Source of the DNA: Candidatus Neomarinimicrobiota bacterium
GTDB taxonomy: Bacteria; Fidelibacterota; Marinisomatia; Marinisomatales; S15-B10
Direction: 5' to 3'
Length of the DNA: 64,000 bases
Assembly: GCA_036476315.1 (NCBI GenBank)
Contig: JAZGBI010000063.1
Coordinates: 1 to 64,000, forward strand
Part shown: positions 1 to 64,000 of the stretch, piece after piece
Layout of the letters: each line of letters begins with the position of its first letter
Numbering within the stretch: position 1 is the stretch's first letter
Made by a program: the position numbers and the translations under genes
The notes under the pieces: model-generated
Database searches by the model: none
Seen by the model: only the letters and a program-made list of their open reading frames with translations
What the model was told of the DNA's origin: nothing

Positions 1-5
1 GAAAC

Positions 6-1055
6 GTGCCTGAAAAACCTATTAAGATTCTAATGATTGAGGATAGCACCTTCTTTTCTCAATACATAAAGAAGATGCTGGCTGAAGAAAAGAGCGATGG
101 ATTCGATGTGGAATTAAAATATACTGACCAACTATCGGTAGGACTGGAGCTTATTGAAGAGGACGAAATCGACGTCATCCTATTGGATCTCACGTTACCA
201 GATTCTGAAGGATTGGATACGTTCACAAGAACATCTGCTCAAGCATCCGAACTACCTATTATAGTAATCTCTGGTCTCGGAGATGAAAAGCTGGCTACCG
301 AGATAGTCCAGAAGGGCGCACAGGATTATCTGATTAAGAGTCAGGTGAACAACATTGTGCTAAAACGTTCTATTCTCTACGCAATGCAGCGCAAGCAGGC
401 AGAAATAGAAATAAATAACTATCGCGAACATCTTGAAGAACTAATTGAAAAACGCACTCAGGAATTGCAGATATCAAAAGCAAAAATACAGAACATTTTT
501 GATTCTGCTAGCGATGGAATATATGCTTTAGACTTGAAAGGTAATTTCACAGAAGTCAATCAAAGAATGCTTGATATGTATGGATTCGGAACGTTTAATG
601 AGATGTTGGGAACGAACGGGTTTGATTTGATTCCTCCCAGCGAAATCGAAAAAGCAAAGTCAGTAATGGGGGAAGTTCTGGAGAAGGGAGAGATTTCCTC
701 CCTGGAATATTTTGCTCGAAAGATCGACGGTTCTGAATTCCCCGTTTCAGTAAGTAGTAGTATTCTGAAGGATGCTTCTGGAAATGCCGTGGGAACTATT
801 GGAATTGCTAGAGACATCACAGACCGCAAGCTGGCGGAGGAGGAATTAAAAAAACACCGCGATCATTTAGAAGAGTTGGTTGAATCCCGCACCGGCGAAT
901 TGCGGAAAACGATCAACCTGATGGCTGGACGAGAAGTTCGCATGGCAGAGTTGAAAGACACGATCAAGGCATTACGCACTCAACTACAAGAAACAGGTAT
1001 GACACCGGTGGCTGATGACCCTTTGAAGGAGGAAGGGATAATGAATAAGAAATGA
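6..1055 (+). CDS. Receiver-PAS sensor protein without kinase domain
   Basis: Residues about 7-125 form a complete response-regulator receiver with the acidic pair E12/D13, phosphoacceptor D61 in an ILLD motif and a conserved lysine near 111 (DYLIK). A coiled coil follows, then a PAS domain (about 160-285) ending in the usual GIARDITDRK linker, a second coiled coil, and a C-terminal tail (about 303-345) with the pattern NLM-x2-REVR-x2-LK. The same tail ends the two other kinase-less sensors downstream. There is no HisKA or HATPase domain, so output must pass through a partner protein. The GTG start at position 6 lies at the window edge and its ribosome site is cut off; the receiver is complete, so the true start cannot be far away. 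Likely cytoplasmic and co-transcribed with the following genes. Confidence 0.85.
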   Translation: MPEKPIKILMIEDSTFFSQYIKKMLAEEKSDGFDVELKYTDQLSVGLELIEEDEIDVILLDLTLPDSEGLDTFTRTSAQASELPIIVISGLGDEKLATEIVQKGAQDYLIKSQVNNIVLKRSILYAMQRKQAEIEINNYREHLEELIEKRTQELQISKAKIQNIFDSASDGIYALDLKGNFTEVNQRMLDMYGFGTFNEMLGTNGFDLIPPSEIEKAKSVMGEVLEKGEISSLEYFARKIDGSEFPVSVSSSILKDASGNAVGTIGIARDITDRKLAEEELKKHRDHLEELVESRTGELRKTINLMAGREVRMAELKDTIKALRTQLQETGMTPVADDPLKEEGIMNKK

Positions 1056-1096
1056 ATGTTAAGACAGGACCCAAATAGAATGAGGACTCAAGTTCA

Positions 1097-1735
1097 ATGC
1101 GATTAAAACCGGACATATCCGATGATCTCTTGTCAAAGTGGCAGAAAATCGTTGACTTGATGGCCACAGTGGTTAGGGTCCCTGCTGGGCTCATCATGAA
1201 GGTTCATCCCACGGAGATTGAAGTATTTGTATCAAGCGATACTGAAGGCAACCCTTACGATAAGGGAGAAATGGCTCAGTTGAATACAGGGCTGTACTGC
1301 GAGACAGTTATGGCACGACGGGCCGAACTCCTGGTTCCTGATGCGCGTGAAGATCCGGAATGGGCACATAATCCTGACATTAAGTTGGGTATGTTTTCGT
1401 ATTTCGGGTTGCCTCTGGAATGGCCTGATGGGGATGTGTTTGGAACCATATGTGTTTTGGACAAGAAAAAGAATAGGTATTCCGATACATATCGGGAGCT
1501 GATTTGTCAGTTCGGCGAGGCTTTGAAGATGGATCTCAAGAATCTTGTCACCATCTTTGAACTGGAGCGAACACAGAGAGAGCTGCAGAAGATGGTCAAC
1601 CTGATGGCTAACCGTGAGGTGCGCATAGCGGGATTGAAAGAGATAATTCTGCAATTACGCGCACAGCCGGAACAGACAGGTCTGACGCTAGTGACAGATG
1701 ATTCATTGAAGAACATAGGTAAGAGGAAGCGCTGA
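1097..1735 (+). CDS. GAF-domain sensor with shared C-terminal tail
   Basis: A 212-residue cytoplasmic protein. Residues about 10-150 resemble a GAF domain (LNTGLYCETVMAR, then GTICVLDKK before the last helix), a small-molecule or redox-sensing fold. A short helix leads into a C-terminal tail with the NLM-x2-REVR-x2-LK pattern that also ends the proteins at 6-1055 and 1894-3342. There is no kinase or DNA-binding domain. The ATG start has a GAGGA ribosome site about nine bases upstream. The stop overlaps the start of a 40-codon membrane ORF (TGATG), indicating translational coupling. The bound ligand is unknown. Confidence 0.8.
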   Translation: MRLKPDISDDLLSKWQKIVDLMATVVRVPAGLIMKVHPTEIEVFVSSDTEGNPYDKGEMAQLNTGLYCETVMARRAELLVPDAREDPEWAHNPDIKLGMFSYFGLPLEWPDGDVFGTICVLDKKKNRYSDTYRELICQFGEALKMDLKNLVTIFELERTQRELQKMVNLMANREVRIAGLKEIILQLRAQPEQTGLTLVTDDSLKNIGKRKR

Positions 1736-1857
1736 TGCGGGCGAAAGGAGCTTGGCGTTTGGCTACGGTGTGGGCAGTGGTTGTCGCAGTATCTCTGGTG
1801 TGGAACGTGTTTCAGGAAAAACAACAGTTCTTGGAAGCTGCCCGTATTCAAGCTTGA
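1735..1857 (+). pseudogene. 40-residue N-terminal remnant of a Tll0287-like (DUF3365) sensor
   Basis: A short ORF starts on the TGATG overlap with the GAF gene and encodes 40 residues: a basic start, one membrane helix (about residues 9-22) and the segment NVFQEKQQFLEAARIQA. From memory this matches the N-terminus of sensors with a DUF3365/Tll0287-like periplasmic domain, where the text normally continues with an arginine and a phenylalanine-rich stretch. Here it stops at TGA, and the downstream sequence shows no sign of that domain. The rest of the gene therefore looks deleted. It may still be translated as a small membrane peptide because the overlap with the GAF stop is intact. The pseudogene reading is an inference. 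Confidence 0.55.
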
Positions 1858-1893
1858 TGTGGAGACTACCTGATTAATAATTGAGATTCACCG

Positions 1894-3342
1894 ATGAGTT
1901 ATGATGTAGAAAGGCCACTGAAATTCTCTTCCTGGGAAGTGGTGAAACGATTCCTAGTTATTTCTGTCTTCTTAATAGCACTTATTGGAATTGTGACATC
2001 GACAATCTACTACAATGATCTGGCTCGAGAGAAAAAGCTTATTGAAAACGATCAAATGCTCGAGATATACAAGTTAAGTGAAATAATTACCATCCATATG
2101 GACGCCGTTTTCTCGGACCTGTTAATTGTAGCAGAACACAATCGTTTATTGGAATTGATTGACTCCTATAGTAAGACCAGACGCGATGCTTTAGCGGAAG
2201 TTTTTCTAACATATTCTACAAAGAAACGGGTTTTTGATCAGATACGTTTATTGGATACAACAGGTAAAGAAATTGTGCGAGTCAATTTCAATAATGGCGA
2301 TCCTGCCATTGTCCCCGATGAAAAACTTCAAGTAAAGAAAAAACGGTATTATTTCCAGGATATTTCCCAATTGGATCGCGGGGAAATGTACATATCTCCG
2401 TTTGATCTGAATGTTGAATACGGACAGATTGAACAACCGTTGAAACCAACGATACGTCTTGCGACCCCGATTCTTGACAGTGAAGACCGAAAATCCGGGT
2501 TTTTAGTTCTCAACTATTTGGGTTCAGACTTACTCGAACATCTAGCTTGGATAGAGTCTGATGCTCATGTTGGACAAATCATGCTTCTTAATTCTGATGG
2601 GCATTGGTTGAAAAGTCCCAATAAGGAAGATGAGTGGGGATTTATGTATGAAACTAGGACTGACCTTACTTTTGGAAAAGCATTTCCCGATGCATGGCAA
2701 CAGGTGAATAGCGAATCCTCAGGTCAATTAATTACAGAAGAGGGACTTTTCACTTTCAATACCATATATCCCTCCTCTGAAAGCATAAAAGCGAGTATAA
2801 GGTCAAGTAGGCCATTTGAGCCGGGTGAAACTAAGCAATGGGCTGAAGATTATTACTGGAAAATCCTAACCAGGGTTACACCTGGCGAATTGATTGCGCA
2901 CTCAAGGAAATTGTTAAAGAGTATTCTCCTGGTGGATGGTGTATTACTTGTAACATCAATGGTCATTCTATGGATTCTCGTCTACACAAAATTATTACAC
3001 AAACAAGCTGAAAAGGAATTGGAAAAACATCGCGGCTACCTTGAGCGATTGGTTGAGGAACGCACTTCCGAATTAAGAGTTGCTAACGAGCAACTGCGAA
3101 AAGAGATCACCGAACGGAAGCACGCAGAGGAAAAAATCCGCAAGTTGAATAGAGAACTTAAACGACGGGTCAAGAGCAGGACTACAGAACTGGAGAAGAC
3201 GGTTAACCTGATGACCGGGCGTGAGGTTCGCATGGGGGAATTGAAGAGTGTCATAGGGGAACTTCAAACACAATTAGAATCGGCCGGAATGAGACCTGTG
3301 GTGAGTGATCCGTTGAAGGAAACAGGCAGAAAAGAAAGCTGA
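1894..3342 (+). CDS. Membrane Cache-type sensor without kinase domain
   Basis: A 482-residue membrane protein: helix 1 at about 20-42, a large extracytoplasmic region (about 45-335) with the look of a double-Cache sensor (a first module around LLDTTGKEIVRVN, a second around MLLNSDGHWL), helix 2 at about 342-364, then two consecutive coiled-coil segments with EERT-x2-L linkers. It ends in the same tail (about 435-478, NLM-x2-REVR) as the two preceding sensors. The coiled coils are the kind that normally precede a HisKA domain, but no kinase is present. It may feed the kinase encoded 27 bases downstream; this is inferred from order only. Confidence 0.8.
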   Translation: MSYDVERPLKFSSWEVVKRFLVISVFLIALIGIVTSTIYYNDLAREKKLIENDQMLEIYKLSEIITIHMDAVFSDLLIVAEHNRLLELIDSYSKTRRDALAEVFLTYSTKKRVFDQIRLLDTTGKEIVRVNFNNGDPAIVPDEKLQVKKKRYYFQDISQLDRGEMYISPFDLNVEYGQIEQPLKPTIRLATPILDSEDRKSGFLVLNYLGSDLLEHLAWIESDAHVGQIMLLNSDGHWLKSPNKEDEWGFMYETRTDLTFGKAFPDAWQQVNSESSGQLITEEGLFTFNTIYPSSESIKASIRSSRPFEPGETKQWAEDYYWKILTRVTPGELIAHSRKLLKSILLVDGVLLVTSMVILWILVYTKLLHKQAEKELEKHRGYLERLVEERTSELRVANEQLRKEITERKHAEEKIRKLNRELKRRVKSRTTELEKTVNLMTGREVRMGELKSVIGELQTQLESAGMRPVVSDPLKETGRKES

Positions 3343-3369
3343 TGGGACGGGAATGGAAGAGGAAACCTA

Positions 3370-5430
3370 ATGAATTTCGTTAGTGGGAGTTTGAGGAATA
3401 AGTTGATTGTGGTCTTATTGACCACCTCGCTCAGTCCGATTATGATTGTAGGATGGTTGAGTTTTGTCAATGCCAGAAATTCTCTTCGAACTATTGCGAT
3501 TGACGCGTTAGAATCGATTATCGATCAAAAAATTCAAACAGTAGAGTTATTCTTTCTGGAGCGCAGCCAAGATATCCAAGCAGCTCAAGAATTCTATAAT
3601 ATTAAGGCGAATCTTCCCATTGTGAGCCAGTTTGCTAATGATAGAACCCATCCCGAATATGTTGCAGCTAAGAAAATGCTCGATGGCCAGCTAAAGACAT
3701 TCCAAAAAGCCTATGACTACGCAGATGTTATGCTGGTGAATTCTGAAGGGGTAATTGTGTATGCATCCGAAGAAACACATGAAGGGAGCGACCTGGGCGA
3801 ACCTCTTCCTGACCCATCCGGCCAGGTGTTTGAAGAGGGGAAAAAGGGGATATACTTTTCTGATATTTTCCCATTCGGTGAGAAATCTGATATGAATGAG
3901 ATGATGGTCTCAGCACCAATCTATGATTTTGACGGAATGTTTGCTGGTGTGGCTGTATTGGAGATTGATATGACGCCTATATATAGAATGATTCAAGATA
4001 CAGCTGGATTGGGTGAAACGGAGGAAACTCTGATCGGTCAGAGAATAGATAATGAGGTGGTATTTCTTAGTCCGCTTCGTCATGATCCAGACGCTGCCCT
4101 TACCAGAAAAGTAGCTATGGGGAGTGATATTGCTGTTCCAATGCAGAAAGCTGTTCAAGGTTTACGGGGTGTTGACTTATCTGTTGATTACCGCGGTGAA
4201 GAGGTCATCGCTCACTGGCAGTACCTTCCTTCTTTGAATTGGGGGCTCGTTGGCAAAATAGACCAGAGGGAGGCCTTTGCTCCCGTAATGTCATTGAGAC
4301 GCACTTTAATAGTATTTTCCATTTCCCTGACTTTCCTACTGATAGGACTCTCCTACTGGGCATCAAGAAGGCTTACAGATCCGATAAATTCTTTGAGAGA
4401 ATTGGCCAATCGAATTTCCAGTGGTGATTTCTCTGTTTACCCCGAAGTTAAGTCTGACGATGAGGTCGGCCGACTTTCTGATACTTTCATTGAGATGGCC
4501 AGGGAGTTAGAGATATCAATCACAGAATTGCAGGGGGAGATTGCAGAGCGTAAGCGGGCGGAGGAAGAACTGAAGGAATACAAGGACCATTTGGAAGGGA
4601 TAGTCCAGGAGCGTACAACCGAACTTGAAGAACGAGTTTCGGAAGTGGAAAGGCTCAATCAAGGAATGACGAATTTGGCAGAAGATATGCAGGTGATCAA
4701 CGCAAATTTAGAGTCCACAACCCGACAATTATCCGAGGCCAATAAAGAGTTGGAGGCCTTTAGTTACTCCGTTTCACACGATCTGCGAGCACCGTTGAGA
4801 GCAATCGAGGGATTCTCAAGGATGCTCGCTGGGGATTATGCAAGTACTTTGGACAAGGAAGGCCAACGCTTGCTGAAGGTTATCACCGATAACACACAAA
4901 CGATGGCAAATTTGATTGATGACCTACTCGACCTTTCCCGGCTGGGTCGTACAAAGATGAGATGCCAGATTACTGACGCAAACAAGCTAGTTAAAGCAGT
5001 CCAGAAGGAGCTTACTGCTGAAGTCCCTGATCGTTCAATCCGGTGGGATATCAAAGACCTCCCAAATATCCGGTGCGACCCATCTTTAATCCGGCAGGTT
5101 TTTGTTAATCTCCTATCGAATGCAGTCAAGTATACGAAAACGCGGAAGACGGCCAAGATCGAAATTGGCAGCATGACAGAAAATGACGAGATAATATTCT
5201 ATAGTAAAGACAATGGTGTTGGTTTTGATATGAAATACGTTGAGAAGCTGTTTGAAGTTTTTCAGCGCTTGCATAGTAGCGAAGAGTTCAGCGGTACAGG
5301 TGTTGGACTCGCGATTGTGAAGCGTATAGTTCAACGCCATGGAGGTCGCGTTTGGGCGAAAGGACAGGTTGATAAAGGGGCAACCGTTTATTTCACGTTA
5401 CAAAAACAAGGGGAAACAGATGAGCTATGA
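3370..5430 (+). CDS. Transmembrane Cache-HAMP histidine kinase
   Basis: A 686-residue sensor kinase. Membrane helix 1 (about 10-32), an extracytoplasmic double-Cache domain (about 35-305), helix 2 (about 311-332), HAMP (about 333-385), a long coiled coil, then HisKA with the H-box [11 protein letters not shown] (phosphoacceptor H470) and a HATPase domain showing the N-box [18 protein letters not shown] and GTGVGLAIV. This H-box and ATPase type is typical of phytochrome-family kinases that partner with small Rcp1-like receivers. The last 11 bases overlap the start of exactly such a receiver gene at 5420, so the two are very probably a translationally coupled pair. Confidence 0.92.
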
Positions 5431-5863
5431 AGACGACATTCAGATTCTGATGGTGGAGGATAATCCTGCTGATGCTGAACTGGCCTTGAGGGCTCTGAAG
5501 AAGCACAATCTGGCCAACAATGTGTATTGGGTCAAGGATGGAGCCGAAGCATTGGACTTTGTTTTTGCCCGTGGAGAATATTCTGATCGCACTCAAAACC
5601 ACCGTCCCAAGTTGATATTATTGGATTTGAAACTGCCCAAAGTGGACGGATTAGAAGTGTTACGCCAGGTCAAGTCTAATGAAGAAACAAAAGTAATCCC
5701 TGTTGTTGTACTTACATCATCCAAAGAAGAACAGGATATGATAGAAAGCTATGAGCTAGGAGTGAACAGTTATATCGTGAAGCCGGTGGGTTTTGACAAT
5801 TTTGTTGAAGCTGTGGCTGAATTAGGCTTGTATTGGCTACTTCTTAATCAACCTCTGCGCTAG
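5420..5863 (+). CDS. Stand-alone receiver, Rcp1-like response regulator
   Basis: A 147-residue single-domain response regulator: acidic pair E13/D14, phosphoacceptor D69 in ILLDLKLPK, a conserved threonine/serine in VLTSSK, and the lysine in YIVKPV. The extended loop FARGEY between beta-2 and alpha-2 and the C-terminal helix with YWLLLN are typical of Rcp1-like partners of phytochrome-type kinases. A longer in-frame reading from 5339 exists, but ATG 5420 is preferred because the receiver begins here and it overlaps the kinase stop by 11 bases. There is no output domain, so it acts by protein-protein contact or phosphorelay. Confidence 0.9.
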
Positions 5864-5925
5864 TAGCACATCTTTTGGACAAGCGATAATAAACAGGAAA
5901 GATTGATCTTTAGAGGAGTCATTAG

Positions 5926-7809
5926 ATGAGTGATCTTATGCGCGTCCTGATGCTGGAAGATGTACCAACAGACGCAGAATTGATTGAACGTGAGCTTAAA
6001 AGTGGAAAATTCAATTTTGTTCTGAAACATGTTGACAACAAAGAAGCATATCAAAAAGGATTAAAGGAATTTCAACCGGATCTTATTCTATCTGATTACA
6101 GCCTGCCTCAATTTACCGGAATAGATGCTCTGAAGATCACACTGGAGCAAACAACTGACATCCCATTTATAATAGTCACTGGATCTATGAATGAAGATAC
6201 CGCTGTCGATTGTATTAAGGCCGGAGCCTGGGATTATGTAATTAAGGAGCATCTACAGCGTCTAAACCCAGCAGTAAATGAAGCGATGGAATTGAAACGG
6301 GCCCGAGATGAACGTGGGCAGGCGGAGGAGGAATTGAGGAAGAGCGAGGAGAGATACCGGACCACCTTAGACAGTATGTTGGAGGGTTGCCAGATCATAA
6401 GCTATGATTGGCATTACTTGTATGTCAACGACATAGTGGCAAGGCAAGGCCGCCGGGAAAAGGAAGAACTTCTGGGCCACACTATGATGCAGGTGTATCC
6501 AGGTATTGAAGATACTGAGATGTTCGCATTTCTTCGTCGCTGTATGGAGAGGCGGATTCCACATCGGATGGAAAATGAATTTACATTTGCTGATGGAAGC
6601 ACAGGTTGGTTTGATCTAAGCATTCAGCCTGTGCCCGACGGCATCTTTATACTCTCTTTAGACATTACCGAGCGAAAGCGTTCAGAGGAAGCGCTGAAGA
6701 CATCTAAAGAATATACAGAGAATCTTGTTGGTAGTTCTCTAGACATGATCATCGCTGTTGATAACAACAGAAGAATTTCAGAGTTCAATAAGGCCGCTGA
6801 GGAGACTTTTGGATATAGCCGGGAGGAAATACTGGGTAAGCATGTAAACATACTCTACGCAGATAAGAAACAGGGTCTTGTTGTCCACAAAATGACGGTC
6901 AGGGAAGGACGGCATATCCAGGAAGTGCATAACCGGCGAAAAAATGGAGAGGTTTTCCCGAGTCTTCTTTCTTCCTCTGTCCTCGTTGATTCGAAAGGTA
7001 AAAGAGTGGGGGCGATGGGAGTCTCTCGTGACATCACGGGGAGGAAGCAAGCTGAGGAGGAAATCCGGAAACTCAACGAAGAGCTGGAGCAGCGTGTCAA
7101 AGAGCGCACTACTGAACTCGAAGCTGCCAATGAGGAACTCGAGTCATTTTCCTACTCAGTCTCGCACGATCTGCGGGCGCCCCTTCGCACCATAGACGGC
7201 TTCAGCCAGATCTTACTGGAAGATTACGGCGACAAGCTTGACTCACAGGGTAAAGATTACCTTCAAAGGGTGGATAAAGGTGCGAAGCACATGGCGCAAC
7301 TCACTGATGATTTGCTGGAGTTATCACGCGTGACACGAAGAGAAATGAAACGGCAAGCAGTTGATTTGAGTGCGTTGGCAAAGGAGATTGCTGCAGAACT
7401 TGAGAAGACCCAACCGGAGCGTCAGGTGGAGTTCATAATTCCAAAGGGGTTGGTTGCCAACGGGGATTCGCGTCTTCTACGCGTGGTACTGGAAAACCTC
7501 ATGGGGAATGCCTGGAAGTTTACCGGTACCAAGCCGCGCGCAAAGATAGAGTTCGGTGTCGAAAGTGTTAACGGCGAGTCGGCCTATTTCGTGAAGGACA
7601 ACGGTGCGGGTTTCGATAGGGCCTACGCCGACAAACTATTTGCCCCTTTCCAGCGGCTGCATTCAGAGACTGAATTTGAAGGCACCGGAATTGGTTTGGC
7701 CTCCGTAAAGCGAATCATACGTCGTCATGGTGGCCAGGTCCGGGCCGAGAGTAGAGAGGGGAGTGGGGCAACATTCTACTTCACCCTTCAGCAACAAAAG
7801 GAAGAATAA
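5926..7809 (+). CDS. Hybrid kinase: receiver-PAS-PAS-HisKA-HATPase
   Basis: A 627-residue cytoplasmic kinase with an N-terminal receiver (phosphoacceptor D57 in ILSDYSLP), two PAS domains (about 140-265 and 265-385, each ending in an ITERK/ITGRK linker), a coiled coil, HisKA with H-box [11 protein letters not shown] (H414) and a HATPase domain (NLMGNAWKFT, DNGAGFD, GTGIGLASV). The N-terminal receiver suggests it receives phosphate or a docking signal from an upstream kinase, possibly the one encoded at 3370-5430. An Rcp1-like receiver gene starts two bases after its stop. The ATG start follows a GAGGAG-type ribosome site. Confidence 0.92.
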   Translation: MSDLMRVLMLEDVPTDAELIERELKSGKFNFVLKHVDNKEAYQKGLKEFQPDLILSDYSLPQFTGIDALKITLEQTTDIPFIIVTGSMNEDTAVDCIKAGAWDYVIKEHLQRLNPAVNEAMELKRARDERGQAEEELRKSEERYRTTLDSMLEGCQIISYDWHYLYVNDIVARQGRREKEELLGHTMMQVYPGIEDTEMFAFLRRCMERRIPHRMENEFTFADGSTGWFDLSIQPVPDGIFILSLDITERKRSEEALKTSKEYTENLVGSSLDMIIAVDNNRRISEFNKAAEETFGYSREEILGKHVNILYADKKQGLVVHKMTVREGRHIQEVHNRRKNGEVFPSLLSSSVLVDSKGKRVGAMGVSRDITGRKQAEEEIRKLNEELEQRVKERTTELEAANEELESFSYSVSHDLRAPLRTIDGFSQILLEDYGDKLDSQGKDYLQRVDKGAKHMAQLTDDLLELSRVTRREMKRQAVDLSALAKEIAAELEKTQPERQVEFIIPKGLVANGDSRLLRVVLENLMGNAWKFTGTKPRAKIEFGVESVNGESAYFVKDNGAGFDRAYADKLFAPFQRLHSETEFEGTGIGLASVKRIIRRHGGQVRAESREGSGATFYFTLQQQKEE

Positions 7810-7810
7810 T

Positions 7811-8260
7811 ATGAGCGAGAAAATCATACTTATGGTGGAAGACAGTCCAAATGATGGGATTTTGACCCTCCGTGCTCTTGAGAAAAACAAGGTGAAAAAC
7901 CGGATCGTTGTGACCAGCGGTGGAGAACATGCACTGGATTATCTTTTTGCAAGAGGTGAGTACGAGGGCCGGGATACCAGTGCTATGCCGGACCTTATCC
8001 TGCTCGATCTCAATATGCCCAAAGTAGGTGGTTTGGAGGTGCTGCAGCAAGTGCGCGCAGATGACCGGACAAAACTCATACCTGTTGTTGTCTTCACCAC
8101 TTCAAAAGCGGATAGAGACCTGATTGATGCTTACAACCTGGGCGTAAACAGCTACGTTCGCAAGCCGGTGGACTTTAAGGAGTTCAAAAGAACTGTGGAA
8201 CAACTGGAGCAGTACTGGACAGTTCTCAACCTGCCACCGCCCAGGGGAGAAAGATACTAG
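7811..8260 (+). CDS. Stand-alone receiver, Rcp1-like response regulator
   Basis: A second 149-residue single receiver, clearly paralogous to the one at 5420-5863: acidic pair E10/D11, phosphoacceptor D66 in ILLDLNMPK, FARGEY insertion, VFTTSK and the conserved lysine in YVRKPV. The ATG at 7811 is chosen over a longer reading because the receiver fold begins here and it directly follows the stop of the preceding kinase. The next gene starts on the base after its stop. The duplicated order of kinase plus receiver suggests a tandem duplication followed by exchange of the input domains. Confidence 0.9.
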   Translation: MSEKIILMVEDSPNDGILTLRALEKNKVKNRIVVTSGGEHALDYLFARGEYEGRDTSAMPDLILLDLNMPKVGGLEVLQQVRADDRTKLIPVVVFTTSKADRDLIDAYNLGVNSYVRKPVDFKEFKRTVEQLEQYWTVLNLPPPRGERY

Positions 8261-9334
8261 ATGAGAGCACCGCTCAACGTATTGCTCATAGAGGATTCAG
8301 AGGATGATGCTCTGTTACTGCTGCGTGAACTTCGGCGCGGGGGATATGATCCAACCTTTGAGCGCGTCGAAACCCCCAAGGACATGAAAGCTGCATTAGA
8401 AAACCAAACCTGGGATGTCATTATTTCCGATTACGTCATGCCCCGTTTCAGTGGACCAGCCGCCTTGGCACTGCTGAAGGAGTATGGGTTCGACGTACCA
8501 TTTATTATCGTGTCCGGAAAGGTGGGTGAGGAAACAGCGGTTCAGGTCATGAAGGCCGGTGCCCATGACTACATTATGAAAGACAATCTGGCGAAACTGG
8601 TCCCTGCCATCAAGCGTGAATTACAAGATGCAGAAGTGCGGCGGGAACGCACGCAGGCCGAAGATGAATTAAGAAAATCGCGTGACAAACTGCGAAAACT
8701 TTCTTCCCATCTTCAGACAGTTAGAGAGGAAGAGAGGACCGCGATTGCACGTGAGGTCCACGATGAGTTGGGCCAGTTATTGACTGCCATCAAATTTGAT
8801 GTCTCTTGGCTACGGAAAAGAATACCGAAGGAAGCAACAGACGGGATCGAAAAGACGGGATCGATTCTCAAGCTTATCGATTCCGCGATCCAATCAGTGA
8901 AGAGAATTTCATCGGATCTTAGACCGGTAGTTCTGGATGACCTTGGAATTGCAGCGGCCATGAAGTGGGAGGCGAATAAATTTGAAAACCGAACGAAAAA
9001 AATATGTAAGGTCAGACTTAGTCCAGAAGATATCGTTTTGGATCGTGATCGTTCCACAGCGGTTTTCCGAATTTTTCAAGAGGCCTTGACGAATGTGGCT
9101 CGTCACTCAGGCGCTACCGAAGTGACGGCAACATTAGGAATCGAGGATCATCTGGTAAAACTTAGTGTTGTGGACAATGGGAGGGGTATTACCGAGGAAA
9201 TGACTTCCAGTTCTGACTCCTTAGGTCTTATCGGCATGCGAGAGCGAGTGATTGCATGGAACGGTGAAATTGAGATCAAAGGTCAAAAAGGGAAAGGGAC
9301 ATCCGTGGGAGTAAGCATTCCACTGGGCTCTTAA
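8261..9334 (+). CDS. Receiver-HisKA_3 histidine kinase
   Basis: A 357-residue cytoplasmic protein with an N-terminal receiver (phosphoacceptor near residue 57 in IISDYVMPRFSG), a coiled coil and a NarX/LiaS-type kinase. Its HisKA_3 box reads EERTAIAREVHDELGQ with H167, and the HATPase domain shows FQEALTNVARHSGA and VVDNGRGI. HisKA_3 kinases normally phosphorylate NarL/LuxR-type regulators, and one follows 10 bases downstream. The start abuts the stop of the preceding receiver gene, with GGGGAGAAAG in that gene's end as ribosome site. The receiver-first layout makes it a likely relay step from the kinases upstream to the transcription factor downstream. Confidence 0.9.
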   Translation: MRAPLNVLLIEDSEDDALLLLRELRRGGYDPTFERVETPKDMKAALENQTWDVIISDYVMPRFSGPAALALLKEYGFDVPFIIVSGKVGEETAVQVMKAGAHDYIMKDNLAKLVPAIKRELQDAEVRRERTQAEDELRKSRDKLRKLSSHLQTVREEERTAIAREVHDELGQLLTAIKFDVSWLRKRIPKEATDGIEKTGSILKLIDSAIQSVKRISSDLRPVVLDDLGIAAAMKWEANKFENRTKKICKVRLSPEDIVLDRDRSTAVFRIFQEALTNVARHSGATEVTATLGIEDHLVKLSVVDNGRGITEEMTSSSDSLGLIGMRERVIAWNGEIEIKGQKGKGTSVGVSIPLGS

Positions 9335-9344
9335 GAAAACTACA

Positions 9345-9977
9345 ATGATAAGAGTACTCATTGCGGATGATCATCGGATTGTTCGCGAGGGGTTGAAGCA
9401 GATACTGGCTGAAACCTCTGACATTACTGCAGTCGGTGAAGCGAGTAACGCTGGGGAAGTATTAACGCAGGTATTGAAGAATGATTATGATGTCGTTCTA
9501 TTGGATATCTCTATGCCAGGTAGAAGTGGTTTAGAAGTCTTAAGGGAATTGAAGAGTGCAAAAGCAGGTTTGAAGGTTCTAATGTTAAGTATGCATCCTG
9601 AAGAACACTATGCAGTCAGGGCGTTGAAGGCAGGTGCGTCGGGATATCTGACCAAGGATAGGGCACCGGAAGAATTGATAGAGGCGATACGAAGGGTATC
9701 ATTGGGTGGGAAATATATCAGTGCTACCCTCGCTGAGAAATTAGCGTTTTACCTGGAAGAGGACTCAGAAAAACCACCACATGAGAGGTTATCTGATCGT
9801 GAATATGAGGTCATGCGCATGCTTGTTTCAGGAAAGACAGTAAAAGAAATAGCTCAAGAGTTATCATTGAGTGTTAAGACGGTCAGTACCCACCGGACGC
9901 GCCTTCTCCGAAAGATGAGTATGAAAACGAACGCTCAATTGACGTCCTACGCTATTCAGAATAAGCTTGTAGAGTAA
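9345..9977 (+). CDS. NarL/LuxR-family response regulator
   Basis: A 210-residue DNA-binding response regulator with a receiver at 1-120 (D8/D9, phosphoacceptor D54 in VVLLDISMPG, lysine in YLTKDRAP) and a C-terminal LuxR helix-turn-helix at about 145-205 (LSDREYEVMRMLVSGKTVKEIA, then LSVKTVSTHRTRLLRKM). It is the only DNA-binding output of the island, so the kinases and receivers upstream probably converge on it. Target genes are not evident. A C-run followed by an A-run lies just after the stop, with no clear terminator. Confidence 0.93.
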   Translation: MIRVLIADDHRIVREGLKQILAETSDITAVGEASNAGEVLTQVLKNDYDVVLLDISMPGRSGLEVLRELKSAKAGLKVLMLSMHPEEHYAVRALKAGASGYLTKDRAPEELIEAIRRVSLGGKYISATLAEKLAFYLEEDSEKPPHERLSDREYEVMRMLVSGKTVKEIAQELSLSVKTVSTHRTRLLRKMSMKTNAQLTSYAIQNKLVE

Positions 9978-10202
9978 AGCAAAAAGCCGAACTCACCCCC
10001 CCCCAAAAAAACATCTCCCTTCTCTCTTAATCTCCTAGCCTATAACAGGTTGTAGGACGGAGTCGTACAAGGCTTCGGGCCGAAGTCTGACAGATAAATC
10101 AGACTCCCTCCGATATTCTTTCCCCCTCAAGCCCTTTACCTTTCTTATACGATGATGATTCAAGACAAAGAAAGAGTTGAGAGAGGACGGGGAGAAGCAA
10201 GA

Positions 10203-10637
10203 ATGAAGAAGATTCTCCCGTTGATATTATTTGTATTTGTTGCGATCAGCTCCGGAAAGGACATGAGCCCAGGTTGGATGACTTCGACTGATAATCTTGG
10301 TGGCAAAGTTATTCAGTGGGGATTTGTTCAGAATGAGCGGGCGCCCATTCATTTCTTAGGAGGAAGTTTGTTGGCCAAGGGACTGAACAATTCTTATACG
10401 AGATTGTCTCCCAAGGCAACACTATTGATTGTTACGGGTATTGGGATTGGCTGGGAAGTATATCAGACATCGCTCTTTGACGATTTCGGCAAAGTGAGTC
10501 AATCAGAGAGGTACTGGTTTGACGCAACGGGTGATGCGATTTCTATGGGGCTTGGAGCCCTGTTAGCATTAAGCGATTTTGGGAAGGTCAGTTTTTCGGT
10601 AGACCAGAGTCAGTTACAGATACATTGGCCATTATGA
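10203..10637 (+). CDS. Predicted exported/membrane protein, VanZ- or DUF2279-like
   Basis: A 144-residue protein with an N-terminal signal-like helix (ILPLILFVFVAIS), followed by HFLGGSLLAKGLN, a hydrophobic helix ending in GIGWEVYQ, and DATGDAISMGLGALLAL. This pattern of histidine, GxGWEVYQ and an aspartate-rich segment before a small-residue helix recalls VanZ-like and YfiM/DUF2279 membrane proteins. Family assignment is from pattern memory only. The ATG at 10203 is preferred over one 17 codons upstream because of a GGAGAAG ribosome site and a good signal sequence immediately after it. Confidence 0.6.
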   Translation: MKKILPLILFVFVAISSGKDMSPGWMTSTDNLGGKVIQWGFVQNERAPIHFLGGSLLAKGLNNSYTRLSPKATLLIVTGIGIGWEVYQTSLFDDFGKVSQSERYWFDATGDAISMGLGALLALSDFGKVSFSVDQSQLQIHWPL

Positions 10638-10639
10638 TG

Positions 10640-10855
10640 GTGACTGGATACCGGTTGATTGGTTGATTGGTTAACTGGTGACTGGATGCTGGTTACTAGA
10701 TACTGGTGACTGGATCCTTGATTCTCTTTTATCCTTTTACTTTTATCTTGAAACTTGGTTCTTGGCTCTTGGACCTTGACTGCTGACTGCCAACTGGTGA
10801 CTGGATACTGGATGCTGGTGACTAGATGATGGATACTGGTTACTTGCTCCTTGAT
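10640..10855. repeat. Degenerate heptamer-word repeat array (reverse orientation)
   Basis: About 215 bases made of variants of short words such as CTGGTGA, CTGGATA, TTGATC and CTTGG, reading in the opposite sense to the arrays at 12.2, 27, 38.8, 45.2 and 63.6 kb. Read on the minus strand it shows the same CAAG-NNN and CCAGT-NN words spaced about seven bases apart. No ORF or RNA gene is seen in it. Confidence 0.75.
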
Positions 10856-10912
10856 CCCTCCCGAGAGGCCATCGAATGGGAGATATCTAATATTTAAGAT
10901 GTGCCCCCACGC

Positions 10913-11536
10913 CTATTTCCTCTTTCTGGCATAGTATCGCCGCACTTTGTTCCGGTTTCCGCAGTCCTTCATGTCGCACCACCGACGTGACCGGTTACGG
11001 CTCATATCAAAAAACAACCAGCCACACCCCCGGTCATCCGCACATTCACCAACCCTCTCAATCGCATCGGAAGTCAACAATGACGCTGCCGAACGGGCAA
11101 TAGGCCACAATATTCGATCCAGCGCATTTTCGTCACCGGACCACCCCCAGTCAAAGCCCTTTTCGGATTGTAAGAGTCTCAAGTGAACCAGAGCTTCCGA
11201 TAATGAGGCATTCAGGGCAGCCAGGTTAGATGACTCTGGTTGTCTGTCCTCTGCAACCGCAGAGAATATCTGGTAAATGGTCTCCCGAAGGGAAATAGCC
11301 TGCCTGTGGACTCTCTTTGTCCTTACAGGGCGCTGTCTTGATTCCTGCAGGATTTTTTCGGCTTCCTGATTTTCTAAGACTCCAACATCCCTGGCCCAGG
11401 AAACCAGTTTGCGGTAAGTGCCAATATGTTCATCTGGGTGATCACTGGCATGCCATTCCGCAGTGTTTGCAAAGTCCAGGCATATCCAGCCGGTTTCCAG
11501 TTTAAGAGGGAGGTTGTATGCGTTGGTTTCTGTCAT
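10913..11536 (-). CDS. CGNR zinc-finger / ABATE-domain protein
   Basis: A 207-residue protein with an N-terminal ABATE-like region (LCLDFANTAEWH at the start) and a C-terminal CGNR zinc finger. In the finger, a cysteine in the CADDRGCGWLFFD segment and the later RWCDMKDCGNRNKVRRYYAR supply the cysteines and the signature CGNR. Members of this family are predicted stress-related transcription regulators. The gene is read away from a good plus-strand promoter at 11595-11624, so it may control that divergent unit, although this is only positional inference. Confidence 0.85.
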   Translation of the reverse strand: MTETNAYNLPLKLETGWICLDFANTAEWHASDHPDEHIGTYRKLVSWARDVGVLENQEAEKILQESRQRPVRTKRVHRQAISLRETIYQIFSAVAEDRQPESSNLAALNASLSEALVHLRLLQSEKGFDWGWSGDENALDRILWPIARSAASLLTSDAIERVGECADDRGCGWLFFDMSRNRSRRWCDMKDCGNRNKVRRYYARKRK

Positions 11537-11594
11537 TCCCCTTAGGTTCCTTTCACATTAGTTCCAGAATTTTACGATAACCATCAAAATATGC

Positions 11595-11637
11595 TTGACA
11601 GGTTACACTTCCCTTTCCTATATTAACACCAGTGTAA
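11595..11637 (+). promoter_or_regulatory. Sigma70-like promoter with an inverted repeat flanking the -10
   Basis: TTGACA at 11595-11600 is followed by an 18-base spacer and TATATT at 11619-11624, close to consensus. A perfect seven-base inverted repeat (TTACACT at 11603-11609, AGTGTAA at 11631-11637) brackets the -10 and the expected start point, as operators often do. It points towards two weak downstream ORFs and away from the CGNR gene. Confidence 0.55.
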
Positions 11638-11678
11638 GTAATATAGATAGTTATGAGTTAATAATCAAGATCAAGGAA

Positions 11679-11981
11679 ATGAAAAATTCTTGGTCCCCAT
11701 TTGGTACGCTCCAGTTCCTGAAAACTGGATATCTATCGTGTTGCCTGCTACCGCTCAGAACTGTTGCTCCGTACCAACGCTCGCGGGATCTGCGGGGATC
11801 GGGAAGATTGAATGCGATATTCGCTGGTACCGGTAGGCAACCTTTCGTGAAGGTCTCCTATGCGTTCAAAAAGGCAGCAACAAACATTTCGAGCAGTGCT
11901 GGCACAAGGAGCGAAGATCAGAGTGGCTTGAAGACGTTTAGAAAAAGGTTAAGAGACACTTTCCAAAACTTAAATCCATGA
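11679..11981 (+). CDS. Hypothetical protein, doubtful
   Basis: A possible 100-residue product downstream of the promoter at 11595. AAGGAA lies directly before the ATG, closer than is usual. The sequence is basic and serine-rich with no recognised domain and no strong protein-like composition. It is listed only because a good promoter precedes it and its stop overlaps the next start (ATGA). It could equally be a decayed gene or an untranslated leader. Confidence 0.25.
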   Translation: MKNSWSPFGTLQFLKTGYLSCCLLPLRTVAPYQRSRDLRGSGRLNAIFAGTGRQPFVKVSYAFKKAATNISSSAGTRSEDQSGLKTFRKRLRDTFQNLNP

Positions 11982-12217
11982 AGAAAGGAACAAAGATGAC
12001 TCCACCTGTGATAACTGGATCCATCGTCAAATGGATCAGGCGAATTACGCGAAATGGACATGATTCAGAAGAAGAAAGCTGGATCGTTCTGGATGCATTG
12101 CCAGGAGAGGACACCATAGCTGGGCTGTATTCAAGGGAGCCTTACAAACCAAGTGTCTATTATCCTTTGAGTACGAACTCCCTCGAAGTGGGTAAAAAGG
12201 TCCATGAGCAAGAGTAG
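11978..12217 (+). CDS. Small hypothetical protein (79 residues)
   Basis: A 79-residue ORF overlapping the previous ORF by ATGA. It contains a basic stretch (VKWIRRITRNG), an acidic one (DSEEESWIVLDALPGED) and PYKPSVYYPL near the end. No family is recognised. The composition is more protein-like than that of the ORF before it, and it ends where a heptamer-word repeat array begins, so its 3' end may have been altered by the repeat. Confidence 0.35.
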   Translation: MKKGTKMTPPVITGSIVKWIRRITRNGHDSEEESWIVLDALPGEDTIAGLYSREPYKPSVYYPLSTNSLEVGKKVHEQE

Positions 12218-12221
12218 ATCC

Positions 12222-12415
12222 AAGAGCCAAGTAACAAGGGTCAAGTAACAAGGGTCAAGTATCAAGTAACCAGTGAACCAGTTACCAGATGGCAGTGGGC
12301 AGTAGCAGACAAGATCCAAGAGCCAAGTAACAAGGGTCAAGTATCAAGGATCAAGTATCAAGTAACCAGTGAACCAGTTACCAGATGGCAGCGGCAGTAG
12401 GCTGTAGCAGAGCCA
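12222..12415. repeat. Heptamer-word repeat array with two copies of a larger unit
   Basis: Words of the type CAAG-NNN run into CCAGT-NN and GGCAGT words. The larger unit, running from about 12225 to 12312 and again from about 12318 to 12412, is present twice in tandem with few changes. The bases up to the methyltransferase gene at 12690 hold no supported gene. Confidence 0.8.
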
Positions 12416-12689
12416 AGATTCGACGCTAAGGGATGATCATATCCCCCATCTTGACCTAATCCAGGAGATGGTATAACTATTTTTGGATTGCAACTCCTGG
12501 GTGGGTCACAATATATTTCGATCAGGCAAGTCGGAATAGTCTTCTGCAAAGGGTGGAACGGGTTTTCACTTTACAAACGCCATTCTAATGGCAAGGATTC
12601 CTTTCAGAATGCCCATGTTCGCGAATGCAGGAACAAATATGATTCCATAAGCCTCTTGTTCCGAGCCCACGATAGAGAGGGAAAAAGAA

Positions 12690-13328
12690 ATGCACTGCTG
12701 TCAATGTGAGGGCATTGAAACCTTTTTTGATAAAAAGGTGGCGAAGAGAGATCTCAAAAGGTATCGCAAGAAAGGACCCGTCAGGACGACAAGAATTCTC
12801 ATCGAAGCCCTTACGTCCAATGGCATCCCAGGACAGACTTTGCTCGACATTGGCGGCGGAGTAGGGGCGATTCAACATGAATTTCTGAAGGCCGGCTTGG
12901 AAAACGCGACCAATGTGGATGCATCAAAGGCCTATATAGCGTCAGCCCAGGAAGAGGCTGGCCGCCAAGGCTTTGCCGACCGTGTTAGTTACCACCACGG
13001 GGATTTTGTCGATCTTGCACCTGAGATTGAGGAAGCCGACATTGTTACCCTGGATCGCGTCATCTGTTGTTATGATGATATGGAGAGGTTGGTCGGATTG
13101 TCGGCAGAGCGGGCAGGGAAACTATACGGAGTGGTTTATCCTCGGGATAACTGGCTCATGAAAGTGGCGCGCCCTGTCATCAATTTCGTTTTCTGGCTCA
13201 AGGGAAACCCCTTTCGTATGTTCGTGCACCCGACACAAGCGGTTGACACCAGGATTCAAGAGAGCGGCCTTAAACCGTACTTCCACCGAAAAACAGCCAT
13301 ATGGCAGGTAGTGGTCTACGCGCGTTGA
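12690..13328 (+). CDS. Class I SAM-dependent methyltransferase
   Basis: A 212-residue soluble enzyme. Motif I is LLDIGGGVGAIQHE (about residues 51-64), with an acidic residue ending the second strand (NVDASKAYIASA), a HHGDFVDLAP motif II region and VTLDRVICCYDDM after it. The overall pattern resembles small-molecule methyltransferases of the Mg-protoporphyrin methyltransferase (BchM)-like group, but the substrate cannot be told. The N-terminus carries C-x2-C (HCCQC). A purine-rich ribosome site (GAGAGGG) precedes the ATG. It stands alone between repeat arrays. Confidence 0.85.
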   Translation: MHCCQCEGIETFFDKKVAKRDLKRYRKKGPVRTTRILIEALTSNGIPGQTLLDIGGGVGAIQHEFLKAGLENATNVDASKAYIASAQEEAGRQGFADRVSYHHGDFVDLAPEIEEADIVTLDRVICCYDDMERLVGLSAERAGKLYGVVYPRDNWLMKVARPVINFVFWLKGNPFRMFVHPTQAVDTRIQESGLKPYFHRKTAIWQVVVYAR

Positions 13329-13425
13329 AGTGGGGGGCCTGTTCCCCGAAAAGCGGTCCAGGGAACTCGACGGTCTGATATATCTACACCGGTCACCACG
13401 CGAGCGGCTAGCTATCAGACCGCTA

Positions 13426-14013
13426 TTATTGCATTCCCAGCTTCTTATTCCGGGCCAAGAATTTTATGGCTTCCTTAACCCTTCTTTTTCTCGTCTCTTC
13501 CCTTTTTGCGCTTACAATCCACCCTATATACTGTTTCTTATAGGAGGGCGCAAGGCTCTGGTAATATTCAGATGCCTTTTTATTAGATGACAGGGCTGAT
13601 TTGAAATCTGCCGGAGCTCTTTGAATGTCTATGACTGGTGATAATCGGTCCCAGTAACCGTTTCTTCTGGCCTCCCGTATCTTTGTAGATCCTGCCTCAG
13701 TCATAAGTCCTTGCTTGATCATTTTTTGAACCCTTTTCTTATTGAGCTCGGACCAGATGCTCCGATCTTTCCTGGGTGTGAATTTCCGCATATACTTCTC
13801 ATCGTCAACCCTCCGGATAATACTATCAATCCACCCAAAACATAACGCTTCCTCCACAGCGTCATCATACGGTATGGTTGGTTTTTCTGTGTGTTTCTTA
13901 TAGTACACTAGCCAAATCTCATTCTCTTTCCCTTGGTTTTTTCCCAGCCAGGCTCTCCAGTCCTTTCTGTTTGTGACATATAAAGTTCTGGGAGCTTTCG
14001 AACGATTTTTCAT
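13426..14013 (-). CDS. YdeI/OmpD-associated family protein
   Basis: A roughly 195-residue protein matching the YdeI/OmpD-associated family: TLYVTNRKDWRAWL near the start, EIWLVYYKK, the hallmark EALCFGWIDSIIRRVDDEKY, then FTPRKDRSIWSELN and a basic C-terminal helical region (GWIVSAKREETRKRRVKEAI). Members occur widely in bacteria and have been linked to bacteriocin or peptide resistance, but the biochemistry is unclear. ATG 14013 is preferred to a TTG six codons upstream. Confidence 0.85.
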   Translation of the reverse strand: MKNRSKAPRTLYVTNRKDWRAWLGKNQGKENEIWLVYYKKHTEKPTIPYDDAVEEALCFGWIDSIIRRVDDEKYMRKFTPRKDRSIWSELNKKRVQKMIKQGLMTEAGSTKIREARRNGYWDRLSPVIDIQRAPADFKSALSSNKKASEYYQSLAPSYKKQYIGWIVSAKREETRKRRVKEAIKFLARNKKLGMQ

Positions 14014-14071
14014 GTATTGGTTTTGCGACAAAACAACTGAGCGGTCCCACCACTCCAGGAGGCATTATGTC

Positions 14072-14515
14072 TTATACAGCCCGCCGCCTGCGCCACCAAC
14101 CGGCCAGGGCCGCGTCAAGACTATACTTACCTGGACCAACCATGAATACGCCGGTTAACACAAAGAGATTCTTCAGGGCATGGCCAGCGCTCCCCCTACC
14201 GCTGGCGAGGTGTGACCACGAGGCCATCAGCATCGTGAATCCCAACAGCGCGCACATGGGTCGGAAGAAAAGACCAAGCGCGATGAGAATGCCGCCGATC
14301 GATTCCGAAAACGCTGCGAGAAACCCGAAGACAGTGTGACCGAAGTCGATTCCAATGTGCCGCATGACGCCGCCACTGCCTGTCCAGTTCTCAGGCCCGG
14401 CAACCAGCTTCCTCCAGCCGTGAAAATATGTGAAGCCCAATCCAAACCCGATTCGAAGCACCAGGAGACCCAGATCCTGCCATTTTGTCCACGCTCTCTC
14501 CAAGGTTTCGTTCAT
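14072..14515 (-). CDS. DoxX-family membrane protein
   Basis: A roughly 147-residue integral membrane protein with four hydrophobic helices, including LGLLVLRIGFGLGFTYFHGWRKL (the DoxX hallmark: arginine, glycine-rich helix, then HG), TVFGFLAAFSESIGGILIALGLF, MCALLGFTMLMASW and the final LFVLTGVFMVGPGKYSLDA. DoxX-type proteins are quinone-associated or redox-related membrane subunits in other organisms; the role here is unknown. ATG 14515 follows a GGGGAGAGG ribosome site; a GTG seven codons upstream is the alternative. Confidence 0.85.
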   Translation of the reverse strand: MNETLERAWTKWQDLGLLVLRIGFGLGFTYFHGWRKLVAGPENWTGSGGVMRHIGIDFGHTVFGFLAAFSESIGGILIALGLFFRPMCALLGFTMLMASWSHLASGRGSAGHALKNLFVLTGVFMVGPGKYSLDAALAGWWRRRRAV

Positions 14516-14638
14516 CCTCTCCCCTACTCTGTTCACCCGGCTTGCCAGCGCCCAAGCTCAGTCGTGCCCGCTCGCGGTGAGAATCCGTGGTCCGACTCCA
14601 TTTTCAACCCGTCTTCACCAAACATGATGAATTTCTGA

Positions 14639-15367
14639 TTACAACCATCCATTAATCTTGTAGAAGAAAATTGCAGTGTACTCGTAAATGGCCCGGCTGG
14701 AAACTGACAGATTCTCAACATTGGGAACCAACTGGAAGGGATCAATGTGTATTATTTTTCTTCTCTTTCTATAGAATCTCGCCTTTACCGGATGAACCAC
14801 AATCCCTGTCTTTCGGAAAACACCCTCAGCGCGAGGCATGTGCAAAGATGAAGTCACTAAAGCAATTGTTTTCACTTCCAGGCTATCCAGTATTTGCTTT
14901 GTATAAAGAGCGTTTTCTCGGGTATTTCTTGACCTTGCCTCGACAATTATCTTCTGCTTGAGCACGCCAAATTCTACAAGAAGATCTTCCATCATGTGAG
15001 ATTCTTTTTCAGGCTCATTGAAAAATTCTCCACTTCCGCCCGACACTATTATCACCGGTGAAACCTTCTCGTTGATAAGTCTTATCCCGGTAATCAATCT
15101 CTCTGGGTTTCCTCCCAAGACCACGATGGCGCCCACTCTAAGATTATCGAGGTTGGGCGCTGGAGATCCTGTCAAGGGAGTTACTAACCACTTACGAGTA
15201 GGCGTAATGCTGAAAAAATATAGCACCACGACACCAGTCAGGAAAAGCACATTGAACAATCTTCTGTTTCGCTTCCTTCTGAACCAAAAAGCGAGCACGA
15301 GCATTATCAGCCCAAAGCTCAGAGGGTAAATAAGCCAGACAAGTATCTTAGATATATAGAAAGACAT
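14639..15367 (-). CDS. YdcF/ElyC-SanA family membrane protein (DUF218)
   Basis: A 242-residue protein with two N-terminal membrane helices (VWLIYPLSFGLIMLVLAFWF; LFNVLFLTGVVVLYFF) and a DUF218 domain from about 75: AIVVLGGNPERLITGIRLI, VSGGSGEFFNEPEKES, VEARSRNTRENALYTK (the conserved R-x-T-x-E-N-A) and VTSSLHMPRAEGVFRKTG. This is the ElyC/SanA/YdcF family, linked in enterobacteria to envelope integrity and lipid-carrier metabolism. The catalytic activity is not established from sequence. It stands alone. Confidence 0.88.
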   Translation of the reverse strand: MSFYISKILVWLIYPLSFGLIMLVLAFWFRRKRNRRLFNVLFLTGVVVLYFFSITPTRKWLVTPLTGSPAPNLDNLRVGAIVVLGGNPERLITGIRLINEKVSPVIIVSGGSGEFFNEPEKESHMMEDLLVEFGVLKQKIIVEARSRNTRENALYTKQILDSLEVKTIALVTSSLHMPRAEGVFRKTGIVVHPVKARFYRKRRKIIHIDPFQLVPNVENLSVSSRAIYEYTAIFFYKINGWL

Positions 15368-16450
15368 TATTCGCTCAGTTATATATCAAGGACGAAAATC
15401 CTATCTGATAACATGTCCCTCGATCCTTTTATCGCCAGAGCAGAATGGGAGAGTGGGCTGTGTCCATAACGTGTCATAATCTTAAGTTCATTTGATTTCA
15501 AATCATACACCCTTAGACGAAGACTATCAAGTTGAATTAAGATACATTCTCTGTGAGAAACCCGTCGTGAAAGACGAGTTTTTGACGATGTTATGCGTCG
15601 TCTTCTCAGTAGTCGCAGCGGAGTCCCGATTCTATCGGCAAAACCAGTGACATTTGCTTTGCCAGCCCGCCTGCGCTCCCTTTAGTCGGGAGTGGGCAGG
15701 CCTGCCCACTCTCCCGCTCTGGCGGGATTTGGAGGACGGATCATTCTCGTCCGAAGAAGTAAGATTGGTTGCTTTCATGTTGCTATTCTCTCGTCGGACT
15801 ATCTTATAAGTGATTGGTTTATTAGGTCCTGCACCACCATTCAATGAGATGAAGGCCGGTGAGGCTAGAATACGCGCGGGGGACGTCCGCTGCAGCGAGT
15901 TGTTATGGAGCGTCTTTCCTTGTTGTCTTTTTCCTTAATCGTTCTTCCATATTGATCATGCGCAATTGAGAGACCCCTGCTTGTGGAGTTCACTATTGAA
16001 ACCCCGTTCTTAATTGCTCTGAATCTGGTGATGTAGGAATGATATGGTGAAATTGATTTCAAATCCCCTGTCGGGATTAGGAGGAGTTCAGTTTTAGTCT
16101 TTCCAGTTTGTGCTCAATGTAAAACTGTTCTCTGTCATGAGCGATCACAGGCGCCTCGTGGGGAAGTTACATGAGAAGAGAGGCCAGGTCCCATTTCGGG
16201 CCTTCATCGCGGCCCAAGAGTCTGATCTTACTTGGAACCCGGTAGATCTCAAGGACTAATATGCCAACAGAAAAAGCGGAGAGACTGCAATGGCGACCAG
16301 GATGAGTGGAAACCACCAATCGGTCTCACCAACTCGGGCTCTTCCTCTTAGTGTTTTCATTTTCTTCACTTCTTCACTCCTTTCTAATTGATTGGACAGG
16401 GGTGGGAGAAAAAGGTTGCCATAAGTTTTTCGAGAAAGTGACATTAAATC
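15368..16450. other. Non-coding gap with a REP-like palindrome
   Basis: About 1.1 kb with no supported gene; short ORFs on both strands lack family features. The clearest structure is an almost perfect palindrome at 15688-15715 (GGGAGTGGGCAGG against CCTGCCCACTCTCCC), flanked by CCCGCCT and GGCGGG, which could fold as a long hairpin. The end of the gap runs into the first GGTCGGACC element. Confidence 0.5.
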
Positions 16451-16451
16451 C

Positions 16452-16606
16452 GGGGGTCGGACCAAGCTATGTTATTGATATTCAAAGAGAATCGTTCCAA
16501 TTTACTCACAAAATGGCTAATCTCCACAGGATCCTGCGGATAAGCATCAATATGGGACCTTATTCACATGATTATTCAACAAGATCAATTAGTTACCCCG
16601 GTCCGA
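16452..16606. mobile_element. GGTCGGACC element, short copy
   Basis: A 155-base, internally shortened copy of a dispersed element. The left end is GGGGGTCGGACCAAGCTA followed by TTATTGATATTCAA, the palindromic block TCCACAGGATCCTGCGGA is at 16523-16540, a CACATGATTATTCAACAAGATCAA block follows, and the right end is GGTCCGA at 16600-16606. It has no coding capacity. Related copies lie at 17698, 18178, 18607 and 21397. Confidence 0.65.
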
Positions 16607-16685
16607 TCCTCTCTGACAACGGTGGTAACAAGAAATTGTCAACACTTAATATTTAGGTTGTGACCCCTTTCCACAAAGGTCCCCT

Positions 16686-17390
16686 TCATTTCTTCTTGAT
16701 ATGAACTACCTTGTGATACCATTTTAAGTCATCTTTGTCAAATTCCATGTCCTCATATTCCGGATTGTAACTGACAAGTCTGATTTTGTCTCCTTTGAAG
16801 TGTATTTCCTTCAGCATTATAGCCTCATCCTTAAACCTAACAACAACCATATCTCGATTCCTTACTGTAGCGGCAGGTGAACATATCACGATGTCGTCCG
16901 GCCTAAGAAGTGGCTCCATACTGTCTCCCTGTATTGCAGTCACTTTTAGACCATAGGCAGTAATATCTTTAAGGTCGTAGGGTCTATTCATCTCGTCATC
17001 ACCGTGTCCAACCGGATATCCGTCTTCTGAAAAGAAATCCTTGGCACTATCGGCTACCCATCCAACAATCGGAATCTTGGCGGCTTGTAGATCCGGAGGC
17101 TCCCATGTTGCCCCTGGCGGCCGATCCACGGCTGGGGGGAGTTCCTCACCAGGTTTCAATTCGCGTTCAACAAATTCAATTTCAGTATGCTGGTCGTTCC
17201 AAATTATGTCTTTCTTGAAAACCTCTGCGAGGCTGATCAAATTACCCTCATGAGGTTTTCCCTTTCCGAGCCTCCACCGCCACAACGTATTTCTTCTAAT
17301 GCCAATTTTCTTCGCTAGGAGATCTTGATTCCATGACCTGGCTTCAGGGGTGCTCAGCAGTTCCTTAACTGTTTCAGTTATTCTCTTCAT
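16686..17390 (-). CDS. XRE-S24 repressor (LexA/CI-like)
   Basis: A 234-residue regulator: N-terminal helix-turn-helix (about 5-65, with NQDLLAKKIGIRRNTLWRWRLGKGKP) and a C-terminal S24 protease-fold domain (from about 115). The catalytic serine is in IQGDSMEPLL and the lysine in AIMLKEIHF. A standard Ala-Gly cleavage pair is not obvious; VGWVAD occupies that region. Such proteins act as phage CI-like or SOS-type repressors inactivated by RecA-stimulated self-cleavage. ATG 17390 is preferred over one 14 codons upstream, because the upstream bases look like promoter and operator. Its damage-response role is inferred from the dinB-ssb-dnaE set 10 kb downstream. Confidence 0.85.
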   Translation of the reverse strand: MKRITETVKELLSTPEARSWNQDLLAKKIGIRRNTLWRWRLGKGKPHEGNLISLAEVFKKDIIWNDQHTEIEFVERELKPGEELPPAVDRPPGATWEPPDLQAAKIPIVGWVADSAKDFFSEDGYPVGHGDDEMNRPYDLKDITAYGLKVTAIQGDSMEPLLRPDDIVICSPAATVRNRDMVVVRFKDEAIMLKEIHFKGDKIRLVSYNPEYEDMEFDKDDLKWYHKVVHIKKK

Positions 17391-17409
17391 ATTCAAAATA
17401 TAGCGGGAA

Positions 17410-17497
17410 CCACGTTCAATAATGTGTATCATATGTCAAGAATCTATTGACAAGTATTACATTGCCTGTTATATTTGTAACCCATAATGGAACGTGG
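17410..17497. promoter_or_regulatory. Paired inverted operator-like sites upstream of the S24 repressor
   Basis: CCACGTTCAATAATG at 17410-17424 and, on the opposite strand, CATAATGGAACGTGG at 17483-17497 match in 13 of 15 positions when one is inverted. They flank the presumed repressor promoter and a decayed gene on the other side. This is a typical arrangement for a dimeric repressor that controls itself and a divergent gene. Confidence 0.45.
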
Positions 17498-17720
17498 AAA
17501 AACGAAACCTCGACATTTTAGTAAAAAAGCTGGGCTTGGCTTTGTGGAAAATTGGAGTATCACCGAGTCTGTGAGTCGCTCGTGAAATGGCGAGCGAAGA
17601 GTCACTGAGGTATACCAATTAAAGATTGTGGAAGTTTTCGGTGTACCCGTCGATTTTCTTTATCTTGATTGTGAGGGTATGCCAGAACCCAGCTGTCTGG
17701 AGTCGGTGATATTCATATCC
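17487..17720 (+). pseudogene. Decayed divergent XRE-type regulator
   Basis: A 32-codon ORF starts at 17487 (MERGKTKPRHFSKKAG) and stops at TGA. Further on, the frame beginning at 17613 reads LKIVEVFGVPVDFLYLD, which is the typical last helix of an XRE helix-turn-helix domain. Between them lie stops and a hairpin (CGCTCG/CGAGCG near 17576). The two pieces look like remnants of a small cro-like regulator read divergently from the S24 repressor. The end of the remnant runs into another GGTCGGACC element fragment. Confidence 0.4.
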
Positions 17721-17790
17721 CGCAAATGGCCACTCAAGGCATCAAAATAGGGCTTTCTTCACACAATTATCCGATGAAATCAGTCAGTTG
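17698..17790. mobile_element. GGTCGGACC element, degenerate fragment
   Basis: A fragment resembling the two ends of the element with most of the middle missing: GAGTCGGTGATATTCAT on the left, then AAATGGCCACTC, CATCAAAATAGGG and CACACAATTATCCGATGAAATCA on the right. The same blocks occur in order in the fuller copies at 18607 and 21397. Confidence 0.45.
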
Positions 17791-17928
17791 CATTGCTCCA
17801 ACCGTATGTCCCACAATAAGAAGGACTAACCAGAATGCGACCCAAAGATCGACAGTGATAAACTATTGGGTTGAAATTAGAAACGGAACAGTTATTGAAA
17901 AGAATACAGTCGTAGACTAAATTGCATC

Positions 17929-18057
17929 AGCGCGAACGAGTACTCCGGATGATGAGAAAACCAGCACTTTCAGGCATCCAATCAAGGACCAACTTGGGTG
18001 GGAAGAAATTCCCCCCTGAAGCGTCCGTTTGGATGCCTTTGGAGTGCTTGTTCGCGC
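17929..18057. repeat. 129-base nested inverted repeat
   Basis: Outer arms GCGCGAACGAGTACTCC (17930-17946) and GGAGTGCTTGTTCGCGC (18041-18057) pair at 15 of 17 positions. Inner arms AGGCATCCAA (17972-17981) and TTGGATGCCT (18029-18038) pair perfectly. No gene is seen within it. It could be a structured RNA or a small palindromic mobile element; neighbouring bases up to 18178 hold nothing else recognisable. Confidence 0.55.
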
Positions 18058-18177
18058 AATCACCCAAGAACTTCGGGGGGGATTTGTTTCATACGTTTCC
18101 GCCCCCTTCATTTCACCAATTTCCTGCTCTATTGATACGATACATCCAATATTTTGAACCTCTTGTTTCGGAATCTG

Positions 18178-18265
18178 AGGTCGGACCACGCTAAGTTATT
18201 GGTATTTAAGGGAAATCGTTCCAAGAACAGGTGTTTTCAGGCCTTCACAGTACCATTCAGAAGAG
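18178..18265. mobile_element. GGTCGGACC element, left-end fragment
   Basis: It begins GAGGTCGGACCACGCTAAG, followed by TTATTGGTATTTAAGGG and CAGGTGTTTTCAGGCCTT, matching the left part of the copy at 21434. It loses similarity after about 90 bases; no right end is visible before the small ORF at 18360. Confidence 0.5.
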
Positions 18266-18359
18266 TTCTTGCTAATCAATTATGGCAAGAGCTCTGCAAG
18301 GACAAGTTCTTATTGGGGCGTCATCAACCGGCTTGATAGGTGAGAAAAAGGATCACCAA

Positions 18360-18500
18360 ATGAGCGGCCCATCCGGAGAACATTGGCTCACCGATGAGGA
18401 AAGGCGCGAGATGAGGGAACGGTATGAGCGCCGTAAAAAAGACAATTCAAAGAAAAACCAATCGGGACGAAAGAGGCGCAAGGAATCGGATCGAAGTTGA
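18360..18500 (+). CDS. Small basic hypothetical protein (46 residues)
   Basis: An ORF with an AAGGA ribosome site eight bases before its ATG. The product starts MSGPSGEHWLTDEERREM and ends in a highly charged, lysine- and arginine-rich helix. The WLTDEERREM part resembles the start of small charged bacterial proteins of unknown role. It lies between two GGTCGGACC element copies, so it could be cargo or a chance ORF. No function can be assigned. Confidence 0.35.
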   Translation: MSGPSGEHWLTDEERREMRERYERRKKDNSKKNQSGRKRRKESDRS

Positions 18501-18606
18501 CCGAAGCAAAGAGAATCGCTGCTAAATTCGTGATGAGGCTCGCGCCTTATCATGACCGACATTTAGGTGGTTATTTGGGGTGGTAATTTGGGTGTGGTAA
18601 TTTAGC

Positions 18607-18942
18607 GTCGGACCACGCTATCTTATTGATCTTCAAAGGGTAACCTTCCAAAAACAACTGTTCTCAAGTCTTAGAACGTCGTTTTTCATGCCAACACGAC
18701 CCTTGTAAGAAGCACCAGTTCGAAAAGCCAGTCCATCCAGCGCTGTCGATCCCTGACAAATCTTAAGAGAAACTCCTTCCTGCCAGCTCCTCCTCCTGAC
18801 CCGACGGGATCTAATCAAGTCAAAAGTACAATTCTACTCCCAAAATGGCCACTCTCCCCGGGATCCTTTGGATAAGCATCAAAACACCACGTTTTCGACA
18901 TAGTTATCAAATAGAATCAAGGAATCATGCTGGTCCGACCCA
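18607..18942. mobile_element. GGTCGGACC element, long copy
   Basis: A roughly 335-base copy. The left end is GCGTCGGACCACGCTA followed by TTATTGATCTTCAAAGGG; the right part contains CAAAATGGCCACTCTCC, a degenerate GGGATCCTTTGGATAAGCATC block, then ATAGAATCAAGG and GGTCCGACCC at 18932-18941. The ends carry the same nine-base near-palindrome in inverted order. No ORF of note lies inside. The bases from 18501 to this element hold nothing recognised. Confidence 0.6.
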
Positions 18943-18986
18943 AACTTCACCCCGTGTTGCTGATGCAATCAAGTGGGACTACGAGA

Positions 18987-19262
18987 TTACCTAAAATATT
19001 GCTTTAGCTTCTTGTAGAAGCTTTCATGGGAACCTATGGAATACAAGAAAAGGGTATCTCTCTTTATCTCATAGGAGAGCAGAAGTAATTGGGGCCCGTG
19101 TTTGAATTTATGAACTCGAATCCCTCTTAGATCTCCCTTTTTCAGTTCCCCGATCTCTGGACTCTCCAAGATTAATCTAACCTGATCGTCAATCGCCAAC
19201 TGGAGTTTCTTGAAAGACTTTTTCTTGAACTTTAGAAAATGATTTGAGGCGATGACCTTCAA
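18987..19262 (-). CDS. RelE/ParE-type toxin
   Basis: A 91-residue basic protein with the RelE/ParE fold pattern: a lysine-rich first helix (NHFLKFKKKSFKKLQLAIDDQV), ESPEIGELKKGDLRGIRVHKF, a beta stretch QLLLLSYEI, and the ending LFLYSIGSHESFYKKLKQYF. The GSHE-x2-Y end is seen in a well-populated RelE/ParE branch. The start overlaps the antitoxin stop by ATGA, giving antitoxin-toxin order. Such toxins cleave ribosome-bound mRNA (RelE) or poison gyrase (ParE); which applies here cannot be told. Confidence 0.85.
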   Translation of the reverse strand: MKVIASNHFLKFKKKSFKKLQLAIDDQVRLILESPEIGELKKGDLRGIRVHKFKHGPQLLLLSYEIKRDTLFLYSIGSHESFYKKLKQYFR

Positions 19263-19489
19263 TCGATCACGCCAAACTGATATTCCTCGCCAAGTCCCGC
19301 TTCAATTTCCTTTTTTGCCTCAAGAGTTTCCTTGACGAATGACAGCGGTAAATCAGGATATTCTTCAGAAAGCATCCCGTCAGTAATATATTTCTTTATC
19401 TGTTCTGAAAGTGTTCTATGTTCCATTTCAGCTTTCACTCTCAATTTCATTTCTATGACTTCTGGAACTCTTAAAGTGACAACTTTCAT
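19259..19489 (-). CDS. Antitoxin partner of RelE/ParE toxin (ribbon-helix-helix type)
   Basis: A 76-residue protein beginning MKVVTLRVPEVIEMKLR, a ribbon-helix-helix-like beta strand and helix, followed by TLSEQIKKYITDGML and an acidic C-terminal tail (TLEAKKEIEAGLGEEYQF) of the kind that wraps the toxin. ATG 19489 is chosen over an upstream start because AGGAG lies eight bases before it and the domain begins here. It overlaps the toxin gene by four bases. It likely represses its own promoter. Confidence 0.8.
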   Translation of the reverse strand: MKVVTLRVPEVIEMKLRVKAEMEHRTLSEQIKKYITDGMLSEEYPDLPLSFVKETLEAKKEIEAGLGEEYQFGVID

Positions 19490-19786
19490 CGTGTTCTCCT
19501 GTATTTCATTCGAATACAAGTTAACTATTCTGATAATTCCTTCAAACACTTTAATGTTCTTCACGACGCAAGATGATAGGGTAATAGACTGCGGAATATT
19601 CTACCTGTCCCGCTCGGGCGGGGTGCGTAAGGGTCTCGCCATGTCGGCTGCATCTTGATTGCGATCAACGATAATAGCTCAGCAGAAAAGAATAAACAAA
19701 TAGCGGGCGGCTATGCAGAAAACATCAAGACAAGGGGGTCAAGTCTGCCGTTGCCCCCTCTTTTCAATGAACTTGCTAAGACTATT

Positions 19787-21133
19787 TTATCCCGTTCCTC
19801 TGTAAATCACTCGCCAAATCTTTCCCTCGACAGAGTCAGAGATATACAGTGACCCATCAGGCCCCTGCGCAAGGCCCATTGGACGAGACCGTACCTGGTC
19901 GGGCCACGTGATCCTTTCCATACCGGCGAATCCATCCGCGAAAATCTCCCATTCACCTGAAGGTAACTGCCCGTCGAATGGCACAAAAACGACTTTGTAC
20001 CCCTGTTGAGGTAGTGGTGCCCGGTTCCATGAACCATGGAAAGCGATGAAAGCACCACCATGGTACTGTTGGGGGAAATGATCCCCGGTATAAAACAAAA
20101 CGTCATTGGGTGCCCAGTGGCCAGGGAAAGCCATGATTGGTTTGTCGAACTCATCGCAACGGCCGGTCATGTTCCCGTCACCACCATATTCCGGTGCGAG
20201 CACCTTCTTCTCCTGGATTTGATCATAGTAACAGTAAGGCCAGCCAAAATTCGATCCCTCTTTCACCAGCAAAAACTCTTCAGCAGGCAATTCCGCGTTT
20301 TGTTCTGCAGTATAGATGTTTGGCCAGAGCGCGTTTAGCTGGTCACGTCCATGCTGGACAACGTATAAATAATGACTGAGAGGATTCCAGGCGATGGCGA
20401 CGGCGTTGCGAATACCGCTTGCGAAAATGTGTCCATGGGATACCTGAGTCTGGCCTAACCGTTCCACCTCGAAACGCCAGATCCCACCATGACGTTCCAA
20501 CTGAGGGCATGGATCAAGCCCTGGCGATTCGGGTATACGTGTTTCTTCCTGGCAGGCGTTTGAGGGAGCTCCCACGTTTACGTACATCCAGCCGTCCCCA
20601 TCGAATGCGAACGGTTTAACTGCGTGCTGATCCTGGACCGGGAAGCCAGTGACAACAGTCTCGGGCGGAGTCACAGGAAGCAGCTCCCCTTCAACTAATC
20701 GATAGCGGACCACGGCCGTGTCCGAGCCGAAGTAGAGATATCCGTTATGGATGTCAATGCCCGTACCGCCAGCTTCTCCAAATCCGTCGATAATATCCGC
20801 TCTGCCGTTGCCCGTAGTGTCGCGAAGAGCGATGATCCCGCCCTCTTGTGTCGGTCGTCGGAGAGCCACGTAAATGTCTCCATTCTCGTTCACTGTCAGG
20901 TGCCGGGTTCGACCCAGGCTGTCGGCTATAACAAAGGCGCAGAACCCATCAGGCAACTGAATTCCCCCATTGTCATTATCGCACTCTAACCGCCCAGTTT
21001 CATGTGGTGGGGAATCACTCTGAACTTGCTTTACATAGCAACCATCAACAGATAGAAGAAGTGAGGTCCAGATAAGAAGATGAATCACACTATTCAGCGT
21101 TCCTGTTACAGCAGTCTCGAAAGACTTAGTCAC
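19787..21133 (-). CDS. PQQ-type sugar/sorbosone dehydrogenase-like beta-propeller, exported
   Basis: A 448-residue exported protein. The N-terminal helix IHLLIWTSLLLSVDGC looks like a lipoprotein-type signal ending at cysteine. The rest is a soluble glucose/sorbosone dehydrogenase-type propeller: LPDGFCAFVIADSLGR, ITVALRRP-like strands, HGHIFASGIRNAVAIAW, GSNFGWPYCYYD, FIAFHGSWNRAPLPQQGY and RSRPMGLAQGPDGSLYISD. The GSNFGWP and FHGSWNR motifs are typical of the family. The start is placed at GTG 21133, with AAGGAG seven bases upstream, rather than at an ATG 19 codons earlier that has no signal sequence. It probably oxidises a sugar in the periplasm, but the cofactor and substrate are untested. 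Confidence 0.82.
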   Translation of the reverse strand: MTKSFETAVTGTLNSVIHLLIWTSLLLSVDGCYVKQVQSDSPPHETGRLECDNDNGGIQLPDGFCAFVIADSLGRTRHLTVNENGDIYVALRRPTQEGGIIALRDTTGNGRADIIDGFGEAGGTGIDIHNGYLYFGSDTAVVRYRLVEGELLPVTPPETVVTGFPVQDQHAVKPFAFDGDGWMYVNVGAPSNACQEETRIPESPGLDPCPQLERHGGIWRFEVERLGQTQVSHGHIFASGIRNAVAIAWNPLSHYLYVVQHGRDQLNALWPNIYTAEQNAELPAEEFLLVKEGSNFGWPYCYYDQIQEKKVLAPEYGGDGNMTGRCDEFDKPIMAFPGHWAPNDVLFYTGDHFPQQYHGGAFIAFHGSWNRAPLPQQGYKVVFVPFDGQLPSGEWEIFADGFAGMERITWPDQVRSRPMGLAQGPDGSLYISDSVEGKIWRVIYRGTG

Positions 21134-21396
21134 TAGTAGCCTCCTTGCTTCGTTGAGGACATCAGTTTTCGGCGACGGGGGCAGATTCAAAAAACTGATG
21201 CTTCAATGCACTAGGTATTTTCGAACTGATCTAGCCATTATCAAAAGAATATTTAACTACAGATATTTCCATCGACTAGCGATAGGGAGTAGCAGGTGAA
21301 GATCTGGGGAGATGTTCTGGTGGGATATCAGACATTGCAGTCACCCTGAGATATACGGAACTCAGCAAGAGATCAGCCAGGGATAGGGTGTTTGTT

Positions 21397-21700
21397 GGGG
21401 TCGGACAAAGCTAAGTTATTGAAAGTGTTTGTTGGGGTCGGACCAAGCTAAGTTATTGATATTTAAGGGGATTTGTTCCAAAAGCAGGTGTTTTCGGGCC
21501 TTAAAACGCTCTTTTTGGTGTCAAAATGACCCCTCTAAGAACCATACTTAACCGGGTATGTGGTGTCTGTTAGCTCGGGGCATTCCCTTAAACGTACGAT
21601 CTTACCCCTCAAAAGGCCACTCTCCACAGGATCCTGCGGATAAGGACTAAAATAGCCCCTTTTTGACACAATTATCCAATAAGATCAATCTCTACTGGTG
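21397..21700. mobile_element. GGTCGGACC element with a duplicated left end
   Basis: The main copy starts at 21434 (GGGGTCGGACCAAGCTAAG) and includes TTATTGATATTTAAGGGG, CAGGTGTTTTCGGGCCTT, the palindromic block TCCACAGGATCCTGCGGA at 21623-21640, and CACAATTATCCAATAAGATCAA. The first 30 bases occur an extra time at 21397, joined by GTGTTTGTTGG, which also precedes the first copy. No coding region. The remainder of the gap 21134-21887 holds nothing recognised. Confidence 0.6.
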
Positions 21701-21887
21701 TCGGACTCCATCATAATACAGAAAAGTTAATAATCAAGATGTGACCCCATTCGCGGGATCAGAGCCGCTCAGAATCTAGTTGATGAGTCTAAATCTTGTG
21801 CAAATACAATGAGCAGACAATGTTTGCAACTCTATTATTATATCTACCGAACTAGGTTGGAGAAGTTGCAACGACGGTTTATCTGAC

Positions 21888-22706
21888 TCATAACACGTAG
21901 GCTAGTCCAGTGGTGAGTTCAACATCGTATTTTTTCAAGCTCTTTTCCACGCCATTTTCCACCACGGTAGGAGGGTCATTATCGTAGCGTGCGTTCATTT
22001 TGATCGCCACCGATAGTTTTCCCGTCAGAGCGAAGGTAAGACCTCCATCAAGAAGTACCCGGAAGTCAAACAAACGCGTTATGTCCGGTTGAAAATACGT
22101 TGAAACCTGAAGCAAAAGCCTCTCATCTGGCTCCCAACCAAGGACCAAGTAATTAGTTGAGCGGAGAAGGTTCTTCAAAGTGTCTTCAGGGGCCTTGGCG
22201 TTCCTAATAAGTTCTTGTTCCCACATGAAGCCCAAGCCGGTCAGGAGCCTGATGAGTGGTTTACCTTTTTCATCAGCTGCTCCTCCCAGCCATCGAATCC
22301 GCAGGCCGCCTCCAGCCAGGTTTCTATCCTTAAGTCGTAAGAATTGGTTGAATTCTTTCTGCATAAACCCTTCGACAAGAATCCCTCCGTGAAGAGATTG
22401 AGTTCGACGCAGGTGGACGAATCCTTTATTCATAAACAGTGAATCGGTCTCTCCCAATTGGCGACCGATCACAAGGAACGTATGGTCTGCCCCTTTCAGA
22501 TAGTCGAATCGAAGGGTGCCGTTCATACGTAAGAGCCTGGAATTGCCCGCCACAACGCCAACGTCTATGTCCAAGGCCGGATGCAGGCCTGGAGTAAGTT
22601 CCCCTTTCCGCATGGCTTCAGTGTTTATCTGGGCCGAGAGGACAGGTCCTATGGCAAGCATTGCCACGCACCATAAACTAGTAGCGATAGATTTACCTAA
22701 AAACAC
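21888..22706 (-). CDS. DUF481-like outer-membrane protein
   Basis: A 272-residue exported protein with a signal peptide (TSLWCVAMLAIGPVLSAQ) and alternating hydrophobic strands typical of an outer-membrane barrel. Segments LRMNGTLRFDYLKG, NKGFVHLRRTQSLH, EGFMQKEFNQFLRLKDR and AGGGLRIRWLG match the rhythm of DUF481 (YdiY-like) proteins; the last strand ends in leucine rather than the usual aromatic residue. The ORF begins at GTG 22706 with a weak ribosome site. It is a lone gene. Function is unknown; relatives are induced by salt or acid in other bacteria. Confidence 0.65.
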   Translation of the reverse strand: MFLGKSIATSLWCVAMLAIGPVLSAQINTEAMRKGELTPGLHPALDIDVGVVAGNSRLLRMNGTLRFDYLKGADHTFLVIGRQLGETDSLFMNKGFVHLRRTQSLHGGILVEGFMQKEFNQFLRLKDRNLAGGGLRIRWLGGAADEKGKPLIRLLTGLGFMWEQELIRNAKAPEDTLKNLLRSTNYLVLGWEPDERLLLQVSTYFQPDITRLFDFRVLLDGGLTFALTGKLSVAIKMNARYDNDPPTVVENGVEKSLKKYDVELTTGLAYVL

Positions 22707-23327
22707 GTCTAGGCTTGATAGCTTCCGCGAAGCTGTCCTCTATTCAATCGAGTTTAGCACCCGTCGTGAATCGTTTCGTGGGCATGGGGTCATGGTCATG
22801 GGGCCACATCTTAATTATTAACTATTTTCCTTTCCCTACGCCTCAGGTTGTAACCTGTTATCCCTTGTTGGAGAAATGGAGTATTGGGACATGGACACTA
22901 GTTAGCAGCGGCAGTTGGCAATAAGCAGTCACCATCCAAGATAAAAGGAAAAGGTTCAAGGAACAAGTAGCAAGGGTCAAGGATCAAGTAAGCAGTATCC
23001 AGGAACCAGCGGCAGTTGGCAGCACGCAGAAGACGACACAAAGGACTAAAGATAAAAGGAGCAGTTGACAGTGGGCAGGAGGTAGCAGTTTTCTCAGAGC
23101 TTTCTTATAAAAAGGGGTCAAGTCTGCTGTTGACCCTTGCGTAAATCGGGTGACATCTTTGGGCGTTGGGGTCACATCTTAAATGTTCAGCGTCGAGGAA
23201 TTGATTGCTAAATTACCAAGAGTCAAAGGCAGACTTGTTTACTTCTCTCACAGGACAAATTAAAAGAAATGAATAAGGCAAGACGAGAACAGGCAAGCCC
23301 GTCCCCAGTTGGAACGTTCCCTGAAAG
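22707..23327. repeat. Gene-free stretch with heptamer-word array
   Basis: Contains a degenerate array at about 22905-23100 with GGCAGTTGGCA, CAAGG-NN and CAAGTA words. Short direct-repeat tags follow: GGGGTCAAGTCTGCTGTTGACCC at 23114 (an inverted pair GGGTCAA/TTGACCC) and GGGGTCACATCTTAA at 23166. The same tags appear near 19730, 21740 and 24570. No gene is supported. Confidence 0.6.
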
Positions 23328-24191
23328 TTGGGGGCGTTGGTGAGTTCGAGTCTTGATCACTCTGCTATTGCGGGCAGGAACTGGAAGCTGGAAAAAAGAG
23401 ACCACGCCACATTTGATTTAACGTCCATAACCTATTACACCCCCATTGGTTTAACATTTCTTGCGGGTCTGTTGACCAGGAAGATGCGTCTATCCAGCAC
23501 AGGGGAAGTATCGGTAAATGATCAGGTTATAAACTACCTGGAACGAATCGACTTCCTGAAGTTCGCGGATGAGAGTTTTCACGGCAATGTTTCTATTATC
23601 CCGGAAAGACCCTCTATTCAAAGGCGTTCTCTCCCGGAAAGTCTCGTGGAGTTCTGCCTCATCAACATCAGAGACGTGGACGAATTGGAGACGGTCATCG
23701 ATAGACTGTCCACTTTATGCTCTGAAAGAGCTGCAGACATAATTCCCTATCCTTACGTAAATGATGTTTTTGCGAAGTTACTTGACAACATCTTCCGGCA
23801 TTCCCACACTACCGAGGCGTTCGTCGTTGCTCAAACGGCATCGGGATGTGTGCGTATATCCATTAGTGATGTAGGTGTCGGGATTCCCCAAAACATTAGA
23901 TCCCAATATGGATCTGTTTCTACAGATAGTGAGGCAATCAGGAAAGCGACAGAACTCGGTATTACAACTAGCGAAGGAGGGACAGAATTGACGCTTCTTA
24001 GAGACTACATAGTTGACCCTGAAGATTATCTATTCATTGCTTCGAATCAAGGATGCGTTACTTTTCGTAGAAACAGGTCATTCACACACAGAAAATACGA
24101 CAGCAATTTTTCAGGTACCTTTGTTGAGATCTGCTTTAAGATTGAGTCTAAATATAGAAGGCAGCTTGAGGATAGCGATCTGCTTTTTTGA
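23328..24191 (+). CDS. STAS-like/GHKL ATP-binding protein
   Basis: A 287-residue soluble protein. The N-terminal third (FDLTSITYYTPIGLTFLAGLL, then a YLERIDFLKF segment) resembles a STAS-type fold. The C-terminal part (about 130-275) is a GHKL ATPase with the N-box KLLDNIFRHS, G1-like ISDVGVGIP and SEGGTELTLLRDY in the ATP-lid region. It lacks a HisKA domain, so it is more like an anti-sigma/SpoIIAB-type switch kinase than a sensor kinase. The start is TTG 23328 (or GTG 23340); a TGA lies just upstream in frame. Its 3' end overlaps a convergent DUF4325 gene by 44 bases. Confidence 0.75.
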   Translation: MGALVSSSLDHSAIAGRNWKLEKRDHATFDLTSITYYTPIGLTFLAGLLTRKMRLSSTGEVSVNDQVINYLERIDFLKFADESFHGNVSIIPERPSIQRRSLPESLVEFCLINIRDVDELETVIDRLSTLCSERAADIIPYPYVNDVFAKLLDNIFRHSHTTEAFVVAQTASGCVRISISDVGVGIPQNIRSQYGSVSTDSEAIRKATELGITTSEGGTELTLLRDYIVDPEDYLFIASNQGCVTFRRNRSFTHRKYDSNFSGTFVEICFKIESKYRRQLEDSDLLF

Positions 24192-24480
24192 ATATCTGAG
24201 GATCGACCTTCGTGATTCTAATAAGAGAGGCAATTTTGAACCGCACAGCGTCACCAATATTAATCAGTTCTACATGATACCCATCCTCATATAGTTTCAA
24301 TATTGTGGCCTGAATGAAGGAAACTGAGACATCTCTTATCCCGTCGAAACCGAAGACTATGCGACCTGGTTTCCAATTTTGTCGCCCAAGAGAATTTGTT
24401 ATAAGCGAGCACAGGGAATTTCCCGAATGCCTCGTCAATGTATGCTGGGTGTGAGATGATATTTTGACCACTGCGTCCAT
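24148..24480 (-). CDS. STAS-like DUF4325 domain protein
   Basis: A 110-residue protein with a ribosome site (AGAAGAGG) eight bases before its ATG. The core GRIVFGFDGIRDVSVSFIQATILKLYEDGYHVELINIGDAVRFKIASLI is the DUF4325 pattern: a beta strand ending in FDG, the conserved SVSFIQA helix and an NIGDAVRFKI end. DUF4325 is a STAS-like fold often encoded beside GHKL ATPases such as the gene at 23328, which here faces it tail to tail with a 44-base overlap. By analogy with anti-anti-sigma factors it could be the ATPase's binding partner; that is inference. Confidence 0.8.
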   Translation of the reverse strand: MDAVVKISSHTQHTLTRHSGNSLCSLITNSLGRQNWKPGRIVFGFDGIRDVSVSFIQATILKLYEDGYHVELINIGDAVRFKIASLIRITKVDPQIFKKADRYPQAAFYI

Positions 24481-24564
24481 CTTGTAGACCTCTTCTTTTC
24501 ACCAATTTACAACAATATAAGGTTTAAGACAGTTCCCAGTTTTGGAGAGATGGGGAGCTGCAGC

Positions 24565-24870
24565 AATGGGAAAAGGGGTCAAGACTGCTACGAATGTTTA
24601 TGGCAAGATAAAACTGTACCAGTTGTGGCAAAATTAGGATGTACAGTTTTTCGCTTGAGAGCGGAGTTAGAAAAAGTGAAGAAATAATTAGCTGGACTTT
24701 TGAAAGTAAGAACCAAGAGAAAGAACAGTAGCAGTCCCGAGGCGTCGGGATCTCCGCTCCGCTCCGATTGGCAGTGGCAGTGGGCTCCGCCGTTGGTGGG
24801 ATTTCCGCCCCGAGAAACCGTCGGGATTTCGCTCTGCTCAACTACGCTCCGACGTAATGAGGGGCATGCC
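24565..24870. repeat. Repeat-rich gap with GGGGTCAAG tag and GTCGGAGCG block
   Basis: Starts with GGGGTCAAGACTGC and contains AGTCCCGAGGCGTCGGGATC followed by GCAGTGGCAGTGGG words. At 24813-24862 it holds CGCCCCGAGA, CGTCGGGATTTCGCT, CTCAACTACGCTCCGACGT. The reverse complement of that last block is found at 63813-63879, and the CCCGAGG-x-TCGGGATCTCCGCT part recurs at 25774. No gene. Confidence 0.6.
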
Positions 24871-24882
24871 GCAAACGCTTAC

Positions 24883-25176
24883 TTATACACCCACTAACTC
24901 TAGCTTCTTTACTTCCTTGAGGTCTGTTGTCCGTTTGGCGTGCCAGAGTGAATAGTGGTCCTGCATGGCCATCCAGCTTTCCGGACTCCGACCCAATACC
25001 CGGGAAAGACGTAGCGCCATTTCTGGCGTAACATTACTTTCACCATTCAATAGTCGGATAAAGGTAGAAGGCGCTACATTAAGATTCTTTGCCACTTTTC
25101 TGGCACTCAAACCAAACGGTTCCAGGTAGACCTCTCTGATGAATTCACCAGGATGGGGAGGGTTGTGCATGCTCAT
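24883..25176 (-). CDS. higA: HigA-family antitoxin
   Basis: A 97-residue XRE protein beginning MSMHNPPHPGEFIREVYLEP, the hallmark HigA start, followed by the helix-turn-helix LSARKVAKNLNVAPSTFIRLLNGESNVTPEMALRLSRVLGRSPESWMAMQ. It binds and neutralises the HigB toxin encoded immediately upstream and normally represses the operon. It overlaps higB by four bases (ATGA), in the toxin-first order usual for this family. Confidence 0.92.
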   Translation of the reverse strand: MSMHNPPHPGEFIREVYLEPFGLSARKVAKNLNVAPSTFIRLLNGESNVTPEMALRLSRVLGRSPESWMAMQDHYSLWHAKRTTDLKEVKKLELVGV

Positions 25177-25457
25177 GAGTGATAATCCTCGTAATTGACA
25201 ATATGGGCGTTTCCATTTTCAAATTTGAAGGTGACGCGCCAATTGCCGCTGACCGATATTGACCAGATGCCTTTTCGGCCCCCTTTCAATTGATGTAAGT
25301 TAAATCCAGGGATATTCATATCATCAATATTGGCGGCGGTATCCAAGGCGGCCAACATGAGGCGCAGTCGCTTCGCGTGTGCCGCTTGAATGTCGGCCAT
25401 AGATCCTGTCTCAAAGAATTTTCGTAGCCCTTTGTGCTTAAACGACAGAATCACCAT
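25173..25457 (-). CDS. higB: HigB-type ribosome-dependent mRNA interferase toxin
   Basis: A 94-residue RelE-superfamily toxin of the HigB branch: FKHKGLRKFFETGSMADIQAAHAKRLRLMLAALDTA, then INIPG-like DMNIPGFNLHQLKGGRKGIWSISVSGNWRVTFKFENGNAHIVNYEDYH. The HQLKG-x4-WSI-x4-WR pattern and the NYEDYH end are diagnostic. It cleaves mRNA at the ribosome in characterised relatives. It forms an operon with higA. There is little room for a leader: a TATATT-like box lies two bases before the ATG. Confidence 0.92.
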   Translation of the reverse strand: MVILSFKHKGLRKFFETGSMADIQAAHAKRLRLMLAALDTAANIDDMNIPGFNLHQLKGGRKGIWSISVSGNWRVTFKFENGNAHIVNYEDYHS

Positions 25458-25459
25458 CT

Positions 25460-25488
25460 AATATAGCACGTTGCGCGCCACGCAACAA
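25460..25488 (-). promoter_or_regulatory. Palindromic operator candidate upstream of higBA
   Basis: GTTGCG-CGCCA-CGCAAC at 25470-25486 is a perfect six-base inverted repeat with a five-base centre. It sits between a TTGTTG box and a TATATT box (17-base spacing, read on the minus strand). The boxes are so close to the ATG that a transcript from them would begin inside the first codons, so the promoter part is uncertain. A HigA-bound operator at this place is plausible. Confidence 0.4.
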
Positions 25489-25638
25489 CAAGTTTTCTCT
25501 CACGTTCATGAGAATAACAAGTTGCTAGCTGCTGATGTTGAGGATTTTGTGAAGGACCTGAATGGCGTACTGGTTCTTTTCAGGACTATGAAGGATAAAA
25601 AGATTACGGAGAGCGATCTGGGAAAACTGGTGGAATAG
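25486..25638 (+). pseudogene. Orphan 3' coding fragment
   Basis: A plus-strand open frame with protein-like sequence but no normal start: ENNKLLAADVEDFVKDL, then LVLFRTMKDKKITESDL and GKLVE before TAG. It reads like the last 40 residues of a helical protein whose 5' part is gone; the upstream bases belong to the higBA promoter. It suggests that the higBA cassette or its boundary displaced an older gene. The family is not recognised. Confidence 0.35.
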
Positions 25639-25659
25639 GTAGGAGAGCACTACGGGGAA

Positions 25660-25972
25660 CACATTGAAGAACCCCTGTACGCTTACGCTACAGGGCAGGC
25701 CCCGATACAGTCGCTTCGCTCCCTACAGGGCAGGCAAGCTCCAAGATCCAAAAACCAGAAGTCAAAGTTGGCAGTCCCGAGGGATCGGGATCTCCGCTAC
25801 GCTTCGATTGGCAGGAGGCAGGGTCAAGATAAAGGATAAAAGAGAAAAGATAAAAGGACCAGTTGGCAGTTGGCAGCGCTAGACGTTATGAGTTATGTGT
25901 TAAGAGTTAATGGAAAGAGGTTCGATGTTCGATAGCAACCAGGGACCAGTTACCGACAGTGGGCAGGGAGAA
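25660..25972. repeat. Repeat-rich gap
   Basis: Contains CCCCTGTACGCTTACGCTAC followed by AGGGCAGG (a variant of the CCCCCGTACGGT block at 26905 and 38632), a second CCCGAGGGATCGGGATCTCCGCT block at 25775, and CAAGATAAAGGATAAAAGAG plus GGCAGTTGGCAG words. No gene is supported between the coding fragment ending at 25638 and vapC. Confidence 0.6.
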
Positions 25973-26371
25973 CTAGGGGAGGCACTGGAATCCTTGCTCT
26001 TTGAAATGCTTATCGAATACAAACGCTATCTTGATCCCTAATCGCCGCATCATATCGAAACTGACACAATCTACAAGGCTGAGTTCACGCCTGTTTGCGG
26101 CAAGCATGCTCGTTACGCCTGCCTCGTGGACCGATTCATGAACCCATTTGACAGTCAAGATTGGAACAACGTCTTCTTGAAAGCTCCTAACTGCCTTCAT
26201 TCCAAGACGATGTTGAATTAATGCGAATGTCTCAATTAGAATATAACTGCTACACACCAGAGTATCGCTCTTGTCAATAAGCTCTTCCCATTTTTTCCCG
26301 GCTTTTGAATGATTTTCATCGTCAGCGTCCAGGATAGCCAAGAATGCCGATGTATCAATAAAACTGGTCAT
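25973..26371 (-). CDS. vapC: PIN-domain toxin, VapC family
   Basis: A 132-residue PIN-domain ribonuclease. The first acidic residue is in SFIDTSAFLAILDADDENH, the second in SSYILIETFALIQHRLG (glutamate) and the third in LSLVDCVSFDMMRRLGI, with FVFDKHFKEQGF at the end. These are the usual acidic metal ligands of VapC enzymes, which cleave tRNA or rRNA in characterised cases. The start overlaps the antitoxin stop by four bases. Confidence 0.9.
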   Translation of the reverse strand: MTSFIDTSAFLAILDADDENHSKAGKKWEELIDKSDTLVCSSYILIETFALIQHRLGMKAVRSFQEDVVPILTVKWVHESVHEAGVTSMLAANRRELSLVDCVSFDMMRRLGIKIAFVFDKHFKEQGFQCLP

Positions 26372-26616
26372 TTCCCGTACGCCTCAGCCAGATGCCTATC
26401 ATGTTGAGTGGATAGATCTGTGCGACCAGACCGAAAACGACCAGCCACTGCGATTGCCCGCCGCCGCCGCTCATCAGGACCTACGGATGAGATGGAACGA
26501 AGCAATATTTCTACTCCCCGACGAATTAGTTCCGCCACGGACTCATGCCTCTCGGCTGCTAACCTCTTCAATGTGGTGGCTTGTTCATCAGTCAGCTGGA
26601 TTTGAGTGCGAATCAT
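26368..26616 (-). CDS. Ribbon-helix-helix antitoxin of VapC
   Basis: An 82-residue protein starting MIRTQIQLTDEQATTLKRLAAE, a classic CopG/ribbon-helix-helix strand and helix, then SVAELIRRGVEILL and a basic linker, ending in an acidic/histidine-containing tail (STQHDRHLAEAYGK) that would contact the toxin. ATG 26616, with AAGGGGAA upstream, is preferred over a start 16 codons earlier. It probably represses its own promoter as the complex with VapC. Confidence 0.85.
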   Translation of the reverse strand: MIRTQIQLTDEQATTLKRLAAERHESVAELIRRGVEILLRSISSVGPDERRRRAIAVAGRFRSGRTDLSTQHDRHLAEAYGK

Positions 26617-26689
26617 GACTGTTCCCCTTTCTTCATGATTACATTTTTGATGTAATGATAACACACTTGGTTAAGAAACGCAAGGAAAA

Positions 26690-27325
26690 GTAGTTGGCAG
26701 TAAGCAGGGGCAAGATAAAGGATAAAAGAGAAAAGATAAAGAGAGACAAGTATCAAGGATTCAGGATCAAGTAACAAGGATCCAGCGACCAGTTGGGAGC
26801 TCGCAGGAAAGGGGTCCTATTTTTTGTTGATATATACGCCCTTTGTATGCTATACTTGGGAAAGGGCCACTTGGGAGTGACGGAGCGGGAGCCAAGAACC
26901 AAGAGCCCCCGTACGGTGCCGCTACCTGCCCGCCACCCACAGGGTGAGGCAGGCGGGCGGGGCAGGCAATCCGCAGGATCCTGTGGAGAGCCAAGTAACA
27001 AGGATCCCCGTACGCTGACGCTACGGGACAGGCAAGTAGCAAGGATCAAGTAACAAGGATCAAGTAACCAGTGAACCAGTCACCAGTTGGCAGTCAGCAG
27101 TGCCACGAATTACGTCGGAGCGAAGTTGAGAAAAGAATTAAGAGCAATATAATACTTTAATAGAATTTAATTGGATTTTACCTGAAAGTATGAATATATT
27201 TCAGACACAAGGGGTCAAGATAAAAGGAAAAAGATTAAAGATAAAAGTGGGCAGGGGCCAAAGATCAAGAACCAAGAACCAGAAGTGGTAGTTGGCAGTT
27301 GGCAGCAGCAGTAGGCAGGAGACAT
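26690..27325. repeat. Large composite repeat array
   Basis: Over 600 bases of repeat words: GATAAAAGAGAAAAGATAA, CAAG-NNN runs, CCCCCGTACGGTGCCGCTAC, a CCTGCCCGCC/GGCGGGGCAGG hairpin at 26926-26966, the palindrome TCCGCAGGATCCTGTGGA at 26970-26987, then CCAGTGAACCAGTCACC and GTCGGAGCGAAGTTGAG. The same components recur, largely in the same order, at 38.6-39.1 kb. It runs up to the start of the four-helix-bundle gene. Confidence 0.8.
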
Positions 27326-27332
27326 AGATCAC

Positions 27333-27719
27333 ATGAGCTTCAAAAAACTAAAGGTTTATGAGAACGCTTATCAGTTGGCGATGGATGTGTTTAAGGTCTC
27401 TAAGTCTTTCCCGAAGGAAGAAACATATTCATTGACGGACCAGATGCGAAGAGCCTCTCGATCTATCTGCGCGAATATTGTTGAAGCTTATCGTGAACGA
27501 ACATATCCCAGATTTTTTTCATCAAAGATCAGAGGAGCAGATGCAGAAACCAGCGAGATGCTGGTCTGGATCGACTTTGCCAAAGACTGTGGATATATTT
27601 CGAGTGAGGTTCACCAATCACTCGGTGAAAGATACAAAGAGATTGGCAGAATGCTGGGAAGCATGGCCACCCATCCTGAGCGGTTTATCCCGAGGGAAGT
27701 GGTTGGCAGTAACCAGTAG
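27333..27719 (+). CDS. Four-helix-bundle protein (S23/23S rRNA IVS-type)
   Basis: A 128-residue all-helical protein. The start KLKVYENAYQLAMDVFKVSKSFPKEETYSLTDQMRRASRSICANIVEAYRER is diagnostic of the S23 or four-helix-bundle family, also found as rRNA-intervening-sequence proteins and, as a distant relative, the Avd protein of diversity-generating retroelements. No reverse transcriptase, variable repeat or 23S rRNA gene lies nearby. It is embedded between repeat arrays on both sides, with AGGAG 12 bases upstream of the ATG. The function of stand-alone copies is not known. Confidence 0.9.
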   Translation: MSFKKLKVYENAYQLAMDVFKVSKSFPKEETYSLTDQMRRASRSICANIVEAYRERTYPRFFSSKIRGADAETSEMLVWIDFAKDCGYISSEVHQSLGERYKEIGRMLGSMATHPERFIPREVVGSNQ

Positions 27720-27862
27720 AAGCAGGAACCAGTTGGCAGTGGGCAGGAGGCAATCGACAGAAGGGAGCAGTCAGAAAAAATCGTAAGCAAGGGACGGTGA
27801 AAAGAAAACAGATTAATATGAATGTAGTTGCTGCCAACTGCAAACTGCAGACTGCCAACTGA
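27720..27862. repeat. Repeat words between the four-helix-bundle gene and dinB
   Basis: About 140 bases of GCAGGAACCAGTTGGCAGTG, CAGAAGGGAGCAGTCAG and CTGCCAACTG-CAAACTGCAG words. The last word, CTGCCAACTGAC, ends on the base before the dinB ATG, so the repeat occupies the place where a ribosome site would be expected. Confidence 0.7.
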
Positions 27863-27863
27863 C

Positions 27864-29057
27864 ATGATTGTTCATGTCGACATGGATTCGTTTTTTGTGG
27901 CCATTGAACGGCTGAAAGACCCGTCCCTCACGGGGAAACCGGTGGTGGTGGGAGGAGATCCTTCATTGGGCCGGACCGTGGTGGCATCAGCTTCCTATGA
28001 AGCAAGAACGTATGGAATCCATTCCGCTACCCCCATGGCCGTCGCCGTTCGACTGTGCCCTGCCCTCGTTGTGGTACCGGGCGATTTTCACACCTATGAC
28101 CGGTACTACCGGCAGGTCAAAGAGGTTTTGAAATCGTTCTCCCCCACGGTGGAAATGACCTCCATTGATGAAGGGTACGTGGATCTCACCGGGACACAAC
28201 GGCTGTGGGGTTCCTCCATGGAAGCGGGAGAGCGGATCCGGTGGAGGATCAAACAGGCGACAGGACTGAACTGTACCGTGGGAATCGCGAAAAATAAAGT
28301 GATGGCAAAAATCGCATCCAATTGGGCCAAGCCTAACGGACTTTTTTACATTTCCCCGGGAAAAGAACGAGAGTTTCTCGCCTCTTTGCCTGTGGATGCT
28401 ATTCCAGGAGTGGGGAATAAAACAGGATCCACGCTGCGGGCATTTGGCCTCGAAACGGTGGGGCAGATCACGACAGTGGATGAATCGCTCATGGAGACTG
28501 CCTTCGGAGCTTATGGCCGGAGTCTCTGGCGCACTGCCAGAGGAGAGGATGACAGGGGCCTGGTTCCTGAGTGGAGACGAAAATCCATCAGCAAAGAAAC
28601 CACCTTCCGGGTAGATACCGCGGATCGCCAGTACATTGTAGCGGTCCTTCACTATCTGATAGAAAAAGTGTGCCGGCGGTTGCGACAGGAAAAAAAGCGT
28701 GCCCGGACGGTGAGTGTGAAATTACGGTACGAAGATTTTGAAACCGAACTCAGATCCATGACGCTCTCCCAACCGGAGAATGTCGATGAGGTTATCTTTT
28801 CAGTGGCTAGGGATCTCACCCTCAACGCCATTACCCGGCGGGTGAGGATTCGTCTCATAGGTGTTGGGTTATCCAACTTAACAGACGATTATCATCAAAT
28901 AGATTTGTTTGAGGAACATACATGGTTAAGGATGCGGCAACGGCTGCTGGCAATGGATCAGACACGGGAACGATTCGGTTTTGACGCCCTGCTCGCAGGA
29001 GAAGCTATCCCGCTTATCAACTACAGTGGCCGCGTCACGGGAGCACAAATCTCTTGA
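27864..29057 (+). CDS. dinB: DNA polymerase IV (Y family)
   Basis: A 397-residue Y-family translesion polymerase. It shows HVDMDSFF at the start (metal ligand D6), the steric-gate region SFFVAIE, ASYEARTYGI, and the catalytic SIDEGYVDL (D102, E103), followed by helix-hairpin-helix residues (IPGVGNKTGSTLRAFGL) and a little-finger domain. A clamp-binding-like QIDLF occurs at 345-349 in the C-terminal region. ATG 27864 is chosen because the conserved text starts here; the upstream 12 codons are repeat sequence. No ribosome site is seen. ssb and the DnaE PHP gene follow, consistent with a translesion set. Confidence 0.93.
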   Translation: MIVHVDMDSFFVAIERLKDPSLTGKPVVVGGDPSLGRTVVASASYEARTYGIHSATPMAVAVRLCPALVVVPGDFHTYDRYYRQVKEVLKSFSPTVEMTSIDEGYVDLTGTQRLWGSSMEAGERIRWRIKQATGLNCTVGIAKNKVMAKIASNWAKPNGLFYISPGKEREFLASLPVDAIPGVGNKTGSTLRAFGLETVGQITTVDESLMETAFGAYGRSLWRTARGEDDRGLVPEWRRKSISKETTFRVDTADRQYIVAVLHYLIEKVCRRLRQEKKRARTVSVKLRYEDFETELRSMTLSQPENVDEVIFSVARDLTLNAITRRVRIRLIGVGLSNLTDDYHQIDLFEEHTWLRMRQRLLAMDQTRERFGFDALLAGEAIPLINYSGRVTGAQIS

Positions 29058-29135
29058 CTTGAGATAAGCCATTGATCATATTTCTCAAACATGGGAGAGA
29101 TGAAACGACCATAGCATCGAAAGAGAGGGGGCATT

Positions 29136-29540
29136 ATGCAAAAAGGCAGCGTCAATCGTGTCATCCTGGTGGGCCACCTCGGCTCGGATCCGGAGAGCCG
29201 CTACACACCTTCCGGGACAGCCACCACTAATTTCTCCATAGCCACCAATGAGACGTGGCGGGATGAGAATGGAGAACTGCAGGAACACACGGAATGGCAC
29301 CGGTGTGTGCTGTTTGGAAAATCGGCGGAGATGGCCAAAGAGTATCTGAAGAAGGGCCGGATGGTCTATGTGGAAGGTCGCCTGAGAACCCGGACCTGGG
29401 AAGATAAGGAAGGTATCCAGCGGTCCACGACGGAAGTCCGGGGAGATATGTTTACCATGCTCGGCCCGCGAGGAGAGGTCAGTGAGGAGGCGCCGGAAGA
29501 GACGGCCAAATCGACAGACGATGACGATCTCCCGTTTTAA
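29136..29540 (+). CDS. ssb: Single-stranded DNA-binding protein
   Basis: A 134-residue OB-fold [39 protein letters not shown], ending [34 protein letters not shown], then a short linker and the acidic tip DDDDLPF that recruits repair and replication proteins. The linker is shorter than in many SSBs. GAGAGGGGG precedes the ATG. It lies between dinB and the DnaE PHP gene and is followed by a hairpin terminator, so this copy may be dedicated to damage tolerance; whether it is the only SSB cannot be seen. Confidence 0.95.
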
Positions 29541-29566
29541 TCAGGTGGCATAACTTATACCGGTTT

Positions 29567-29630
29567 GCTCCGTCTGTCGCTCCCTCGATTGGGGAAGCGA
29601 CAGGCGGAGCATAGGTTCGCCTCTTTTTTT
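29567..29630 (+). terminator. Rho-independent-type terminator after ssb
   Basis: Arms GCTCCGTCTGTCGC (29567-29580) and GCGACAGGCGGAGC (29597-29610) pair at 13 of 14 positions around a TCCCTCGATTGGGGAA loop. A run of eight T begins 12 bases after the stem (29623-29630). The gap between stem and T-run makes it slightly unusual. It would end the dinB-ssb transcript before the PHP gene. Confidence 0.65.
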
Positions 29631-29893
29631 GACGTGAATATACGCCTTTTATATGCAATCTCCCCTCATTATAGAAGCATGTAAAAACCTTTTAGCGGTT
29701 GTCCAATCTGAATACTGCCCTAGGAACTTCCGTTCCCTACACTTCCCGCACATTCTCGTCGTGGGATTATCTAGAGCGTGATTTTTATTGTACTTTTCTT
29801 GCGTAAGAAAGGACAGGAAAAAAGCACCGGGTATTCAGTGAATAAATCGAAACCGATCAACAAACCGGTTATAATAAGACAACAAATTTCTAG

Positions 29894-30631
29894 ATGCTGC
29901 CACTGATTATCTGTAAAAGTCATTATACCTTTCTGAAAGGGATTCATTCGCCTTCAGAACTTGTGGATTTTGCCAGAAAAAAAGGGGTAAAAACGCTCTG
30001 CCTGGCCGATAAGAACGGTCTCTATGGAGCCGTGGAATTCTATATTCGGTGCCGGGAGGCAAACATTCAACCACTCATCGCCACGGAACTGGTTCAGGAC
30101 AAACGGCACGTGACCATCGTGGCACGGAATGGGAAGGGATATGAGGAATTATGCCGCCTGGTTACCCAGCATCATCTGGAAAATCTTAAGATCGACGCAT
30201 TCCCCGATTCCCTGAATCTTCTTACCCTCTGCCGTGATCCTTTCCTCCTGCAGCGATGGCTCCTGCGGCGAAAGGGAGTGGAGCGAAACAACCTCTTTCT
30301 GGCCCTCAGCCTGTGGGACCGGGAATCTTTACGTTCCCTCTTGAATCTCTTATCCCGCCGCTCCGATCTTACCCGCGTTCCTGCCGTCCCGGTCATCGAG
30401 TGGAATCTTCTTGATCCTTCCGATGAACCGCTGCGTAACGTGCTGAGAGCCATCGACCTTAACTGTACGGTGGAGACGCTGCCGGAAAAAGAACGATTTG
30501 TGGGAGTGAAGATAAACCCGGAAGAGATTTCGTACGAACCCATGATCCCAGGTGACCACATTGCGAGACTGTGCCGCCTCGAGTTGGATCTTGAACGGTA
30601 TCACCTCCCCAGGTTCATACCCGAATCCTGA
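29894..30631 (+). CDS. Separate PHP domain of a DnaE-type DNA polymerase
   Basis: A 245-residue protein that corresponds to the N-terminal PHP domain of bacterial DNA polymerase III alpha. It starts with SHYTFLKGIHSPSELVDFARKKG and LADKNGLYGAVEFY, and ends with the segment RLELDLERYHLPRFIPES, which in full-length DnaE leads directly into the palm domain. The metal-binding histidines are lost (ICKSHY in place of the usual H-x-H, ADK in place of TDH), so it is probably not an active exonuclease. The remaining polymerase is encoded at 45590-47851, 15 kb away on the same strand. A TATAAT box at 29870-29875 lies 18 bases before the ATG; no ribosome site is evident. Confidence 0.85.
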   Translation: MLPLIICKSHYTFLKGIHSPSELVDFARKKGVKTLCLADKNGLYGAVEFYIRCREANIQPLIATELVQDKRHVTIVARNGKGYEELCRLVTQHHLENLKIDAFPDSLNLLTLCRDPFLLQRWLLRRKGVERNNLFLALSLWDRESLRSLLNLLSRRSDLTRVPAVPVIEWNLLDPSDEPLRNVLRAIDLNCTVETLPEKERFVGVKINPEEISYEPMIPGDHIARLCRLELDLERYHLPRFIPES

Positions 30632-30713
30632 CTTAACTTATTAAATAAGAACACCAGAGATTCCTGAAAATATATTGTAATAGTTACTCACACCTCATAT
30701 ACTAGCGGTAACC

Positions 30714-31163
30714 ATGTTGGACAAAAAAGACAAAATTATTCTTGATCTCCTTCAGGATACGGGACGGATGACGGCAAAGGAAGTGGCTCAGCATGTGGGA
30801 CTCTCCGTGCCGGCGGTGACGGAGCGGATGAAGAAATTGATGGATGAAGGAATTATTCGCGATTTCCGGGCAGTGGTGAATCCCAAGAAACTCGGCTATG
30901 ACGTGACGGCATTTATCTTTGTGGTGATGGCCTCATCGGACCATTATGAAGAACTCATAAGCCGCGCGGGCGATCTGGATGAAGTCCTGGAATGCCATTC
31001 CATCACAGGGGAAGGATCCCATATGTTGAAAGTGCGGACGCATGACACCTCATCCCTGGAGGCTCTCTTGAGAGAACTCCAGTCGTGGCCAGGAGTGATC
31101 CGGACTCACACCATGGTGGTCATGTCCACATTCAAGGAAGAGACCCACCTTCCGCTCCGGTAA
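30714..31163 (+). CDS. Lrp/AsnC-family transcription regulator
   Basis: A 149-residue regulator with an N-terminal winged helix-turn-helix (DKIILDLLQDTGRMTAKEVAQHVGLSVPAVTERMKKLMDEGII) and a C-terminal RAM ligand domain (LECHSITGEGSHMLKVRTHD, then SWPGVIRTHTMVVMST). These form octamers and respond to amino acids. It is read just ahead of a 2-hydroxyglutarate oxidase-like gene and glutamine synthetase, so a role in glutamate or nitrogen metabolism is plausible by position. The ATG lies 11 bases before the next gene's region begins to be transcribed in line with it. Confidence 0.93.
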   Translation: MLDKKDKIILDLLQDTGRMTAKEVAQHVGLSVPAVTERMKKLMDEGIIRDFRAVVNPKKLGYDVTAFIFVVMASSDHYEELISRAGDLDEVLECHSITGEGSHMLKVRTHDTSSLEALLRELQSWPGVIRTHTMVVMSTFKEETHLPLR

Positions 31164-31174
31164 ACACCATTCTC

Positions 31175-32308
31175 ATGGGTGTCGACTACGAGGTTGTTGT
31201 CATTGGCGCCGGAGTGGTTGGACTTGCGGTGGCTCGAGGCCTGGCAGAACAGAACGTATCATCCGTATTAGTGGTTGAGAAGGAAGACGATTTTGGCCTG
31301 GGTGTCTCGAGCCGGAACAGTGAGGTCATCCATTCGGGTATCTACTACCCGGAAGACTCTTTGAAGCTTCACTATTGTCGTTTGGGCCGGGAGAAGCTCT
31401 ATCGCTTCTGCCGGGCCAACGATGTATGGCACAGTCAATGCGGGAAGTTGGTGGTGGCACAGAAGGGTCAAGAAAAGAAGCTGGAGGCGCTGTACGCGCA
31501 GGCAAGAGCCAACGGGGTTCCCGAGATTTACATGATGAGGCAAAAGGAGATCCGGGCCCTTGAACCCGATGTGTCGGCTGCATCCGCCCTGTTTGTAGGA
31601 TGTACAGGAATTGTATCGGCTCATGAATTGATGTCCGCTTTTTCTCGCCATTCCACTGAAGCAGGCCACGACCTTCTGCTGAAAGCATCTGTGGTAGGGG
31701 CGGAACCCAAAGGGGAGGGCTATTCCGTGGCTGTAGAGGGTCCCGGGGAAGCCTCCTATGAGGTGACCACAAATTGGGTGGTGAATGCAGCGGGACTATC
31801 CAGTGATCGCGTGGCGGAATTCCTCTGGGGATCCGAAAGAAAAGACGGGCCCACGCTCCACTATTCCAGAGGCTCCTACTTCAAACTGTCATCCAGGTGG
31901 CGCCACAGGATACAGCATCTCGTCTACCCTATCCCTGATGAAGAGCACGATTCTCTTGGGATCCACCTCAGTTTTGACCAGGGAGGGAATATGAGGTTGG
32001 GGCCCAGCGCCGACTGGCTCCCTGAACCAGAAGAAGATTATACGGTTCGTGAAGACGACCTGGACATGTTCTACACCGCGGGCAGGCGGTATCTGCCTGC
32101 TCTGAAGCGTGAAGATTTGAGTGCGGACTTTGCGGGGATCCGACCCAAGCTGGCGGAAGCGGAAGGCAAACCTTCCGATTTCTACATCCGGCAGGAGAAA
32201 GACGAGGGGTATCCCGGTTGGATCAACCTGATAGGGATCGACTCTCCGGGACTGACAGCAGCCATCGCTATCGGTGAAGATGTGGTGGCGTGGATTGTGG
32301 AAGCCTAG
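31175..32308 (+). CDS. lhgO: FAD-dependent L-2-hydroxyglutarate oxidase/dehydrogenase-like
   Basis: A 377-residue flavoprotein of the DAO superfamily. The dinucleotide-binding motif is VVVIGAGVVGLAVARGLA at residues 6-23, followed by SSRNSEVIHSGIYYP, which is diagnostic of L-2-hydroxyglutarate oxidases. Later motifs are VNAAGLSSDRVAEF, HYSRGSYFKL, LRLGPSADW-like GNMRLGPSADW and IGIDSPGLTAAIAIG. It would oxidise L-2-hydroxyglutarate to 2-oxoglutarate with electrons passing to quinone or oxygen. ATG 31175 is chosen as the start of the dinucleotide fold; it lies 11 bases after the Lrp-type gene. Confidence 0.87.
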   Translation: MGVDYEVVVIGAGVVGLAVARGLAEQNVSSVLVVEKEDDFGLGVSSRNSEVIHSGIYYPEDSLKLHYCRLGREKLYRFCRANDVWHSQCGKLVVAQKGQEKKLEALYAQARANGVPEIYMMRQKEIRALEPDVSAASALFVGCTGIVSAHELMSAFSRHSTEAGHDLLLKASVVGAEPKGEGYSVAVEGPGEASYEVTTNWVVNAAGLSSDRVAEFLWGSERKDGPTLHYSRGSYFKLSSRWRHRIQHLVYPIPDEEHDSLGIHLSFDQGGNMRLGPSADWLPEPEEDYTVREDDLDMFYTAGRRYLPALKREDLSADFAGIRPKLAEAEGKPSDFYIRQEKDEGYPGWINLIGIDSPGLTAAIAIGEDVVAWIVEA

Positions 32309-32388
32309 CAAAAAAGGCTCTCCGTGAGACTTTAATAAGTCACGATATATCAATCCAAAACAATAATATTTAAAGATTCATCACGTGT

Positions 32389-32430
32389 CGACTTAATAAA
32401 CTTGCAAAATAAGTCGGTAATGCATAATAT
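32389..32430 (+). promoter_or_regulatory. Promoter of glutamine synthetase with an inverted repeat
   Basis: TTGCAA (32402-32407), a 17-base spacer and TAATAT (32425-32430) form a good sigma70-type promoter about 65 bases before the glnA start. CGACTTA (32389-32395) and TAAGTCG (32410-32416) form a perfect inverted repeat straddling the -35 box, a likely operator position. No sigma54 -24/-12 pair was found here. Confidence 0.55.
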
Positions 32431-32496
32431 TGGCTCTTGTTTTGAAGATCACGGGGTGGTTAAGGGGAACATACGAGTTAGGAAAGGAGAATAGCA

Positions 32497-33909
32497 GTGA
32501 CACCGAAGGAGTTTTTCGAGTTCTGTAAAGCAAACAATTCCGAGATGATCGACCTGAAATTTGTCGATCTTTTTGGCAGCTGGCAGCATTGTTCATTCCC
32601 GATTGATACATTGGATGAGAGTACGTTTGAAGACGGCCTCGGATTTGACGGTTCTTCCATTCGGGGATGGCAGGGAATTCACATATCTGATATGCTGGCG
32701 GTACCGGATCCAACCACCACATGCCTGGATCCCTTTTTCGCGAGGCCCACGGTCAGCGTCATTGCCAACATCGTGGATCCTGTGACGAAGAAGGACTACA
32801 CACGCGATCCACGTCACGTTGCCCGGAAAGGGGAAGAATACCTTCGATCAATAGGTATTGCGGACATCTGTTGCATTGGACCTGAACCCGAGTTTTTCAT
32901 CTTTGACGAAGTGAGGTTTGAGCAGAACCAGCATACGGGGATGTATCGAATCGATTCCATTGAAGGTGCCTGGAATACGGCGCGCTTCGAAGAACCGAAT
33001 CTGGGGTACAAACCCAGTTTCAAGGGAGGATATTTCCCGGTGAGTCCCACCGATACTTACCACGATCTTCGCGGAGAGATGGTCTATGAGATGCGCAAGG
33101 TGGGGATCATAGTCGAAGCTCACCATCATGAAGTGGCGACAGCGGGCCAGGGCGAGATTGACATGCGATTTGAGCCCCTCTTAAAAATGGCTGACCAGTT
33201 CATGTGGTACAAATACATCATCAAGAACGTGGCAAAGCAGAACGGGAAAACGGTAACCTTCATGCCGAAACCCATTTTCGAGGACAATGGAAGCGGGATG
33301 CACTCCCATTTTTCATTATGGAAGGATGGTGAACCCCTGTTTGCAGGTGACGGTTATGCCGGATTGAGCCAACTTGCCTTGTATGCCGCGGGTGGCATCC
33401 TGAAACATGCGCCGGCGATTCTGGCATTTGCGGCGCCTACCACCAATTCTTACCGCCGATTGGTCCCGGGGTTTGAGGCACCTGTCAATCTGTGTATGTC
33501 TGCCAGGAATCGGTCTGCGGCGGTCCGTATCCCCATGTATTCCGCAAATCCAAAAACCAAACGGCTTGAGTTCCGCTGTCCAGATCCCAGTTGCAACGGG
33601 TATTTAGCCTGGACGGCCATGCTAATGGCTGCGATCGACGGTATTCAGAATGAAATTGATCCTGGTGAACCTCTGGACCGGGATATCTACGGGATGAAAC
33701 CCGAAGAATTGGCAGGATACCGTCATACGCCGGCTTCACTGGAGGATGCCCTAAAGACATTGGAAGGTGATCATGAATTCCTCACAGCCGGGGAGGTTTT
33801 TACGGACGACCTAATTGACACCTGGATCAGTTGGAAGCACGATGAGGAGCTGGCCCCATTGGCCCACAGACCCCATCCGTTCGAGTTCCATCTGTACTAC
33901 GACGTGTAG
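32497..33909 (+). CDS. glnA: Glutamine synthetase, type I
   Basis: A 470-residue GSI enzyme that makes glutamine from glutamate, ammonia and ATP. Visible motifs: [62 protein letters not shown] (active-site glutamates and histidines), [34 protein letters not shown] and [10 protein letters not shown]398 in [11 protein letters not shown] sits where the adenylylation tyrosine lies in GSI-beta enzymes, so covalent control is possible; no glnE is in view. The GTG start has AAGGAG eight bases upstream. It has its own promoter at 32402-32430. Confidence 0.96.
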
Positions 33910-34735
33910 CCTTCAACGAGCGAATTTGAGGTAAGCAGAGGGTGATGCCAGGGGTGTCAATCGATGCATGGCTCTCAGAACTTCCTTCTCCAGCATTCCC
34001 TGTCCCCCCGATGTTCTCCTCGTGTGATTGTATCGACGGTCGCTTTGTCTCACGCTTTTCTTAGTGTTAGACCTGCCCACCACAAACGAAGTGCGATAGG
34101 CGAGAAAAGACATTAAAATCAGCATTCTGGTAGTTTCTGAAGGTGGGTTTTAGATATTGGAAGTTATCTTTTTCGTACCTTTCTTTCGTAAGAAAGGTAC
34201 CCAAAGAACCTTGGCTGAAAATAATCTGGCTTGTGTTGACTGTCGCCGCGGGGATGCATGAAACTCGTCTCCCGAAGTTGCGGGCTCCTCAGACAGTCAT
34301 GCATCCTAATCCACGGCTCCGCCAACCCTTTTTCACCAGATTATTTTAGGCCGTTTTTTCTACCTTGTTTGTGAGGGAAAGTCTGACTATCTGAGTCTCT
34401 TGTTCGGCACTATTCCCTCGGGCGAAATAGAACCAGAGGAGGTTTCCGTTAAGACGGAATCCTTAGTTTGAAATCCCGCCGCGGGATCAGTTTGGTTTCT
34501 TTCCAGAAAATCAACGACGGTTCCGCTCGGAGGAATCCAGCTTGTCCGTTCGTAACGAAGTGTAGACGGGCCGTGATCGTGTTCATTCTTTTTGTATCAA
34601 GTCGAAGATCCCGCCCGCCCCGCAAAGAGCGGGGACCCTTCGGGGACAAAAAGAACAGCAAACCTACAGTGATAGACTCTCCCTTCATTTTCCAGTTGTC
34701 TCCTTTTTCCCGATTTCACTTCGCGGCCGCCGGTA
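33910..34735. other. Gene-free stretch with nested inverted-repeat element
   Basis: Only the element at 34160-34350 stands out. ORFs on both strands through 34449-34905 look like chance frames with biased composition and no family features. A CCCGCCCGCCCCGCAAAGAG block near 34611 is another short repeat-like segment. Confidence 0.5.
34160..34350. mobile_element. Nested inverted-repeat element (possible MITE)
   Basis: Begins with a perfect 11-base hairpin (GTACCTTTCTT, loop TCGT, AAGAAAGGTAC; 34175-34200). Then come outer arms AAAATAATCTGG (34218-34229) and CCAGATTATTTT (34336-34347), perfect over 12 bases, with inner arms GGATGCATGA (34252-34261) and TCATGCATCC (34297-34306), perfect over 10. 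There is no coding capacity. A degenerate copy of the first hairpin lies at about 29786-29816, upstream of the PHP gene. Confidence 0.6.
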
Positions 34736-36211
34736 GTGTTCCCTGTCCCGATGGTTTACAGTTTTCCCTTGCCTGTTTGGGAATCTCCGCGCAATATCCT
34801 GAGTCGTTTAGGAGGGAAGAGTCTTATCCATACAAGGTTACCCATCGTTGTTCTTTCGATTCATCTTTTGAGTTGGGCAGCGGGTGCTGGATGGCAGCCT
34901 GCTGAAGGGGGATCTCCCCTGTTGACCGCCTATGAAGATGCTGCCAATCAGTTAATATCCGCCGCCTTAGCTGACAGTTCCGCCTACCATCGTCTTGCCT
35001 ATCTGACGGACACCTTTGGTCCGCGCTTCAGCGGCACGGAAAACCTGGAAGATGCCATCGACTGGATTCTGGAGGAAATGGAGCGGGATGGCCTGGAGAA
35101 TGTTCACGGGGAGGAGGTGATGGTTCCCCGGTGGGTGCGTGGCAATGAGTGGGTGGAACTTATAGAGCCGCGGCAGAAGAAGCTGGATATGCTGGGACTG
35201 GGTGGAAGCGTGGGGACGCCGCCTGAGGGAATTACGGCGGAGGTAGTGGTCGTAAAGAGCTTTGATGAGTTGACAGCCAGAGCGGATGAGGCCAAGGGTA
35301 AGATCATTCTTTTTAACGTCCCCTTTATCACGTACGGTGAAACGGTGCGATACCGCTATGGAGGAGCCAGTGCGGCAGCGAAGGCGGGTGCCGTGGCCAG
35401 CCTGATCCGGTCCGTAGGACCTTTTTCCATGAAAACGCCCCACACGGGAGGGATGGGTTACCAGGAGGGTGTGCCGAAGATCCCTCATGCCGCCATCACG
35501 GTGGAGGATGCCATGATGCTCCAGCGCATGGCGGACAGGGGTCAGCGAGTGGTGGTGCGCCTCACCATAGAAGCCCACTTTGATGAGGATGTTCCTTCCC
35601 GAAATGTGGTGGGGGAGATTGTAGGTCGTGAACATCCGGAAGAGGTTGTGGTTTTGGGAGGTCACATCGATTCGTGGGATGTGGGCACCGGGGCCATGGA
35701 TGACGCGGGGGGTTGCGTGGCTGCCTGGGAGGCGGTGCGCCTCATGCACGAGTTAAACTTACGTCCCCGGCGGACGGTGCGGGTGGTACTGTGGACCAAT
35801 GAGGAGAACGGCCTGCGGGGAGGCAGGGCCTACCGGGATACCCATGAGAGTGAACTGGACAATCACATCCTGGCTATGGAATCGGACAATGGAGTCTTCA
35901 AGCCCCTGGGCTTCGGTTTTACCGGTTCAGACGGTGCGAGAGCTACCGTTAAGGAGATCGCGAAATTTCTTGAGTCTATCAAGGCTGATTCCATAAAGGA
36001 GGGAGGGGCCGCCGCCGATATCGGGCCCCTCGAAAAAGAGGGTGTTCCTGTCATGTCGCTGAAAGTGGAGGGATCCCGTTATTTCTGGTATCATCACACG
36101 TGGGCCGATACCATCGACAAACTTGATCCTCACGAGCTCAACCTTTGTGTGGCGGCCATGCTGGTGATGGCCTACGTGGTGGCGGACATGGAGGAGCCTT
36201 TGCCCAGATGA
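34736..36211 (+). CDS. M28-family metallopeptidase, carboxypeptidase Q-like, exported
   Basis: A roughly 490-residue exported zinc peptidase. A hydrophobic signal-like helix (LPIVVLSIHLLSWAAGAG) lies at about 37-54, so the true start may be later than the ATG used here; a strong GGAGGG at 34811 has no standard start codon at the right distance. A PA-domain insert (about 160-270) precedes the M28 core with ligands in GGHIDSWDVGTGAMDDAGG, TNEENGLRGGRAY, MESDNG and a final histidine in YFWYHHTWADTIDKL. The layout matches human carboxypeptidase Q-type dipeptidases. It is followed 16 bases later by an aldo/keto reductase gene. Confidence 0.88.
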   Translation: MFPVPMVYSFPLPVWESPRNILSRLGGKSLIHTRLPIVVLSIHLLSWAAGAGWQPAEGGSPLLTAYEDAANQLISAALADSSAYHRLAYLTDTFGPRFSGTENLEDAIDWILEEMERDGLENVHGEEVMVPRWVRGNEWVELIEPRQKKLDMLGLGGSVGTPPEGITAEVVVVKSFDELTARADEAKGKIILFNVPFITYGETVRYRYGGASAAAKAGAVASLIRSVGPFSMKTPHTGGMGYQEGVPKIPHAAITVEDAMMLQRMADRGQRVVVRLTIEAHFDEDVPSRNVVGEIVGREHPEEVVVLGGHIDSWDVGTGAMDDAGGCVAAWEAVRLMHELNLRPRRTVRVVLWTNEENGLRGGRAYRDTHESELDNHILAMESDNGVFKPLGFGFTGSDGARATVKEIAKFLESIKADSIKEGGAAADIGPLEKEGVPVMSLKVEGSRYFWYHHTWADTIDKLDPHELNLCVAAMLVMAYVVADMEEPLPR

Positions 36212-36227
36212 CCCAGGGGAATTCCGC

Positions 36228-37208
36228 ATGATTAATCGCCGGGAGTTTCTCAAATCGCTGGGAGGTCTCACTGCAGGGATTGTGTTACCCCGTGGTATCT
36301 GGCAGGGGAATTCGAAAGATCGCCTGGGAGACCTACTGCCCATGCGCAAGTTGGGACGCACAGGTGAGGCGGTGACCATGCTGGGCGTGGGAGGCTGGCA
36401 CATTGGGAGGATGGGGGAGCGTGAGGCTCAAGCCACGATTGAAGCGGCCCTGGAAGGAGGAGTGCGCTTCTTCGATACGGCGGAAAGCTACCAGGGAGGC
36501 GGGAGTGAAAGCCGGTTAGGCCGGCTCCTCATCCCAAAGTACCGTGACGACGTTTTTATCATGACCAAAACCACCGCCGGGGATGCGCACGGAGTCCGTC
36601 GCCACCTGGAAAGTTCGTTGCGTCGATTGGGAACGGACCATTTAGACTTGTGGCAAGTGCATTCGGTGAGGAGTCCTCGGGATGTGGATGGCCGGATCGA
36701 CAGGGGTGTGTTTGACGTGGTCATGGAGGCGAAGGAATCGGGCAAAACCCGCTATGTGGGCTTTACTGGCCATACCCGCCCTTCTGCCCATCTGCGTGTG
36801 TTGGAAGAATTGGATATCTTTGACGCCTGCCAGATGCCCGTGAATCTGGCCGATCCGGGTTACGAAAGTTTTATTGAGCATGTGATGCCCGAGCTGGTGG
36901 AACGCAAAATTGGGATACTGGCCATGAAGACCCTGGCCAACGGGGGCTTTTTTGGTGGATCCCGCCATGGGGAGCACGGTGATAATCCCAAGCTTGTACC
37001 CGACCGGGTAAGCATTCGTGAGGCGATCCATTTTGTCTGGTCTCTTCCGGTGACCGTCTTGATCACGGGTCCCGACAACGCCGCTCAGCTCAAGGAGAAA
37101 ATCGCCCTAGCCCGCTCTTTCAGCCGGATGGATGAGGAGGAACGGGAAAGGTTAATCGAGAAAGTTTCAGATTTGGCGGGACCCCGTGTGGAATTTTACA
37201 AAGCGTGA
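36228..37208 (+). CDS. Tat-exported aldo/keto reductase
   Basis: A 326-residue aldo/keto reductase-fold protein with a twin-arginine signal at the start (NRREFLKSLGGLTAGIVLP). The barrel then shows MRKLGRTGEAVTMLGVGGWHIG, FFDTAESYQGGGSESRLGRLL (aspartate and catalytic tyrosine), MTKTTAG (lysine), DLWQVHSV (histidine region) and GFTGHTRP. The Tat signal implies export of a folded, cofactor-bound protein, which is known for one branch of this family. It sits directly after the M28 peptidase gene, so probably in one operon. Its 3' end overlaps the convergent methyltransferase remnant by 13 bases. Confidence 0.9.
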   Translation: MINRREFLKSLGGLTAGIVLPRGIWQGNSKDRLGDLLPMRKLGRTGEAVTMLGVGGWHIGRMGEREAQATIEAALEGGVRFFDTAESYQGGGSESRLGRLLIPKYRDDVFIMTKTTAGDAHGVRRHLESSLRRLGTDHLDLWQVHSVRSPRDVDGRIDRGVFDVVMEAKESGKTRYVGFTGHTRPSAHLRVLEELDIFDACQMPVNLADPGYESFIEHVMPELVERKIGILAMKTLANGGFFGGSRHGEHGDNPKLVPDRVSIREAIHFVWSLPVTVLITGPDNAAQLKEKIALARSFSRMDEEERERLIEKVSDLAGPRVEFYKA

Positions 37209-37948
37209 ACGGGGCGCTGCCGCTTACGATATCGGGATATAAGCAGCCTCATACGCAGTCTTACCCTGGCGCCGTTGCCGCTGGACGTTAAGAGCTGGCG
37301 TGCCTTCGAGAAAACCATTTTCGGCAGGATGGGCGTTGGGTCCCAGTTTTCCTCCATGTAATCTTTCATTTCGTCGATGGTATCCCAGTACCATAAATAA
37401 TCGAACGACTCTTCCCGCTCCCGGTGAAACCATTCTTGTTCAGTCACTTTTTCGAGAGACTCACTGCAGGCGATATCCGTGGGGATTTCCGCGGTATCAT
37501 CCACGAATCCGGCCGGCTTCACCTGGTCATGGGAAACAACTTCCAGCGGGAACTTCCCGGCGAGCGGGCGTAAATCCACGAAACTCCCATTGGGAACCAG
37601 AACCCGCCAGGTTTCTTTCAGGGCATGAACCATGCCCTCCCGGGGTATTCATCAGAGGGACCAGGCCAGGATCGCCAGGTCAAACGTCCGCTGTGGGAAG
37701 GGCAGTGCTTCGGCATCGACCTGAGCGAAAGAAACAGGTGTGGTCACTCCTGGTGGGCGGTCAGAATGAACTTCGGTCAGATCCTCATCATCTGAATCGA
37801 TGGCTACCACCCTTTTTGCGGAGTTGGCGTAGCCCCATGTGAGCCGCCCACTGCCGCATCCGATCTCCAGGACGCGTGCATGGTTGAAGTCCGCAAGCTC
37901 ATACAGATATTTGGCTTCTGTTCCTTCTGGATCCCGTTCGGAGGACAT
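37196..37948 (-). pseudogene. SAM methyltransferase interrupted by two in-frame TGA codons
   Basis: Two adjacent ORFs are one gene in one frame. The first 98 codons carry motif I (VLEIGCGSGRLTWGYA), VVAIDSDDEDL and ALPFPQRTFDLAILAWSL. Two TGA codons follow (plus-strand 37649-37654), and the frame continues IPREGMVHALKETWRVLVPNGSFVDLRP through the C-terminal domain to 37196. Relatives have two ordinary residues, often histidines, where the stops lie (SL-HH-IP). No bases are missing or added. Just downstream of the stops the message can form a perfect eight-pair hairpin with a GTT loop (37620-37638). The simplest reading is a pseudogene or sequence error; recoding is possible but unproven. Confidence 0.75.
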
Positions 37949-37994
37949 AGCTGGGAATTACCTGGAGATATTCGAAATGGGGACGACCTTGTTC

Positions 37995-38453
37995 CTAAGC
38001 CGCTGCTTCCGGTTGCGGCTCCTCTGGCGTTTCCGCTGCCGCCTCCCCGGGTTTCCCGTAGACAAACCCTATGAGCAGGCCAGCTGTTGCTACCTCCAGT
38101 GTGTAGACGAATATGAATACCACAGTAGGACCAAAGCCTATGGGAAACATCAGGTCAAAGAAAATCCCGAACGGTATCCCCGCAAAGAGGCCCAGGAGAA
38201 TACCGAAGCGGAGTCCCTCACCTGCAGGTGGACCACCTTCATATCCTTTCGGATACAGATAGGCCATGATAAGGACCATTGCCAGGACGGCGATCAGGGG
38301 CAAGTAGAATGCTCCTCCTATGGCTGCTCCCGTTGGTTCTATGATGTTTTTTTCCATGTAGCCCTTGAAGATGAATTGCTCCAGGACGTAATAGGCGACA
38401 ACGTTACCGACGAAGCCGGCGACTACGGCGAGAAAAAATTTCTTCGTGTTCAT
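37995..38453 (-). CDS. Small polytopic membrane protein of unknown function
   Basis: A 152-residue protein with four hydrophobic helices: KFFLAVVAGFVGNVVAYYVL, YLPLIAVLAMVLIMAYLYP, LRFGILLGLFAGIPFGIFFDL and VVFIFVYTLEVATAGLLIGFVYG, followed by an alanine- and glutamate-rich tail. The glycine-proline pattern in the last two helices recalls DUF1761-like proteins, but the assignment is weak. GGAGGG precedes the ATG on the minus strand. Confidence 0.6.
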   Translation of the reverse strand: MNTKKFFLAVVAGFVGNVVAYYVLEQFIFKGYMEKNIIEPTGAAIGGAFYLPLIAVLAMVLIMAYLYPKGYEGGPPAGEGLRFGILLGLFAGIPFGIFFDLMFPIGFGPTVVFIFVYTLEVATAGLLIGFVYGKPGEAAAETPEEPQPEAAA

Positions 38454-38589
38454 ACTTCACCCTCCTTTGGTTTGGTAATGATCAATGCTCGAGCGAGCAT
38501 TAACCTGGAAGTGAACTTGCCGTGAGAATCCCCCGCACGTAATAGGTGTGTAGGGAATCGTAAAATAATTTATCTTCAATTTGGTCCAG

Positions 38590-39085
38590 CCGCAAGCTAA
38601 ACAGTCGGCAGTAGCAGGCAAGAGACAAGAACCCCCGTACGGTCATTCTTCCCTACGGGGCAGGCAAGAGCCCCCGAACAGAAGCTCCGAAGGAGTGTCT
38701 ACGACACAAGCTTCTTACCTGCCCACCACCCACAGTGTGAGGCAGGCGGGTGGGGCAGGCAATCCGCAGGATCCTGTGGAGAACCAAGATCAAAGTCTAA
38801 GTAACAAGCGTCAAGTATCAAGGATCAAGTAACCAGTGAACCAGTAACCAGATGGCAGTCACGAATTACGCATCACTTTCTCCATCTCTCCATTCCTCCA
38901 CTTCTCCATTTCTCCATTATCAATAATCAATTGTCAATAGTCCATAGTCAATAGTTAATGTTCTCCAAGTCTCCCGTCTCCGTGTCTGCGGCTCTCAAAT
39001 GGTCAATTATCAATATTCAATAATCAATTGTCGATAGTCCATAGTCAATAGTCAATGTTCTCCATCTCTCCATTTCTTGAATGTT
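38590..39085. repeat. Composite repeat array with all word families
   Basis: Carries, in order: CCCCCGTACGGT and a CCTGCCCACC/GGTGGGGCAGG hairpin, the palindrome TCCGCAGGATCCTGTGGA (38763-38780), CAAG-NNN words, CCAGTGAACCAGTAACC, a CACGAATTACGCATC spacer, CTCCATTT words, TCAATAG words, CTCCCGTCTCCGTG, and a second TCAATNN/CTCCATCT block ending just before the recN control region. The order from CAAG-NNN onward recurs at 63.58-63.80 kb. No gene. Confidence 0.8.
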
Positions 39086-39105
39086 CAACATGGTTAATGA
39101 AATAT

Positions 39106-39158
39106 CTTTACATCCAATGTGAACGCTTTTAGCTTACATGATCCATGCGGATGTAAAG
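39106..39158 (+). promoter_or_regulatory. Inverted repeat overlapping the recN ribosome-binding site
   Basis: CTTTACATCC (39106-39115) and GGATGTAAAG (39149-39158) are perfect ten-base arms separated by 33 bases. The right arm ends four bases before the recN ATG and includes the only plausible ribosome site (GGATG). It could be a protein-binding operator or a hairpin that masks the start. Confidence 0.5.
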
Positions 39159-39162
39159 ATTG

Positions 39163-40905
39163 ATGCTCACCCGACTTTGCGTTAAGAACTACGCTCTTAT
39201 TGAAAATCTGGACGTTACTTTTGGGACTGCTTTCAGCGTTCTCACCGGTGCCACTGGAGCAGGGAAGTCCATCCTCATCGGTTCCATGAACCTGATTCTC
39301 GGAGAGAAGGCATCCCTGGAAATGATCCGCAGCGGGACCAAAGAAGCGTTTGTGGAGGCGACCTTTGAATTCGAATCACCCCCGCCCGAACCGGTTCGGC
39401 GGTTTCTTTCTCAAGGATCCAATGTCTTGCTACTGAAACGTCAGGTGGTGGAAAAAGGGCGGAGCTTTGCCTTTGCCAATGATCAGAAAATAACTCTCGC
39501 TACTCTGAAAGACGTTGGCATAGTGTTGGCGGACCTTCTGGGACAGCACCATCATCAGTCTCTCTTGAATCCCAATATCCATCGAGAACTCCTGGACCGG
39601 TTCAGTCTTGATACCACGGTATTAAGGGACTATGGTGAAACTTTTTTCCGCCTGAAAAAATGTGAACAGGAGTTGAAAGAGACTCTGGAACAGGAGCAGC
39701 TCTCAAAGGAGCGCCAGGAGCTTTATCGCTTCCAGATGGATGAGGTTGACAAAGCTGAACTCCAGCCGGGGGAACGGGCATCCCTCCGGGAAGAGCGAAA
39801 GGTGTTGCAGAACGCCCGGAAAATCATCTCCACGGCTCAACGGATCAGCCACGGCCTCTCGGGAGAGGACGAATCTGCCCTGAATCGATTGAAGATTCTG
39901 TTGAGGGAATTCGAGTCGTTAGCGGAACTGGACACCAGCCTGGAAGACAAAGTGTCCCAGTGGAAGGATGCGGTGTTTTCTCTGGAGGACCTGGCTTTCG
40001 ATCTGGCCCGGTACAGTGATTCTGTTCAGGCAGATCCCGTCCGATTGGAGTGGGTGGAAGATCGCCTCAGGCTTTATTCGGATTTTGCGAAAAAGTATGG
40101 AGTTTCCGGTTCTGAAAGTTCAAGTGACGTGGACTCATATGACGCCATCATGAACTATCGTGACAGGATTGAAAAGGAGTTGAAGAACCTTGAGAACCGT
40201 GAGGATCGAATCGAAAAACTCAAGGGGAAAGTTGAATCCCTGAAGGCCGAAGTCTTCACGCAGGGGCAGGCTATTTCCAAAGAGCGGGCCGGGGGTGCAA
40301 AGATCCTAAAACAAAAGATCGAAGAGGAATTAAGAGAACTTGGAATGAAGGGAACCAAGTTCGACGTTCAGTTCACACCTTTGTCCCAGGGAGGTTCTAC
40401 TGCGGAGGTTGTTTCGGGCAAAAAGGCTTGTTATGCCGGCGAAACCGGTCTGGAAGACGTGGAATTCTCGATTTCTCCCAATCCAGGGGAACCGCTCAAG
40501 CCCCTTGCACGGATCGCCTCCGGGGGTGAAATCTCGCGCATTATGCTGGCCCTCAAAACCGTTCTGGCAAAGGTAGACAATATTCCCCTTTTAGTCTTTG
40601 ACGAAATCGACGTTGGGATTGGTGGAGAAATTGCATCCCTGGTGGGGAAAAAGCTCAGGAAACTGTCCCGGAGTCACCAGATTATTTGTATCACTCATCT
40701 TCAGCAGATCGCTTCCCAGGGTGACCATCATTTTCGTGTTTTTAAAACTCAGAAGGGTGACCGGACGATCACCAAGGTGAAGGTATTATCTCAAGAAGAG
40801 CGGGTGGAGGAGATTGCCCGCATGATTGCCGGTGAGCAGATCACCGATCTGTCTCTTGAACACGCCCGGGAATTCCTTGACGAAGCGGCGCGTGCCCAAG
40901 GTTGA
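39163..40905 (+). CDS. recN: DNA repair protein RecN
   Basis: A 580-residue SMC-like ATPase in double-strand break repair. Head domain: Walker A GATGAGKSILIG (about residues 30-41), Q-loop region LGQHHHQSLLNPNIHRELLD, a central coiled coil with short hinge, then the signature RIASGGEISRIMLALK, Walker B PLLVFDEIDVGIGG and the switch histidine in CITHLQQIASQGDHHF. ATG 39163 is preferred over the adjacent TTG. The usual SOS induction of recN makes the upstream inverted repeat interesting. It is a lone gene between a repeat array and a 560-base gap. Confidence 0.96.
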   Translation: MLTRLCVKNYALIENLDVTFGTAFSVLTGATGAGKSILIGSMNLILGEKASLEMIRSGTKEAFVEATFEFESPPPEPVRRFLSQGSNVLLLKRQVVEKGRSFAFANDQKITLATLKDVGIVLADLLGQHHHQSLLNPNIHRELLDRFSLDTTVLRDYGETFFRLKKCEQELKETLEQEQLSKERQELYRFQMDEVDKAELQPGERASLREERKVLQNARKIISTAQRISHGLSGEDESALNRLKILLREFESLAELDTSLEDKVSQWKDAVFSLEDLAFDLARYSDSVQADPVRLEWVEDRLRLYSDFAKKYGVSGSESSSDVDSYDAIMNYRDRIEKELKNLENREDRIEKLKGKVESLKAEVFTQGQAISKERAGGAKILKQKIEEELRELGMKGTKFDVQFTPLSQGGSTAEVVSGKKACYAGETGLEDVEFSISPNPGEPLKPLARIASGGEISRIMLALKTVLAKVDNIPLLVFDEIDVGIGGEIASLVGKKLRKLSRSHQIICITHLQQIASQGDHHFRVFKTQKGDRTITKVKVLSQEERVEEIARMIAGEQITDLSLEHAREFLDEAARAQG

Positions 40906-41467
40906 AATAGCTGAGATTTATTTTCAAGCTCGAATATCCGCTCTATCTGTTTCAGGGTTTGCTTTTCCGTCAGCTCCGTGAGAAGCCCCTCTTGTGGCTA
41001 GCTCTGCTTCTCCATAAATGGTTTGTACGGCTGATGCTCAGGAACGCACTCCGTTCGTAGTATTATCTGGAAAGGCTCGGGAATCTTGTTGCTCCCTCTG
41101 AAACTAACAAGCAAAGGAATATAGCCAACTCTTTTCCACACTAAGGCGGTTGACTTTGAACCGTTAAACAAAAGCGTAGACGCAAAGGGACATATAAAAC
41201 CTGTGTTGTTGGATGATTTCATGCCTGTGTTTGACTTTAATGAAGTTCACGCGAGTGAGAAAAGGTGAAACAGTGGTTTGAAAAAGCTTGGGATGGCGTT
41301 CTCGAAACGCTAGGAAGACAAGTCAAAGGGTCATAAGTAGTTAATCCTGCGGTTACAGGAGGAAACCATTATCTATTATGTCATTGCTCCCAGAGGAGTC
41401 CTGAGACCTCGGGGAAAAGCGGTTTGCCGAATATTTACACACAATCGCATTAAATGGAGATAACCAG
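40906..41467. other. Gap after recN; nothing assigned
   Basis: A 560-base stretch without a supported gene. One short ORF near 41264 (VKQWFEKAWDGVLETLGRQVKGS then stop) resembles the last helix of an SRPBCC/AHSA1-type protein, but no upstream part of such a gene is visible, so it is not called. Confidence 0.4.
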
Positions 41468-42250
41468 ATGAAAGTGATAGACCTAACCGCTGATCACAAG
41501 CCTCTGTATTTTGCTTGTCTCGAAGATTGGTCTGAAGAAATGAAAGAGGCAGGGGATCATAAAGAGAGATGGTATAATAAGATGAAGGATAAAGGACTCA
41601 GTGTGAAACTTGCGGTAGATGACCGAGGGGAAGTTGGAGGCATGATACAATACGTACCTATAGAACACTCCTCCGTTGAAGGTAGTGAATTATATTTCAT
41701 AAAATGCATCTGGGTCCACGGTCATAAGAAAGGGAGAGGGAACTTTCAGAAGAAAGGGATGGGGAAGGCTCTGCTTCAGGCTGCAGAAACTGATGTGAAA
41801 GTAAAAGGAGCAAAAGGGCTGGTCGCATGGGGCATTTCCTTGCCTTTTTGGATGAAGGCATCATGGTTCAAAAGGAATGGATACACCAAAGTGGATAAAC
41901 AGAAGGGCATGGTTCTCTTATGGAAGCCTTTCACCAAAGACGCAATCCCCCCCAAATGGATCAAGCAAAAAAGAAAACCTGAAGCAACACCAGGCAGAGT
42001 AACGGTAACGGCATTCCTGAATGGGTGGTGTCCGGCTCAGAATATAGTATTTGAAAGAGCCAGGAGAGCCGCATCAGAATTTGGGGAGAAGGCAGTGTTC
42101 AAGGAGATCAACACATTTGTCAGAGAAGCTTTCCTGGAATGGGGTATTGCAGATGCCTTGTTTATTGATGATAAACAGGTGCGAACCGGTCCACCACCTT
42201 CGTATAAAAAAATAAAAAAACTGATAGCCAAAAGAGTCAAGAAAATATGA
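41468..42250 (+). CDS. GNAT acetyltransferase fused to a YoaP-like thioredoxin-fold domain
   Basis: A 260-residue protein. Residues 1-160 are a GNAT domain (SVKLAVDDRGEVGGMIQYVP, then FQKKGMGKALLQAAETDVK as the acetyl-CoA loop). Residues about 180-255 match the YoaP-like domain: VTAFLNGWCPAQNIVFERARRAASEF, then EINTFVREAFLEWGIADALFIDDKQVRTGPPPSYKKIKKLI. The cysteine in NGWCPAQN lies where thioredoxin folds carry their active site. This two-domain layout is common in bacteria and archaea, but its substrate is not known. GGAGAT precedes the ATG. Confidence 0.88.
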   Translation: MKVIDLTADHKPLYFACLEDWSEEMKEAGDHKERWYNKMKDKGLSVKLAVDDRGEVGGMIQYVPIEHSSVEGSELYFIKCIWVHGHKKGRGNFQKKGMGKALLQAAETDVKVKGAKGLVAWGISLPFWMKASWFKRNGYTKVDKQKGMVLLWKPFTKDAIPPKWIKQKRKPEATPGRVTVTAFLNGWCPAQNIVFERARRAASEFGEKAVFKEINTFVREAFLEWGIADALFIDDKQVRTGPPPSYKKIKKLIAKRVKKI

Positions 42251-42315
42251 CGACTAAATGGCAGGAAAGAACTTAACGAGGTACTTAATATTTCCGTTTC
42301 AAAGATTGAGGAATA

Positions 42316-43263
42316 ATGGGCTTCGTGCGACTTTGTGAGGAGGATACCACAATTCAATGGCTGTTGGAAGGTGATCCTTCCATCCGGTGGCAGACTCTGC
42401 GTGATTTGGAGGGTGCAGACGATCAAGTCGTGAAGCGGGAGCGTCACTTGGTTTCCGAAACAGGGTGGGGAGCCAGGTTGCTTTGCAATCAGGAACCGTC
42501 AGGGCAGTGGGGTGGGGGATTGTATTCTCCAAAGTGGATATCTACAACGTATACGATGCTTTTATTACGTCGCTTGGGTCTACCTCCGGAGCATCCTCAA
42601 GCGTCCAGGGCTTGTGCATTGCTGCTGGATCGAGGAGTTTACCCGGATGGCGGGATCAACTATTTCACTACGCTGAAACATAGCGAGACATGTGTGACTG
42701 GAATGATTCTGGCTATACTTGCTTACTTCCATTTCCCCGATGATCGGGTCGATGTCTTGGCAAGCTATCTCCTGGAACAGCAGATGAAAGATGGTGGCTG
42801 GAATTGCCAAACATACAAAGGTGCAACCCACGGTTCATTTCATACGACGATTTCTGTCTTGGAGGGTTTGTACGAGTACGAGAAATTCCATCCACAGCGT
42901 ATTCAGGAGATTCGCGAAACGCAGTCACGGGGATGTGAGTTTCTTCTTGCTCATCGGCTTTTTCGGTCTCATCGAACCGGAGAAATTGTAAATCCAGCGA
43001 TGACCCGCTTTTCCTTCCCGCCCAGGTGGCGGTACGACATCCTTCGGGCCCTTGACTATTTTCAGGATTGCGGTGCCGAACGCAATGAAAGGCTCGAGGA
43101 TGCCATCAAGGTGGTAAGAAAGAGACAGAAGAAAGGCGGACGGTGGCTCCTCCAGAACAGGCACCCTGGACGGACATTCTTTGAGATGGAGAAGGCAGGT
43201 GAGGCCAGCCGGTGGAATACGCTAAGGGCCCTGCGCATCCTCAGATGGTGGGGGGATTCATAA
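42316..43263 (+). CDS. Alpha/alpha-toroid protein (prenyltransferase/squalene cyclase-like)
   Basis: A 315-residue soluble protein with repeated helical QW-like segments: EPSGQWGGGLYSPKWISTTYTMLLLRRLGL, YPDGGINYF, HSETCVTGMILAILAYF, MKDGGWNCQTYKGATHGSFHTTISVLEGL and RWNTLRALRILRWWG. Such repeats form the toroid of terpene cyclases and prenyltransferases. The DxDD or VSDCTA acid motif of squalene-hopene cyclases is not seen, so a binding or unknown role is more likely than cyclisation. A GAGGA ribosome site precedes the ATG. Confidence 0.8.
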   Translation: MGFVRLCEEDTTIQWLLEGDPSIRWQTLRDLEGADDQVVKRERHLVSETGWGARLLCNQEPSGQWGGGLYSPKWISTTYTMLLLRRLGLPPEHPQASRACALLLDRGVYPDGGINYFTTLKHSETCVTGMILAILAYFHFPDDRVDVLASYLLEQQMKDGGWNCQTYKGATHGSFHTTISVLEGLYEYEKFHPQRIQEIRETQSRGCEFLLAHRLFRSHRTGEIVNPAMTRFSFPPRWRYDILRALDYFQDCGAERNERLEDAIKVVRKRQKKGGRWLLQNRHPGRTFFEMEKAGEASRWNTLRALRILRWWGDS

Positions 43264-43319
43264 TGGAATCTTTCTTCCTACAGTGATGTTTCATTTTAGA
43301 TCGACAAGGAGTGAAGACC

Positions 43320-43670
43320 ATGCCCGTGAGTGAAAGTTACCTAGAATACGTACTGGAACAACTTGAATGCGTGGGGCAAGTTTCTGCCAAGAAGATGTTT
43401 GGCGGAGTTGGACTCTACCTTGACAGGCTGTTCTTTGGACTGATTGCCAACGACACGTTGTATCTTAAGGTTGATGATTCCAATCGGTCTGATTACGAAG
43501 CGGCGGGTATGGGACCTTTCAGGCCCTATGGCGACAAGTCCCATTCAATGAAGTACTACGAAGTCCCGATAGATGTATTGGAAGACAGCAATACACTTCG
43601 AGTGTGGGCAAATAAGGCATTAGACATAGCAAAACGAAAGTTGCCAGTTAGCAAGAGAAAGCCAAATTAG
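43320..43670 (+). CDS. TfoX N-terminal domain protein
   Basis: A roughly 116-residue protein with the TfoX_N pattern: SYLEYVLEQLECVGQVSAKKMFGGVGLYLDRLFFGLIANDTLYLKVDD, then MKYYEVPIDVLED. In gammaproteobacteria the full TfoX/Sxy activates competence genes; stand-alone N-domains are widespread and have no known function. ATG 43320 is preferred to the in-frame GTG three codons earlier because AAGGAG lies eight bases before it. It is followed by a DUF2461 gene on the same strand. Confidence 0.88.
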   Translation: MPVSESYLEYVLEQLECVGQVSAKKMFGGVGLYLDRLFFGLIANDTLYLKVDDSNRSDYEAAGMGPFRPYGDKSHSMKYYEVPIDVLEDSNTLRVWANKALDIAKRKLPVSKRKPN

Positions 43671-43781
43671 GTCAATTACGAAAGGTTCTACCATCCCTGG
43701 AATGGGTGTAAAAAGCACGGGGAACTCCAAATGAACATTAACAGAAATTGAGACACGTTCAACAGCTTCTCACCAAAGACA

Positions 43782-44465
43782 TTGGACTTCCTGAAAAACT
43801 TGGGAGCAAATAACAACAAAGCTTGGTTTGAAGCACACAGGGAGGATTACCGAAAGCACTTGCTGGAACCGTTACAGAATCTGGTTGTGGATGCGGGCAA
43901 TTTTATGCTGACAATTGACCCGTATTTTGAGACAAGACCTGCAATAGATAAGACGATTTCCAGGATTTATCGAGACATAAGGTTCTCTAAAGACAAATCT
44001 CCCTATAGAAACACAATGTGGATAACCTTTAAAAGACCAGGCAAAGACTGGAAGAGTTCCCCAACCTATTTCTTTGAAATTTCTCCAGATTCATATCGTT
44101 ATGGGATGGGATTTTACAGTGTCTCGAAAGATACGATGGACATGTTTCGTGAGATGGTTGACAAAAAGCCAGAGGAGTTTCAAAAAGCAATTTCATTTTA
44201 TTCGCAACAAAAAGCTTTTGTGGTAGAGGGTGAGAAATACAAAAGGATAATCGATAAGACCAAGTCTGAAGAGATCCGGAATTGGTATCAAAGAAGAAAC
44301 CTATATTTGGTTTGTAATAGAGAGATCAACAGCCGCCTTTTCACGAGAGACTTGATTGACGACTTAGTTTCTGGTTTTGGTCTCCTTGCCCCGTTCTATC
44401 ATTACCTTTGGAAGATAAGACGTGAAGCGGAAAAGGGGAGGACCGGATATGGAAACATCAGATAA
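43782..44465 (+). CDS. DUF2461 protein, apparent start disrupted by an in-frame TGA
   Basis: A 227-residue DUF2461 (TIGR02453) protein: LKNLGANNNKAWFEAHREDYRKHLLEPL, TISRIYRDIRFSKDKSPYRNTMWITFKR and FEISPDSYRYGMGFYSVSKDTMDMF. Family members normally start about 15 residues earlier with a phenylalanine-rich stretch, and that stretch is present (DTFNSFSPKT) but preceded in frame by TGA at 43749. An ATG at 43731 with GGGGAA upstream opens the same frame and hits the TGA at codon 7. Either TTG 43782 is used, or the gene is damaged, or the base is a sequencing error. Function unknown. Confidence 0.75.
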   Translation: MDFLKNLGANNNKAWFEAHREDYRKHLLEPLQNLVVDAGNFMLTIDPYFETRPAIDKTISRIYRDIRFSKDKSPYRNTMWITFKRPGKDWKSSPTYFFEISPDSYRYGMGFYSVSKDTMDMFREMVDKKPEEFQKAISFYSQQKAFVVEGEKYKRIIDKTKSEEIRNWYQRRNLYLVCNREINSRLFTRDLIDDLVSGFGLLAPFYHYLWKIRREAEKGRTGYGNIR

Positions 44466-44489
44466 AATCCACTAGGGGGAATAACCACG

Positions 44490-44705
44490 ATGAATAACCC
44501 CCTATCAAAACTATTTTGTTGGCACCTGTCACAGGAAACTCTTATTCCCACAATAGCAGGGATTATTGTTCTTGCCCTATCGGCAGCCATGATACCGTTT
44601 CGTGAAATACCATTAGTAACTATGATGCTCTGGGATATAGGAATGGTCTTTTTGGCCGGGATACTTTTTCCCCTCTATTACATCCAACGGTATGGCAGCA
44701 GCTAC
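44490..44705 (+). pseudogene. N-terminal fragment of a CPBP-like membrane protease
   Basis: The first 70 codons encode a membrane protein start: LIPTIAGIIVLALSAAMIP, then LVTMMLWDIGMVFLAGILFPLYYIQRYG. That is the N-terminal pattern of many CPBP (CAAX/bacteriocin-processing) intramembrane proteases. From about 44705 the frame runs antisense through rpiB and no longer resembles a protein. The gene is therefore cut at the rpiB end. The family call is from pattern memory. Confidence 0.5.
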
Positions 44706-44719
44706 ACAACTGGGAGAAG

Positions 44720-45157
44720 TCAGGCATCCCTGCTTGATTGCTCCATCTTCCGAATCCTTTCTATCTGCTTCAGATTCCATTCATCATCGCTGTACGGTGT
44801 ATCGAACCAGGCATCGAGAATTTCCTTCACCACGGCTTCCGGTGTGGCCCGGAGGCTTAAGGCCAGGACATTGGCGTGGTTCCATATACGGGCTCCCTTG
44901 GCCGTTTCGGCATCGCCGCAGAGGGCCGCCCGGATACCGGGGATCTTATTCGCGGCAATGGTGCAACCGGTACCTGTCCAGCACATGACGATGGCTTCGT
45001 CTGCCTTTTCGTTCACCACCTGCTCCGCTGCCTGACGGGTCACCTCCGGCCAGTCTTCCGATTCGAAATAGACCACCTTGTGGCCCCGTTTTTTCAGCTC
45101 ATCTAACACCGCATCCACCAGATGGGTCCGTTCATCGGTGCTCACCGCGAGTTTCAT
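44720..45157 (-). CDS. RpiB/LacA/LacB-family sugar-phosphate isomerase
   Basis: A 145-residue isomerase of the RpiB family, which interconverts ribose-5-phosphate and ribulose-5-phosphate or related sugars. Visible: MKLAVSTDERTHLVDAVLDELKKRGHKV, ADEAIVMCWTGTGCTIAANKIPGIRAALCGDAETAKGARIWNHANVLALSLR. The cysteine in the second-strand motif and the GTGCTIAANK/NHANVL motifs match the family. The usual D-HAG start is replaced by STDERTHL. It is read alone on the minus strand, between a truncated gene and a repeat array. Confidence 0.88.
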   Translation of the reverse strand: MKLAVSTDERTHLVDAVLDELKKRGHKVVYFESEDWPEVTRQAAEQVVNEKADEAIVMCWTGTGCTIAANKIPGIRAALCGDAETAKGARIWNHANVLALSLRATPEAVVKEILDAWFDTPYSDDEWNLKQIERIRKMEQSSRDA

Positions 45158-45194
45158 GATTTGAATTTAAACCACAGATTACACAGATTGCACT

Positions 45195-45589
45195 AATCAT
45201 CAAGATAAAAGTAAAAAGTCGGATTCCGACGATCAAGTGTCAAGGATCAAGTAACAAGGATCAAGTGTCAAGTAACCAGTGAACCGGTCACCAGATGGCA
45301 GTCAGCAGCTACCGGGTTGGAGAAGTGGAGAATTGTTCCGTAGGAACTCCTTTGACCCGTAGGGTCTCCTGTGGAGGAGGAAGAATGTCCAAAGGAGCCT
45401 GTGGCGAGTATTGCGGCACGGAGGCCAGTGAGCATTCAGCACTCATTGTCCAGAAGCATCGAGCATCCAGTATCTAGCATCAAGATTCACGGATTACGCA
45501 TCGAGTATCAAGAAACCAGCATCCGGGAACCAGAGGGAAAGACGTGTTCAAGTGTTTCCCGAGGGGACTCCTTCGGAGCAGGTGTTAAC
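45195..45589. repeat. Repeat array directly upstream of the DnaE polymerase core
   Basis: CAAG-NNN words followed by CCAGTGAACCGGTCACC and GGCAGTCAGCAG (45238-45308), then GTAGGAACTCC, GGTCTCCTGTGGAGG and a further run of GAGCATCCAGTATC and CAAGATTCACG words to about 45530. An open frame from 45371 crosses this array into the polymerase gene, but its translation is not protein-like before about 45590. The array therefore forms one edge of the split dnaE. Confidence 0.7.
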
Positions 45590-47851
45590 GTGAAAGACTC
45601 GAAAACGAAAAGTTCTACTGATCTTCTGGTCAAAGTCTGTCACGAGGCCTTGCCGGAGAAGTACGATCCCATCACCACGGAGGTCTTGAAGCGCCTCACT
45701 TATGAGCTCGATATCATTATCGAGATGGGGTATGCCGATTATTTCCTGATTGTTTGGGATATTGTTCGATGGGCGAAAAGGCGCGGCATTCCCGTGGTGG
45801 GCCGCGGTTCAGCGGCGGGGAGCTTGGTGTCCTATTTGTTGGAGATCACCCCGGTCGATCCTATCAAACATAACCTGGTGTTCGAACGGTTTTTGAATCC
45901 CGATCGCCAGGAACCACCGGACATTGACATCGATCTCTGCTGGAAGCAGCGGGACGACGTCATCGAGTACGTCTACAAGCGGTATGGTCGGGATCGGGTC
46001 GCCATGATCTGCACCTACAATACCTACAAATTCCGGGGAGCCGTCAGGGACGTTGCGAGGGCCATGGGACTTTCCGAACGGGAAATCAATACTATCTCGC
46101 ACAACTTGCCGTTATCCCATGAACCGACATTGGGTAACGGGGATGGGAGGAACGATCCGCGTTATGAAGAAATCTTTGAGACGGCCCGAAGTTTGATCCA
46201 CCGGCCGCGACACATGGGGATTCACGCGGGAGGAATTGTCATCACTCCAGACAAAATCACCGAATACGTTCCCCTTCAACGATCCACCAAAGGTCCCGTG
46301 GTGACCCAGTTCGATATGCACGGAGTGGAAAAGATAGGGCTTGTGAAGATCGATCTATTGGGTCAGCGGTCTTTAACCGTGGTGGCGGAGATGGCGGAGA
46401 CGCTAAAGAAAAAATATGGAGTCCGGTTCGACCTTCAGACGATGCCATCATTGGATGAAAAGGTAAAACGTCTCATCCGAACGGGCCGGACCATGGGAGT
46501 ATTTCAGATCGAATCGCCGGGGATGAGAGGATTATTGAAGAAATTGAAGGTTGACTCCTTCGAGATGATCACGGCGGCCAGTTCCGTTATCCGGCCGGGA
46601 CCTGCAGACTCGGGGATGTTGCGCCATTTCATCAAGCGGCACCATGGAAAAGAAGAGGTTAAAACGGTTCTTCCGGCCATAGGGGAGATACTGAAAGAAA
46701 CATACGGTGTGATGCTCTACCAGGAGGATGTCATCAAGATTGCTGAGGCCGTTGCTGGATGGAGCTTGGCAGAATCGGATAAACTTCGCCGGTCCATGAG
46801 TGGGAAAAGGGTAGAGGAACCGTTTATGGAGCACCGGGATCGGTTCATTAAGGATGCCGTGAAGAGGGGTGTGAATGTGGACGCCGCTATCGAGACCTGG
46901 CGGCAGATGGTGGCTTTCTCCGGATATGCTTTCTGCAAGGCCCACTCCGCTGCCTATTCGGTGGTTTCCGTTCAGTGTGCCTGGCTGAAGGCCCACTTCC
47001 CGGCGGAGTTTCTGGCTACTGTCATGTCCAATTATGGTGGATTCTACCATACGTCGTGCTATCTGGAAGAAGCCCGGCGTATGGGGATCAATATTCTGCC
47101 GCCGGACGTGAACCTTTCGGAACCCCACTTCATAGGTCACGATGACGACGGCGAAGAGGAGTGGATTCGGATCGGTCTTCTTCAGGTGAAGGGGTTAACC
47201 CAGGCCACACTCAAAAAAATATTGGACAAACGTAAGGAAAGACCGTTTGAGTCGCTGGAGGACTTCTGTGTCCGGGTGAGGCCGTCTTGCCGGGAAGTAG
47301 AGGCACTCATTCGCTGTGGCGGATTTGATTCATTTCCTTACACCCGTCCTCAGCATTTGTGGCGCCTCAAACTTATCTATGATAAACTCAAGGGTTCGGA
47401 GGAAGTCATTTTCTCCAGGGTGGTCACGAAAGTATCCACGCCTGTTCCCTGGGTCGATTATCCTTTGGAGAAAAAATTACGGGATGAGCTGGAACTCATG
47501 GAACTCACGGTGGAAAAACATCCCCTGTGGATCTATAAAAAGGCACTGAAGGCTCATGCAGAAAAAGTGGGAAAGTTTGTTCATGCCCGGGATCTTGAGA
47601 GGTACAAAGGAAAACAGGTCACCATGGTGGGCTGGATGGTTACCACCCGACGGTTGAAGACCAAGCGGAAAAAGATAATGCAATTTCTTTCCTGCGAGGA
47701 TCTTACAGGGACATTTGAGTGTGTCCTTTTCCCCCACGCGTATCAGCAATATGGCCATCTGATCCGGAGCCGGGGGCCTTACATGATCACTGGCAAGGTG
47801 GAAGATGATTTTGGACACACCCCCGTTACCGTGAAAAAATTGGAGCTCTGA
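45590..47851 (+). CDS. dnaE: DnaE-type DNA polymerase III alpha lacking its PHP domain
   Basis: A C-family polymerase of about 753 residues beginning where the palm domain begins. Key motifs: LTYELDIIIEMGYADYFLIVWDIV, GRGSAAGSLVSYLLEITPVDP, catalytic D111 and D113 in PPDIDIDL, GLVKIDLLGQRSL with D255, GVMLYQEDVI, a helix-hairpin-helix (KGLTQATLKKILDKR) and a C-terminal OB fold (QVTMVGWMVTTRRL). It ends soon after the OB fold, without the tau-binding domain, as in short error-prone-type DnaE proteins. The missing PHP domain is encoded at 29894-30631; together they would total about 998 residues. GTG 45590 is proposed as start. Confidence 0.88.
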   Translation: MKDSKTKSSTDLLVKVCHEALPEKYDPITTEVLKRLTYELDIIIEMGYADYFLIVWDIVRWAKRRGIPVVGRGSAAGSLVSYLLEITPVDPIKHNLVFERFLNPDRQEPPDIDIDLCWKQRDDVIEYVYKRYGRDRVAMICTYNTYKFRGAVRDVARAMGLSEREINTISHNLPLSHEPTLGNGDGRNDPRYEEIFETARSLIHRPRHMGIHAGGIVITPDKITEYVPLQRSTKGPVVTQFDMHGVEKIGLVKIDLLGQRSLTVVAEMAETLKKKYGVRFDLQTMPSLDEKVKRLIRTGRTMGVFQIESPGMRGLLKKLKVDSFEMITAASSVIRPGPADSGMLRHFIKRHHGKEEVKTVLPAIGEILKETYGVMLYQEDVIKIAEAVAGWSLAESDKLRRSMSGKRVEEPFMEHRDRFIKDAVKRGVNVDAAIETWRQMVAFSGYAFCKAHSAAYSVVSVQCAWLKAHFPAEFLATVMSNYGGFYHTSCYLEEARRMGINILPPDVNLSEPHFIGHDDDGEEEWIRIGLLQVKGLTQATLKKILDKRKERPFESLEDFCVRVRPSCREVEALIRCGGFDSFPYTRPQHLWRLKLIYDKLKGSEEVIFSRVVTKVSTPVPWVDYPLEKKLRDELELMELTVEKHPLWIYKKALKAHAEKVGKFVHARDLERYKGKQVTMVGWMVTTRRLKTKRKKIMQFLSCEDLTGTFECVLFPHAYQQYGHLIRSRGPYMITGKVEDDFGHTPVTVKKLEL

Positions 47852-47900
47852 CAAAAGGGGGATCTTCATCAATAAAGACTTGACCATTTTGTCTTGCTTT

Positions 47901-47930
47901 TTGAAGCTTTGCAAAAGTAGAATGTATATA
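47901..47930 (+). promoter_or_regulatory. Promoter candidate for the envelope hydrolase operon
   Basis: TTGAAG (47901-47906), an 18-base spacer and TATATA (47925-47930) lie about 55 bases before the penicillin acylase ATG and after the dnaE stop. The boxes are reasonable but not consensus. Confidence 0.35.
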
Positions 47931-47985
47931 TTTTCACCTTGAGGTACGGGAGGCTTACCGAGGCGGAAAAGATGGGGAGTGAATC

Positions 47986-50409
47986 ATGAAAACGTTGACC
48001 AGAGTGGGTGCAGCACTCTTCCTATTGGGTTTTCTCCTTTTCCTGTTTGTCCGGCTTTATCTTCATTATCCCCTTCCGGTGTACGAGGGCGAACTAACCA
48101 ATGACGATCTCCTCGAGCCGGTGGAGGTGTACTTTGATGACTATGCCGTGCCTCACATTTATGCCGGGAATGAACACGACCTATTTTACGTGGCGGGTTA
48201 CATCGCTGCCCGGGAGCGGTTGTTCCAGATGACCGTCACGGCAGCGGCTGTGGAAGGGAGGCTGGCGGAACTCTTCGGTGAAAAGGCGGTTCCCGACGAC
48301 ATATATCTCAGGACCTGGGGCATTCCCAAGATGGCACGGATTCTTGCAGAAAACATGCATCCCGATGCACTCACCATATCAACCGACTTCTGTGATGGCA
48401 TTAATGCATACATCGATAATGTCGGACAAGACCTCCCCTTTGAGTTCAAGCTGCTTCGAATTAAGCCCTTGCACTGGAAACCCGCTCATGTGGCCGGTTT
48501 CGTTCGATTGATGGGCCACAATCTCACATCTTCCTGGCAGCCGGAAATCATTCTCGGTCAGGCAGCCTACATGTTCGGGGAAGAGAGGGTACGTCAACTT
48601 CTGCCAGTCCAGCCGGAAGACCACTCCCTGGCATTTGGTGAGTACGGGGAATTGTGGAGGACACTGGTTGTGAGGGAACAGAGCTTGAGAAAGCGCCTTC
48701 AGATGGAGGGAAGCCATCTCGGGTCAAATAATTGGGTGATTTCCGGCAGTCGTACTGCCTCCGGAAGGCCCATTCTGGCCAACGATCCTCACCTCCCTTT
48801 CTCACAGCCAGCCCGGTGGTTCGAGATGCATCTCGTGGGAGGTCGGTTCAACGTGAGCGGGGCCTGCCTGGCGGGCGTGCCCGTCCCGGTGCTGGGGCAG
48901 AATGAGGCTTGCACGTGGGGCTTTACCAATCTCATGATGGATGACATCGATTTCTTTGTGGAAACGACGAATCCGGACAGCGGAAATGAGTATTTGCACG
49001 ATGGAGAATGGTTGTCCATGGACCTTCGGGAAGAAACCATTGCCGTAAAGAGCGGAGGAGAGAGGACCTTCGTTGTACGGGAGACTATTCACGGGCCTGT
49101 GATCTCAGATATCCATCCTCTCCTTTCGGGTGAGAAACCGGCCACAGGGAAAAATCAAGTTGTGGCCATGCAGTGGACGGGACACGATACCAGTGATGAG
49201 GTATACAGCATCCTGCGCCTGAATCTCATGGGGAACTGGGAAGATTTTACGGAGGCGGCAAAAACCTTTGGCACGCCGGGCCAGAATGTTGTCTATGCAG
49301 ATACGGCGGGCAACATAGGGTGGCGGCCTTTTCTGAGAATACCAGTGCGTAAAGGGGGACGAAATCTGGTTCCTATGCCGGGAGAGTCCTCGGAATGGGA
49401 CTGGCAAGGATATGTTCCATTCGAGGAGATTCCTTTTCAGTTCAACCCGAAAAAGGGCATAATCGTCACGGCGAATAATCAGGTGATCGATGATTCATAT
49501 CCTTATTACGTGTCCGCCTTTTGGGAATACCCATCGAGGGCGAATCGAATCTGGGAAATGCTTGGGGAGAGAGAGGAGATTACGGTAGAGGATGTGAAGA
49601 GGGTACAGAATGATGTGGTTTCCCCCTTTGCCCGGGAAGTTTCCCCGTATTTTGTTTCGGTCTTCGAAGGGTACGATTTTGAAAATGATTCGAATCTACG
49701 GACTGCCGTGAATCTCTTGCGCGGATGGAATGGTGAGCACTCTGTTGAGTCAGCAGCAGCAGCAGTTTTCAATACTGCATTCCTGAGGCTTCTCTGGAAT
49801 GTTTATGGGGACGAAATGGAGCTCATGGGAGATGGGTTTTATGATGGGTGGTTGGCCCTCCCCAGCATGTCCCAGAAGAATCTCGTGTACCTGCTGAGGA
49901 ATGAGAGGATATCCTGGTTCGATAATGTAACCACCGGGAATGTGGAACTCAGGGGCGATATCCTGACCCGGTCCCTTGTGGAAGGCGTGAGGGAACTTGA
50001 AGGCCGTCTCGGTCCAGATCCCACCAACTGGCATTGGGGAAATCTGCACAGGATCGCTCATCTCCACGCCATTGGCAAGGATTGGCCTCTTCTGGGGAAA
50101 GTGTTTGGCCTTGATGTGGGACCTTTTGAATTCGGAGGGGCCAATTCAACGGTTAGCAACGGCGAATATTTGCTGGGTGACCCATTCCATGTGGTCAACG
50201 GACCCTCGTTTCGCCGCATCGTCGATTTCGCTCAGCTCGATAAGACGCAATTCATCATACCCACGGGGCAATCCGGCCTGCCCAGAAGCCCTCATTACGC
50301 AGATCAGGCCCCTCTATATCATTCGGGCCGGTACCGAACGACCTACTTCCTGGAAGAGACGATCAAGAATTCCGGATTCCGCCGCTTGCTCCTTTCCCCA
50401 TCCCGTTGA
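47986..50409 (+). CDS. Penicillin acylase family (S45) N-terminal nucleophile hydrolase
   Basis: An 807-residue exported or membrane-anchored amidase. It begins with a signal/anchor helix (VGAALFLLGFLLFLFVRLYL), then an alpha-chain region (YFDDYAVPHIYAGNEHDLFYVAGYIAARERLFQMT), a linker and the nucleophile of the self-cleaved beta chain, S247 in GSNNWVISGSRT. NDPHLPFSQPARWFEMHL and GQNEACTWGFTNLMMDDIDFF follow. Relatives hydrolyse N-acyl amides such as penicillins or acyl-homoserine lactones; the substrate here is unknown. It is four bases from the GDPD gene, so in an operon with it. Confidence 0.92.
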   Translation: MKTLTRVGAALFLLGFLLFLFVRLYLHYPLPVYEGELTNDDLLEPVEVYFDDYAVPHIYAGNEHDLFYVAGYIAARERLFQMTVTAAAVEGRLAELFGEKAVPDDIYLRTWGIPKMARILAENMHPDALTISTDFCDGINAYIDNVGQDLPFEFKLLRIKPLHWKPAHVAGFVRLMGHNLTSSWQPEIILGQAAYMFGEERVRQLLPVQPEDHSLAFGEYGELWRTLVVREQSLRKRLQMEGSHLGSNNWVISGSRTASGRPILANDPHLPFSQPARWFEMHLVGGRFNVSGACLAGVPVPVLGQNEACTWGFTNLMMDDIDFFVETTNPDSGNEYLHDGEWLSMDLREETIAVKSGGERTFVVRETIHGPVISDIHPLLSGEKPATGKNQVVAMQWTGHDTSDEVYSILRLNLMGNWEDFTEAAKTFGTPGQNVVYADTAGNIGWRPFLRIPVRKGGRNLVPMPGESSEWDWQGYVPFEEIPFQFNPKKGIIVTANNQVIDDSYPYYVSAFWEYPSRANRIWEMLGEREEITVEDVKRVQNDVVSPFAREVSPYFVSVFEGYDFENDSNLRTAVNLLRGWNGEHSVESAAAAVFNTAFLRLLWNVYGDEMELMGDGFYDGWLALPSMSQKNLVYLLRNERISWFDNVTTGNVELRGDILTRSLVEGVRELEGRLGPDPTNWHWGNLHRIAHLHAIGKDWPLLGKVFGLDVGPFEFGGANSTVSNGEYLLGDPFHVVNGPSFRRIVDFAQLDKTQFIIPTGQSGLPRSPHYADQAPLYHSGRYRTTYFLEETIKNSGFRRLLLSPSR

Positions 50410-50412
50410 CTC

Positions 50413-51270
50413 ATGGAATTGACCGCGCTCTATCTACTTCTGGTGTTCATGGGAATTCTGGTGGTAAAACATTTCGCATTCTGGCAGCCAATGGATGTGA
50501 CTTATCTGTACCGAAACGGGTATGACAAGCTGGGGCATCGTGGATCTCCAAAAGAGGCACCGGAGAATACTCTTCCTTCCTACAGGAAGGCTCTGGAACA
50601 GGGGTTGAAGGCCATCGAAATGGATGTTCTGACCACCCGGGATGGGAAGGTTGTCTGCTCCCACAATCACGATCTGGAGCATGAGACGGACGGTACGGGA
50701 TACATTGACGATATGACGTATGCCGAACTGGCAAGTGTAGATGCTGCCGCCAAGTTCCCCGACTATTCTCCGTGTAGACTGCCCCTTCTTGAGGAAACTC
50801 TTGATGCGATTCCCGAGAATGTCATTCTCGATATTGAGATCAAGGCCAGAGGGGCGCTGGATTTGACAACGGCGAAACACGTCGTGGCACTCATCAGGAA
50901 ACGGAACATCTACCATCGAGTCGTGGTATCCAGTTTTCACCCTCTAGTCATCGGAAGAGTCAAGTGGTTGGACAGACGAATTCCCACAGGGTACATCTGG
51001 ACAGATCATTCGGTGCCCGTCATTCTGAGAAAACCGAGGTTCATCAATCTCGTGCATCCCGATGTTTTCAAACCTGAGATCCATCTCGTCAACGAACATT
51101 TGGTGAGATATGCTCGGGGGAAGAAATTATCCATAAGCCCGTGGACCGTTAATAACCAGCCTGCCATGGAGTGGTCATTAAACCTTGGAGTTCAGGGGAT
51201 TATTTCAGATTTTCCCGGATTGATGCACAGGGCAGTCGAGAATGTGAAGGAGTTCCATGAGGACCGATAA
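50413..51270 (+). CDS. Glycerophosphodiester phosphodiesterase family protein
   Basis: A 285-residue GDPD with an N-terminal membrane anchor (LTALYLLLVFMGILVV). The TIM-barrel motifs are present: LGHRGSPKEAPENTLPSY (catalytic histidine and glutamate region), IEMDVLTTRDGKVVCSHNHDLEHETDGTG (second histidine in SHNHDL), LDIEIKARG and SPWTVNN. It cleaves glycerophosphodiesters to glycerol-3-phosphate and an alcohol. It overlaps the next gene (M28-PDZ) by 14 bases and follows the acylase by four. Confidence 0.9.
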   Translation: MELTALYLLLVFMGILVVKHFAFWQPMDVTYLYRNGYDKLGHRGSPKEAPENTLPSYRKALEQGLKAIEMDVLTTRDGKVVCSHNHDLEHETDGTGYIDDMTYAELASVDAAAKFPDYSPCRLPLLEETLDAIPENVILDIEIKARGALDLTTAKHVVALIRKRNIYHRVVVSSFHPLVIGRVKWLDRRIPTGYIWTDHSVPVILRKPRFINLVHPDVFKPEIHLVNEHLVRYARGKKLSISPWTVNNQPAMEWSLNLGVQGIISDFPGLMHRAVENVKEFHEDR

Positions 51271-53053
51271 GAGAAGATTTTTTCTGTTTGTGTTCATCAT
51301 CGGCGTCATTGCCGCCAGTGAAAAGGATACACATGAGATATCCTCTGAGGAGATCCTGGATCACATAAAGTATCTGGCGTCGGATGATCTCGAAGGCCGG
51401 CGGGCGGGGACGAGGGGAGCCAGAAAAGCCGCTCGATACATTACAAGGCAGTTTCGCTCTTACGGATTGACACCCATGGGGAGGTCTCGATACACATTCA
51501 TGGAGCCGTTCGACTTCATTTCCGGTGTTAGACTGGGGAGAAAGAATCGTCTCTTGTTCCAGAGCGGTGATGAGACAATGAATCTCAACGTGGCAAACGA
51601 TTTTCGTCCCCTGGGATTTTCAGGAAAGGGACATACTGCAGGCCAGTTGGCATTCGTAGGTTACGGGATCGATTCCGAGGAACTGGATTATCACGACTAC
51701 GCGAGTGTGGATGTAAAGGGAAAGATTGTGCTGATCCTCCGGTACAGCCCTGACGGCACCAATCCCCATGGTGAATTCGGGAAGTATTCTCCTCTTCGTT
51801 ACAAGGCGATGACGGCAAGAGAGCAGGGTGCTGTGGCGGTCATATTCGCGATTGGGCCCGAGGACGACGACGAAGAGAATTACTTGATGGGCCTGAAATA
51901 CGACCGGAGTTCCGGCGATTCAGGCATTCCTATTGTCGCCATAACGCAGCGGTTGGCGAAGCATATTTTCACTCTATCCGGTAGAAATCTGGGGGAGATC
52001 CAGAAGCGGATTAATGATGACCGATCGCCCGATTCATTCGATCTGTCTTTCTCTGTTGAAGTGGAAACGTGGGTGGAGAAAGTTCATAACGAGACGGTCA
52101 ACATCGTGGGGCTTGTTGAGGGGACCGACACGGATTTCTCCGACGAGTTTCTTGTGGTGGGTGCTCACTACGATCATTTGGGGATGGGAGGTGACGGCTC
52201 CATGGTGCCGGATACGGTGGCGGTGCATAATGGAGCTGACGATAATGCTTCAGGTACAGCCGGTCTGCTGGAACTGGCAGAATGGTTCAGCGTTCATCCC
52301 CAGAAAAGGAGCATCATATTTGTTGCCTTCGGCGGGGAAGAGCTGGGATTATTGGGCTCCGCCTTTTTTGTATCTGATCCTCCCGTGCTTCTCCAGAGGA
52401 TTGGCGCCATGATAAACATGGACATGATCGGCAGAATGGATGACTCGACGGTTGTGGTTGGAGGCGCGGGGACTTCGACCGTCTGGAAGGAATTGGCGGG
52501 AGAAAAGATTGGAGACTTAGGACTTTCACCGGCGTTTGATGAGCCGGGGTACGGCTCTTCAGACCATCAATCATTCTACCTCAAGGATATCCCTGTTCTG
52601 TTTTTCTTCTCGGGCACTCACGATGATTACCATCGTCCTTCGGATGATTGGGACAAGATCAATGCGGAGGAAGAAGAGAAAATAGTGAGAGCGATTCGGG
52701 AGATAATTATCGATCTTGCAACGCGAAAGTTACGGCCCGACTTTGTAAAGGTGGAGCAGGGTCAACCCACTCGTGGCGGGTTCCCCGTCTATATTGGAAC
52801 CATACCGGACTACACCGCCACGGATGTGAAAGGGATGAAACTTTCCGGTGTGAGAAAGGGTGGTCCCGCAGATCAAGGGGGCTTGAAAGCGGGTGACATT
52901 ATCGTCCGGTTTGGCGAAAAGAATGTAAGGAATATCTACGATTTCATGTATGCTCTCCAGGAAGCCATAGCGGGCGATTCTGTCACCATTGTCGTCAGCA
53001 GAGAGGGCAACGAGATTAACCTGCAGGTGGTTCCTGCCCGAAGGAGAGATTGA
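51257..53053 (+). CDS. Exported M28 peptidase with PA and PDZ domains
   Basis: A 598-residue exported zinc peptidase. Signal helix (RRFFLFVFIIGVIAAS), a first domain with DHIKYLASDDLEGRRAGTRG, a PA insert (about 110-250), then the M28 core with ligands in VVGAHYDHLGMG, NGADDNASGTAGLLELA, FVAFGGEELGLLGS, NMDMIGRMD and YGSSDHQSFY. A PDZ domain at about 515-595 (SGVRKGGPADQGGLKAGDIIVRFGEKNVRNIYDFMYALQ) completes it. The PDZ end probably binds C-terminal peptides. The start overlaps the GDPD gene. Confidence 0.93.
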   Translation: MRTDKRRFFLFVFIIGVIAASEKDTHEISSEEILDHIKYLASDDLEGRRAGTRGARKAARYITRQFRSYGLTPMGRSRYTFMEPFDFISGVRLGRKNRLLFQSGDETMNLNVANDFRPLGFSGKGHTAGQLAFVGYGIDSEELDYHDYASVDVKGKIVLILRYSPDGTNPHGEFGKYSPLRYKAMTAREQGAVAVIFAIGPEDDDEENYLMGLKYDRSSGDSGIPIVAITQRLAKHIFTLSGRNLGEIQKRINDDRSPDSFDLSFSVEVETWVEKVHNETVNIVGLVEGTDTDFSDEFLVVGAHYDHLGMGGDGSMVPDTVAVHNGADDNASGTAGLLELAEWFSVHPQKRSIIFVAFGGEELGLLGSAFFVSDPPVLLQRIGAMINMDMIGRMDDSTVVVGGAGTSTVWKELAGEKIGDLGLSPAFDEPGYGSSDHQSFYLKDIPVLFFFSGTHDDYHRPSDDWDKINAEEEEKIVRAIREIIIDLATRKLRPDFVKVEQGQPTRGGFPVYIGTIPDYTATDVKGMKLSGVRKGGPADQGGLKAGDIIVRFGEKNVRNIYDFMYALQEAIAGDSVTIVVSREGNEINLQVVPARRRD

Positions 53054-53165
53054 TAGTCACGCAATCCCCGCTCATACTTCGGTAGAGCGGTAACTCCAGA
53101 ACAATAATTCCAAATTCTTTTTTGAAACATAACGGGCCGACAATAACTTTGGAAATGGCCGAAAA

Positions 53166-56018
53166 GTGGTAGTTTTGGAAGAATATATTACTGTACACGG
53201 CGCCCGGGAACACAACCTGAAAAACATTCAGGTGAAGATACCGAGAAATCAATTTGTGGTCATTACGGGTTTGTCGGGTTCCGGAAAATCTTCCCTTGCT
53301 TTTGACACGATTTATGCAGAGGGACAGAGGCGGTATGTGGAGTCCCTTTCCGCTTATGCTAGGCAGTTTCTGAGTCTGATGCAGAAGCCGGACGTGGACT
53401 ACATTGACGGCCTTTCGCCTGCCATTTCAATCGAGCAAAAAGCGGGGTCTCGAAATCCACGTTCCACCGTTGGTACTGTTACAGAGATTCATGATTATCT
53501 CAGGCTTCTTTATGCCCGGACGGGCATCCCATACTGCTGGAGCTGCGGGGACCCCATTCAGAGGCAGACAGTACAGCAGATTGTCGATGCCGTGTTGAGG
53601 CTCCCCGAAGGATCGAAACTTCAGGTTCTCGCGCCCGTGATCAGGGGGCGAAAGGGACAGTTCAAGGATGTATTCAAAGAAATTGCGAGGGAAGGATTTG
53701 TGCGTGTGCGCGTTGACGGAAGAATCCGGGATGTATCGGGAAAAATCATTCTGCACAAGGACAAGAAACATAACGTTGAAGTGGTAGTGGACAGGATTGT
53801 GCTGGAGGCCGACGTATCCGAAGGATCGTTTGGAAAAGAGCGATTGACGGAGTCAGTGGAATTGGCTCTGAGAATCGGCTCCGGACTCGTGGTCATTCAT
53901 CGTCACCCAAAGGAGGAGCACATCTTCAGCGAAAAGTTTTCCTGTCCCAAATGCGAGGTGAGCATGGAGGAGCTCTCCCCGCGCATGTTTTCCTTCAACT
54001 CCCCGTACGGTGCTTGCCGGACATGTGACGGACTGGGTTCCCGGATGGAAATCGATCCGGATCTGGTCGTTCCGGACAAGCGGAGGTCTCTGATTCAGGG
54101 GGCCATTGCACCTCTGGGAGAACAACCCAGGGGAAGTTGGTATAGTGCCATCCTGAAGAGCCTGGCAAGGCACTACGGATTTAACTTCACGATGCCCTGG
54201 TACAAGTTGACCGCTACTGCCCGGGAAGCTTTGCTCTGGGGCACCGGAAGTGAACGAATAAAGATGGAGTATAAATCTGACCGATTTACAGGAGAGTATT
54301 CAGGCGGATTCGAGGGTGTAATTCGTAACCTGGAACGTCGTTATCATCAGACCCGGTCCGCCGGCATACGTGAGTGGATTGAGAAATACATGAGCATGCG
54401 GCCGTGCCCCAAGTGTGGGGGTGCCCGACTCCGCAAAGAGAGCCTGGCAGTGAGACTGGGGGACATGAATATTGGCAATTTGTCGAGACTTTCAATTAAG
54501 GATGTCGCCGACTTCTTCCGCACATTCAAATTCACTACCACCCAGAAAAAGGTTGCCAAACAGATTTTGAAAGAACTGCGGGAACGTCTGCAGTTCCTGA
54601 TGAATGTGGGGCTTGACTATCTGACATTGGACAGGAATGCTTCGAGTCTCTCGGGCGGAGAGGGTCAACGAATTCGACTTGCGACCCAGATCGGTTCTCA
54701 ACTTGTAGGTGTGTTGTACATTCTCGATGAACCCTCGGTTGGACTCCACCAGCGGGACAACAAACGTCTCATATCCACGCTGAAAAAGTTGAGAGAGCTG
54801 GGGAACACGGTCCTCGTCGTGGAGCATGACAGGGAGGCCATTGAGTCGGCAGACCATGTAGTGGATCTGGGGCCAGGGGCCGGAGAAGCGGGAGGAGAGG
54901 TGGTGTTCCAGGGCGCCGCCAGGGACCTCGCAAAGTACGATCGGTCTATTACGGGGCTGTATCTTTCGGGAAAACGGCAGATTGAGATCCCCTCCGGAAG
55001 ACGAAGCGGGTCAGGCAAGGTACTGAAACTCTACGGAGCAAAGGGAAACAATCTTTCCGCCATCGATATTGAGTTTCCACTGGGAAAATTCATTTGTGTC
55101 ACGGGCGTCTCAGGTTCGGGCAAGAGCACGCTGGTCAATGAAACCCTATATCCAATTCTGGCGAGAGAACTTCACGGTGCCAGAGCTTACCCGCTGCCCC
55201 ACGATTCCGTTGACGGGATGGCGTATTTGGACAAGGTCATCGACATTGACCAGTCACCCATTGGCCGGACGCCCAGGTCGAATCCGGCCACCTATACGGG
55301 TCTATTCACACATATCCGGGACCTCTTCGCGAAGCTGCCGGAGTCAAGAATCCGGGGCTATAAGCCAGGGAGATTCTCCTTTAATGTCAAAGGAGGCCGG
55401 TGCGAAGCATGCCGGGGGGACGGCGTCATAAAAATTGAAATGCATTTTCTTCCTGACGTCTATATTCGCTGCGAAGAATGCAAAGGATCCCGCTATAACC
55501 GGGAAACGCTCGAGATAGCCTTTAAAGGGAAGACCATTTCGGGTGTGTTGAACATGAGTGTCGAGGAAGCGCTGGTCTTTTTCAAGAACTTTTCCCAGAT
55601 TAGGCGGCGACTCCAGACACTTCGCGACGTGGGGCTGGGTTACATTCAACTGGGCCAGCAGGCGACCACCCTTTCAGGCGGAGAGGCCCAGCGGGTCAAA
55701 CTTTCCTCAGAGCTATCGCGGATCGGTACGGGGCGAACCATTTATATTCTCGATGAACCAACCACGGGGCTTCACTTTGAAGACGTGAGAATGTTGTTGG
55801 ATGTATTGAACAGCCTTGTCGATAAAGGGAACACCGTCATCGTTATCGAGCACAACCTCGATGTGATCAAAACAGCTGACTGGATCATAGATCTGGGACC
55901 TGAAGGGGGTGACGAGGGAGGTAGAATCGTGGCTCAGGGGACGCCTGAACAGTTGACCCAGGCTGGGCAATCCTACACGGGTCAATTCCTCCGGTCTATT
56001 CTGAATACCGGCCAATGA
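53166..56018 (+). CDS. uvrA: Excinuclease ABC subunit A
   Basis: A 950-residue damage-recognition ATPase of nucleotide excision repair. The first ABC module has [35 protein letters not shown], and the second has [23 protein letters not shown]. Signatures are [17 protein letters not shown] and [17 protein letters not shown], with Walker B regions [14 protein letters not shown] and [15 protein letters not shown]. Zinc sites appear as paired cysteines near [18 protein letters not shown] and [22 protein letters not shown]. The start is GTG 53166. The gene lies six bases before transketolase. Confidence 0.97.
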
Positions 56019-56024
56019 AGTGAC

Positions 56025-58043
56025 ATGATGAATCAGCTCGAACGGTTGTGTATCAATACGCTGCGATTTCTGGCAGTGGACGCGGTGGAAGCTGCTAAAT
56101 CCGGTCACCCGGGTATGCCCCTGGGGGTTGCTCCCGCCGCTTACATTCTGTGGGATCGATTCCGGCGCCATAGTCCCTCCAATCCCCAATGGTTCAATCG
56201 TGATCGCTTCGTTCTTTCGGCGGGACACGGATGTGCCCTGCTGTATGCTCTTCTCCATCTCACAGGATATGATCTGTCCCTGGAGGATATCAAACGCTTC
56301 CGTCAGTGGGGAAGCAAGACCCCGGGTCACCCGGAATACGGGTCGGCCCCCGGGGTGGAAAGCACCACGGGTCCATTGGGACAGGGCTTTGCCAACGGTG
56401 TGGGAATGGCCATGGCAGAGCGCTTTCTGGCAAATCGGTATAATCGTAAAGGATACCCGGTGGTGGATCATTACACCTATGCCATCGTGTCTGATGGTGA
56501 TCTCATGGAAGGGGTGTCTTCGGAAGCAGCATCTCTGGCAGGTCTGTGGGGGCTGGGGAAAATCATCTATCTCCACGACGATAACCATGTTACCATAGAA
56601 GGAAGTACGGATCTCGCTTTCACGGAAGATGTCCATCAGCGGTTTGAGTCCTATGGCTGGCACGTGCAAAAAGTTGCCGACGGGAACGATCTGCAATCTA
56701 TCGCCGGGGCTATCGAGAATGCCCAGGAAGAGGTGAATCGCCCCTCACTCGTCATGATTCGGACTCACATCGGGTTCGGAAGTCCCAAACAGGATTCCGC
56801 TTCCGCTCACGGGGAACCTCTCGGACCGGAGTCATCGGTGAAAACAAAAGAGACTCTTGGCTGGCCTCTGGAGCCCACATTCTACATACCTGAAGAGGCA
56901 GAGAAGCATTTTCGGGAGGCTCTGGCGCGGGGCACCCGGCAGGAATCCGAATGGGAAAGACTGGTGGAGGAGTATTCCGGGACTTATCCTGACCTGGCGG
57001 TGAATTTCAGGAGGATCAGGAGAGGCGAACTTCCACCTGGATGGGGTGACGAAGTGCCCGAATTTCGACCTGAGGACGGACCCATTGCCACGCGGACCGC
57101 ATCGGGGAAGGTACTGAATGTGCTTGCGAAGCATCTTGATAATCTACTGGGTGGTTCCGCGGATCTGGCGCCGTCAAATAAGACATTACTTGCTGCTCAA
57201 GATGACTTTGGTTTGAACGGGAGATGGGGGCCAAATGTCCACTTTGGTGTGCGTGAACATGCCATGGGTGCCATTCTCAACGGCGTCGCATTGCACGGTG
57301 GAGTCCTTCCTTACGGCGGGACATTTCTGGTATTCTCCGATTACATGCGTCCGGCGCTGCGTCTGGGGGCCTTGAGTCGGTACAAAGTCATTTTTATTTT
57401 TACCCATGATAGTATCGGCTTAGGTGAAGACGGTCCCACTCACCAGCCTGTGGAGCATCTCATGTCTCTCCGGGCCATCCCGAATTTCACTGTGATAAGA
57501 CCCGCGGATGCCAACGAAACAGCCTCAGCCTGGAAACTTGCAGTCGAGCAAGACGGCCCCGTGGCCCTGATTCTCACGAGACAGAAGATCCCGGTCCTCG
57601 ATTCCACAAGTCATGCAGTGGCGGATGGCGTACGCCGGGGAGCGTATGTTCTATCGGAGGCAAAAAGAGCAGATCCCCATATCGTTATCATCGCTACGGG
57701 TTCAGAAGTCCATACCGCTCTGGAGGCACAAAGGGAGCTGTCCGGTCAAGGGATTGAAGCCCGCGTAGTTTCCATGCCGTCCTGGGAGTTATTTGAAAAA
57801 CAACCCGTGGAGTACCGGCATGAGGTTCTGCCTTCCCGCATACCTAAGCTGGCTGTGGAGGCAGGGAGTCCTTTGGGATGGCACAAATACGTAGGCGAAA
57901 CGGGAGTGGTGATTGGACTGGAGCGGTTTGGAGCTTCGGCTCCCGGCAGTGTCGTTCTGGAAAACCTTGGATTCAGTGGCAGTGAAGTCGCCTCCCGGGC
58001 CCGGGCACTCCTGGAAAAAACAGAGAAATTGTCAGCTTCCTGA
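56025..58043 (+). CDS. tkt: Transketolase
   Basis: A 672-residue thiamine-diphosphate enzyme of the pentose phosphate pathway. N-terminal: [69 protein letters not shown], and the diphosphate-binding [18 protein letters not shown]. Middle: [30 protein letters not shown] and [20 protein letters not shown]-terminal domain: [13 protein letters not shown]. All catalytic histidine regions are present and the length is normal. It starts six bases after uvrA, so it is likely co-transcribed. Confidence 0.97.
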
Positions 58044-58273
58044 TCCCGCATCCCCCAGATCAACGTCTGTTGTCGGGGATCGCGTCGGGACAAATGCTTT
58101 TCCCAGTTCTAATAGTTTTCGTAACGTTCCGAAAACGTGAAAGAATTTGTGAAAGCAAGATGAATAAGGAGATATCATGCCCATCAGAAAAGGAACAGCT
58201 GTCTGGCGTGGAAACCTGAGGATGGGAAAGGGTACCGTTTGAAGAGGGAACGAGTTTAGAGACACCGTAGAAT

Positions 58274-59290
58274 ATGGCGGATATTCTGGCGAAATGGTGG
58301 AAGCCTCTGGAGAAGGACAAAGTTCTCTGCACGCTGTGTCCCCGGTATTGCAAGATAGGGGACGGCCAGAATGGATTTTGTTTCATCAGGAAGAACAAAG
58401 GCGGACGATTGTATCAGACGGGATACGGTACGTCCACGGGATTCGCCATTGACCCCATCGAGAAGAAACCTCTTAATCACTTCTTGCCCGGGACTCCCGT
58501 ACTAAGTTTTGGCACGGCAGGATGTAACCTCGGGTGTCGTTTCTGTCAGAATTGGGATACTTCAAAATCACGGTTGGATGAAACACGATCACTCCGGGAT
58601 TTGACGGCGGAACAGGTCGTCCAACTCGCCGTTGACAAGAAATGCCCCAGCGTTGCCTACACCTATAACGATCCCACCATCTGGGGTGAATGGGTCATCG
58701 ATATTGCGAAAATTTCGAAGGAGACCGGGATCAAGAATGTGATGGTAACGGCAGGATATATCACGCCGGAGGCGAGGGAAGAAATCTATCCTTTCATCGA
58801 TGCAGCCAATGTGGATCTGAAGGCGTTCACGGAAACCTTTTATCACAAACTCACCTTCTCTCGCTTGGCGGATGTTTTGGACACCATAAGCTGGCTGGCG
58901 AATGAAACGGACGTGTGGATTGAATTGACCAATCTGGTTATTCCTGAACATAACGACAGCACGGACGAAATCGGGAAGATGGTCGATTGGGTTCTGGAAA
59001 ATGTGGGCGATGAAATCCCCATGCATTTCACGGCATTCCATCCAGATTTCAAGATGATGGATATACCTCCCACTCCCCCTGAAATAGTCACAGAGGCGAG
59101 AAATCTAGCCGTTGAGAAGGGATTGAAATACGTTTACGTGGGAAACGTCCACAATCCCCATGGTCAGACGACCTATTGTCCCAGTTGTCACGCGTCGGTT
59201 ATTGTAAGAAATTGGCATTCGGTCGTCTCCATGAACCTCACAGATGGTCGGTGTGAGTGCGGGCAAAGAATACCCGTGATCCAGGCCTAA
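58274..59290 (+). CDS. amrS: AmmeMemoRadiSam-system radical SAM enzyme
   Basis: A 338-residue radical SAM protein. The N-terminal cysteine cluster is CTLCPRYC, the [4Fe-4S] motif is CNLGCRFCQNW, and SVAYTYNDPTIWGEWV, VTAGYITPEAREEI and VDLKAFTETFYHKLT follow. The C-terminus has two zinc-like pairs (YCPSCHASVIVR, CECGQRIP). This is the radical SAM member usually found with AMMECR1- and MEMO1-family genes, but neither partner is in the window. The reaction is unknown. Short poorly conserved ORFs lie in the 230 bases after transketolase. The next gene follows closely. Confidence 0.9.
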   Translation: MADILAKWWKPLEKDKVLCTLCPRYCKIGDGQNGFCFIRKNKGGRLYQTGYGTSTGFAIDPIEKKPLNHFLPGTPVLSFGTAGCNLGCRFCQNWDTSKSRLDETRSLRDLTAEQVVQLAVDKKCPSVAYTYNDPTIWGEWVIDIAKISKETGIKNVMVTAGYITPEAREEIYPFIDAANVDLKAFTETFYHKLTFSRLADVLDTISWLANETDVWIELTNLVIPEHNDSTDEIGKMVDWVLENVGDEIPMHFTAFHPDFKMMDIPPTPPEIVTEARNLAVEKGLKYVYVGNVHNPHGQTTYCPSCHASVIVRNWHSVVSMNLTDGRCECGQRIPVIQA

Positions 59291-59328
59291 TCCCATTCAA
59301 ATCAACCCTCTTTTCAAGAAGAGAATCG

Positions 59329-60567
59329 ATGCAAAACTCCGGTAAGAAAGTATATGACTTGATCATTGTAGGCGGCGGTCCCGCGGGCTCCACCGCAGCG
59401 ATATATGCTGCCAGAAAGGGCCTGAAAACGCTTCTACTTGAAAAGGAGCGGTTTCCCCGGGACAAGGTATGCGGCGATGCCCTGTCGGGGAAGTCGGTGG
59501 CGGTGCTTCGGGACTTGAATCTCATGGAAAGTGTCCGGGAATTACCGGGAGCGCTCATTCGCACGGTTACTTTTGGAAGTCCCAATCACACCGAAGTCAA
59601 CGTGGAACTGAGGAGTTCCAACCCCGGGGATCCACCCATAGGTTTTGTTATCCGGCGTGAGATTTTTGACAATTTTCTCTTTCAAGAGGCACGGAAGGTG
59701 GTTCATAACTGTGTGGAGGAATTCTCTGTGCGTGATATCCTGACGGAGAATGGACAGGTACAGGGTGTGAGGGGAATTGGGCCGGACGGCTCCAAAGGGA
59801 CTGAATTCAGAGGCCGTATGGTGCTCGGGGCGGATGGCTTCAATTCCGTGGTGGCCAGGAAAATGGGACTTTACAATCATGATCCCCTTCACCAGGTTGT
59901 GGCCTTACGATGCTATTTCAGGAAAGTGAGAGGTTTAACCGACCAGATTGAATTACATTATCTCAGGGAAGTTGTGCCCGGGTATTTCTGGATTTTCCCC
60001 CTGGAGGACGATTATGCCAATGTTGGCATCGGGATGCTTCACGCATACATTCGCCGCAGGCAGATAAATCTCAAGGTCGCTTTGAACAACGCCATCCACA
60101 GTTCAGCGTTTGAACATAGATTCAAGGGATCGGAGCAAGTGGGGACACCCGTGGGATGGAATCTTCCCGTGGGGAGCATGCATCGCAAGATATTTGGAGC
60201 CGGTTTTATGTTGCTGGGGGATGCCGCCGGCCTCATCGACCCATTTACGGGCGAAGGGATAGGGAATGCCATGTATTCAGCACGTGTGGCCGTCGAGACG
60301 GCAGCGGAAGCCTGCCGGGCAGATGATTTCAGCGAGAACTTTCTGTCCAGATATGATCATCGCCTGTGGGATGCCATCGGGGGCGAATTGAGACTGAGCA
60401 CAAAATTGCAGCAGCTCGGCCGGTTGAAATTTCTTCTGAATTTCGTTATTGCCAAAGCCGCGCGCAGTGAAGAAGTGAGAAATGTGATTGGAGGGATGAT
60501 CGTGAATGAGCATCCAAAGGAAAACCTGGTCAATCCCATGTTCTACTTGAAGCTTTTGTTTGCGTGA
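59329..60567 (+). CDS. Geranylgeranyl reductase-family flavoprotein
   Basis: A 412-residue FAD-dependent oxidoreductase. The FAD motif is DLIIVGGGPAGSTAAIYAARKG (residues about 10-31), the second is KVCGDALSGKSVAVL, and the C-terminal FAD motif is GAGFMLLGDAAGLIDPFTGEGIGNAMYSARVA. This is the geranylgeranyl reductase / ChlP-like family, which reduces isoprenoid chains, possibly of quinones or lipids. The ATG at 59329 is chosen as the start of the fold; a longer reading begins inside the preceding gene. No terpenoid genes lie nearby. Confidence 0.9.
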   Translation: MQNSGKKVYDLIIVGGGPAGSTAAIYAARKGLKTLLLEKERFPRDKVCGDALSGKSVAVLRDLNLMESVRELPGALIRTVTFGSPNHTEVNVELRSSNPGDPPIGFVIRREIFDNFLFQEARKVVHNCVEEFSVRDILTENGQVQGVRGIGPDGSKGTEFRGRMVLGADGFNSVVARKMGLYNHDPLHQVVALRCYFRKVRGLTDQIELHYLREVVPGYFWIFPLEDDYANVGIGMLHAYIRRRQINLKVALNNAIHSSAFEHRFKGSEQVGTPVGWNLPVGSMHRKIFGAGFMLLGDAAGLIDPFTGEGIGNAMYSARVAVETAAEACRADDFSENFLSRYDHRLWDAIGGELRLSTKLQQLGRLKFLLNFVIAKAARSEEVRNVIGGMIVNEHPKENLVNPMFYLKLLFA

Positions 60568-60621
60568 AGCAGGTTTTTTTGGACTATTCAGCCGGAAGAA
60601 CTTTCTTGAGAGGATAAAGAG

Positions 60622-60807
60622 ATGACCCTTATTAGCCTCACGGGAAGGCCAAAGGACGAGGGTTTTTCCGAGTTGGAGATCAACGAACAATTGCTGAAAA
60701 TGTTAGGCAAGGAATGGTTGAAGTCATTGGGCGAAGGGGCTATCATTCTTCCCGGGAAAGTCCTGGGAGTAATTGAAGAATTACAGGGTGGCGACGGGGC
60801 GGACTGA
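60622..60807 (+). CDS. Small hypothetical protein (61 residues)
   Basis: A 61-residue ORF with a plausible ribosome site (GAGAGGATAAAGAG) before its ATG. The product is mixed alpha/beta-like: [51 protein letters not shown]. It lies in the operon between a flavoprotein gene and pterin dehydratase. The sequence looks protein-like but no family is recognised. Confidence 0.5.
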
Positions 60808-60839
60808 TCCCTGGAGTCTGCGATGTGGGAGAGTCAATC

Positions 60840-61190
60840 ATGAAACAATTGCTTCAAATGAGATGTGTGGCCTGCCGCAGGGGTGCCCCCACGGTGACCG
60901 AGGAAGAAATCGTAGATTTCAAGCCTCAGGTGCCAGACTGGGAGATCATGGACAGAGAGGGCATTCAAAGGCTGGAACGCCTCTTTCCTTTCAATAATTT
61001 TTCTGATGCCTTGCGCTTCACTAACACCGTGGGTGAAATCGCCGAGGAAGAGGGCCATCACCCCTCTTTGTTGACCGAGTGGGGAAAGGTGACGGTCATA
61101 TGGTGGACGCACAAAATTCGTGGTCTGCATCGCAATGATTTTGTCATGGCGGCCAGAACGGATCAATTGTATTCACGTGGCAGGGCGTGA
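60840..61190 (+). CDS. Pterin-4a-carbinolamine dehydratase-like protein
   Basis: A 116-residue protein. After a short N-terminal segment with a C-x2-C pair ([17 protein letters not shown]) it has the dehydratase core: [77 protein letters not shown]. The EEGHHP, W-x2-H and GLHRND positions supply the family's active-site residues. It regenerates quinonoid dihydrobiopterin in aromatic hydroxylase systems; in bacteria without those it has an unclear role. ATG 60840 has GGGAGAG upstream. Confidence 0.9.
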
Positions 61191-61471
61191 TGATCCTTCT
61201 GTGGGGTGGGAAGAATCAGCCCCCCCCCCTCGGCCATTTTTGTATCATCTGCACCGCCCGATCTTTCCAGTTTAAAACCGATTGATATTTAAGAAAGTTG
61301 GGGGATTCACATAACGGGTGCACGCGGAGTTGATTCCGGCGGAAGAGAGCGGAGTATCTGTTTGGAATCGCTTATGTCTGGTCTTAAATTTGCGCACGCC
61401 TTTATGTTCTTCCGTCCTGCGCTTTTCTACGCTGCTCCAACCATCTAATGGACGATTAACGGAATTGTGAG

Positions 61472-62491
61472 ATGACAGACGTTCACATTACCGATCCTGA
61501 GCCACGGCCGGAAGAACTCGTCGAGGAACAGACACTTCGTCCCAGCTCTTTTGATGATTTCATCGGTCAGAAGGATGTGGTGGAGAATTTGAAGCTCTTC
61601 ATTGAAGCTGCTCGCAAAAGGAATGAGGCCTTGGACCACGTTCTTCTTTTCGGGCCTCCTGGATTGGGGAAAACAACTCTGGCACACATTATCTCCAGGG
61701 AACTGGATGTCAATCTGAAACAGACCTCCGGGCCGGTATTGGAACGGGCCGCTGATTTGGCCGGGTTGTTGACCAATCTACGCTTTCGGGATGTTCTGTT
61801 CATAGATGAGATACACCGCATGAACAGTGTGGTGGAGGAATATCTCTACTCGGCCATGGAAGAATTCAAGATTGACATCATGATCGACCGCGGACCAAGT
61901 GCCCGCAGCGTTCGATTAACCCTGGAGCAATTCACTCTGGCAGGAGCCACCACGCGTATGGGGAGCTTAACCTCGCCCATGCGGGACCGTTTCGGGGTCG
62001 TCCTGCGCATTGACTTCTACAGCCCGGATGATCTTCGCATGATCATCCTCAGATCGGCAAAGATTCTGGGCGTGGAGATTGATGATCAGGGGGCAGTGGA
62101 GCTGGCCAGGCGGTCCCGTGGGACTCCCCGGGTCGCGAACCGGATTCTCCGGCGGGCTCGTGACTATGCCCAGGTAAAGGAAGACGGCCATATATCAAAA
62201 GGGGTGGCGAAGAAGTCACTGGACAAGCTGGGCATCGACGCAAAGGGGCTCGATGATCTCGACAGGAAAATACTGGAGGTGCTCGTGGACAAGTTCAACG
62301 GCGGTCCCGTGGGAATCAACTCACTCAGTGTCGCTGTGGGGGAGGATGCCCAGACTATCGAAGATGTCTATGAACCGTTTCTCATCAAGGAGGGATTTGT
62401 GCAGCGCACGCCCCGGGGAAGAATCGCTCAGGACGTGGCATTTGAGTATTTGAACTTGAAGAAACCCATCAATCAGGAGTCTTTATTCTAG
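61472..62491 (+). CDS. ruvB: Holliday junction branch-migration ATPase RuvB
   Basis: A 339-residue AAA+ motor: [33 protein letters not shown], Walker [19 protein letters not shown], Walker [41 protein letters not shown], sensor 1 [18 protein letters not shown] (arginine finger region) and a C-terminal winged helix with [32 protein letters not shown]. The length is normal. It is 13 bases before queA, so probably in one unit; ruvB-queA adjacency is common. A 280-base stretch before it contains a long C-run at 61221-61230 and no other gene. Confidence 0.97.
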
Positions 62492-62504
62492 TTCGAGGGA
62501 TCGC

Positions 62505-63557
62505 ATGTTTCAGAAAAGAGTAAAGCTGAGATTGGCTGATTTTGACTACAATCTGCCAAAGACGCGAATCGCCCAGTATCCCGCAAGGCGGCGTGATTAC
62601 GCCAAGCTAATGGTCGTTCGCAGAGATGGCAAGACGGTCGAGCACAAAAAGTTTTTTCATATTGTTGACTATCTGAAAAAGAACGATCTGTTAATCCTGA
62701 ACAAGACAAAGGTGTTCCCCGCCCGCCTGTTTGCTGTGAAGGACCGCACGGACGCAAGGGTGGAGGTATTTCTTCTGCGTGAACTGGAGAATGATCTCTG
62801 GGAAGTTCTGGTTAAACCGGCCAGAAAGGTTCGCATCGGTAACAAACTCCATTTCATAGGTAATGTCTACTGTGATGTCATTGACAACACTGTTTCCGGT
62901 GGCCGGGTAGTTCGGTTCGAGTACGAGAGTGATGACTTCTACAAGATAATCGATAGGATTGGCCATTCTCCTCTTCCCCCATATATTAACCGGCCGGCGG
63001 AACCGCGTGACAAGGAGAGATATCAGACCGTCTTTGCCGAAAGGAGAGGTGCGGTTGCCGCCCCCACCGCAGGACTTCATTTTACCGAGAGCCTTCTTAA
63101 AAAGGCGGAGAAGAAGGGCATCAAAATTGGCCATATTATTCTGCATATTGGTCTGGGAACCTTTCGCCCCGTTCAAGTGGAAGATCTGACGCGGCATCAG
63201 ATGGATTCAGAATACTTTGAAGTCCCCGCTGAAACCGCTATTGCAATTAATGAAGCACGGGCGAAGGGAAAAAGAATTTTTGCGGCGGGCACCTCAACAG
63301 TCAGGGCCCTGGAAACGGTGGTTGTTTCTGGATTCCAGGTGACTGCCAAGCGCGGCTGGACAGACAAATTCATTTACCCCCCCTACGACTTCAAGATGAC
63401 CGATGCTTTGTTGACGAATTTCCATCAGCCCAAATCGACCCTCCTGATGCTCATATGTGCTTTTGCCGACAGGGAATTCATTTTTAAGGCGTACAGGGAG
63501 GCACTGAAGAGCGATTACCGGTTCCTAAGCTACGGCGACGCCATGTTGATTCTTTGA
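62505..63557 (+). CDS. queA: S-adenosylmethionine:tRNA ribosyltransferase-isomerase
   Basis: A 350-residue enzyme of queuosine biosynthesis that moves the ribose of SAM to 7-aminomethyl-7-deazaguanine in tRNA. Motifs: LADFDYNLPKTRIAQYPARRRDYAKLMV, ILNKTKVFPARLF, LPPYINRPAEPRDKERYQTVFAERRGAVAAPTAGLHFTESLL, HIILHIGLGTFRPVQVEDLTRHQMDSEYFEV, AGTSTVRALETVV, TDKFIYPPYDFKMTDALLTNFHQPKSTLLML and a final GDAMLIL. The length is normal. It follows ruvB by 13 bases and is followed by a repeat array. Confidence 0.97.
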   Translation: MFQKRVKLRLADFDYNLPKTRIAQYPARRRDYAKLMVVRRDGKTVEHKKFFHIVDYLKKNDLLILNKTKVFPARLFAVKDRTDARVEVFLLRELENDLWEVLVKPARKVRIGNKLHFIGNVYCDVIDNTVSGGRVVRFEYESDDFYKIIDRIGHSPLPPYINRPAEPRDKERYQTVFAERRGAVAAPTAGLHFTESLLKKAEKKGIKIGHIILHIGLGTFRPVQVEDLTRHQMDSEYFEVPAETAIAINEARAKGKRIFAAGTSTVRALETVVVSGFQVTAKRGWTDKFIYPPYDFKMTDALLTNFHQPKSTLLMLICAFADREFIFKAYREALKSDYRFLSYGDAMLIL

Positions 63558-63564
63558 GACAAGA

Positions 63565-63880
63565 TTCGAGAACCAAGAACCAAAAACAAGGATCAAGTGT
63601 CAAGGAACAAGTATCAAGTATCAAGTGTCAAGGATCAAGTCACCAGTCACCAGTTGGCAGTTTCACGCATTACCCATCATTTTCTCCATTATCAATAATC
63701 AATTGTCAATAGTCAATCGTCAATGTTCTCCATCTCTCCGTTCCTCCACTTCCTCAAGTTTCCCGTCTCCCCGTCTCCGGTTTTCAATAATCAATTGTCT
63801 TCACGCGTCACGTCGGAGCGCAGTTGAGCGGAGTTGAGCAAAGTTGAGCAAAGCGAAATCCCGACGCTCTCTCGGGGCGT
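63565..63880. repeat. Composite repeat array, second full copy
   Basis: Same order of word families as at 38.8-39.06 kb: CAAG-NNN words (63585-63642), CCAGTCACCAGTTGGCAG, a CACGCATTACCCATC spacer, TTCTCCATT, TCAATNN words (63683-63725), CTCCATCT/CCTCCACTT words, CCCGTCTCCCCGTCTCC, then TCAATAATCAATTG. It ends with GTCGGAGCGCAGTTGAGCGG and CGAAATCCCGACGC at 63813-63870, the inverted form of the block at 24813-24862. The last 120 bases of the window hold no gene that can be supported. Confidence 0.75.
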
Positions 63881-64000
63881 AGATCCCGATGAACATCGGG
63901 GCATCACGAGTTAAGATCAATCTATTCCCTGTTGAAACTTTCAACTTTGTCTCTTAGGATGACGCCTAATGTCTGGAGTTGACCGAATGCGTGTTTCGGC

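Follow-up and report, generated by a model that had tools for sequence, protein, structure and literature searches.

A C-terminal tail common to kinase-less bacterial sensors and its candidate partner, a rare linker element of histidine kinases

Introduction

Many bacterial proteins with PAS or GAF domains have no output domain, and their role is usually left open. Three such sensors are encoded side by side at the start of contig C63 of a Candidatus Neomarinimicrobiota genome (2.6 Mb, 112 contigs), in the window of 64,000 nucleotides analyzed here. How do these proteins, which have different inputs and no kinase domain, pass on what they sense? An earlier note on this DNA had observed that all three end in the same tail, and had proposed that the tail is a docking module by which different sensors plug into a common kinase. 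We examined the tail, its relatives in other genomes and the kinases encoded beside them. The main new result is a candidate kinase partner element, which sharpens the docking idea.

Results

Three kinase-less sensors share a tail

The first sensor (positions 6–1055, plus strand) consists of a receiver domain (residues 8–113) with its phosphoacceptor motifs present, a PAS domain (residues 165–275), an S-helix and the tail. The second (1097–1735, plus strand) has a GAF domain (residues 14–142) from which a single 65-residue helix (residues 130–194) leads into the tail. The third (1894–3342, plus strand) has an HK_sensor_dom_bact domain (PF21623) between two hydrophobic segments, followed by two ERT/SRT coils and the tail. 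As these genes open the contig, a gene upstream of the first may be absent from the assembly. The input regions belong to different Pfam families (Response_reg and PAS; GAF; HK_sensor_dom_bact), in line with the unrelated receiver-PAS, GAF and Cache inputs described earlier, except that the third is PF21623 and its match to Cache is marginal (E 0.018). Domain searches of the three proteins found neither HisKA nor HATPase_c, and the MCP signaling domain (MCPsignal) was not among their families.

The tails lie at 897–1031 (ELRKTINLMAGREVRMAELKDTIKALRTQLQETGMTPVADDPLKE; profile match E 9.6e-27), 1580–1714 (ELQKMVNLMANREVRIAGLKEIILQLRAQPEQTGLTLVTDDSLKN; E 1.6e-21) and 3187–3321 (ELEKTVNLMTGREVRMGELKSVIGELQTQLESAGMRPVVSDPLKE; E 4.8e-23), all on the plus strand. 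In pairwise alignment they are 56–61% identical over ~55 residues, with 23 invariant columns. A profile search of the whole genome returned exactly these three tails (E 1e-31 to 1e-33), the next best match having an E of 0.27. The earlier note was therefore right about the three open reading frames and their coordinates, the common tail, the lack of kinase domains and the absence of the tail from the neighboring kinases.

The tail continues an S-helix and has a motif of its own

The tail had been described as a 40-residue pattern; it is real but longer (~45 residues), and is continuous with the preceding S-helix, the 'ERT' coil. It prolongs the S-helix coiled coil and then breaks into P-x-A-D-D-P-L. 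With residues counted from the R of REVR, the a and d positions (L-10, L-7, M-3, R0, M4, L7, I11, L14 and L18) keep the S-helix heptad register, one d position being Arg, as it is in S-helices. S-helices are parallel coiled coils with an ERT signature in the central heptad, and almost always lie between two signaling domains (Anantharaman, Balaji, and Aravind 2006; PMC1592074). The coil before the tail has heptads and this ERT/SRT signature (R at -14 in 44 and T at -13 in 46 of 50 long tails), which the tail itself does not have. Here, by contrast, the coil leads to a free C-terminus that bears a conserved motif of its own, and no output domain follows; long-form tails end ~10 residues or less from the C-terminus. 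An AlphaFold2 model of the second sensor (pLDDT 83.5) has a continuous helix over residues 130–194, mostly at pLDDT 80–95, which leads from the GAF domain as far as the G of 'TGL', beyond which the end is extended and of low confidence.

Because the patterns used for scanning favor REVRMAELK, conservation was recounted on 71 tails free of both patterns, with R0 and E1, and partly L7, serving as anchors. Outer, nonheptad positions were conserved in this set (E6 in 65/71, K/R8 in 69/71 and E-11 in 56/71), and the tail is thus not a coiled coil conserved at its heptad hydrophobic positions only. Tails occur in a long form, which ends in G-x-x-P-x-A-D-D-P-L, and a short form (GRELRMIELKKEIKELE), which does not have this end.

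No curated Pfam or NCBIfam model covers the tail, there being only subthreshold coiled-coil matches, and the PDB contains no credible relative (best match, the LSD1 coiled coil, E 0.26). This bears out the earlier view that the tail belongs to no named or described domain. The tail is also nowhere named in the literature searched on kinase-less tailed sensors (most subscription journals lay outside the search).

Tails occur in about ten lineages

A scan of 84,980 species genomes yielded tail relatives at 49 loci in about ten lineages, including Chloroflexota (Anaerolineae and others), Desulfobacterota, Nitrospirota, Deferribacteres, Electryonea, Verrucomicrobiota, Lentisphaerae/Victivallales and some Patescibacteria. 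In every match of this set, the tail is located about 10 residues or less from the C-terminus. As the earlier note had suggested, the profile was used to look for domain partners and gene neighbors; it recovered unrelated inputs and a recurrent kinase neighbor. The inputs of 75 tail proteins comprise PAS (48), GAF (22), HAMP (7), dCache (5), receiver (5), SBP_bac_3 (4) and others. HMMs detected no HisKA or HATPase in these 75 proteins, and these domains, like MCPsignal, are not among their 25 commonest Pfam families. The neighbors of orphan tail genes form no pattern (queuosine synthesis, ABC binding proteins, an aldo-keto reductase, a TonB receptor). One orphan tail gene has directly upstream of it a gene for a CheR methyltransferase with fused PAS domains (L021:170–2164).

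None of nine other sampled genomes of the window's own family has a tail, and tail 1 is 76–78% identical to tails of other lineages as compared with 67 and 58% to its two neighbors in the window. Both observations fit an old, strongly constrained module and a probable lateral acquisition of the window's cassette.

The neighboring kinase has a rare linker element

Downstream of the sensors is the proposed hub kinase (3370–5430, plus strand), with the architecture dCache-HAMP-S-helix-element-HisKA-HATPase_c and with H, N, G1 and G2 motifs present. Its S-helix (approximately 4558–4632) has the ERT signature reported in PMC1592074. The element that follows (4633–4743; element profile E 1.4e-17) is the only copy in the genome. 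It comprises 37 residues between S-helix and HisKA (RVxEVExLNxAMxNLLEDLQxxNxxLExTxxQLxxAN), and is common to kinases encoded beside tails. A comparison of profiles gave a probability of 2% for homology of tail and element, which we rejected.

The cassette continues on the plus strand with a single-domain response regulator (5339–5863), a hybrid receiver-PAS-PAS-HisKA kinase (5926–7809) of a gene type that recurs in related cassettes, a second single-domain response regulator (7727–8260), a receiver-HisKA_3-HATPase kinase (8261–9334) and a receiver-LuxR (GerE) response regulator (9345–9977), likely a DNA-binding output. Its order is that of related loci, namely a tail gene (often two in tandem), a HisKA kinase, a single-domain response regulator and a receiver-kinase hybrid. 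The kinases at 5926 and 8261 have neither tail nor element. Since the kinase at 5926 has no element, it is probably not a direct partner of the tails; the likely socket is instead the rare linker element of the 3370–5430 kinase, which the earlier note had overlooked. Elsewhere in the window are a putative transcription regulator with an ABATE domain and CGNR zinc finger (10913–11536, minus strand), downstream of the signaling cassette, and a DNA polymerase III alpha-like reading frame with palm, finger, HHH and OB domains (45371–47851); no PHP domain was found in this reading frame as called.

Tails and elements occur together

Among 645 sampled genomes, 27 had the element, 56 the tail and 19 both: the tail was present in 19/27 genomes with the element versus 37/618 without it (pooled Fisher P 3.9e-16). 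As the element profile was seeded from kinases beside tails, the clean tests are those on nonseed genomes, and co-occurrence was significant in each of three sets and stayed so without the seeding genomes (P 1.2e-3, 2.1e-6 and 1.8e-5). In the window's phylum all six element genomes had tails (tails in 25/199 overall), in the class of G206 six of eight tail genomes had the element (elements in 11/199 overall), and in the phylum of G204 seven of ten element genomes had tails (tails in 23/247 overall). HisKA is present in 182/199 genomes, and kinases in general therefore do not explain the co-occurrence. Likewise, among 93 kinase-rich genomes of the window's phylum, the six with the element were all among the 20 with tails (P 5e-5). 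Of the 25 genomes of other lineages that have a tail, 23 also have the element; conversely, eight sampled genomes have an element without a detected tail. Tails outnumber elements by 67 to 30 in 26 genomes (those of other lineages plus the window's; e.g. 9:3, 7:2 and 7:1), such that genomes with seven to nine tails have just one to three element kinases.

The two are also adjacent. Of 45 element kinases, 30 have a tail gene immediately upstream, as compared with 7 of 42 other kinases (P 3e-6; the window's own kinase accounts for a few repeated entries), and the stop codon of the tail gene and the start codon of the kinase frequently overlap by 1–4 bp. There are exceptions, with no tail gene directly upstream of 15 element kinases, and with a few tails adjoining kinases that have no detectable element. 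Contigs of metagenome-assembled genomes are short, and some orphan tails or kinases may be contig-end artefacts.

Tail type matches element type

Elements with 'LN' occur in 16/16 adjacent pairs with a long tail versus 2/11 with a short tail (P 1e-5; 27 distinct pairs); the elements of the other nine short-tail pairs are non-'LN', mostly 'SQ'. Both types of pair are found inside the window's phylum and inside the phylum of G204. The mean charges of long tails (+3.3) and elements (-1.6) are opposite. Co-inheritance within operons may be in part the source of the adjacency and type-matching signals.

The unnamed short-tail sensors, found in several phyla, resemble the long-tail ones in having an R-E-x-R/K-M-x-E-L-K core, in their C-terminal tail, in being mostly kinase-less and in lying beside kinases with an LLED element. 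They differ in having no G-x-x-P-x-A-D-D-P-L end and in a partner element that is mostly 'SQxAxxxLLED'. A few short-tail proteins depart from this scheme, in that a kinase domain precedes the tail or a V4R domain follows it. The former are two HisKA_3 kinases (L144:1–1644 and L146:1465–3087), in which a PAS or GAF domain follows the ATPase domain and the short tail comes last; they are the sole tail proteins seen with a kinase domain (HisKA_3/HATPase). The latter belong to the phylum of G204, in some genomes of which a SpoIIE/PP2C phosphatase has the element ahead of it and the linked gene encodes PAS, short tail and V4R (L161, L162 and L168 with L138, L141 and L142). In two genomes it is a SpoIIE-type phosphatase, not a kinase, that follows the element, and plug and socket may thus also serve nonkinase outputs. 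One element precedes GGDEF-like sequence. At L135, L137 and L154, kinases whose translation is coupled to that of short-tail sensors by a 4-bp overlap have two or more tandem 'RAxLNxLED' elements, possibly several sockets in a row.

Discussion

Co-occurrence with the element, adjacency and type matching support the proposal that the tail plugs sensors into a common kinase. We think it fairly probable that the tail is the C-terminal docking helix of stand-alone sensors and acts in trans on the S-helix/element linker of one hub kinase. The S-helix coiled coil of each sensor would carry its signal to the REVRM-AELK helix, which would pack on the matching linker of the hub kinase, that is, its S-helix and the LN-x-x-M-x-N-L-L-E-D-L-Q element ahead of HisKA. 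A docked sensor could then switch the kinase on or off, because this linker is where the signal of the kinase's own sensor enters the phosphoacceptor helices. In this way, unrelated sensors (phospho-receiver/PAS, GAF and membrane) would feed one kinase and its response regulators. The presence of three tails and one element only in the window's genome is consistent with this arrangement, and the conserved outer residues together with the opposite mean charges fit a heterotypic helix bundle. For sensors that have no kinase domain, docking at the linker would be the simplest mode of action. Physical contact, its geometry, the sign of its effect and the integration of all three sensors by one kinase are predictions from sequence.

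The tail could instead be a homotypic or sensor-sensor assembly helix, which extends the S-helix into a parallel coiled coil of homo- or heterodimers, with output through S-helix pairing with any S-helix kinase and no dedicated socket. The a and d residues that continue the S-helix register, the single continuous helix in the model and the frequent tandem pairs of tail genes agree with this, and S-helices mediate dimerization in other proteins (PMC1592074). We nonetheless consider it unlikely, as it leaves unexplained why the distribution of a rare element across genomes follows that of tails, with matching types, and why outer positions and the P-x-A-D-D-P-L end are conserved.

Docking on another member of the cassette, either the single-domain response regulator or the receiver-kinase hybrid, would make the element kinase a mere operon companion. 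Genes for both recur in the same cassettes, but several tail-element pairs have no receiver gene next to them within the stretch fetched (L170 and L199) and tail type matches element type, which makes this quite improbable. It is more improbable still that the tail has no signaling partner and is a stabilizing C-terminal cap, a turnover signal or a localization tag, with its link to the cassette due to hitchhiking: the tail is short, always C-terminal in its long form, extended at its end and of no known function, yet its residues are near-invariant across phyla, it has been attached repeatedly to unrelated sensors, and it co-occurs tightly with one kinase feature. Lastly, the tail might be what remains of a kinase H-box once the kinase domain was lost, or a mimic of one. 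A short visual likeness after an S-helix (GREVRMAEL to SHELRTPL, with His changed to Arg) speaks for this reading, but it is scarcely credible, since the tail has Arg in the place of the phosphoacceptor of H-E-x-R-x-P, and hhalign against 40 HisKA sequences gave a probability of 1% with the wrong helix aligned.

The proposed docking of tails on a hub kinase has likenesses among known systems. In chemoreceptor (MCP)-CheA arrays, many kinase-less receptors with varied inputs and a common output helix act on one kinase. Tail sensors are similarly kinase-less, with varied inputs, a common helix and a proposed common kinase, but no MCP signaling domain and no CheW or CheA parts were seen, and the kinase is an ordinary HisKA kinase with its own sensor. 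In RetS-GacS multikinase networks, RetS, itself kinase-like, contacts GacS through DHp domains (PMC12148439). There, too, the sensors are proteins separate from the one central histidine kinase on which they act, although direct contact is only proposed for the tail system; DHp and ATPase domains are absent from the tail proteins, whose proposed contact is the linker above HisKA.

Viewed more broadly, and more tentatively, at a confidence that stops a little short of even, the tails and elements might constitute a modular plug-and-socket system across phyla. Kinase-less sensors would carry typed C-terminal plugs (long or short), and typed linker sockets would be found on hub kinases or, in some cases, on SpoIIE-type phosphatases or GGDEF proteins, with inputs added by adding sensor genes. 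If docking holds true, an orphan sensor could be assigned to the kinase it serves by sequence alone, through its typed tail and the linker that matches it, and the two would provide a natural connector for synthetic multi-input two-component circuits. It would also mean that the inputs of several stand-alone sensors can be integrated by a single histidine kinase.

Follow-up and report, generated by a model that had tools for sequence, protein, structure and literature searches.

The closest described relatives of the gene pair considered here are two kinase-substrate systems reported in EMBO J in June 2026 (PMC13373217). In the first, the HTH-STAS-GHKL protein CapK phosphorylates the STAS-wHTH protein CapS at Ser54 in response to ssDNA (PMC13373217). 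In the second, the STAS-GHKL protein VapK, the protein VapS, made of a STAS domain and a tail (residues 94-116), and the PIN protein VapC constitute a phage-protective toxin-antitoxin system in which the VapS tail is needed to restrain VapC (PMC13373217). The first-pass annotation of the locus knew of no described function for a STAS-GHKL ATPase paired with a DUF4325 protein, a statement that the CapK/CapS and VapK/VapS descriptions have put out of date; for the convergent lineage itself no function was found in the literature searched on DUF4325, STAS-like domains and VapKSC. A Deinococcus neighbourhood of kinase, STAS-like and PIN genes (VapK-VapS-VapC) has a VapS that matches DUF4325 (E 1.5e-14), and six of the seven ORFs tested downstream of codirectional pairs match the PIN family (E<=0.001), five of them above its curated threshold.

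The window, i.e. the whole 64,000-nucleotide stretch that was analysed, belongs to a 2.6-Mb draft genome, 96% complete, of a Candidatus Neomarinimicrobiota bacterium. It carries a STAS-GHKL gene and a DUF4325-type gene that converge and overlap at their 3' ends (Table 1), both open reading frames being present as first annotated. The pair is probably a kinase-substrate module of the CapK/CapS-VapK/VapS type that forms a separate lineage, with the substrate gene turned to face the kinase gene. The open kinase frame given by the ORF finder (23328-24191, plus strand) encodes 287 aa from a TTG at 23328, and alignment with the relative in genome G012 makes the GTG at 23340 the more likely start. 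The kinase ORF matches Pfam HATPase_c slightly below the curated cut-off (E 2.1e-5); no Pfam family matches its N-terminal STAS-like domain, which is assigned by alignment with VapK-type proteins. The minus-strand protein yields no Pfam, NCBIfam or PADLOC match at E<=1, and the DUF4325 label first given to it is right by way of its family: of the relatives that match DUF4325, the one in G144 exceeds the cut-off (E 5.4e-6) and those in G024 (E 8.9e-5) and G012 (E 0.025) fall below it. Both genes are single-copy in the window genome, where the sole other kinase match has E 0.098. Single-sequence structure predictions reached a mean pLDDT of 46.7 and 31.3, too low to be of use. The intergenic sequence upstream of the kinase gene also contains short repeats, inverted and direct (23119-23139 / 23217-23237 and 22799-22819 / 23167-23187), that include a GGGTCAAGTCTGCTGTTGACCC-like palindrome and are perhaps REP-like elements.

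Table 1. Coordinates of the convergent gene pair and of its sequence features in the window.
Feature	Position	Strand	Basis or remark
STAS-GHKL kinase-like protein	23340..24191	+	ORF, HATPase_c, alignment with G012, kinase tree
N-box codon, Lys (FAKLLDN); Glu in 26 of 27 pair kinases	23775..23777	+	alignment
G1 box DVGVGI, intact	23868..23885	+	alignment
G2-box codon, Glu (GGTEL); Gly in 24 of 25 readable pair kinases	23985..23987	+	alignment
Convergent overlap, 44 bp	24148..24191	.	codes for the last 13-14 residues of both proteins
DUF4325/VapS-type STAS-like protein, 110 aa, ATG start	24148..24480	-	ORF; relatives match PF14213; profile finds 9z7o
Ser54 (SVS54F), candidate phospho-acceptor	24319..24321	-	alignment with CapS Ser54

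The expectation that the two families are recurrent neighbours, normally read in the same direction, was borne out by a survey of DUF4325 neighbours: among 27 loci with an adjacent kinase gene, drawn from two phyla and from phage and plasmid loci, 24 are codirectional and three convergent. PF14213 finds 18 matches in 17 of 245 genomes of the window's phylum, 14 of them in HTH-GHKL-DUF4325 fusions, two stand-alone and two in the convergent set; in the second phylum, that of a Ca. Loosdrechtia genome, 46 of 392 genomes match, and 30 of the 48 matches, those with loci, were examined. In 27 of the 54 DUF4325-type rows a GHKL gene is adjacent, 18 rows are fused, and nine have no GHKL gene within the flank, G024 with its broken kinase gene being one of the nine. 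Seven further fused loci (L019, L029, L056, L059, L063, L064 and L066) lie outside this list. Two of the 24 codirectional loci (L046 and L060) resemble split fusions, L078 is in two pieces separated by an insertion sequence, and L047 has an additional GHKL match on the opposite strand which, as a separate gene, was left out of the count. The fusions keep the order kinase then DUF4325, and a Nostoc plasmid encodes STAS-GHKL-DUF4325 as a single protein; such single-chain forms support the physical link between the families that had been proposed. The two families are thus linked in general, and within the sample convergence is confined to the window lineage. In two genomes (L026, 1387-1740, and L027, 1435-1746) a stand-alone DUF4325 gene has no GHKL neighbour and adjoins the same two genes, a small glyoxalase-like and an aldehyde dehydrogenase-like gene (names assigned by eye).

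Relatives on mobile elements were sought as well. A tblastn search of plasmids and phages with the window kinase gave no relative, nor did five scans of viral contigs, and the DUF4325 protein of G144 gave nothing against plasmids; other pairs in plasmids and phages were reached only with the more distant G144 and S. agalactiae kinases. Streptococcal phages (L043; LYGO9, Javan39 and others), and Bacteroides and Marinitoga phages as well, carry kinase/STAS-like pairs without a PIN gene, and the L043 pair lies near lysis genes. A scan of genome contigs found, among the matches listed, two ordinary histidine kinases, and the genomes of these two have no DUF4325 match at E<=0.01.

Searches of 150 relatives and then of 245 genomes of the phylum recovered the convergent arrangement outside the window. 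The G012 pair (L004; 411-1262 on the plus and 1219-1575 on the minus strand) overlaps by 44 bp and shares with the window pair 46% identity over 279 kinase residues and 50% in the STAS-like protein, and a more distant convergent pair in G144 (L006) overlaps by 4 bp. G024 has an intact STAS-like gene beside a kinase gene with an internal deletion, which has removed the kinase domain and left 98 residues at the N terminus and 31 at the C terminus; the 44-bp overlap is kept. The G214 locus is a relic in which 58 C-terminal kinase residues and a frame of the STAS-like tail are left, with an overlap of 44 bp once more. The convergent order is fixed throughout, and four of the five convergent loci (window, G012, G024 and G214) share an overlap of exactly 44 bp. 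Chance convergence or overlap was rejected on the strength of this recurrence, which extends to a gutted kinase gene and a relic. The window, G012 and G144 group together in the kinase tree (support 98/96), and the short substrate tree sets G144 apart from the window, G012 and G024 (together in 12% of bootstraps); a single origin of the convergence is thus supported by the kinase tree and not by the short substrate tree.

The overlap itself invites the reading, put forward in the first-pass annotation, that it is a regulatory device by which each mRNA is antisense to the other and the levels of the two products are coupled. The exact conservation of its length in four loci is in favour of such a device, and a simple consensus scan detects no terminator-like site between the two genes, so that overlapping transcripts could form. 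The codons point elsewhere. In a codon-by-codon comparison of the window with G012, a small sample (44 bp, two loci), kinase third positions are identical in 73% of codons inside the overlap (11/15) versus 30% outside it (80/268; Fisher p 0.001), and kinase second positions in 40% (6/15) versus 66% (178/268; p 0.05), while the STAS-like frame shows nearly the same identity inside and outside the overlap (second positions 0.73 vs 0.76, third positions 0.40 vs 0.35). The STAS-like tail is thus under constraint at the protein level. By this pattern the overlap evolves as STAS-like coding sequence, with the kinase tail as its passenger, and the comparison supports the minus-strand gene as real through to its stop. 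Constraint on the DUF4325 frame therefore suffices to explain conservation of the overlap without a regulatory role, and G024 retains the overlap despite its gutted kinase gene; an antisense device is accordingly considered unlikely.

The serine of the SVSF motif had been singled out as a candidate phosphorylation site, a choice that agrees with its alignment to the phosphoserine of CapS: TDS53S54F55 of CapS from an E. roggenkampii plasmid aligns with SVS54F55 of the window protein, with Ser54 at position -1 from a conserved Phe. A serine at -1 or -2 from this Phe is found in 25 of the 27 pairs (15 at -1, 10 at -2 only), as compared with Ser or Thr at the acceptor position in 6 of 18 fused proteins. 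The window, G012, G024 and G144 proteins all have the serine at -1, i.e. at the position of CapS Ser54; the VapS acceptor position (-2), Ser or Thr in VapKSC, is occupied by Val, Ile or Ala in the window lineage. The placement of VapS Ser48 at -2 derives from chain numbering (length 134 vs 116 residues).

A GHKL protein with a STAS partner is also what makes up the classical anti-sigma/anti-anti-sigma switches of the SpoIIAB/SpoIIAA or RsbW/RsbV type, and freeing of a sigma factor by such a switch would be in keeping with the GHKL fold, with weaker PDB matches that include SpoIIAB (E 0.0021-0.0027) and with a partner serine near the SpoIIAA Ser58 site. Yet PDB profile searches with the DUF4325-type alignments place Escherichia VapS (9z7o) first (A4 E 1.9e-6; A1 E 0.0028), and SpoIIAA is absent from the lists. 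The window kinase moreover differs from SpoIIAB and RsbW in its extra N-terminal STAS-like domain, as in CapK and VapK, its partner is of the DUF4325 type, and none of the ORFs read next to the convergent pairs was recognised as a sigma-factor gene. The partner-switching system first suggested therefore fits as far as its kinase/STAS logic goes, and its sigma-factor form is unlikely.

How well the window kinase would serve a module of the CapK/CapS-VapK/VapS type is a separate matter. In an alignment of 58 kinase rows (55 distinct) the N, D and G1 Gly residues are intact in all 54 readable rows. The window kinase is the only one of those in the 27 pairs to have lost both the N-box Glu, which is the catalytic base, and the second Gly of the G2 box, so that the N-box Glu and intact G2 box expected of an active GHKL serine kinase are both missing from it; the G012 and G144 kinases keep the two residues. 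Since two catalytic-pocket residues are replaced, phosphorylation by the window kinase is doubtful; it may bind ATP and its partner and probably phosphorylates poorly. No counterpart of the aromatic residue that contacts ssDNA (CapK W68, VapK F54) could be assigned confidently in the alignment. The same two residues are lost together in fused relatives from several genomes of one family (L020-L022, L024, L025 and L029, as A/E, N/S or A/A), which suggests that these HTH-GHKL-DUF4325 proteins are a stable pseudokinase subclass.

Such changes bear on whether the locus is merely a scattered accessory pair in decay, without function in this organism. Its distribution is patchy: profile A1 finds clear matches to this STAS-like type in four of the 245 genomes, and a fifth match, in G185 (E 0.003), is broken by four stops. 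The kinase is damaged in two of the four loci with an intact STAS-like gene, by the altered pocket in the window and by deletion in G024; G214 is reduced to 3' ends, and the locus lies among toxin-antitoxin genes. Against simple decay, neither window frame is interrupted, the STAS-like protein retains the conserved serine and the tail, and the recurrence of the paired pocket loss in the fused relatives suggests a tolerated state. Loss of all function is thus a serious possibility but is on balance doubted.

If the pair is instead, as preferred here, a kinase-substrate module, the STAS-GHKL protein would bind the small STAS-like protein, and intact kinases, such as those of G012 and G144, would once activated phosphorylate the serine that starts the second STAS helix (Ser54 in the window protein). 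The activating signal would probably be single-stranded DNA arising from damage or from phage, and the phosphorylated STAS-like protein would release its target, which would be its own dimer or else an effector bound through the C-terminal tail. Phosphorylation, ssDNA sensing and effector release are proposed here by analogy with CapK/CapS and VapK/VapS (PMC13373217). Given the damage to the window kinase pocket (E to K, G to E), the module there is probably binding-only or a decaying remnant. A further, speculative and improbable proposal is that the convergent pairs are damage-sensing modules of a third lineage, whose substrate gene was inverted and gained an effector-binding tail by being read into the antisense strand of the kinase 3' end. 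On this view the substrate would persist after its kinase is altered, as in the window, or deleted, as in G024, and would inhibit on its own an effector whose gene lies elsewhere. The comparison links DUF4325, an orphan label in Pfam, to a mechanism reported in 2026, extends such kinase-substrate pairs to a third clade with another gene order and without VapC or an immune operon, provides a natural case of an overlapping antisense frame that encodes a constrained protein tail, and raises the question whether a substrate can work without its kinase.

The surroundings of the pair are those of toxin-antitoxin genes: HigB-like/HTH and PIN/RHH pairs (24883-26664) adjoin the DUF4325 gene and lie on its strand, a four-helix (23S rRNA IVP) protein is also encoded nearby, and G012 has a HigB/HTH pair downstream of its copy. 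The PIN gene at 25973-26371 was considered as the missing VapC and rejected, because it is paired with an RHH gene of its own and BLASTP does not match it to Deinococcus VapC. No VapC-like PIN gene adjoins the window pair, and no VapKSC-type VapC was found at E<=0.1 in the window genome (G000), G012, G144 or G214; the matches in G024 are weak (E 0.002 and 0.05) and lie elsewhere in its genome.

Among known relatives, the HTH-GHKL-DUF4325 fusions common in the window's phylum, for which no described function was found, have the same two domains in the same order and differ in being a single chain with an HTH, in which the acceptor serine is mostly absent. The window pair resembles VapKSC in having a STAS-GHKL kinase without an N-terminal HTH (the STAS part by alignment only) and, as substrate, a small STAS protein of the DUF4325 type with a short tail at its C terminus. 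Unlike VapKSC, its genes are convergent rather than an operon and lack an adjacent VapC, the acceptor serine stands one residue later, and the kinase, its pocket altered, falls outside the clade (100/99) formed by the VapK-type rows. With CapKS it shares a STAS-GHKL kinase and a STAS protein whose acceptor serine is at the CapS Ser54 position. It differs from CapKS in that the kinase has no HTH and lies outside the CapK clade, the substrate has no wHTH, and the convergent genes are not followed by an immune operon, as judged from the neighbouring genes (PADLOC was run on the window's two proteins only). The window pair is thus best described as a convergent, decaying variant of the CapK/CapS-VapK/VapS kind, distinct from both CapKS and VapKSC.

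What the first reader, a model, noticed from the sequence alone, without database searches (positions are those of the whole stretch)
29894..47851. DnaE polymerase split between its PHP domain and polymerase core, 15 kb apart
The 245-residue product at 29894-30631 ends at the point (YHLPRFIPES) where full-length DnaE passes from PHP to palm. The product at 45590-47851 begins with the next expected segment (TDLLVKVCHEALPEKY) and carries all catalytic aspartates. Nothing appears to be lost and no intein-like sequence is present at either junction, so this is not the cyanobacterial split-intein arrangement. The block between them has ordinary genes such as glnA and recN and no recombinase. Possibilities: a natural two-subunit polymerase, a gene broken by a chromosomal insertion or rearrangement next to repeats, or an assembly error at the repeat array before the core.
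Basis: partly seen in the sequence, partly recalled or inferred. Interest (0 to 1): 0.8.

Follow-up and report, generated by a model that had tools for sequence, protein, structure and literature searches.

The report
Conserved two-gene split DNA polymerase
In one family of uncultured Marinimicrobia bacteria, a spare DNA polymerase that other bacteria make as a single protein is encoded as two separate, intact and conserved genes, with no intein to rejoin them, so it probably works as a natural two-part enzyme.

Summary
Window 29894-30631 encodes a complete DnaE-type PHP domain (245 aa). Window 45590-47851 encodes the matching palm/fingers/HhH/OB core (753 aa) with all three catalytic aspartates. 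Together they equal a full DnaE2-sized polymerase (~1000 aa).

It is not an assembly error, an intein split or a fresh break. The same split, in the same two gene neighbourhoods, occurs in 8 of the 10 genomes held for this family (4 genera, independent assemblies). Among 245 genomes of the phylum, ~100 others carry the fused ~1000-aa form and none outside this family shows a convincing free PHP gene. The genome also has an ordinary full-length DnaE1, so the split enzyme is accessory.

Both halves are predicted to fold well. The PHP gene has lost its metal ligands but is under purifying selection, more weakly than the core. It sits in a dinB-ssb-PHP cluster, where other families of the phylum have ImuB next to fused DnaE2.

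Best reading: a fissioned, DnaE2-like translesion polymerase whose catalytically dead PHP domain is supplied in trans as a structural subunit. Physical association was not tested. I found no report of an intein-free split C-family polymerase; published surveys call the PHP domain universal or strictly conserved.

The parts
29894..30631 (+). Free PHP subunit (N-terminal domain of a DnaE2-like polymerase), 245 aa, metal ligands lost
   Evidence: profile covers E. coli DnaE 6-287; AF2 pLDDT 86.5, pTM 0.85; best PDB hits are DnaE PHP domains; ligands
45590..47851 (+). Free polymerase core: palm/thumb, fingers, HhH, OB; catalytic Asp triad present; no PHP and no tau-binding C-terminal domain; 753 aa
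   Evidence: E. coli DnaE 320-1060; AF2 pLDDT 87.1, pTM 0.86
27864..29057 (+). DinB (Pol IV), with intact catalytic residues; the only Y-family polymerase detected in the genome; heads the dinB-ssb-PHP cluster
29136..29540 (+). Single-strand binding protein gene between dinB and PHP; same order in all eight genomes
30714..31163 (+). AsnC/Lrp-family regulator, next gene after PHP in all eight genomes (context marker)
44720..45157 (-). RpiB/LacAB isomerase, opposite strand, just upstream of the polymerase core in all eight genomes (context marker; argues against co-transcription of PHP and core)
29639..29655 (+). Rare motif TATACGCCTTTTATATG between ssb and PHP; related copies lie in dinB promoters; function unproven
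26833..26849 (+). Same motif (one mismatch) upstream of the dinB cluster, between promoter-like TTGATA and TATACT hexamers; function unproven

Best explanation
An ancestral DnaE2-like accessory polymerase gene, linked to a Y-family polymerase gene, was broken at the linker between its PHP domain and its polymerase core before this Marinimicrobia family diversified. The PHP half stayed in the dinB-ssb cluster and the core came to lie 8-15 kb away beside rpiB. Both halves were kept. The most likely working form is a two-polypeptide polymerase: the core carries out (probably error-prone or translesion) synthesis, and the catalytically dead PHP protein binds it in trans as a structural or stability subunit, much as the inactive PHP domain stabilises E. 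coli Pol III. Shown here: the complementarity, the ancient conserved split, the accessory status, the metal-site loss and the purifying selection on both halves. Inferred: physical association, translesion role, co-regulation with dinB, and which half moved.
For: Complementary, non-overlapping coverage of DnaE with nothing missing in length. The free PHP and free core co-occur in 8 of 10 family genomes across four genera and are both absent in the two incomplete genomes of the fifth genus, which also lack a close dinB relative. Gene neighbourhoods are the same in independent assemblies (named records UBA6931 and UBA2125). All other PHP-DnaE2 hits in 245 phylum genomes are fused, or are frames cut short by contig ends. 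PHP is under purifying selection: NG86 dN/dS about 0.2-0.35 in close pairs, fewer amino-acid changes than neutral simulation, and no stops where neutral drift predicts several. The PHP model resembles DnaE PHP domains (TMq about 0.72) far more than free PHP phosphoesterases (0.36-0.47). The core folds with high predicted confidence. Full-length DnaE1 is present separately. Fused DnaE2 genes elsewhere in the phylum lie next to a Y-family gene, and here the PHP half does. In E. coli the inactive PHP domain is a structural element whose mutations lower Pol III stability and activity (PMC3666897).
Against: No test of physical association was possible (single-chain prediction only). PHP diverges faster relative to the core (ratio of differences about 1.4-2.9) than in most fused DnaE2 pairs of the phylum at similar core identity (mostly 1.2-1.6), so its constraint is partly relaxed. 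In G008 the core frame is broken into pieces, and in G005 it shifts near the end; both are 62-75% complete MAGs, so sequencing error is likely but decay cannot be excluded. The rare shared motif is not found upstream of the core, so co-regulation of the two halves is not shown. The Y-family partner is an active DinB, not ImuB.
Confidence: 0.75

Rival explanations
1. The core works alone as a PHP-less polymerase, and the freed PHP protein has a new, separate job in the dinB-ssb cluster, for example as a recruitment or regulatory factor for Pol IV.
For: PHP is linked to dinB and ssb, not to the core. It evolves faster relative to the core than fused PHP domains do. The core is predicted to fold well alone.
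Against: The PHP model still matches DnaE PHP domains over its full length. PHP and core co-occur and are co-absent. Literature treats PHP as strictly conserved in, and structurally important to, C-family polymerases (PMC3666897).
Confidence: 0.17
2. One or both halves are slowly decaying remnants of a dispensable polymerase.
For: Weaker constraint on PHP. Broken core frames in G008 and G005. DnaE2 genes are non-essential where tested (PMC3919608).
Against: Intact core frames in six genomes and intact PHP frames in eight, over saturated synonymous divergence. Core 72-78% identical to P0002 across genera with all catalytic residues kept. Purifying selection on PHP.
Confidence: 0.06
3. Assembly or binning artefact at the repeat array before the core.
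For: A short degenerate repeat array lies at 45231-45281.
Against: G001 and G003 carry both halves on one contig in the same order, and their sequence just before the core shows no such array. Eight separate assemblies agree on the flanking genes.
Confidence: 0.01
4. The two products are rejoined after transcription or translation (split intein, or trans-splicing RNA).
For: Cyanobacterial DnaE provides a precedent for split inteins.
Against: No extra residues at either junction: the products end and begin within the domain linker. No Rfam match such as a group II intron near either gene.
Confidence: 0.01

Closest known systems
DnaE2/ImuC error-prone C-family polymerase
   Same: Second DnaE beside DnaE1, ~1000 aa in total, ends after the OB domain, PHP metal site degenerate, linked to a Y-family gene; on the trees it branches near the base of the DnaE2 side.
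   Different: Encoded as two separate genes; Y-family partner is a catalytically intact DinB and no ImuB was found; not nested in the ImuC clade of its own phylum.
Cyanobacterial split DnaE (split intein)
   Same: DnaE encoded by two distant genes.
   Different: Here there is no intein, the break lies at the PHP/palm linker, and the split gene is the accessory polymerase.
E. coli Pol III alpha with inactive PHP domain
   Same: PHP has lost metal ligands and is thought to act structurally.
   Different: In E. coli the domain is covalently attached (PMC3666897).
Split archaeal family-B polymerase of Methanothermobacter (from memory, a lead only)
   Same: A polymerase naturally made as two polypeptides.
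   Different: Different, unrelated polymerase family; not checked here.

Membership tests
DnaE2/ImuC | Additional DnaE co-occurring with a full-length DnaE1 | tested here: met
   DnaE1 frame of 1177 aa on contig C26
DnaE2/ImuC | Short architecture lacking the tau-binding C-terminal domain | tested here: met
   P0002 ends after the OB domain (Pfam match to residue 750 of 753)
DnaE2/ImuC | Degenerate PHP metal site | tested here: met
   Of nine canonical ligands only the Glu is kept in both split PHPs examined
DnaE2/ImuC | Falls inside the DnaE2 clade | tested here: inconclusive
   Own clade (100% support), on the branch between DnaE1/3 and DnaE2; nearest non-split row by path is a Y-family-linked fused DnaE2
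DnaE2/ImuC | Cassette with ImuA and inactive ImuB | tested here: not met
   The only Y-family gene detected has intact catalytic residues; ImuA not searched
DnaE2/ImuC | Single polypeptide containing PHP and polymerase domains | tested here: not met
   Separate genes in eight genomes
DnaE2/ImuC | Error-prone, damage-inducible synthesis | not testable with these tools
   Needs biochemistry or genetics
Split-intein DnaE | Intein halves at the junction | tested here: not met
   No extra sequence at either junction

The most novel reading that the evidence does not exclude
A naturally two-subunit C-family DNA polymerase in which an enzymatically dead PHP domain has become an independent, separately expressed gene product in the Pol IV/SSB cluster and acts as a trans-acting activator or regulator of the core, so that translesion activity depends on producing both halves.
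Probability: 0.35. Interest if true: 0.8.

Novelty: new variant of a known kind. Interest (0 to 1): 0.62.

Why it matters
[quoted passage not shown] A lineage where evolution has cut the domain off yet kept it for several genera gives a direct test: add or omit PHP as a separate protein and measure stability, activity and fidelity of the core. It may also help with DnaE2 enzymes, for which a 2025 paper says no biochemistry had been published, possibly because they are hard to handle in isolation (PMC12641269).

Tried and rejected
Assembly artefact: rejected by independent genomes and synteny. Split intein or intron-based rejoining: no sequence support. Replicase split: rejected, DnaE1 is full length elsewhere. 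Descent from the phylum's own ImuC clade: not supported by either tree. PHP as an active nuclease: rejected on metal ligands. A shared LexA-type operator joining both halves: the motif is at dinB and PHP but not at the core, and its other perfect site is upstream of a small zinc-ribbon protein and a GlcD-like oxidase, so it is not evidence of an SOS regulon. Searching for split forms around the nearest fused relative L076 was not possible because a locus cannot be the centre of a genome search. Literature searches for intein-free split DnaE found none.

Full report
What is in the sequence. The 245-aa product at 29894-30631 and the 753-aa product at 45590-47851 are intact reading frames. The first matches Pfam PHP, the second the alpha-subunit catalytic domain, fingers, HhH and OB domains. 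A profile of the PHP half aligns to residues 6-287 of E. coli DnaE and the core to 320-1060 of the same chain. The catalytic aspartate motifs are present (PDIDID and GLVKID). The sum, 998 aa, equals the length of most fused DnaE2-type homologues. The own genome has a second, ordinary DnaE1 with a 1177-aa frame, so the split gene is an accessory polymerase.

The split is old and conserved. In the family of this genome, 8 of 10 genomes in four genera have a free PHP frame of 245-285 aa and a free core frame, intact at 765-786 aa in five relatives, cut at 700 aa by a frameshift in G005 and broken in G008. PHP always lies in dinB-ssb-PHP-lrp-FAD oxidoreductase, and the core always lies between rpiB and a penicillin-acylase-like gene. 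Where both are on one contig (G000, G001, G003) they are 8-15 kb apart with recN between them. Two of the genomes are public records, Candidatus Marinimicrobia UBA6931 and UBA2125. The fifth genus (two incomplete genomes) lacks PHP, the core and a close dinB relative. Across 245 genomes of the phylum, other families carry the fused form of about 1000 aa, apart from a few frames cut short, apparently by contig ends. The fused genes usually follow a Y-family gene, which in the order's other families is catalytically dead ImuB. The PHP half here has kept a Y-family neighbour, though an active DinB; this is the only Y-family gene found in the genome.

Descent. Two maximum-likelihood trees of the core give a fully supported clade of split polymerases, separate from DnaE1/DnaE3 and outside the phylum's ImuC clade, on or next to the base of the DnaE2 side. 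The nearest fused relative by identity is from an unclassified MAG, WY4.bin59 (45%), where a 1100-aa fused protein overlaps a Y-family gene. The exact root position is not resolved.

State of each half. PHP has lost the metal ligands apart from one Glu, so it should not be a nuclease. It is nevertheless constrained: dN/dS is about 0.2-0.35 in close pairs, amino-acid changes are fewer than in neutral simulation (fraction at or below observed 0.000-0.014), and there are no stops although neutral drift would give several per lineage. Its divergence relative to the core is higher than in most fused DnaE2 pairs, indicating relaxed but real constraint. AlphaFold2 gives mean pLDDT 86.5 for PHP and 87.1 for the core. 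The PHP model is closest to DnaE PHP domains, not to stand-alone PHP phosphoesterases, and the core to DnaE structures.

Mechanism. The most economical reading is a heterodimeric polymerase in which PHP packs against the core non-covalently. The E. coli precedent is that an inactive PHP domain stabilises Pol III and modulates its activity (PMC3666897). A translesion role is inferred from the DnaE2-like traits and the DinB linkage. Association, activity and induction remain untested.

Comparison with what is known. [quoted passage not shown] I found no intein-free split C-family polymerase in the searched literature; subscription journals are not fully covered. It is filed as a new variant of a known kind: it behaves like a DnaE2 in several respects but fails two defining features, the ImuB cassette and the single chain.

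Noticed in passing
26833-26849 and 29639-29655; also G000:C59:220 (L203) and L207, L208, L209: A rare motif TATACGCYTTTTGTATG occurs at the dinB promoter, between ssb and PHP, and upstream of a ~63-aa CxxC zinc-ribbon gene followed by a GlcD-like FAD oxidase in relatives; perfect copies number only one or two per genome. Regulator unknown; the AsnC/Lrp gene next to PHP is a candidate.
   Followed up: partly
29656-29893: In this genome about 240 bp separate the motif from the PHP start, whereas in relatives the motif abuts the start codon; ATGCAATCTCCCCTCATTATA just after the motif resembles the relatives' PHP start.
   Followed up: no
27333-27719: A four-helix-bundle (S23-like by appearance) gene with degenerate repeats lies between the dinB promoter motif and dinB in this genome; in most relatives the motif is within about 200 bp of dinB.
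   Followed up: no
L064 (G008) and L062 (G005): The core reading frame is broken in G008 and shifted near its end in G005, both low-completeness MAGs; error or decay not resolved.
   Followed up: partly
24883-25457 and 25973-26664: Two toxin-antitoxin-like pairs (HigBA-like and VapBC-like by sequence appearance) upstream of the dinB cluster.
   Followed up: no
L131:7607-12235: In a planctomycete MAG, a Y-family polymerase with the SIDE catalytic motif lies 4 bp from a fused DnaE2-like gene, another active-Y/DnaE2 pairing without typical ImuB.
   Followed up: no
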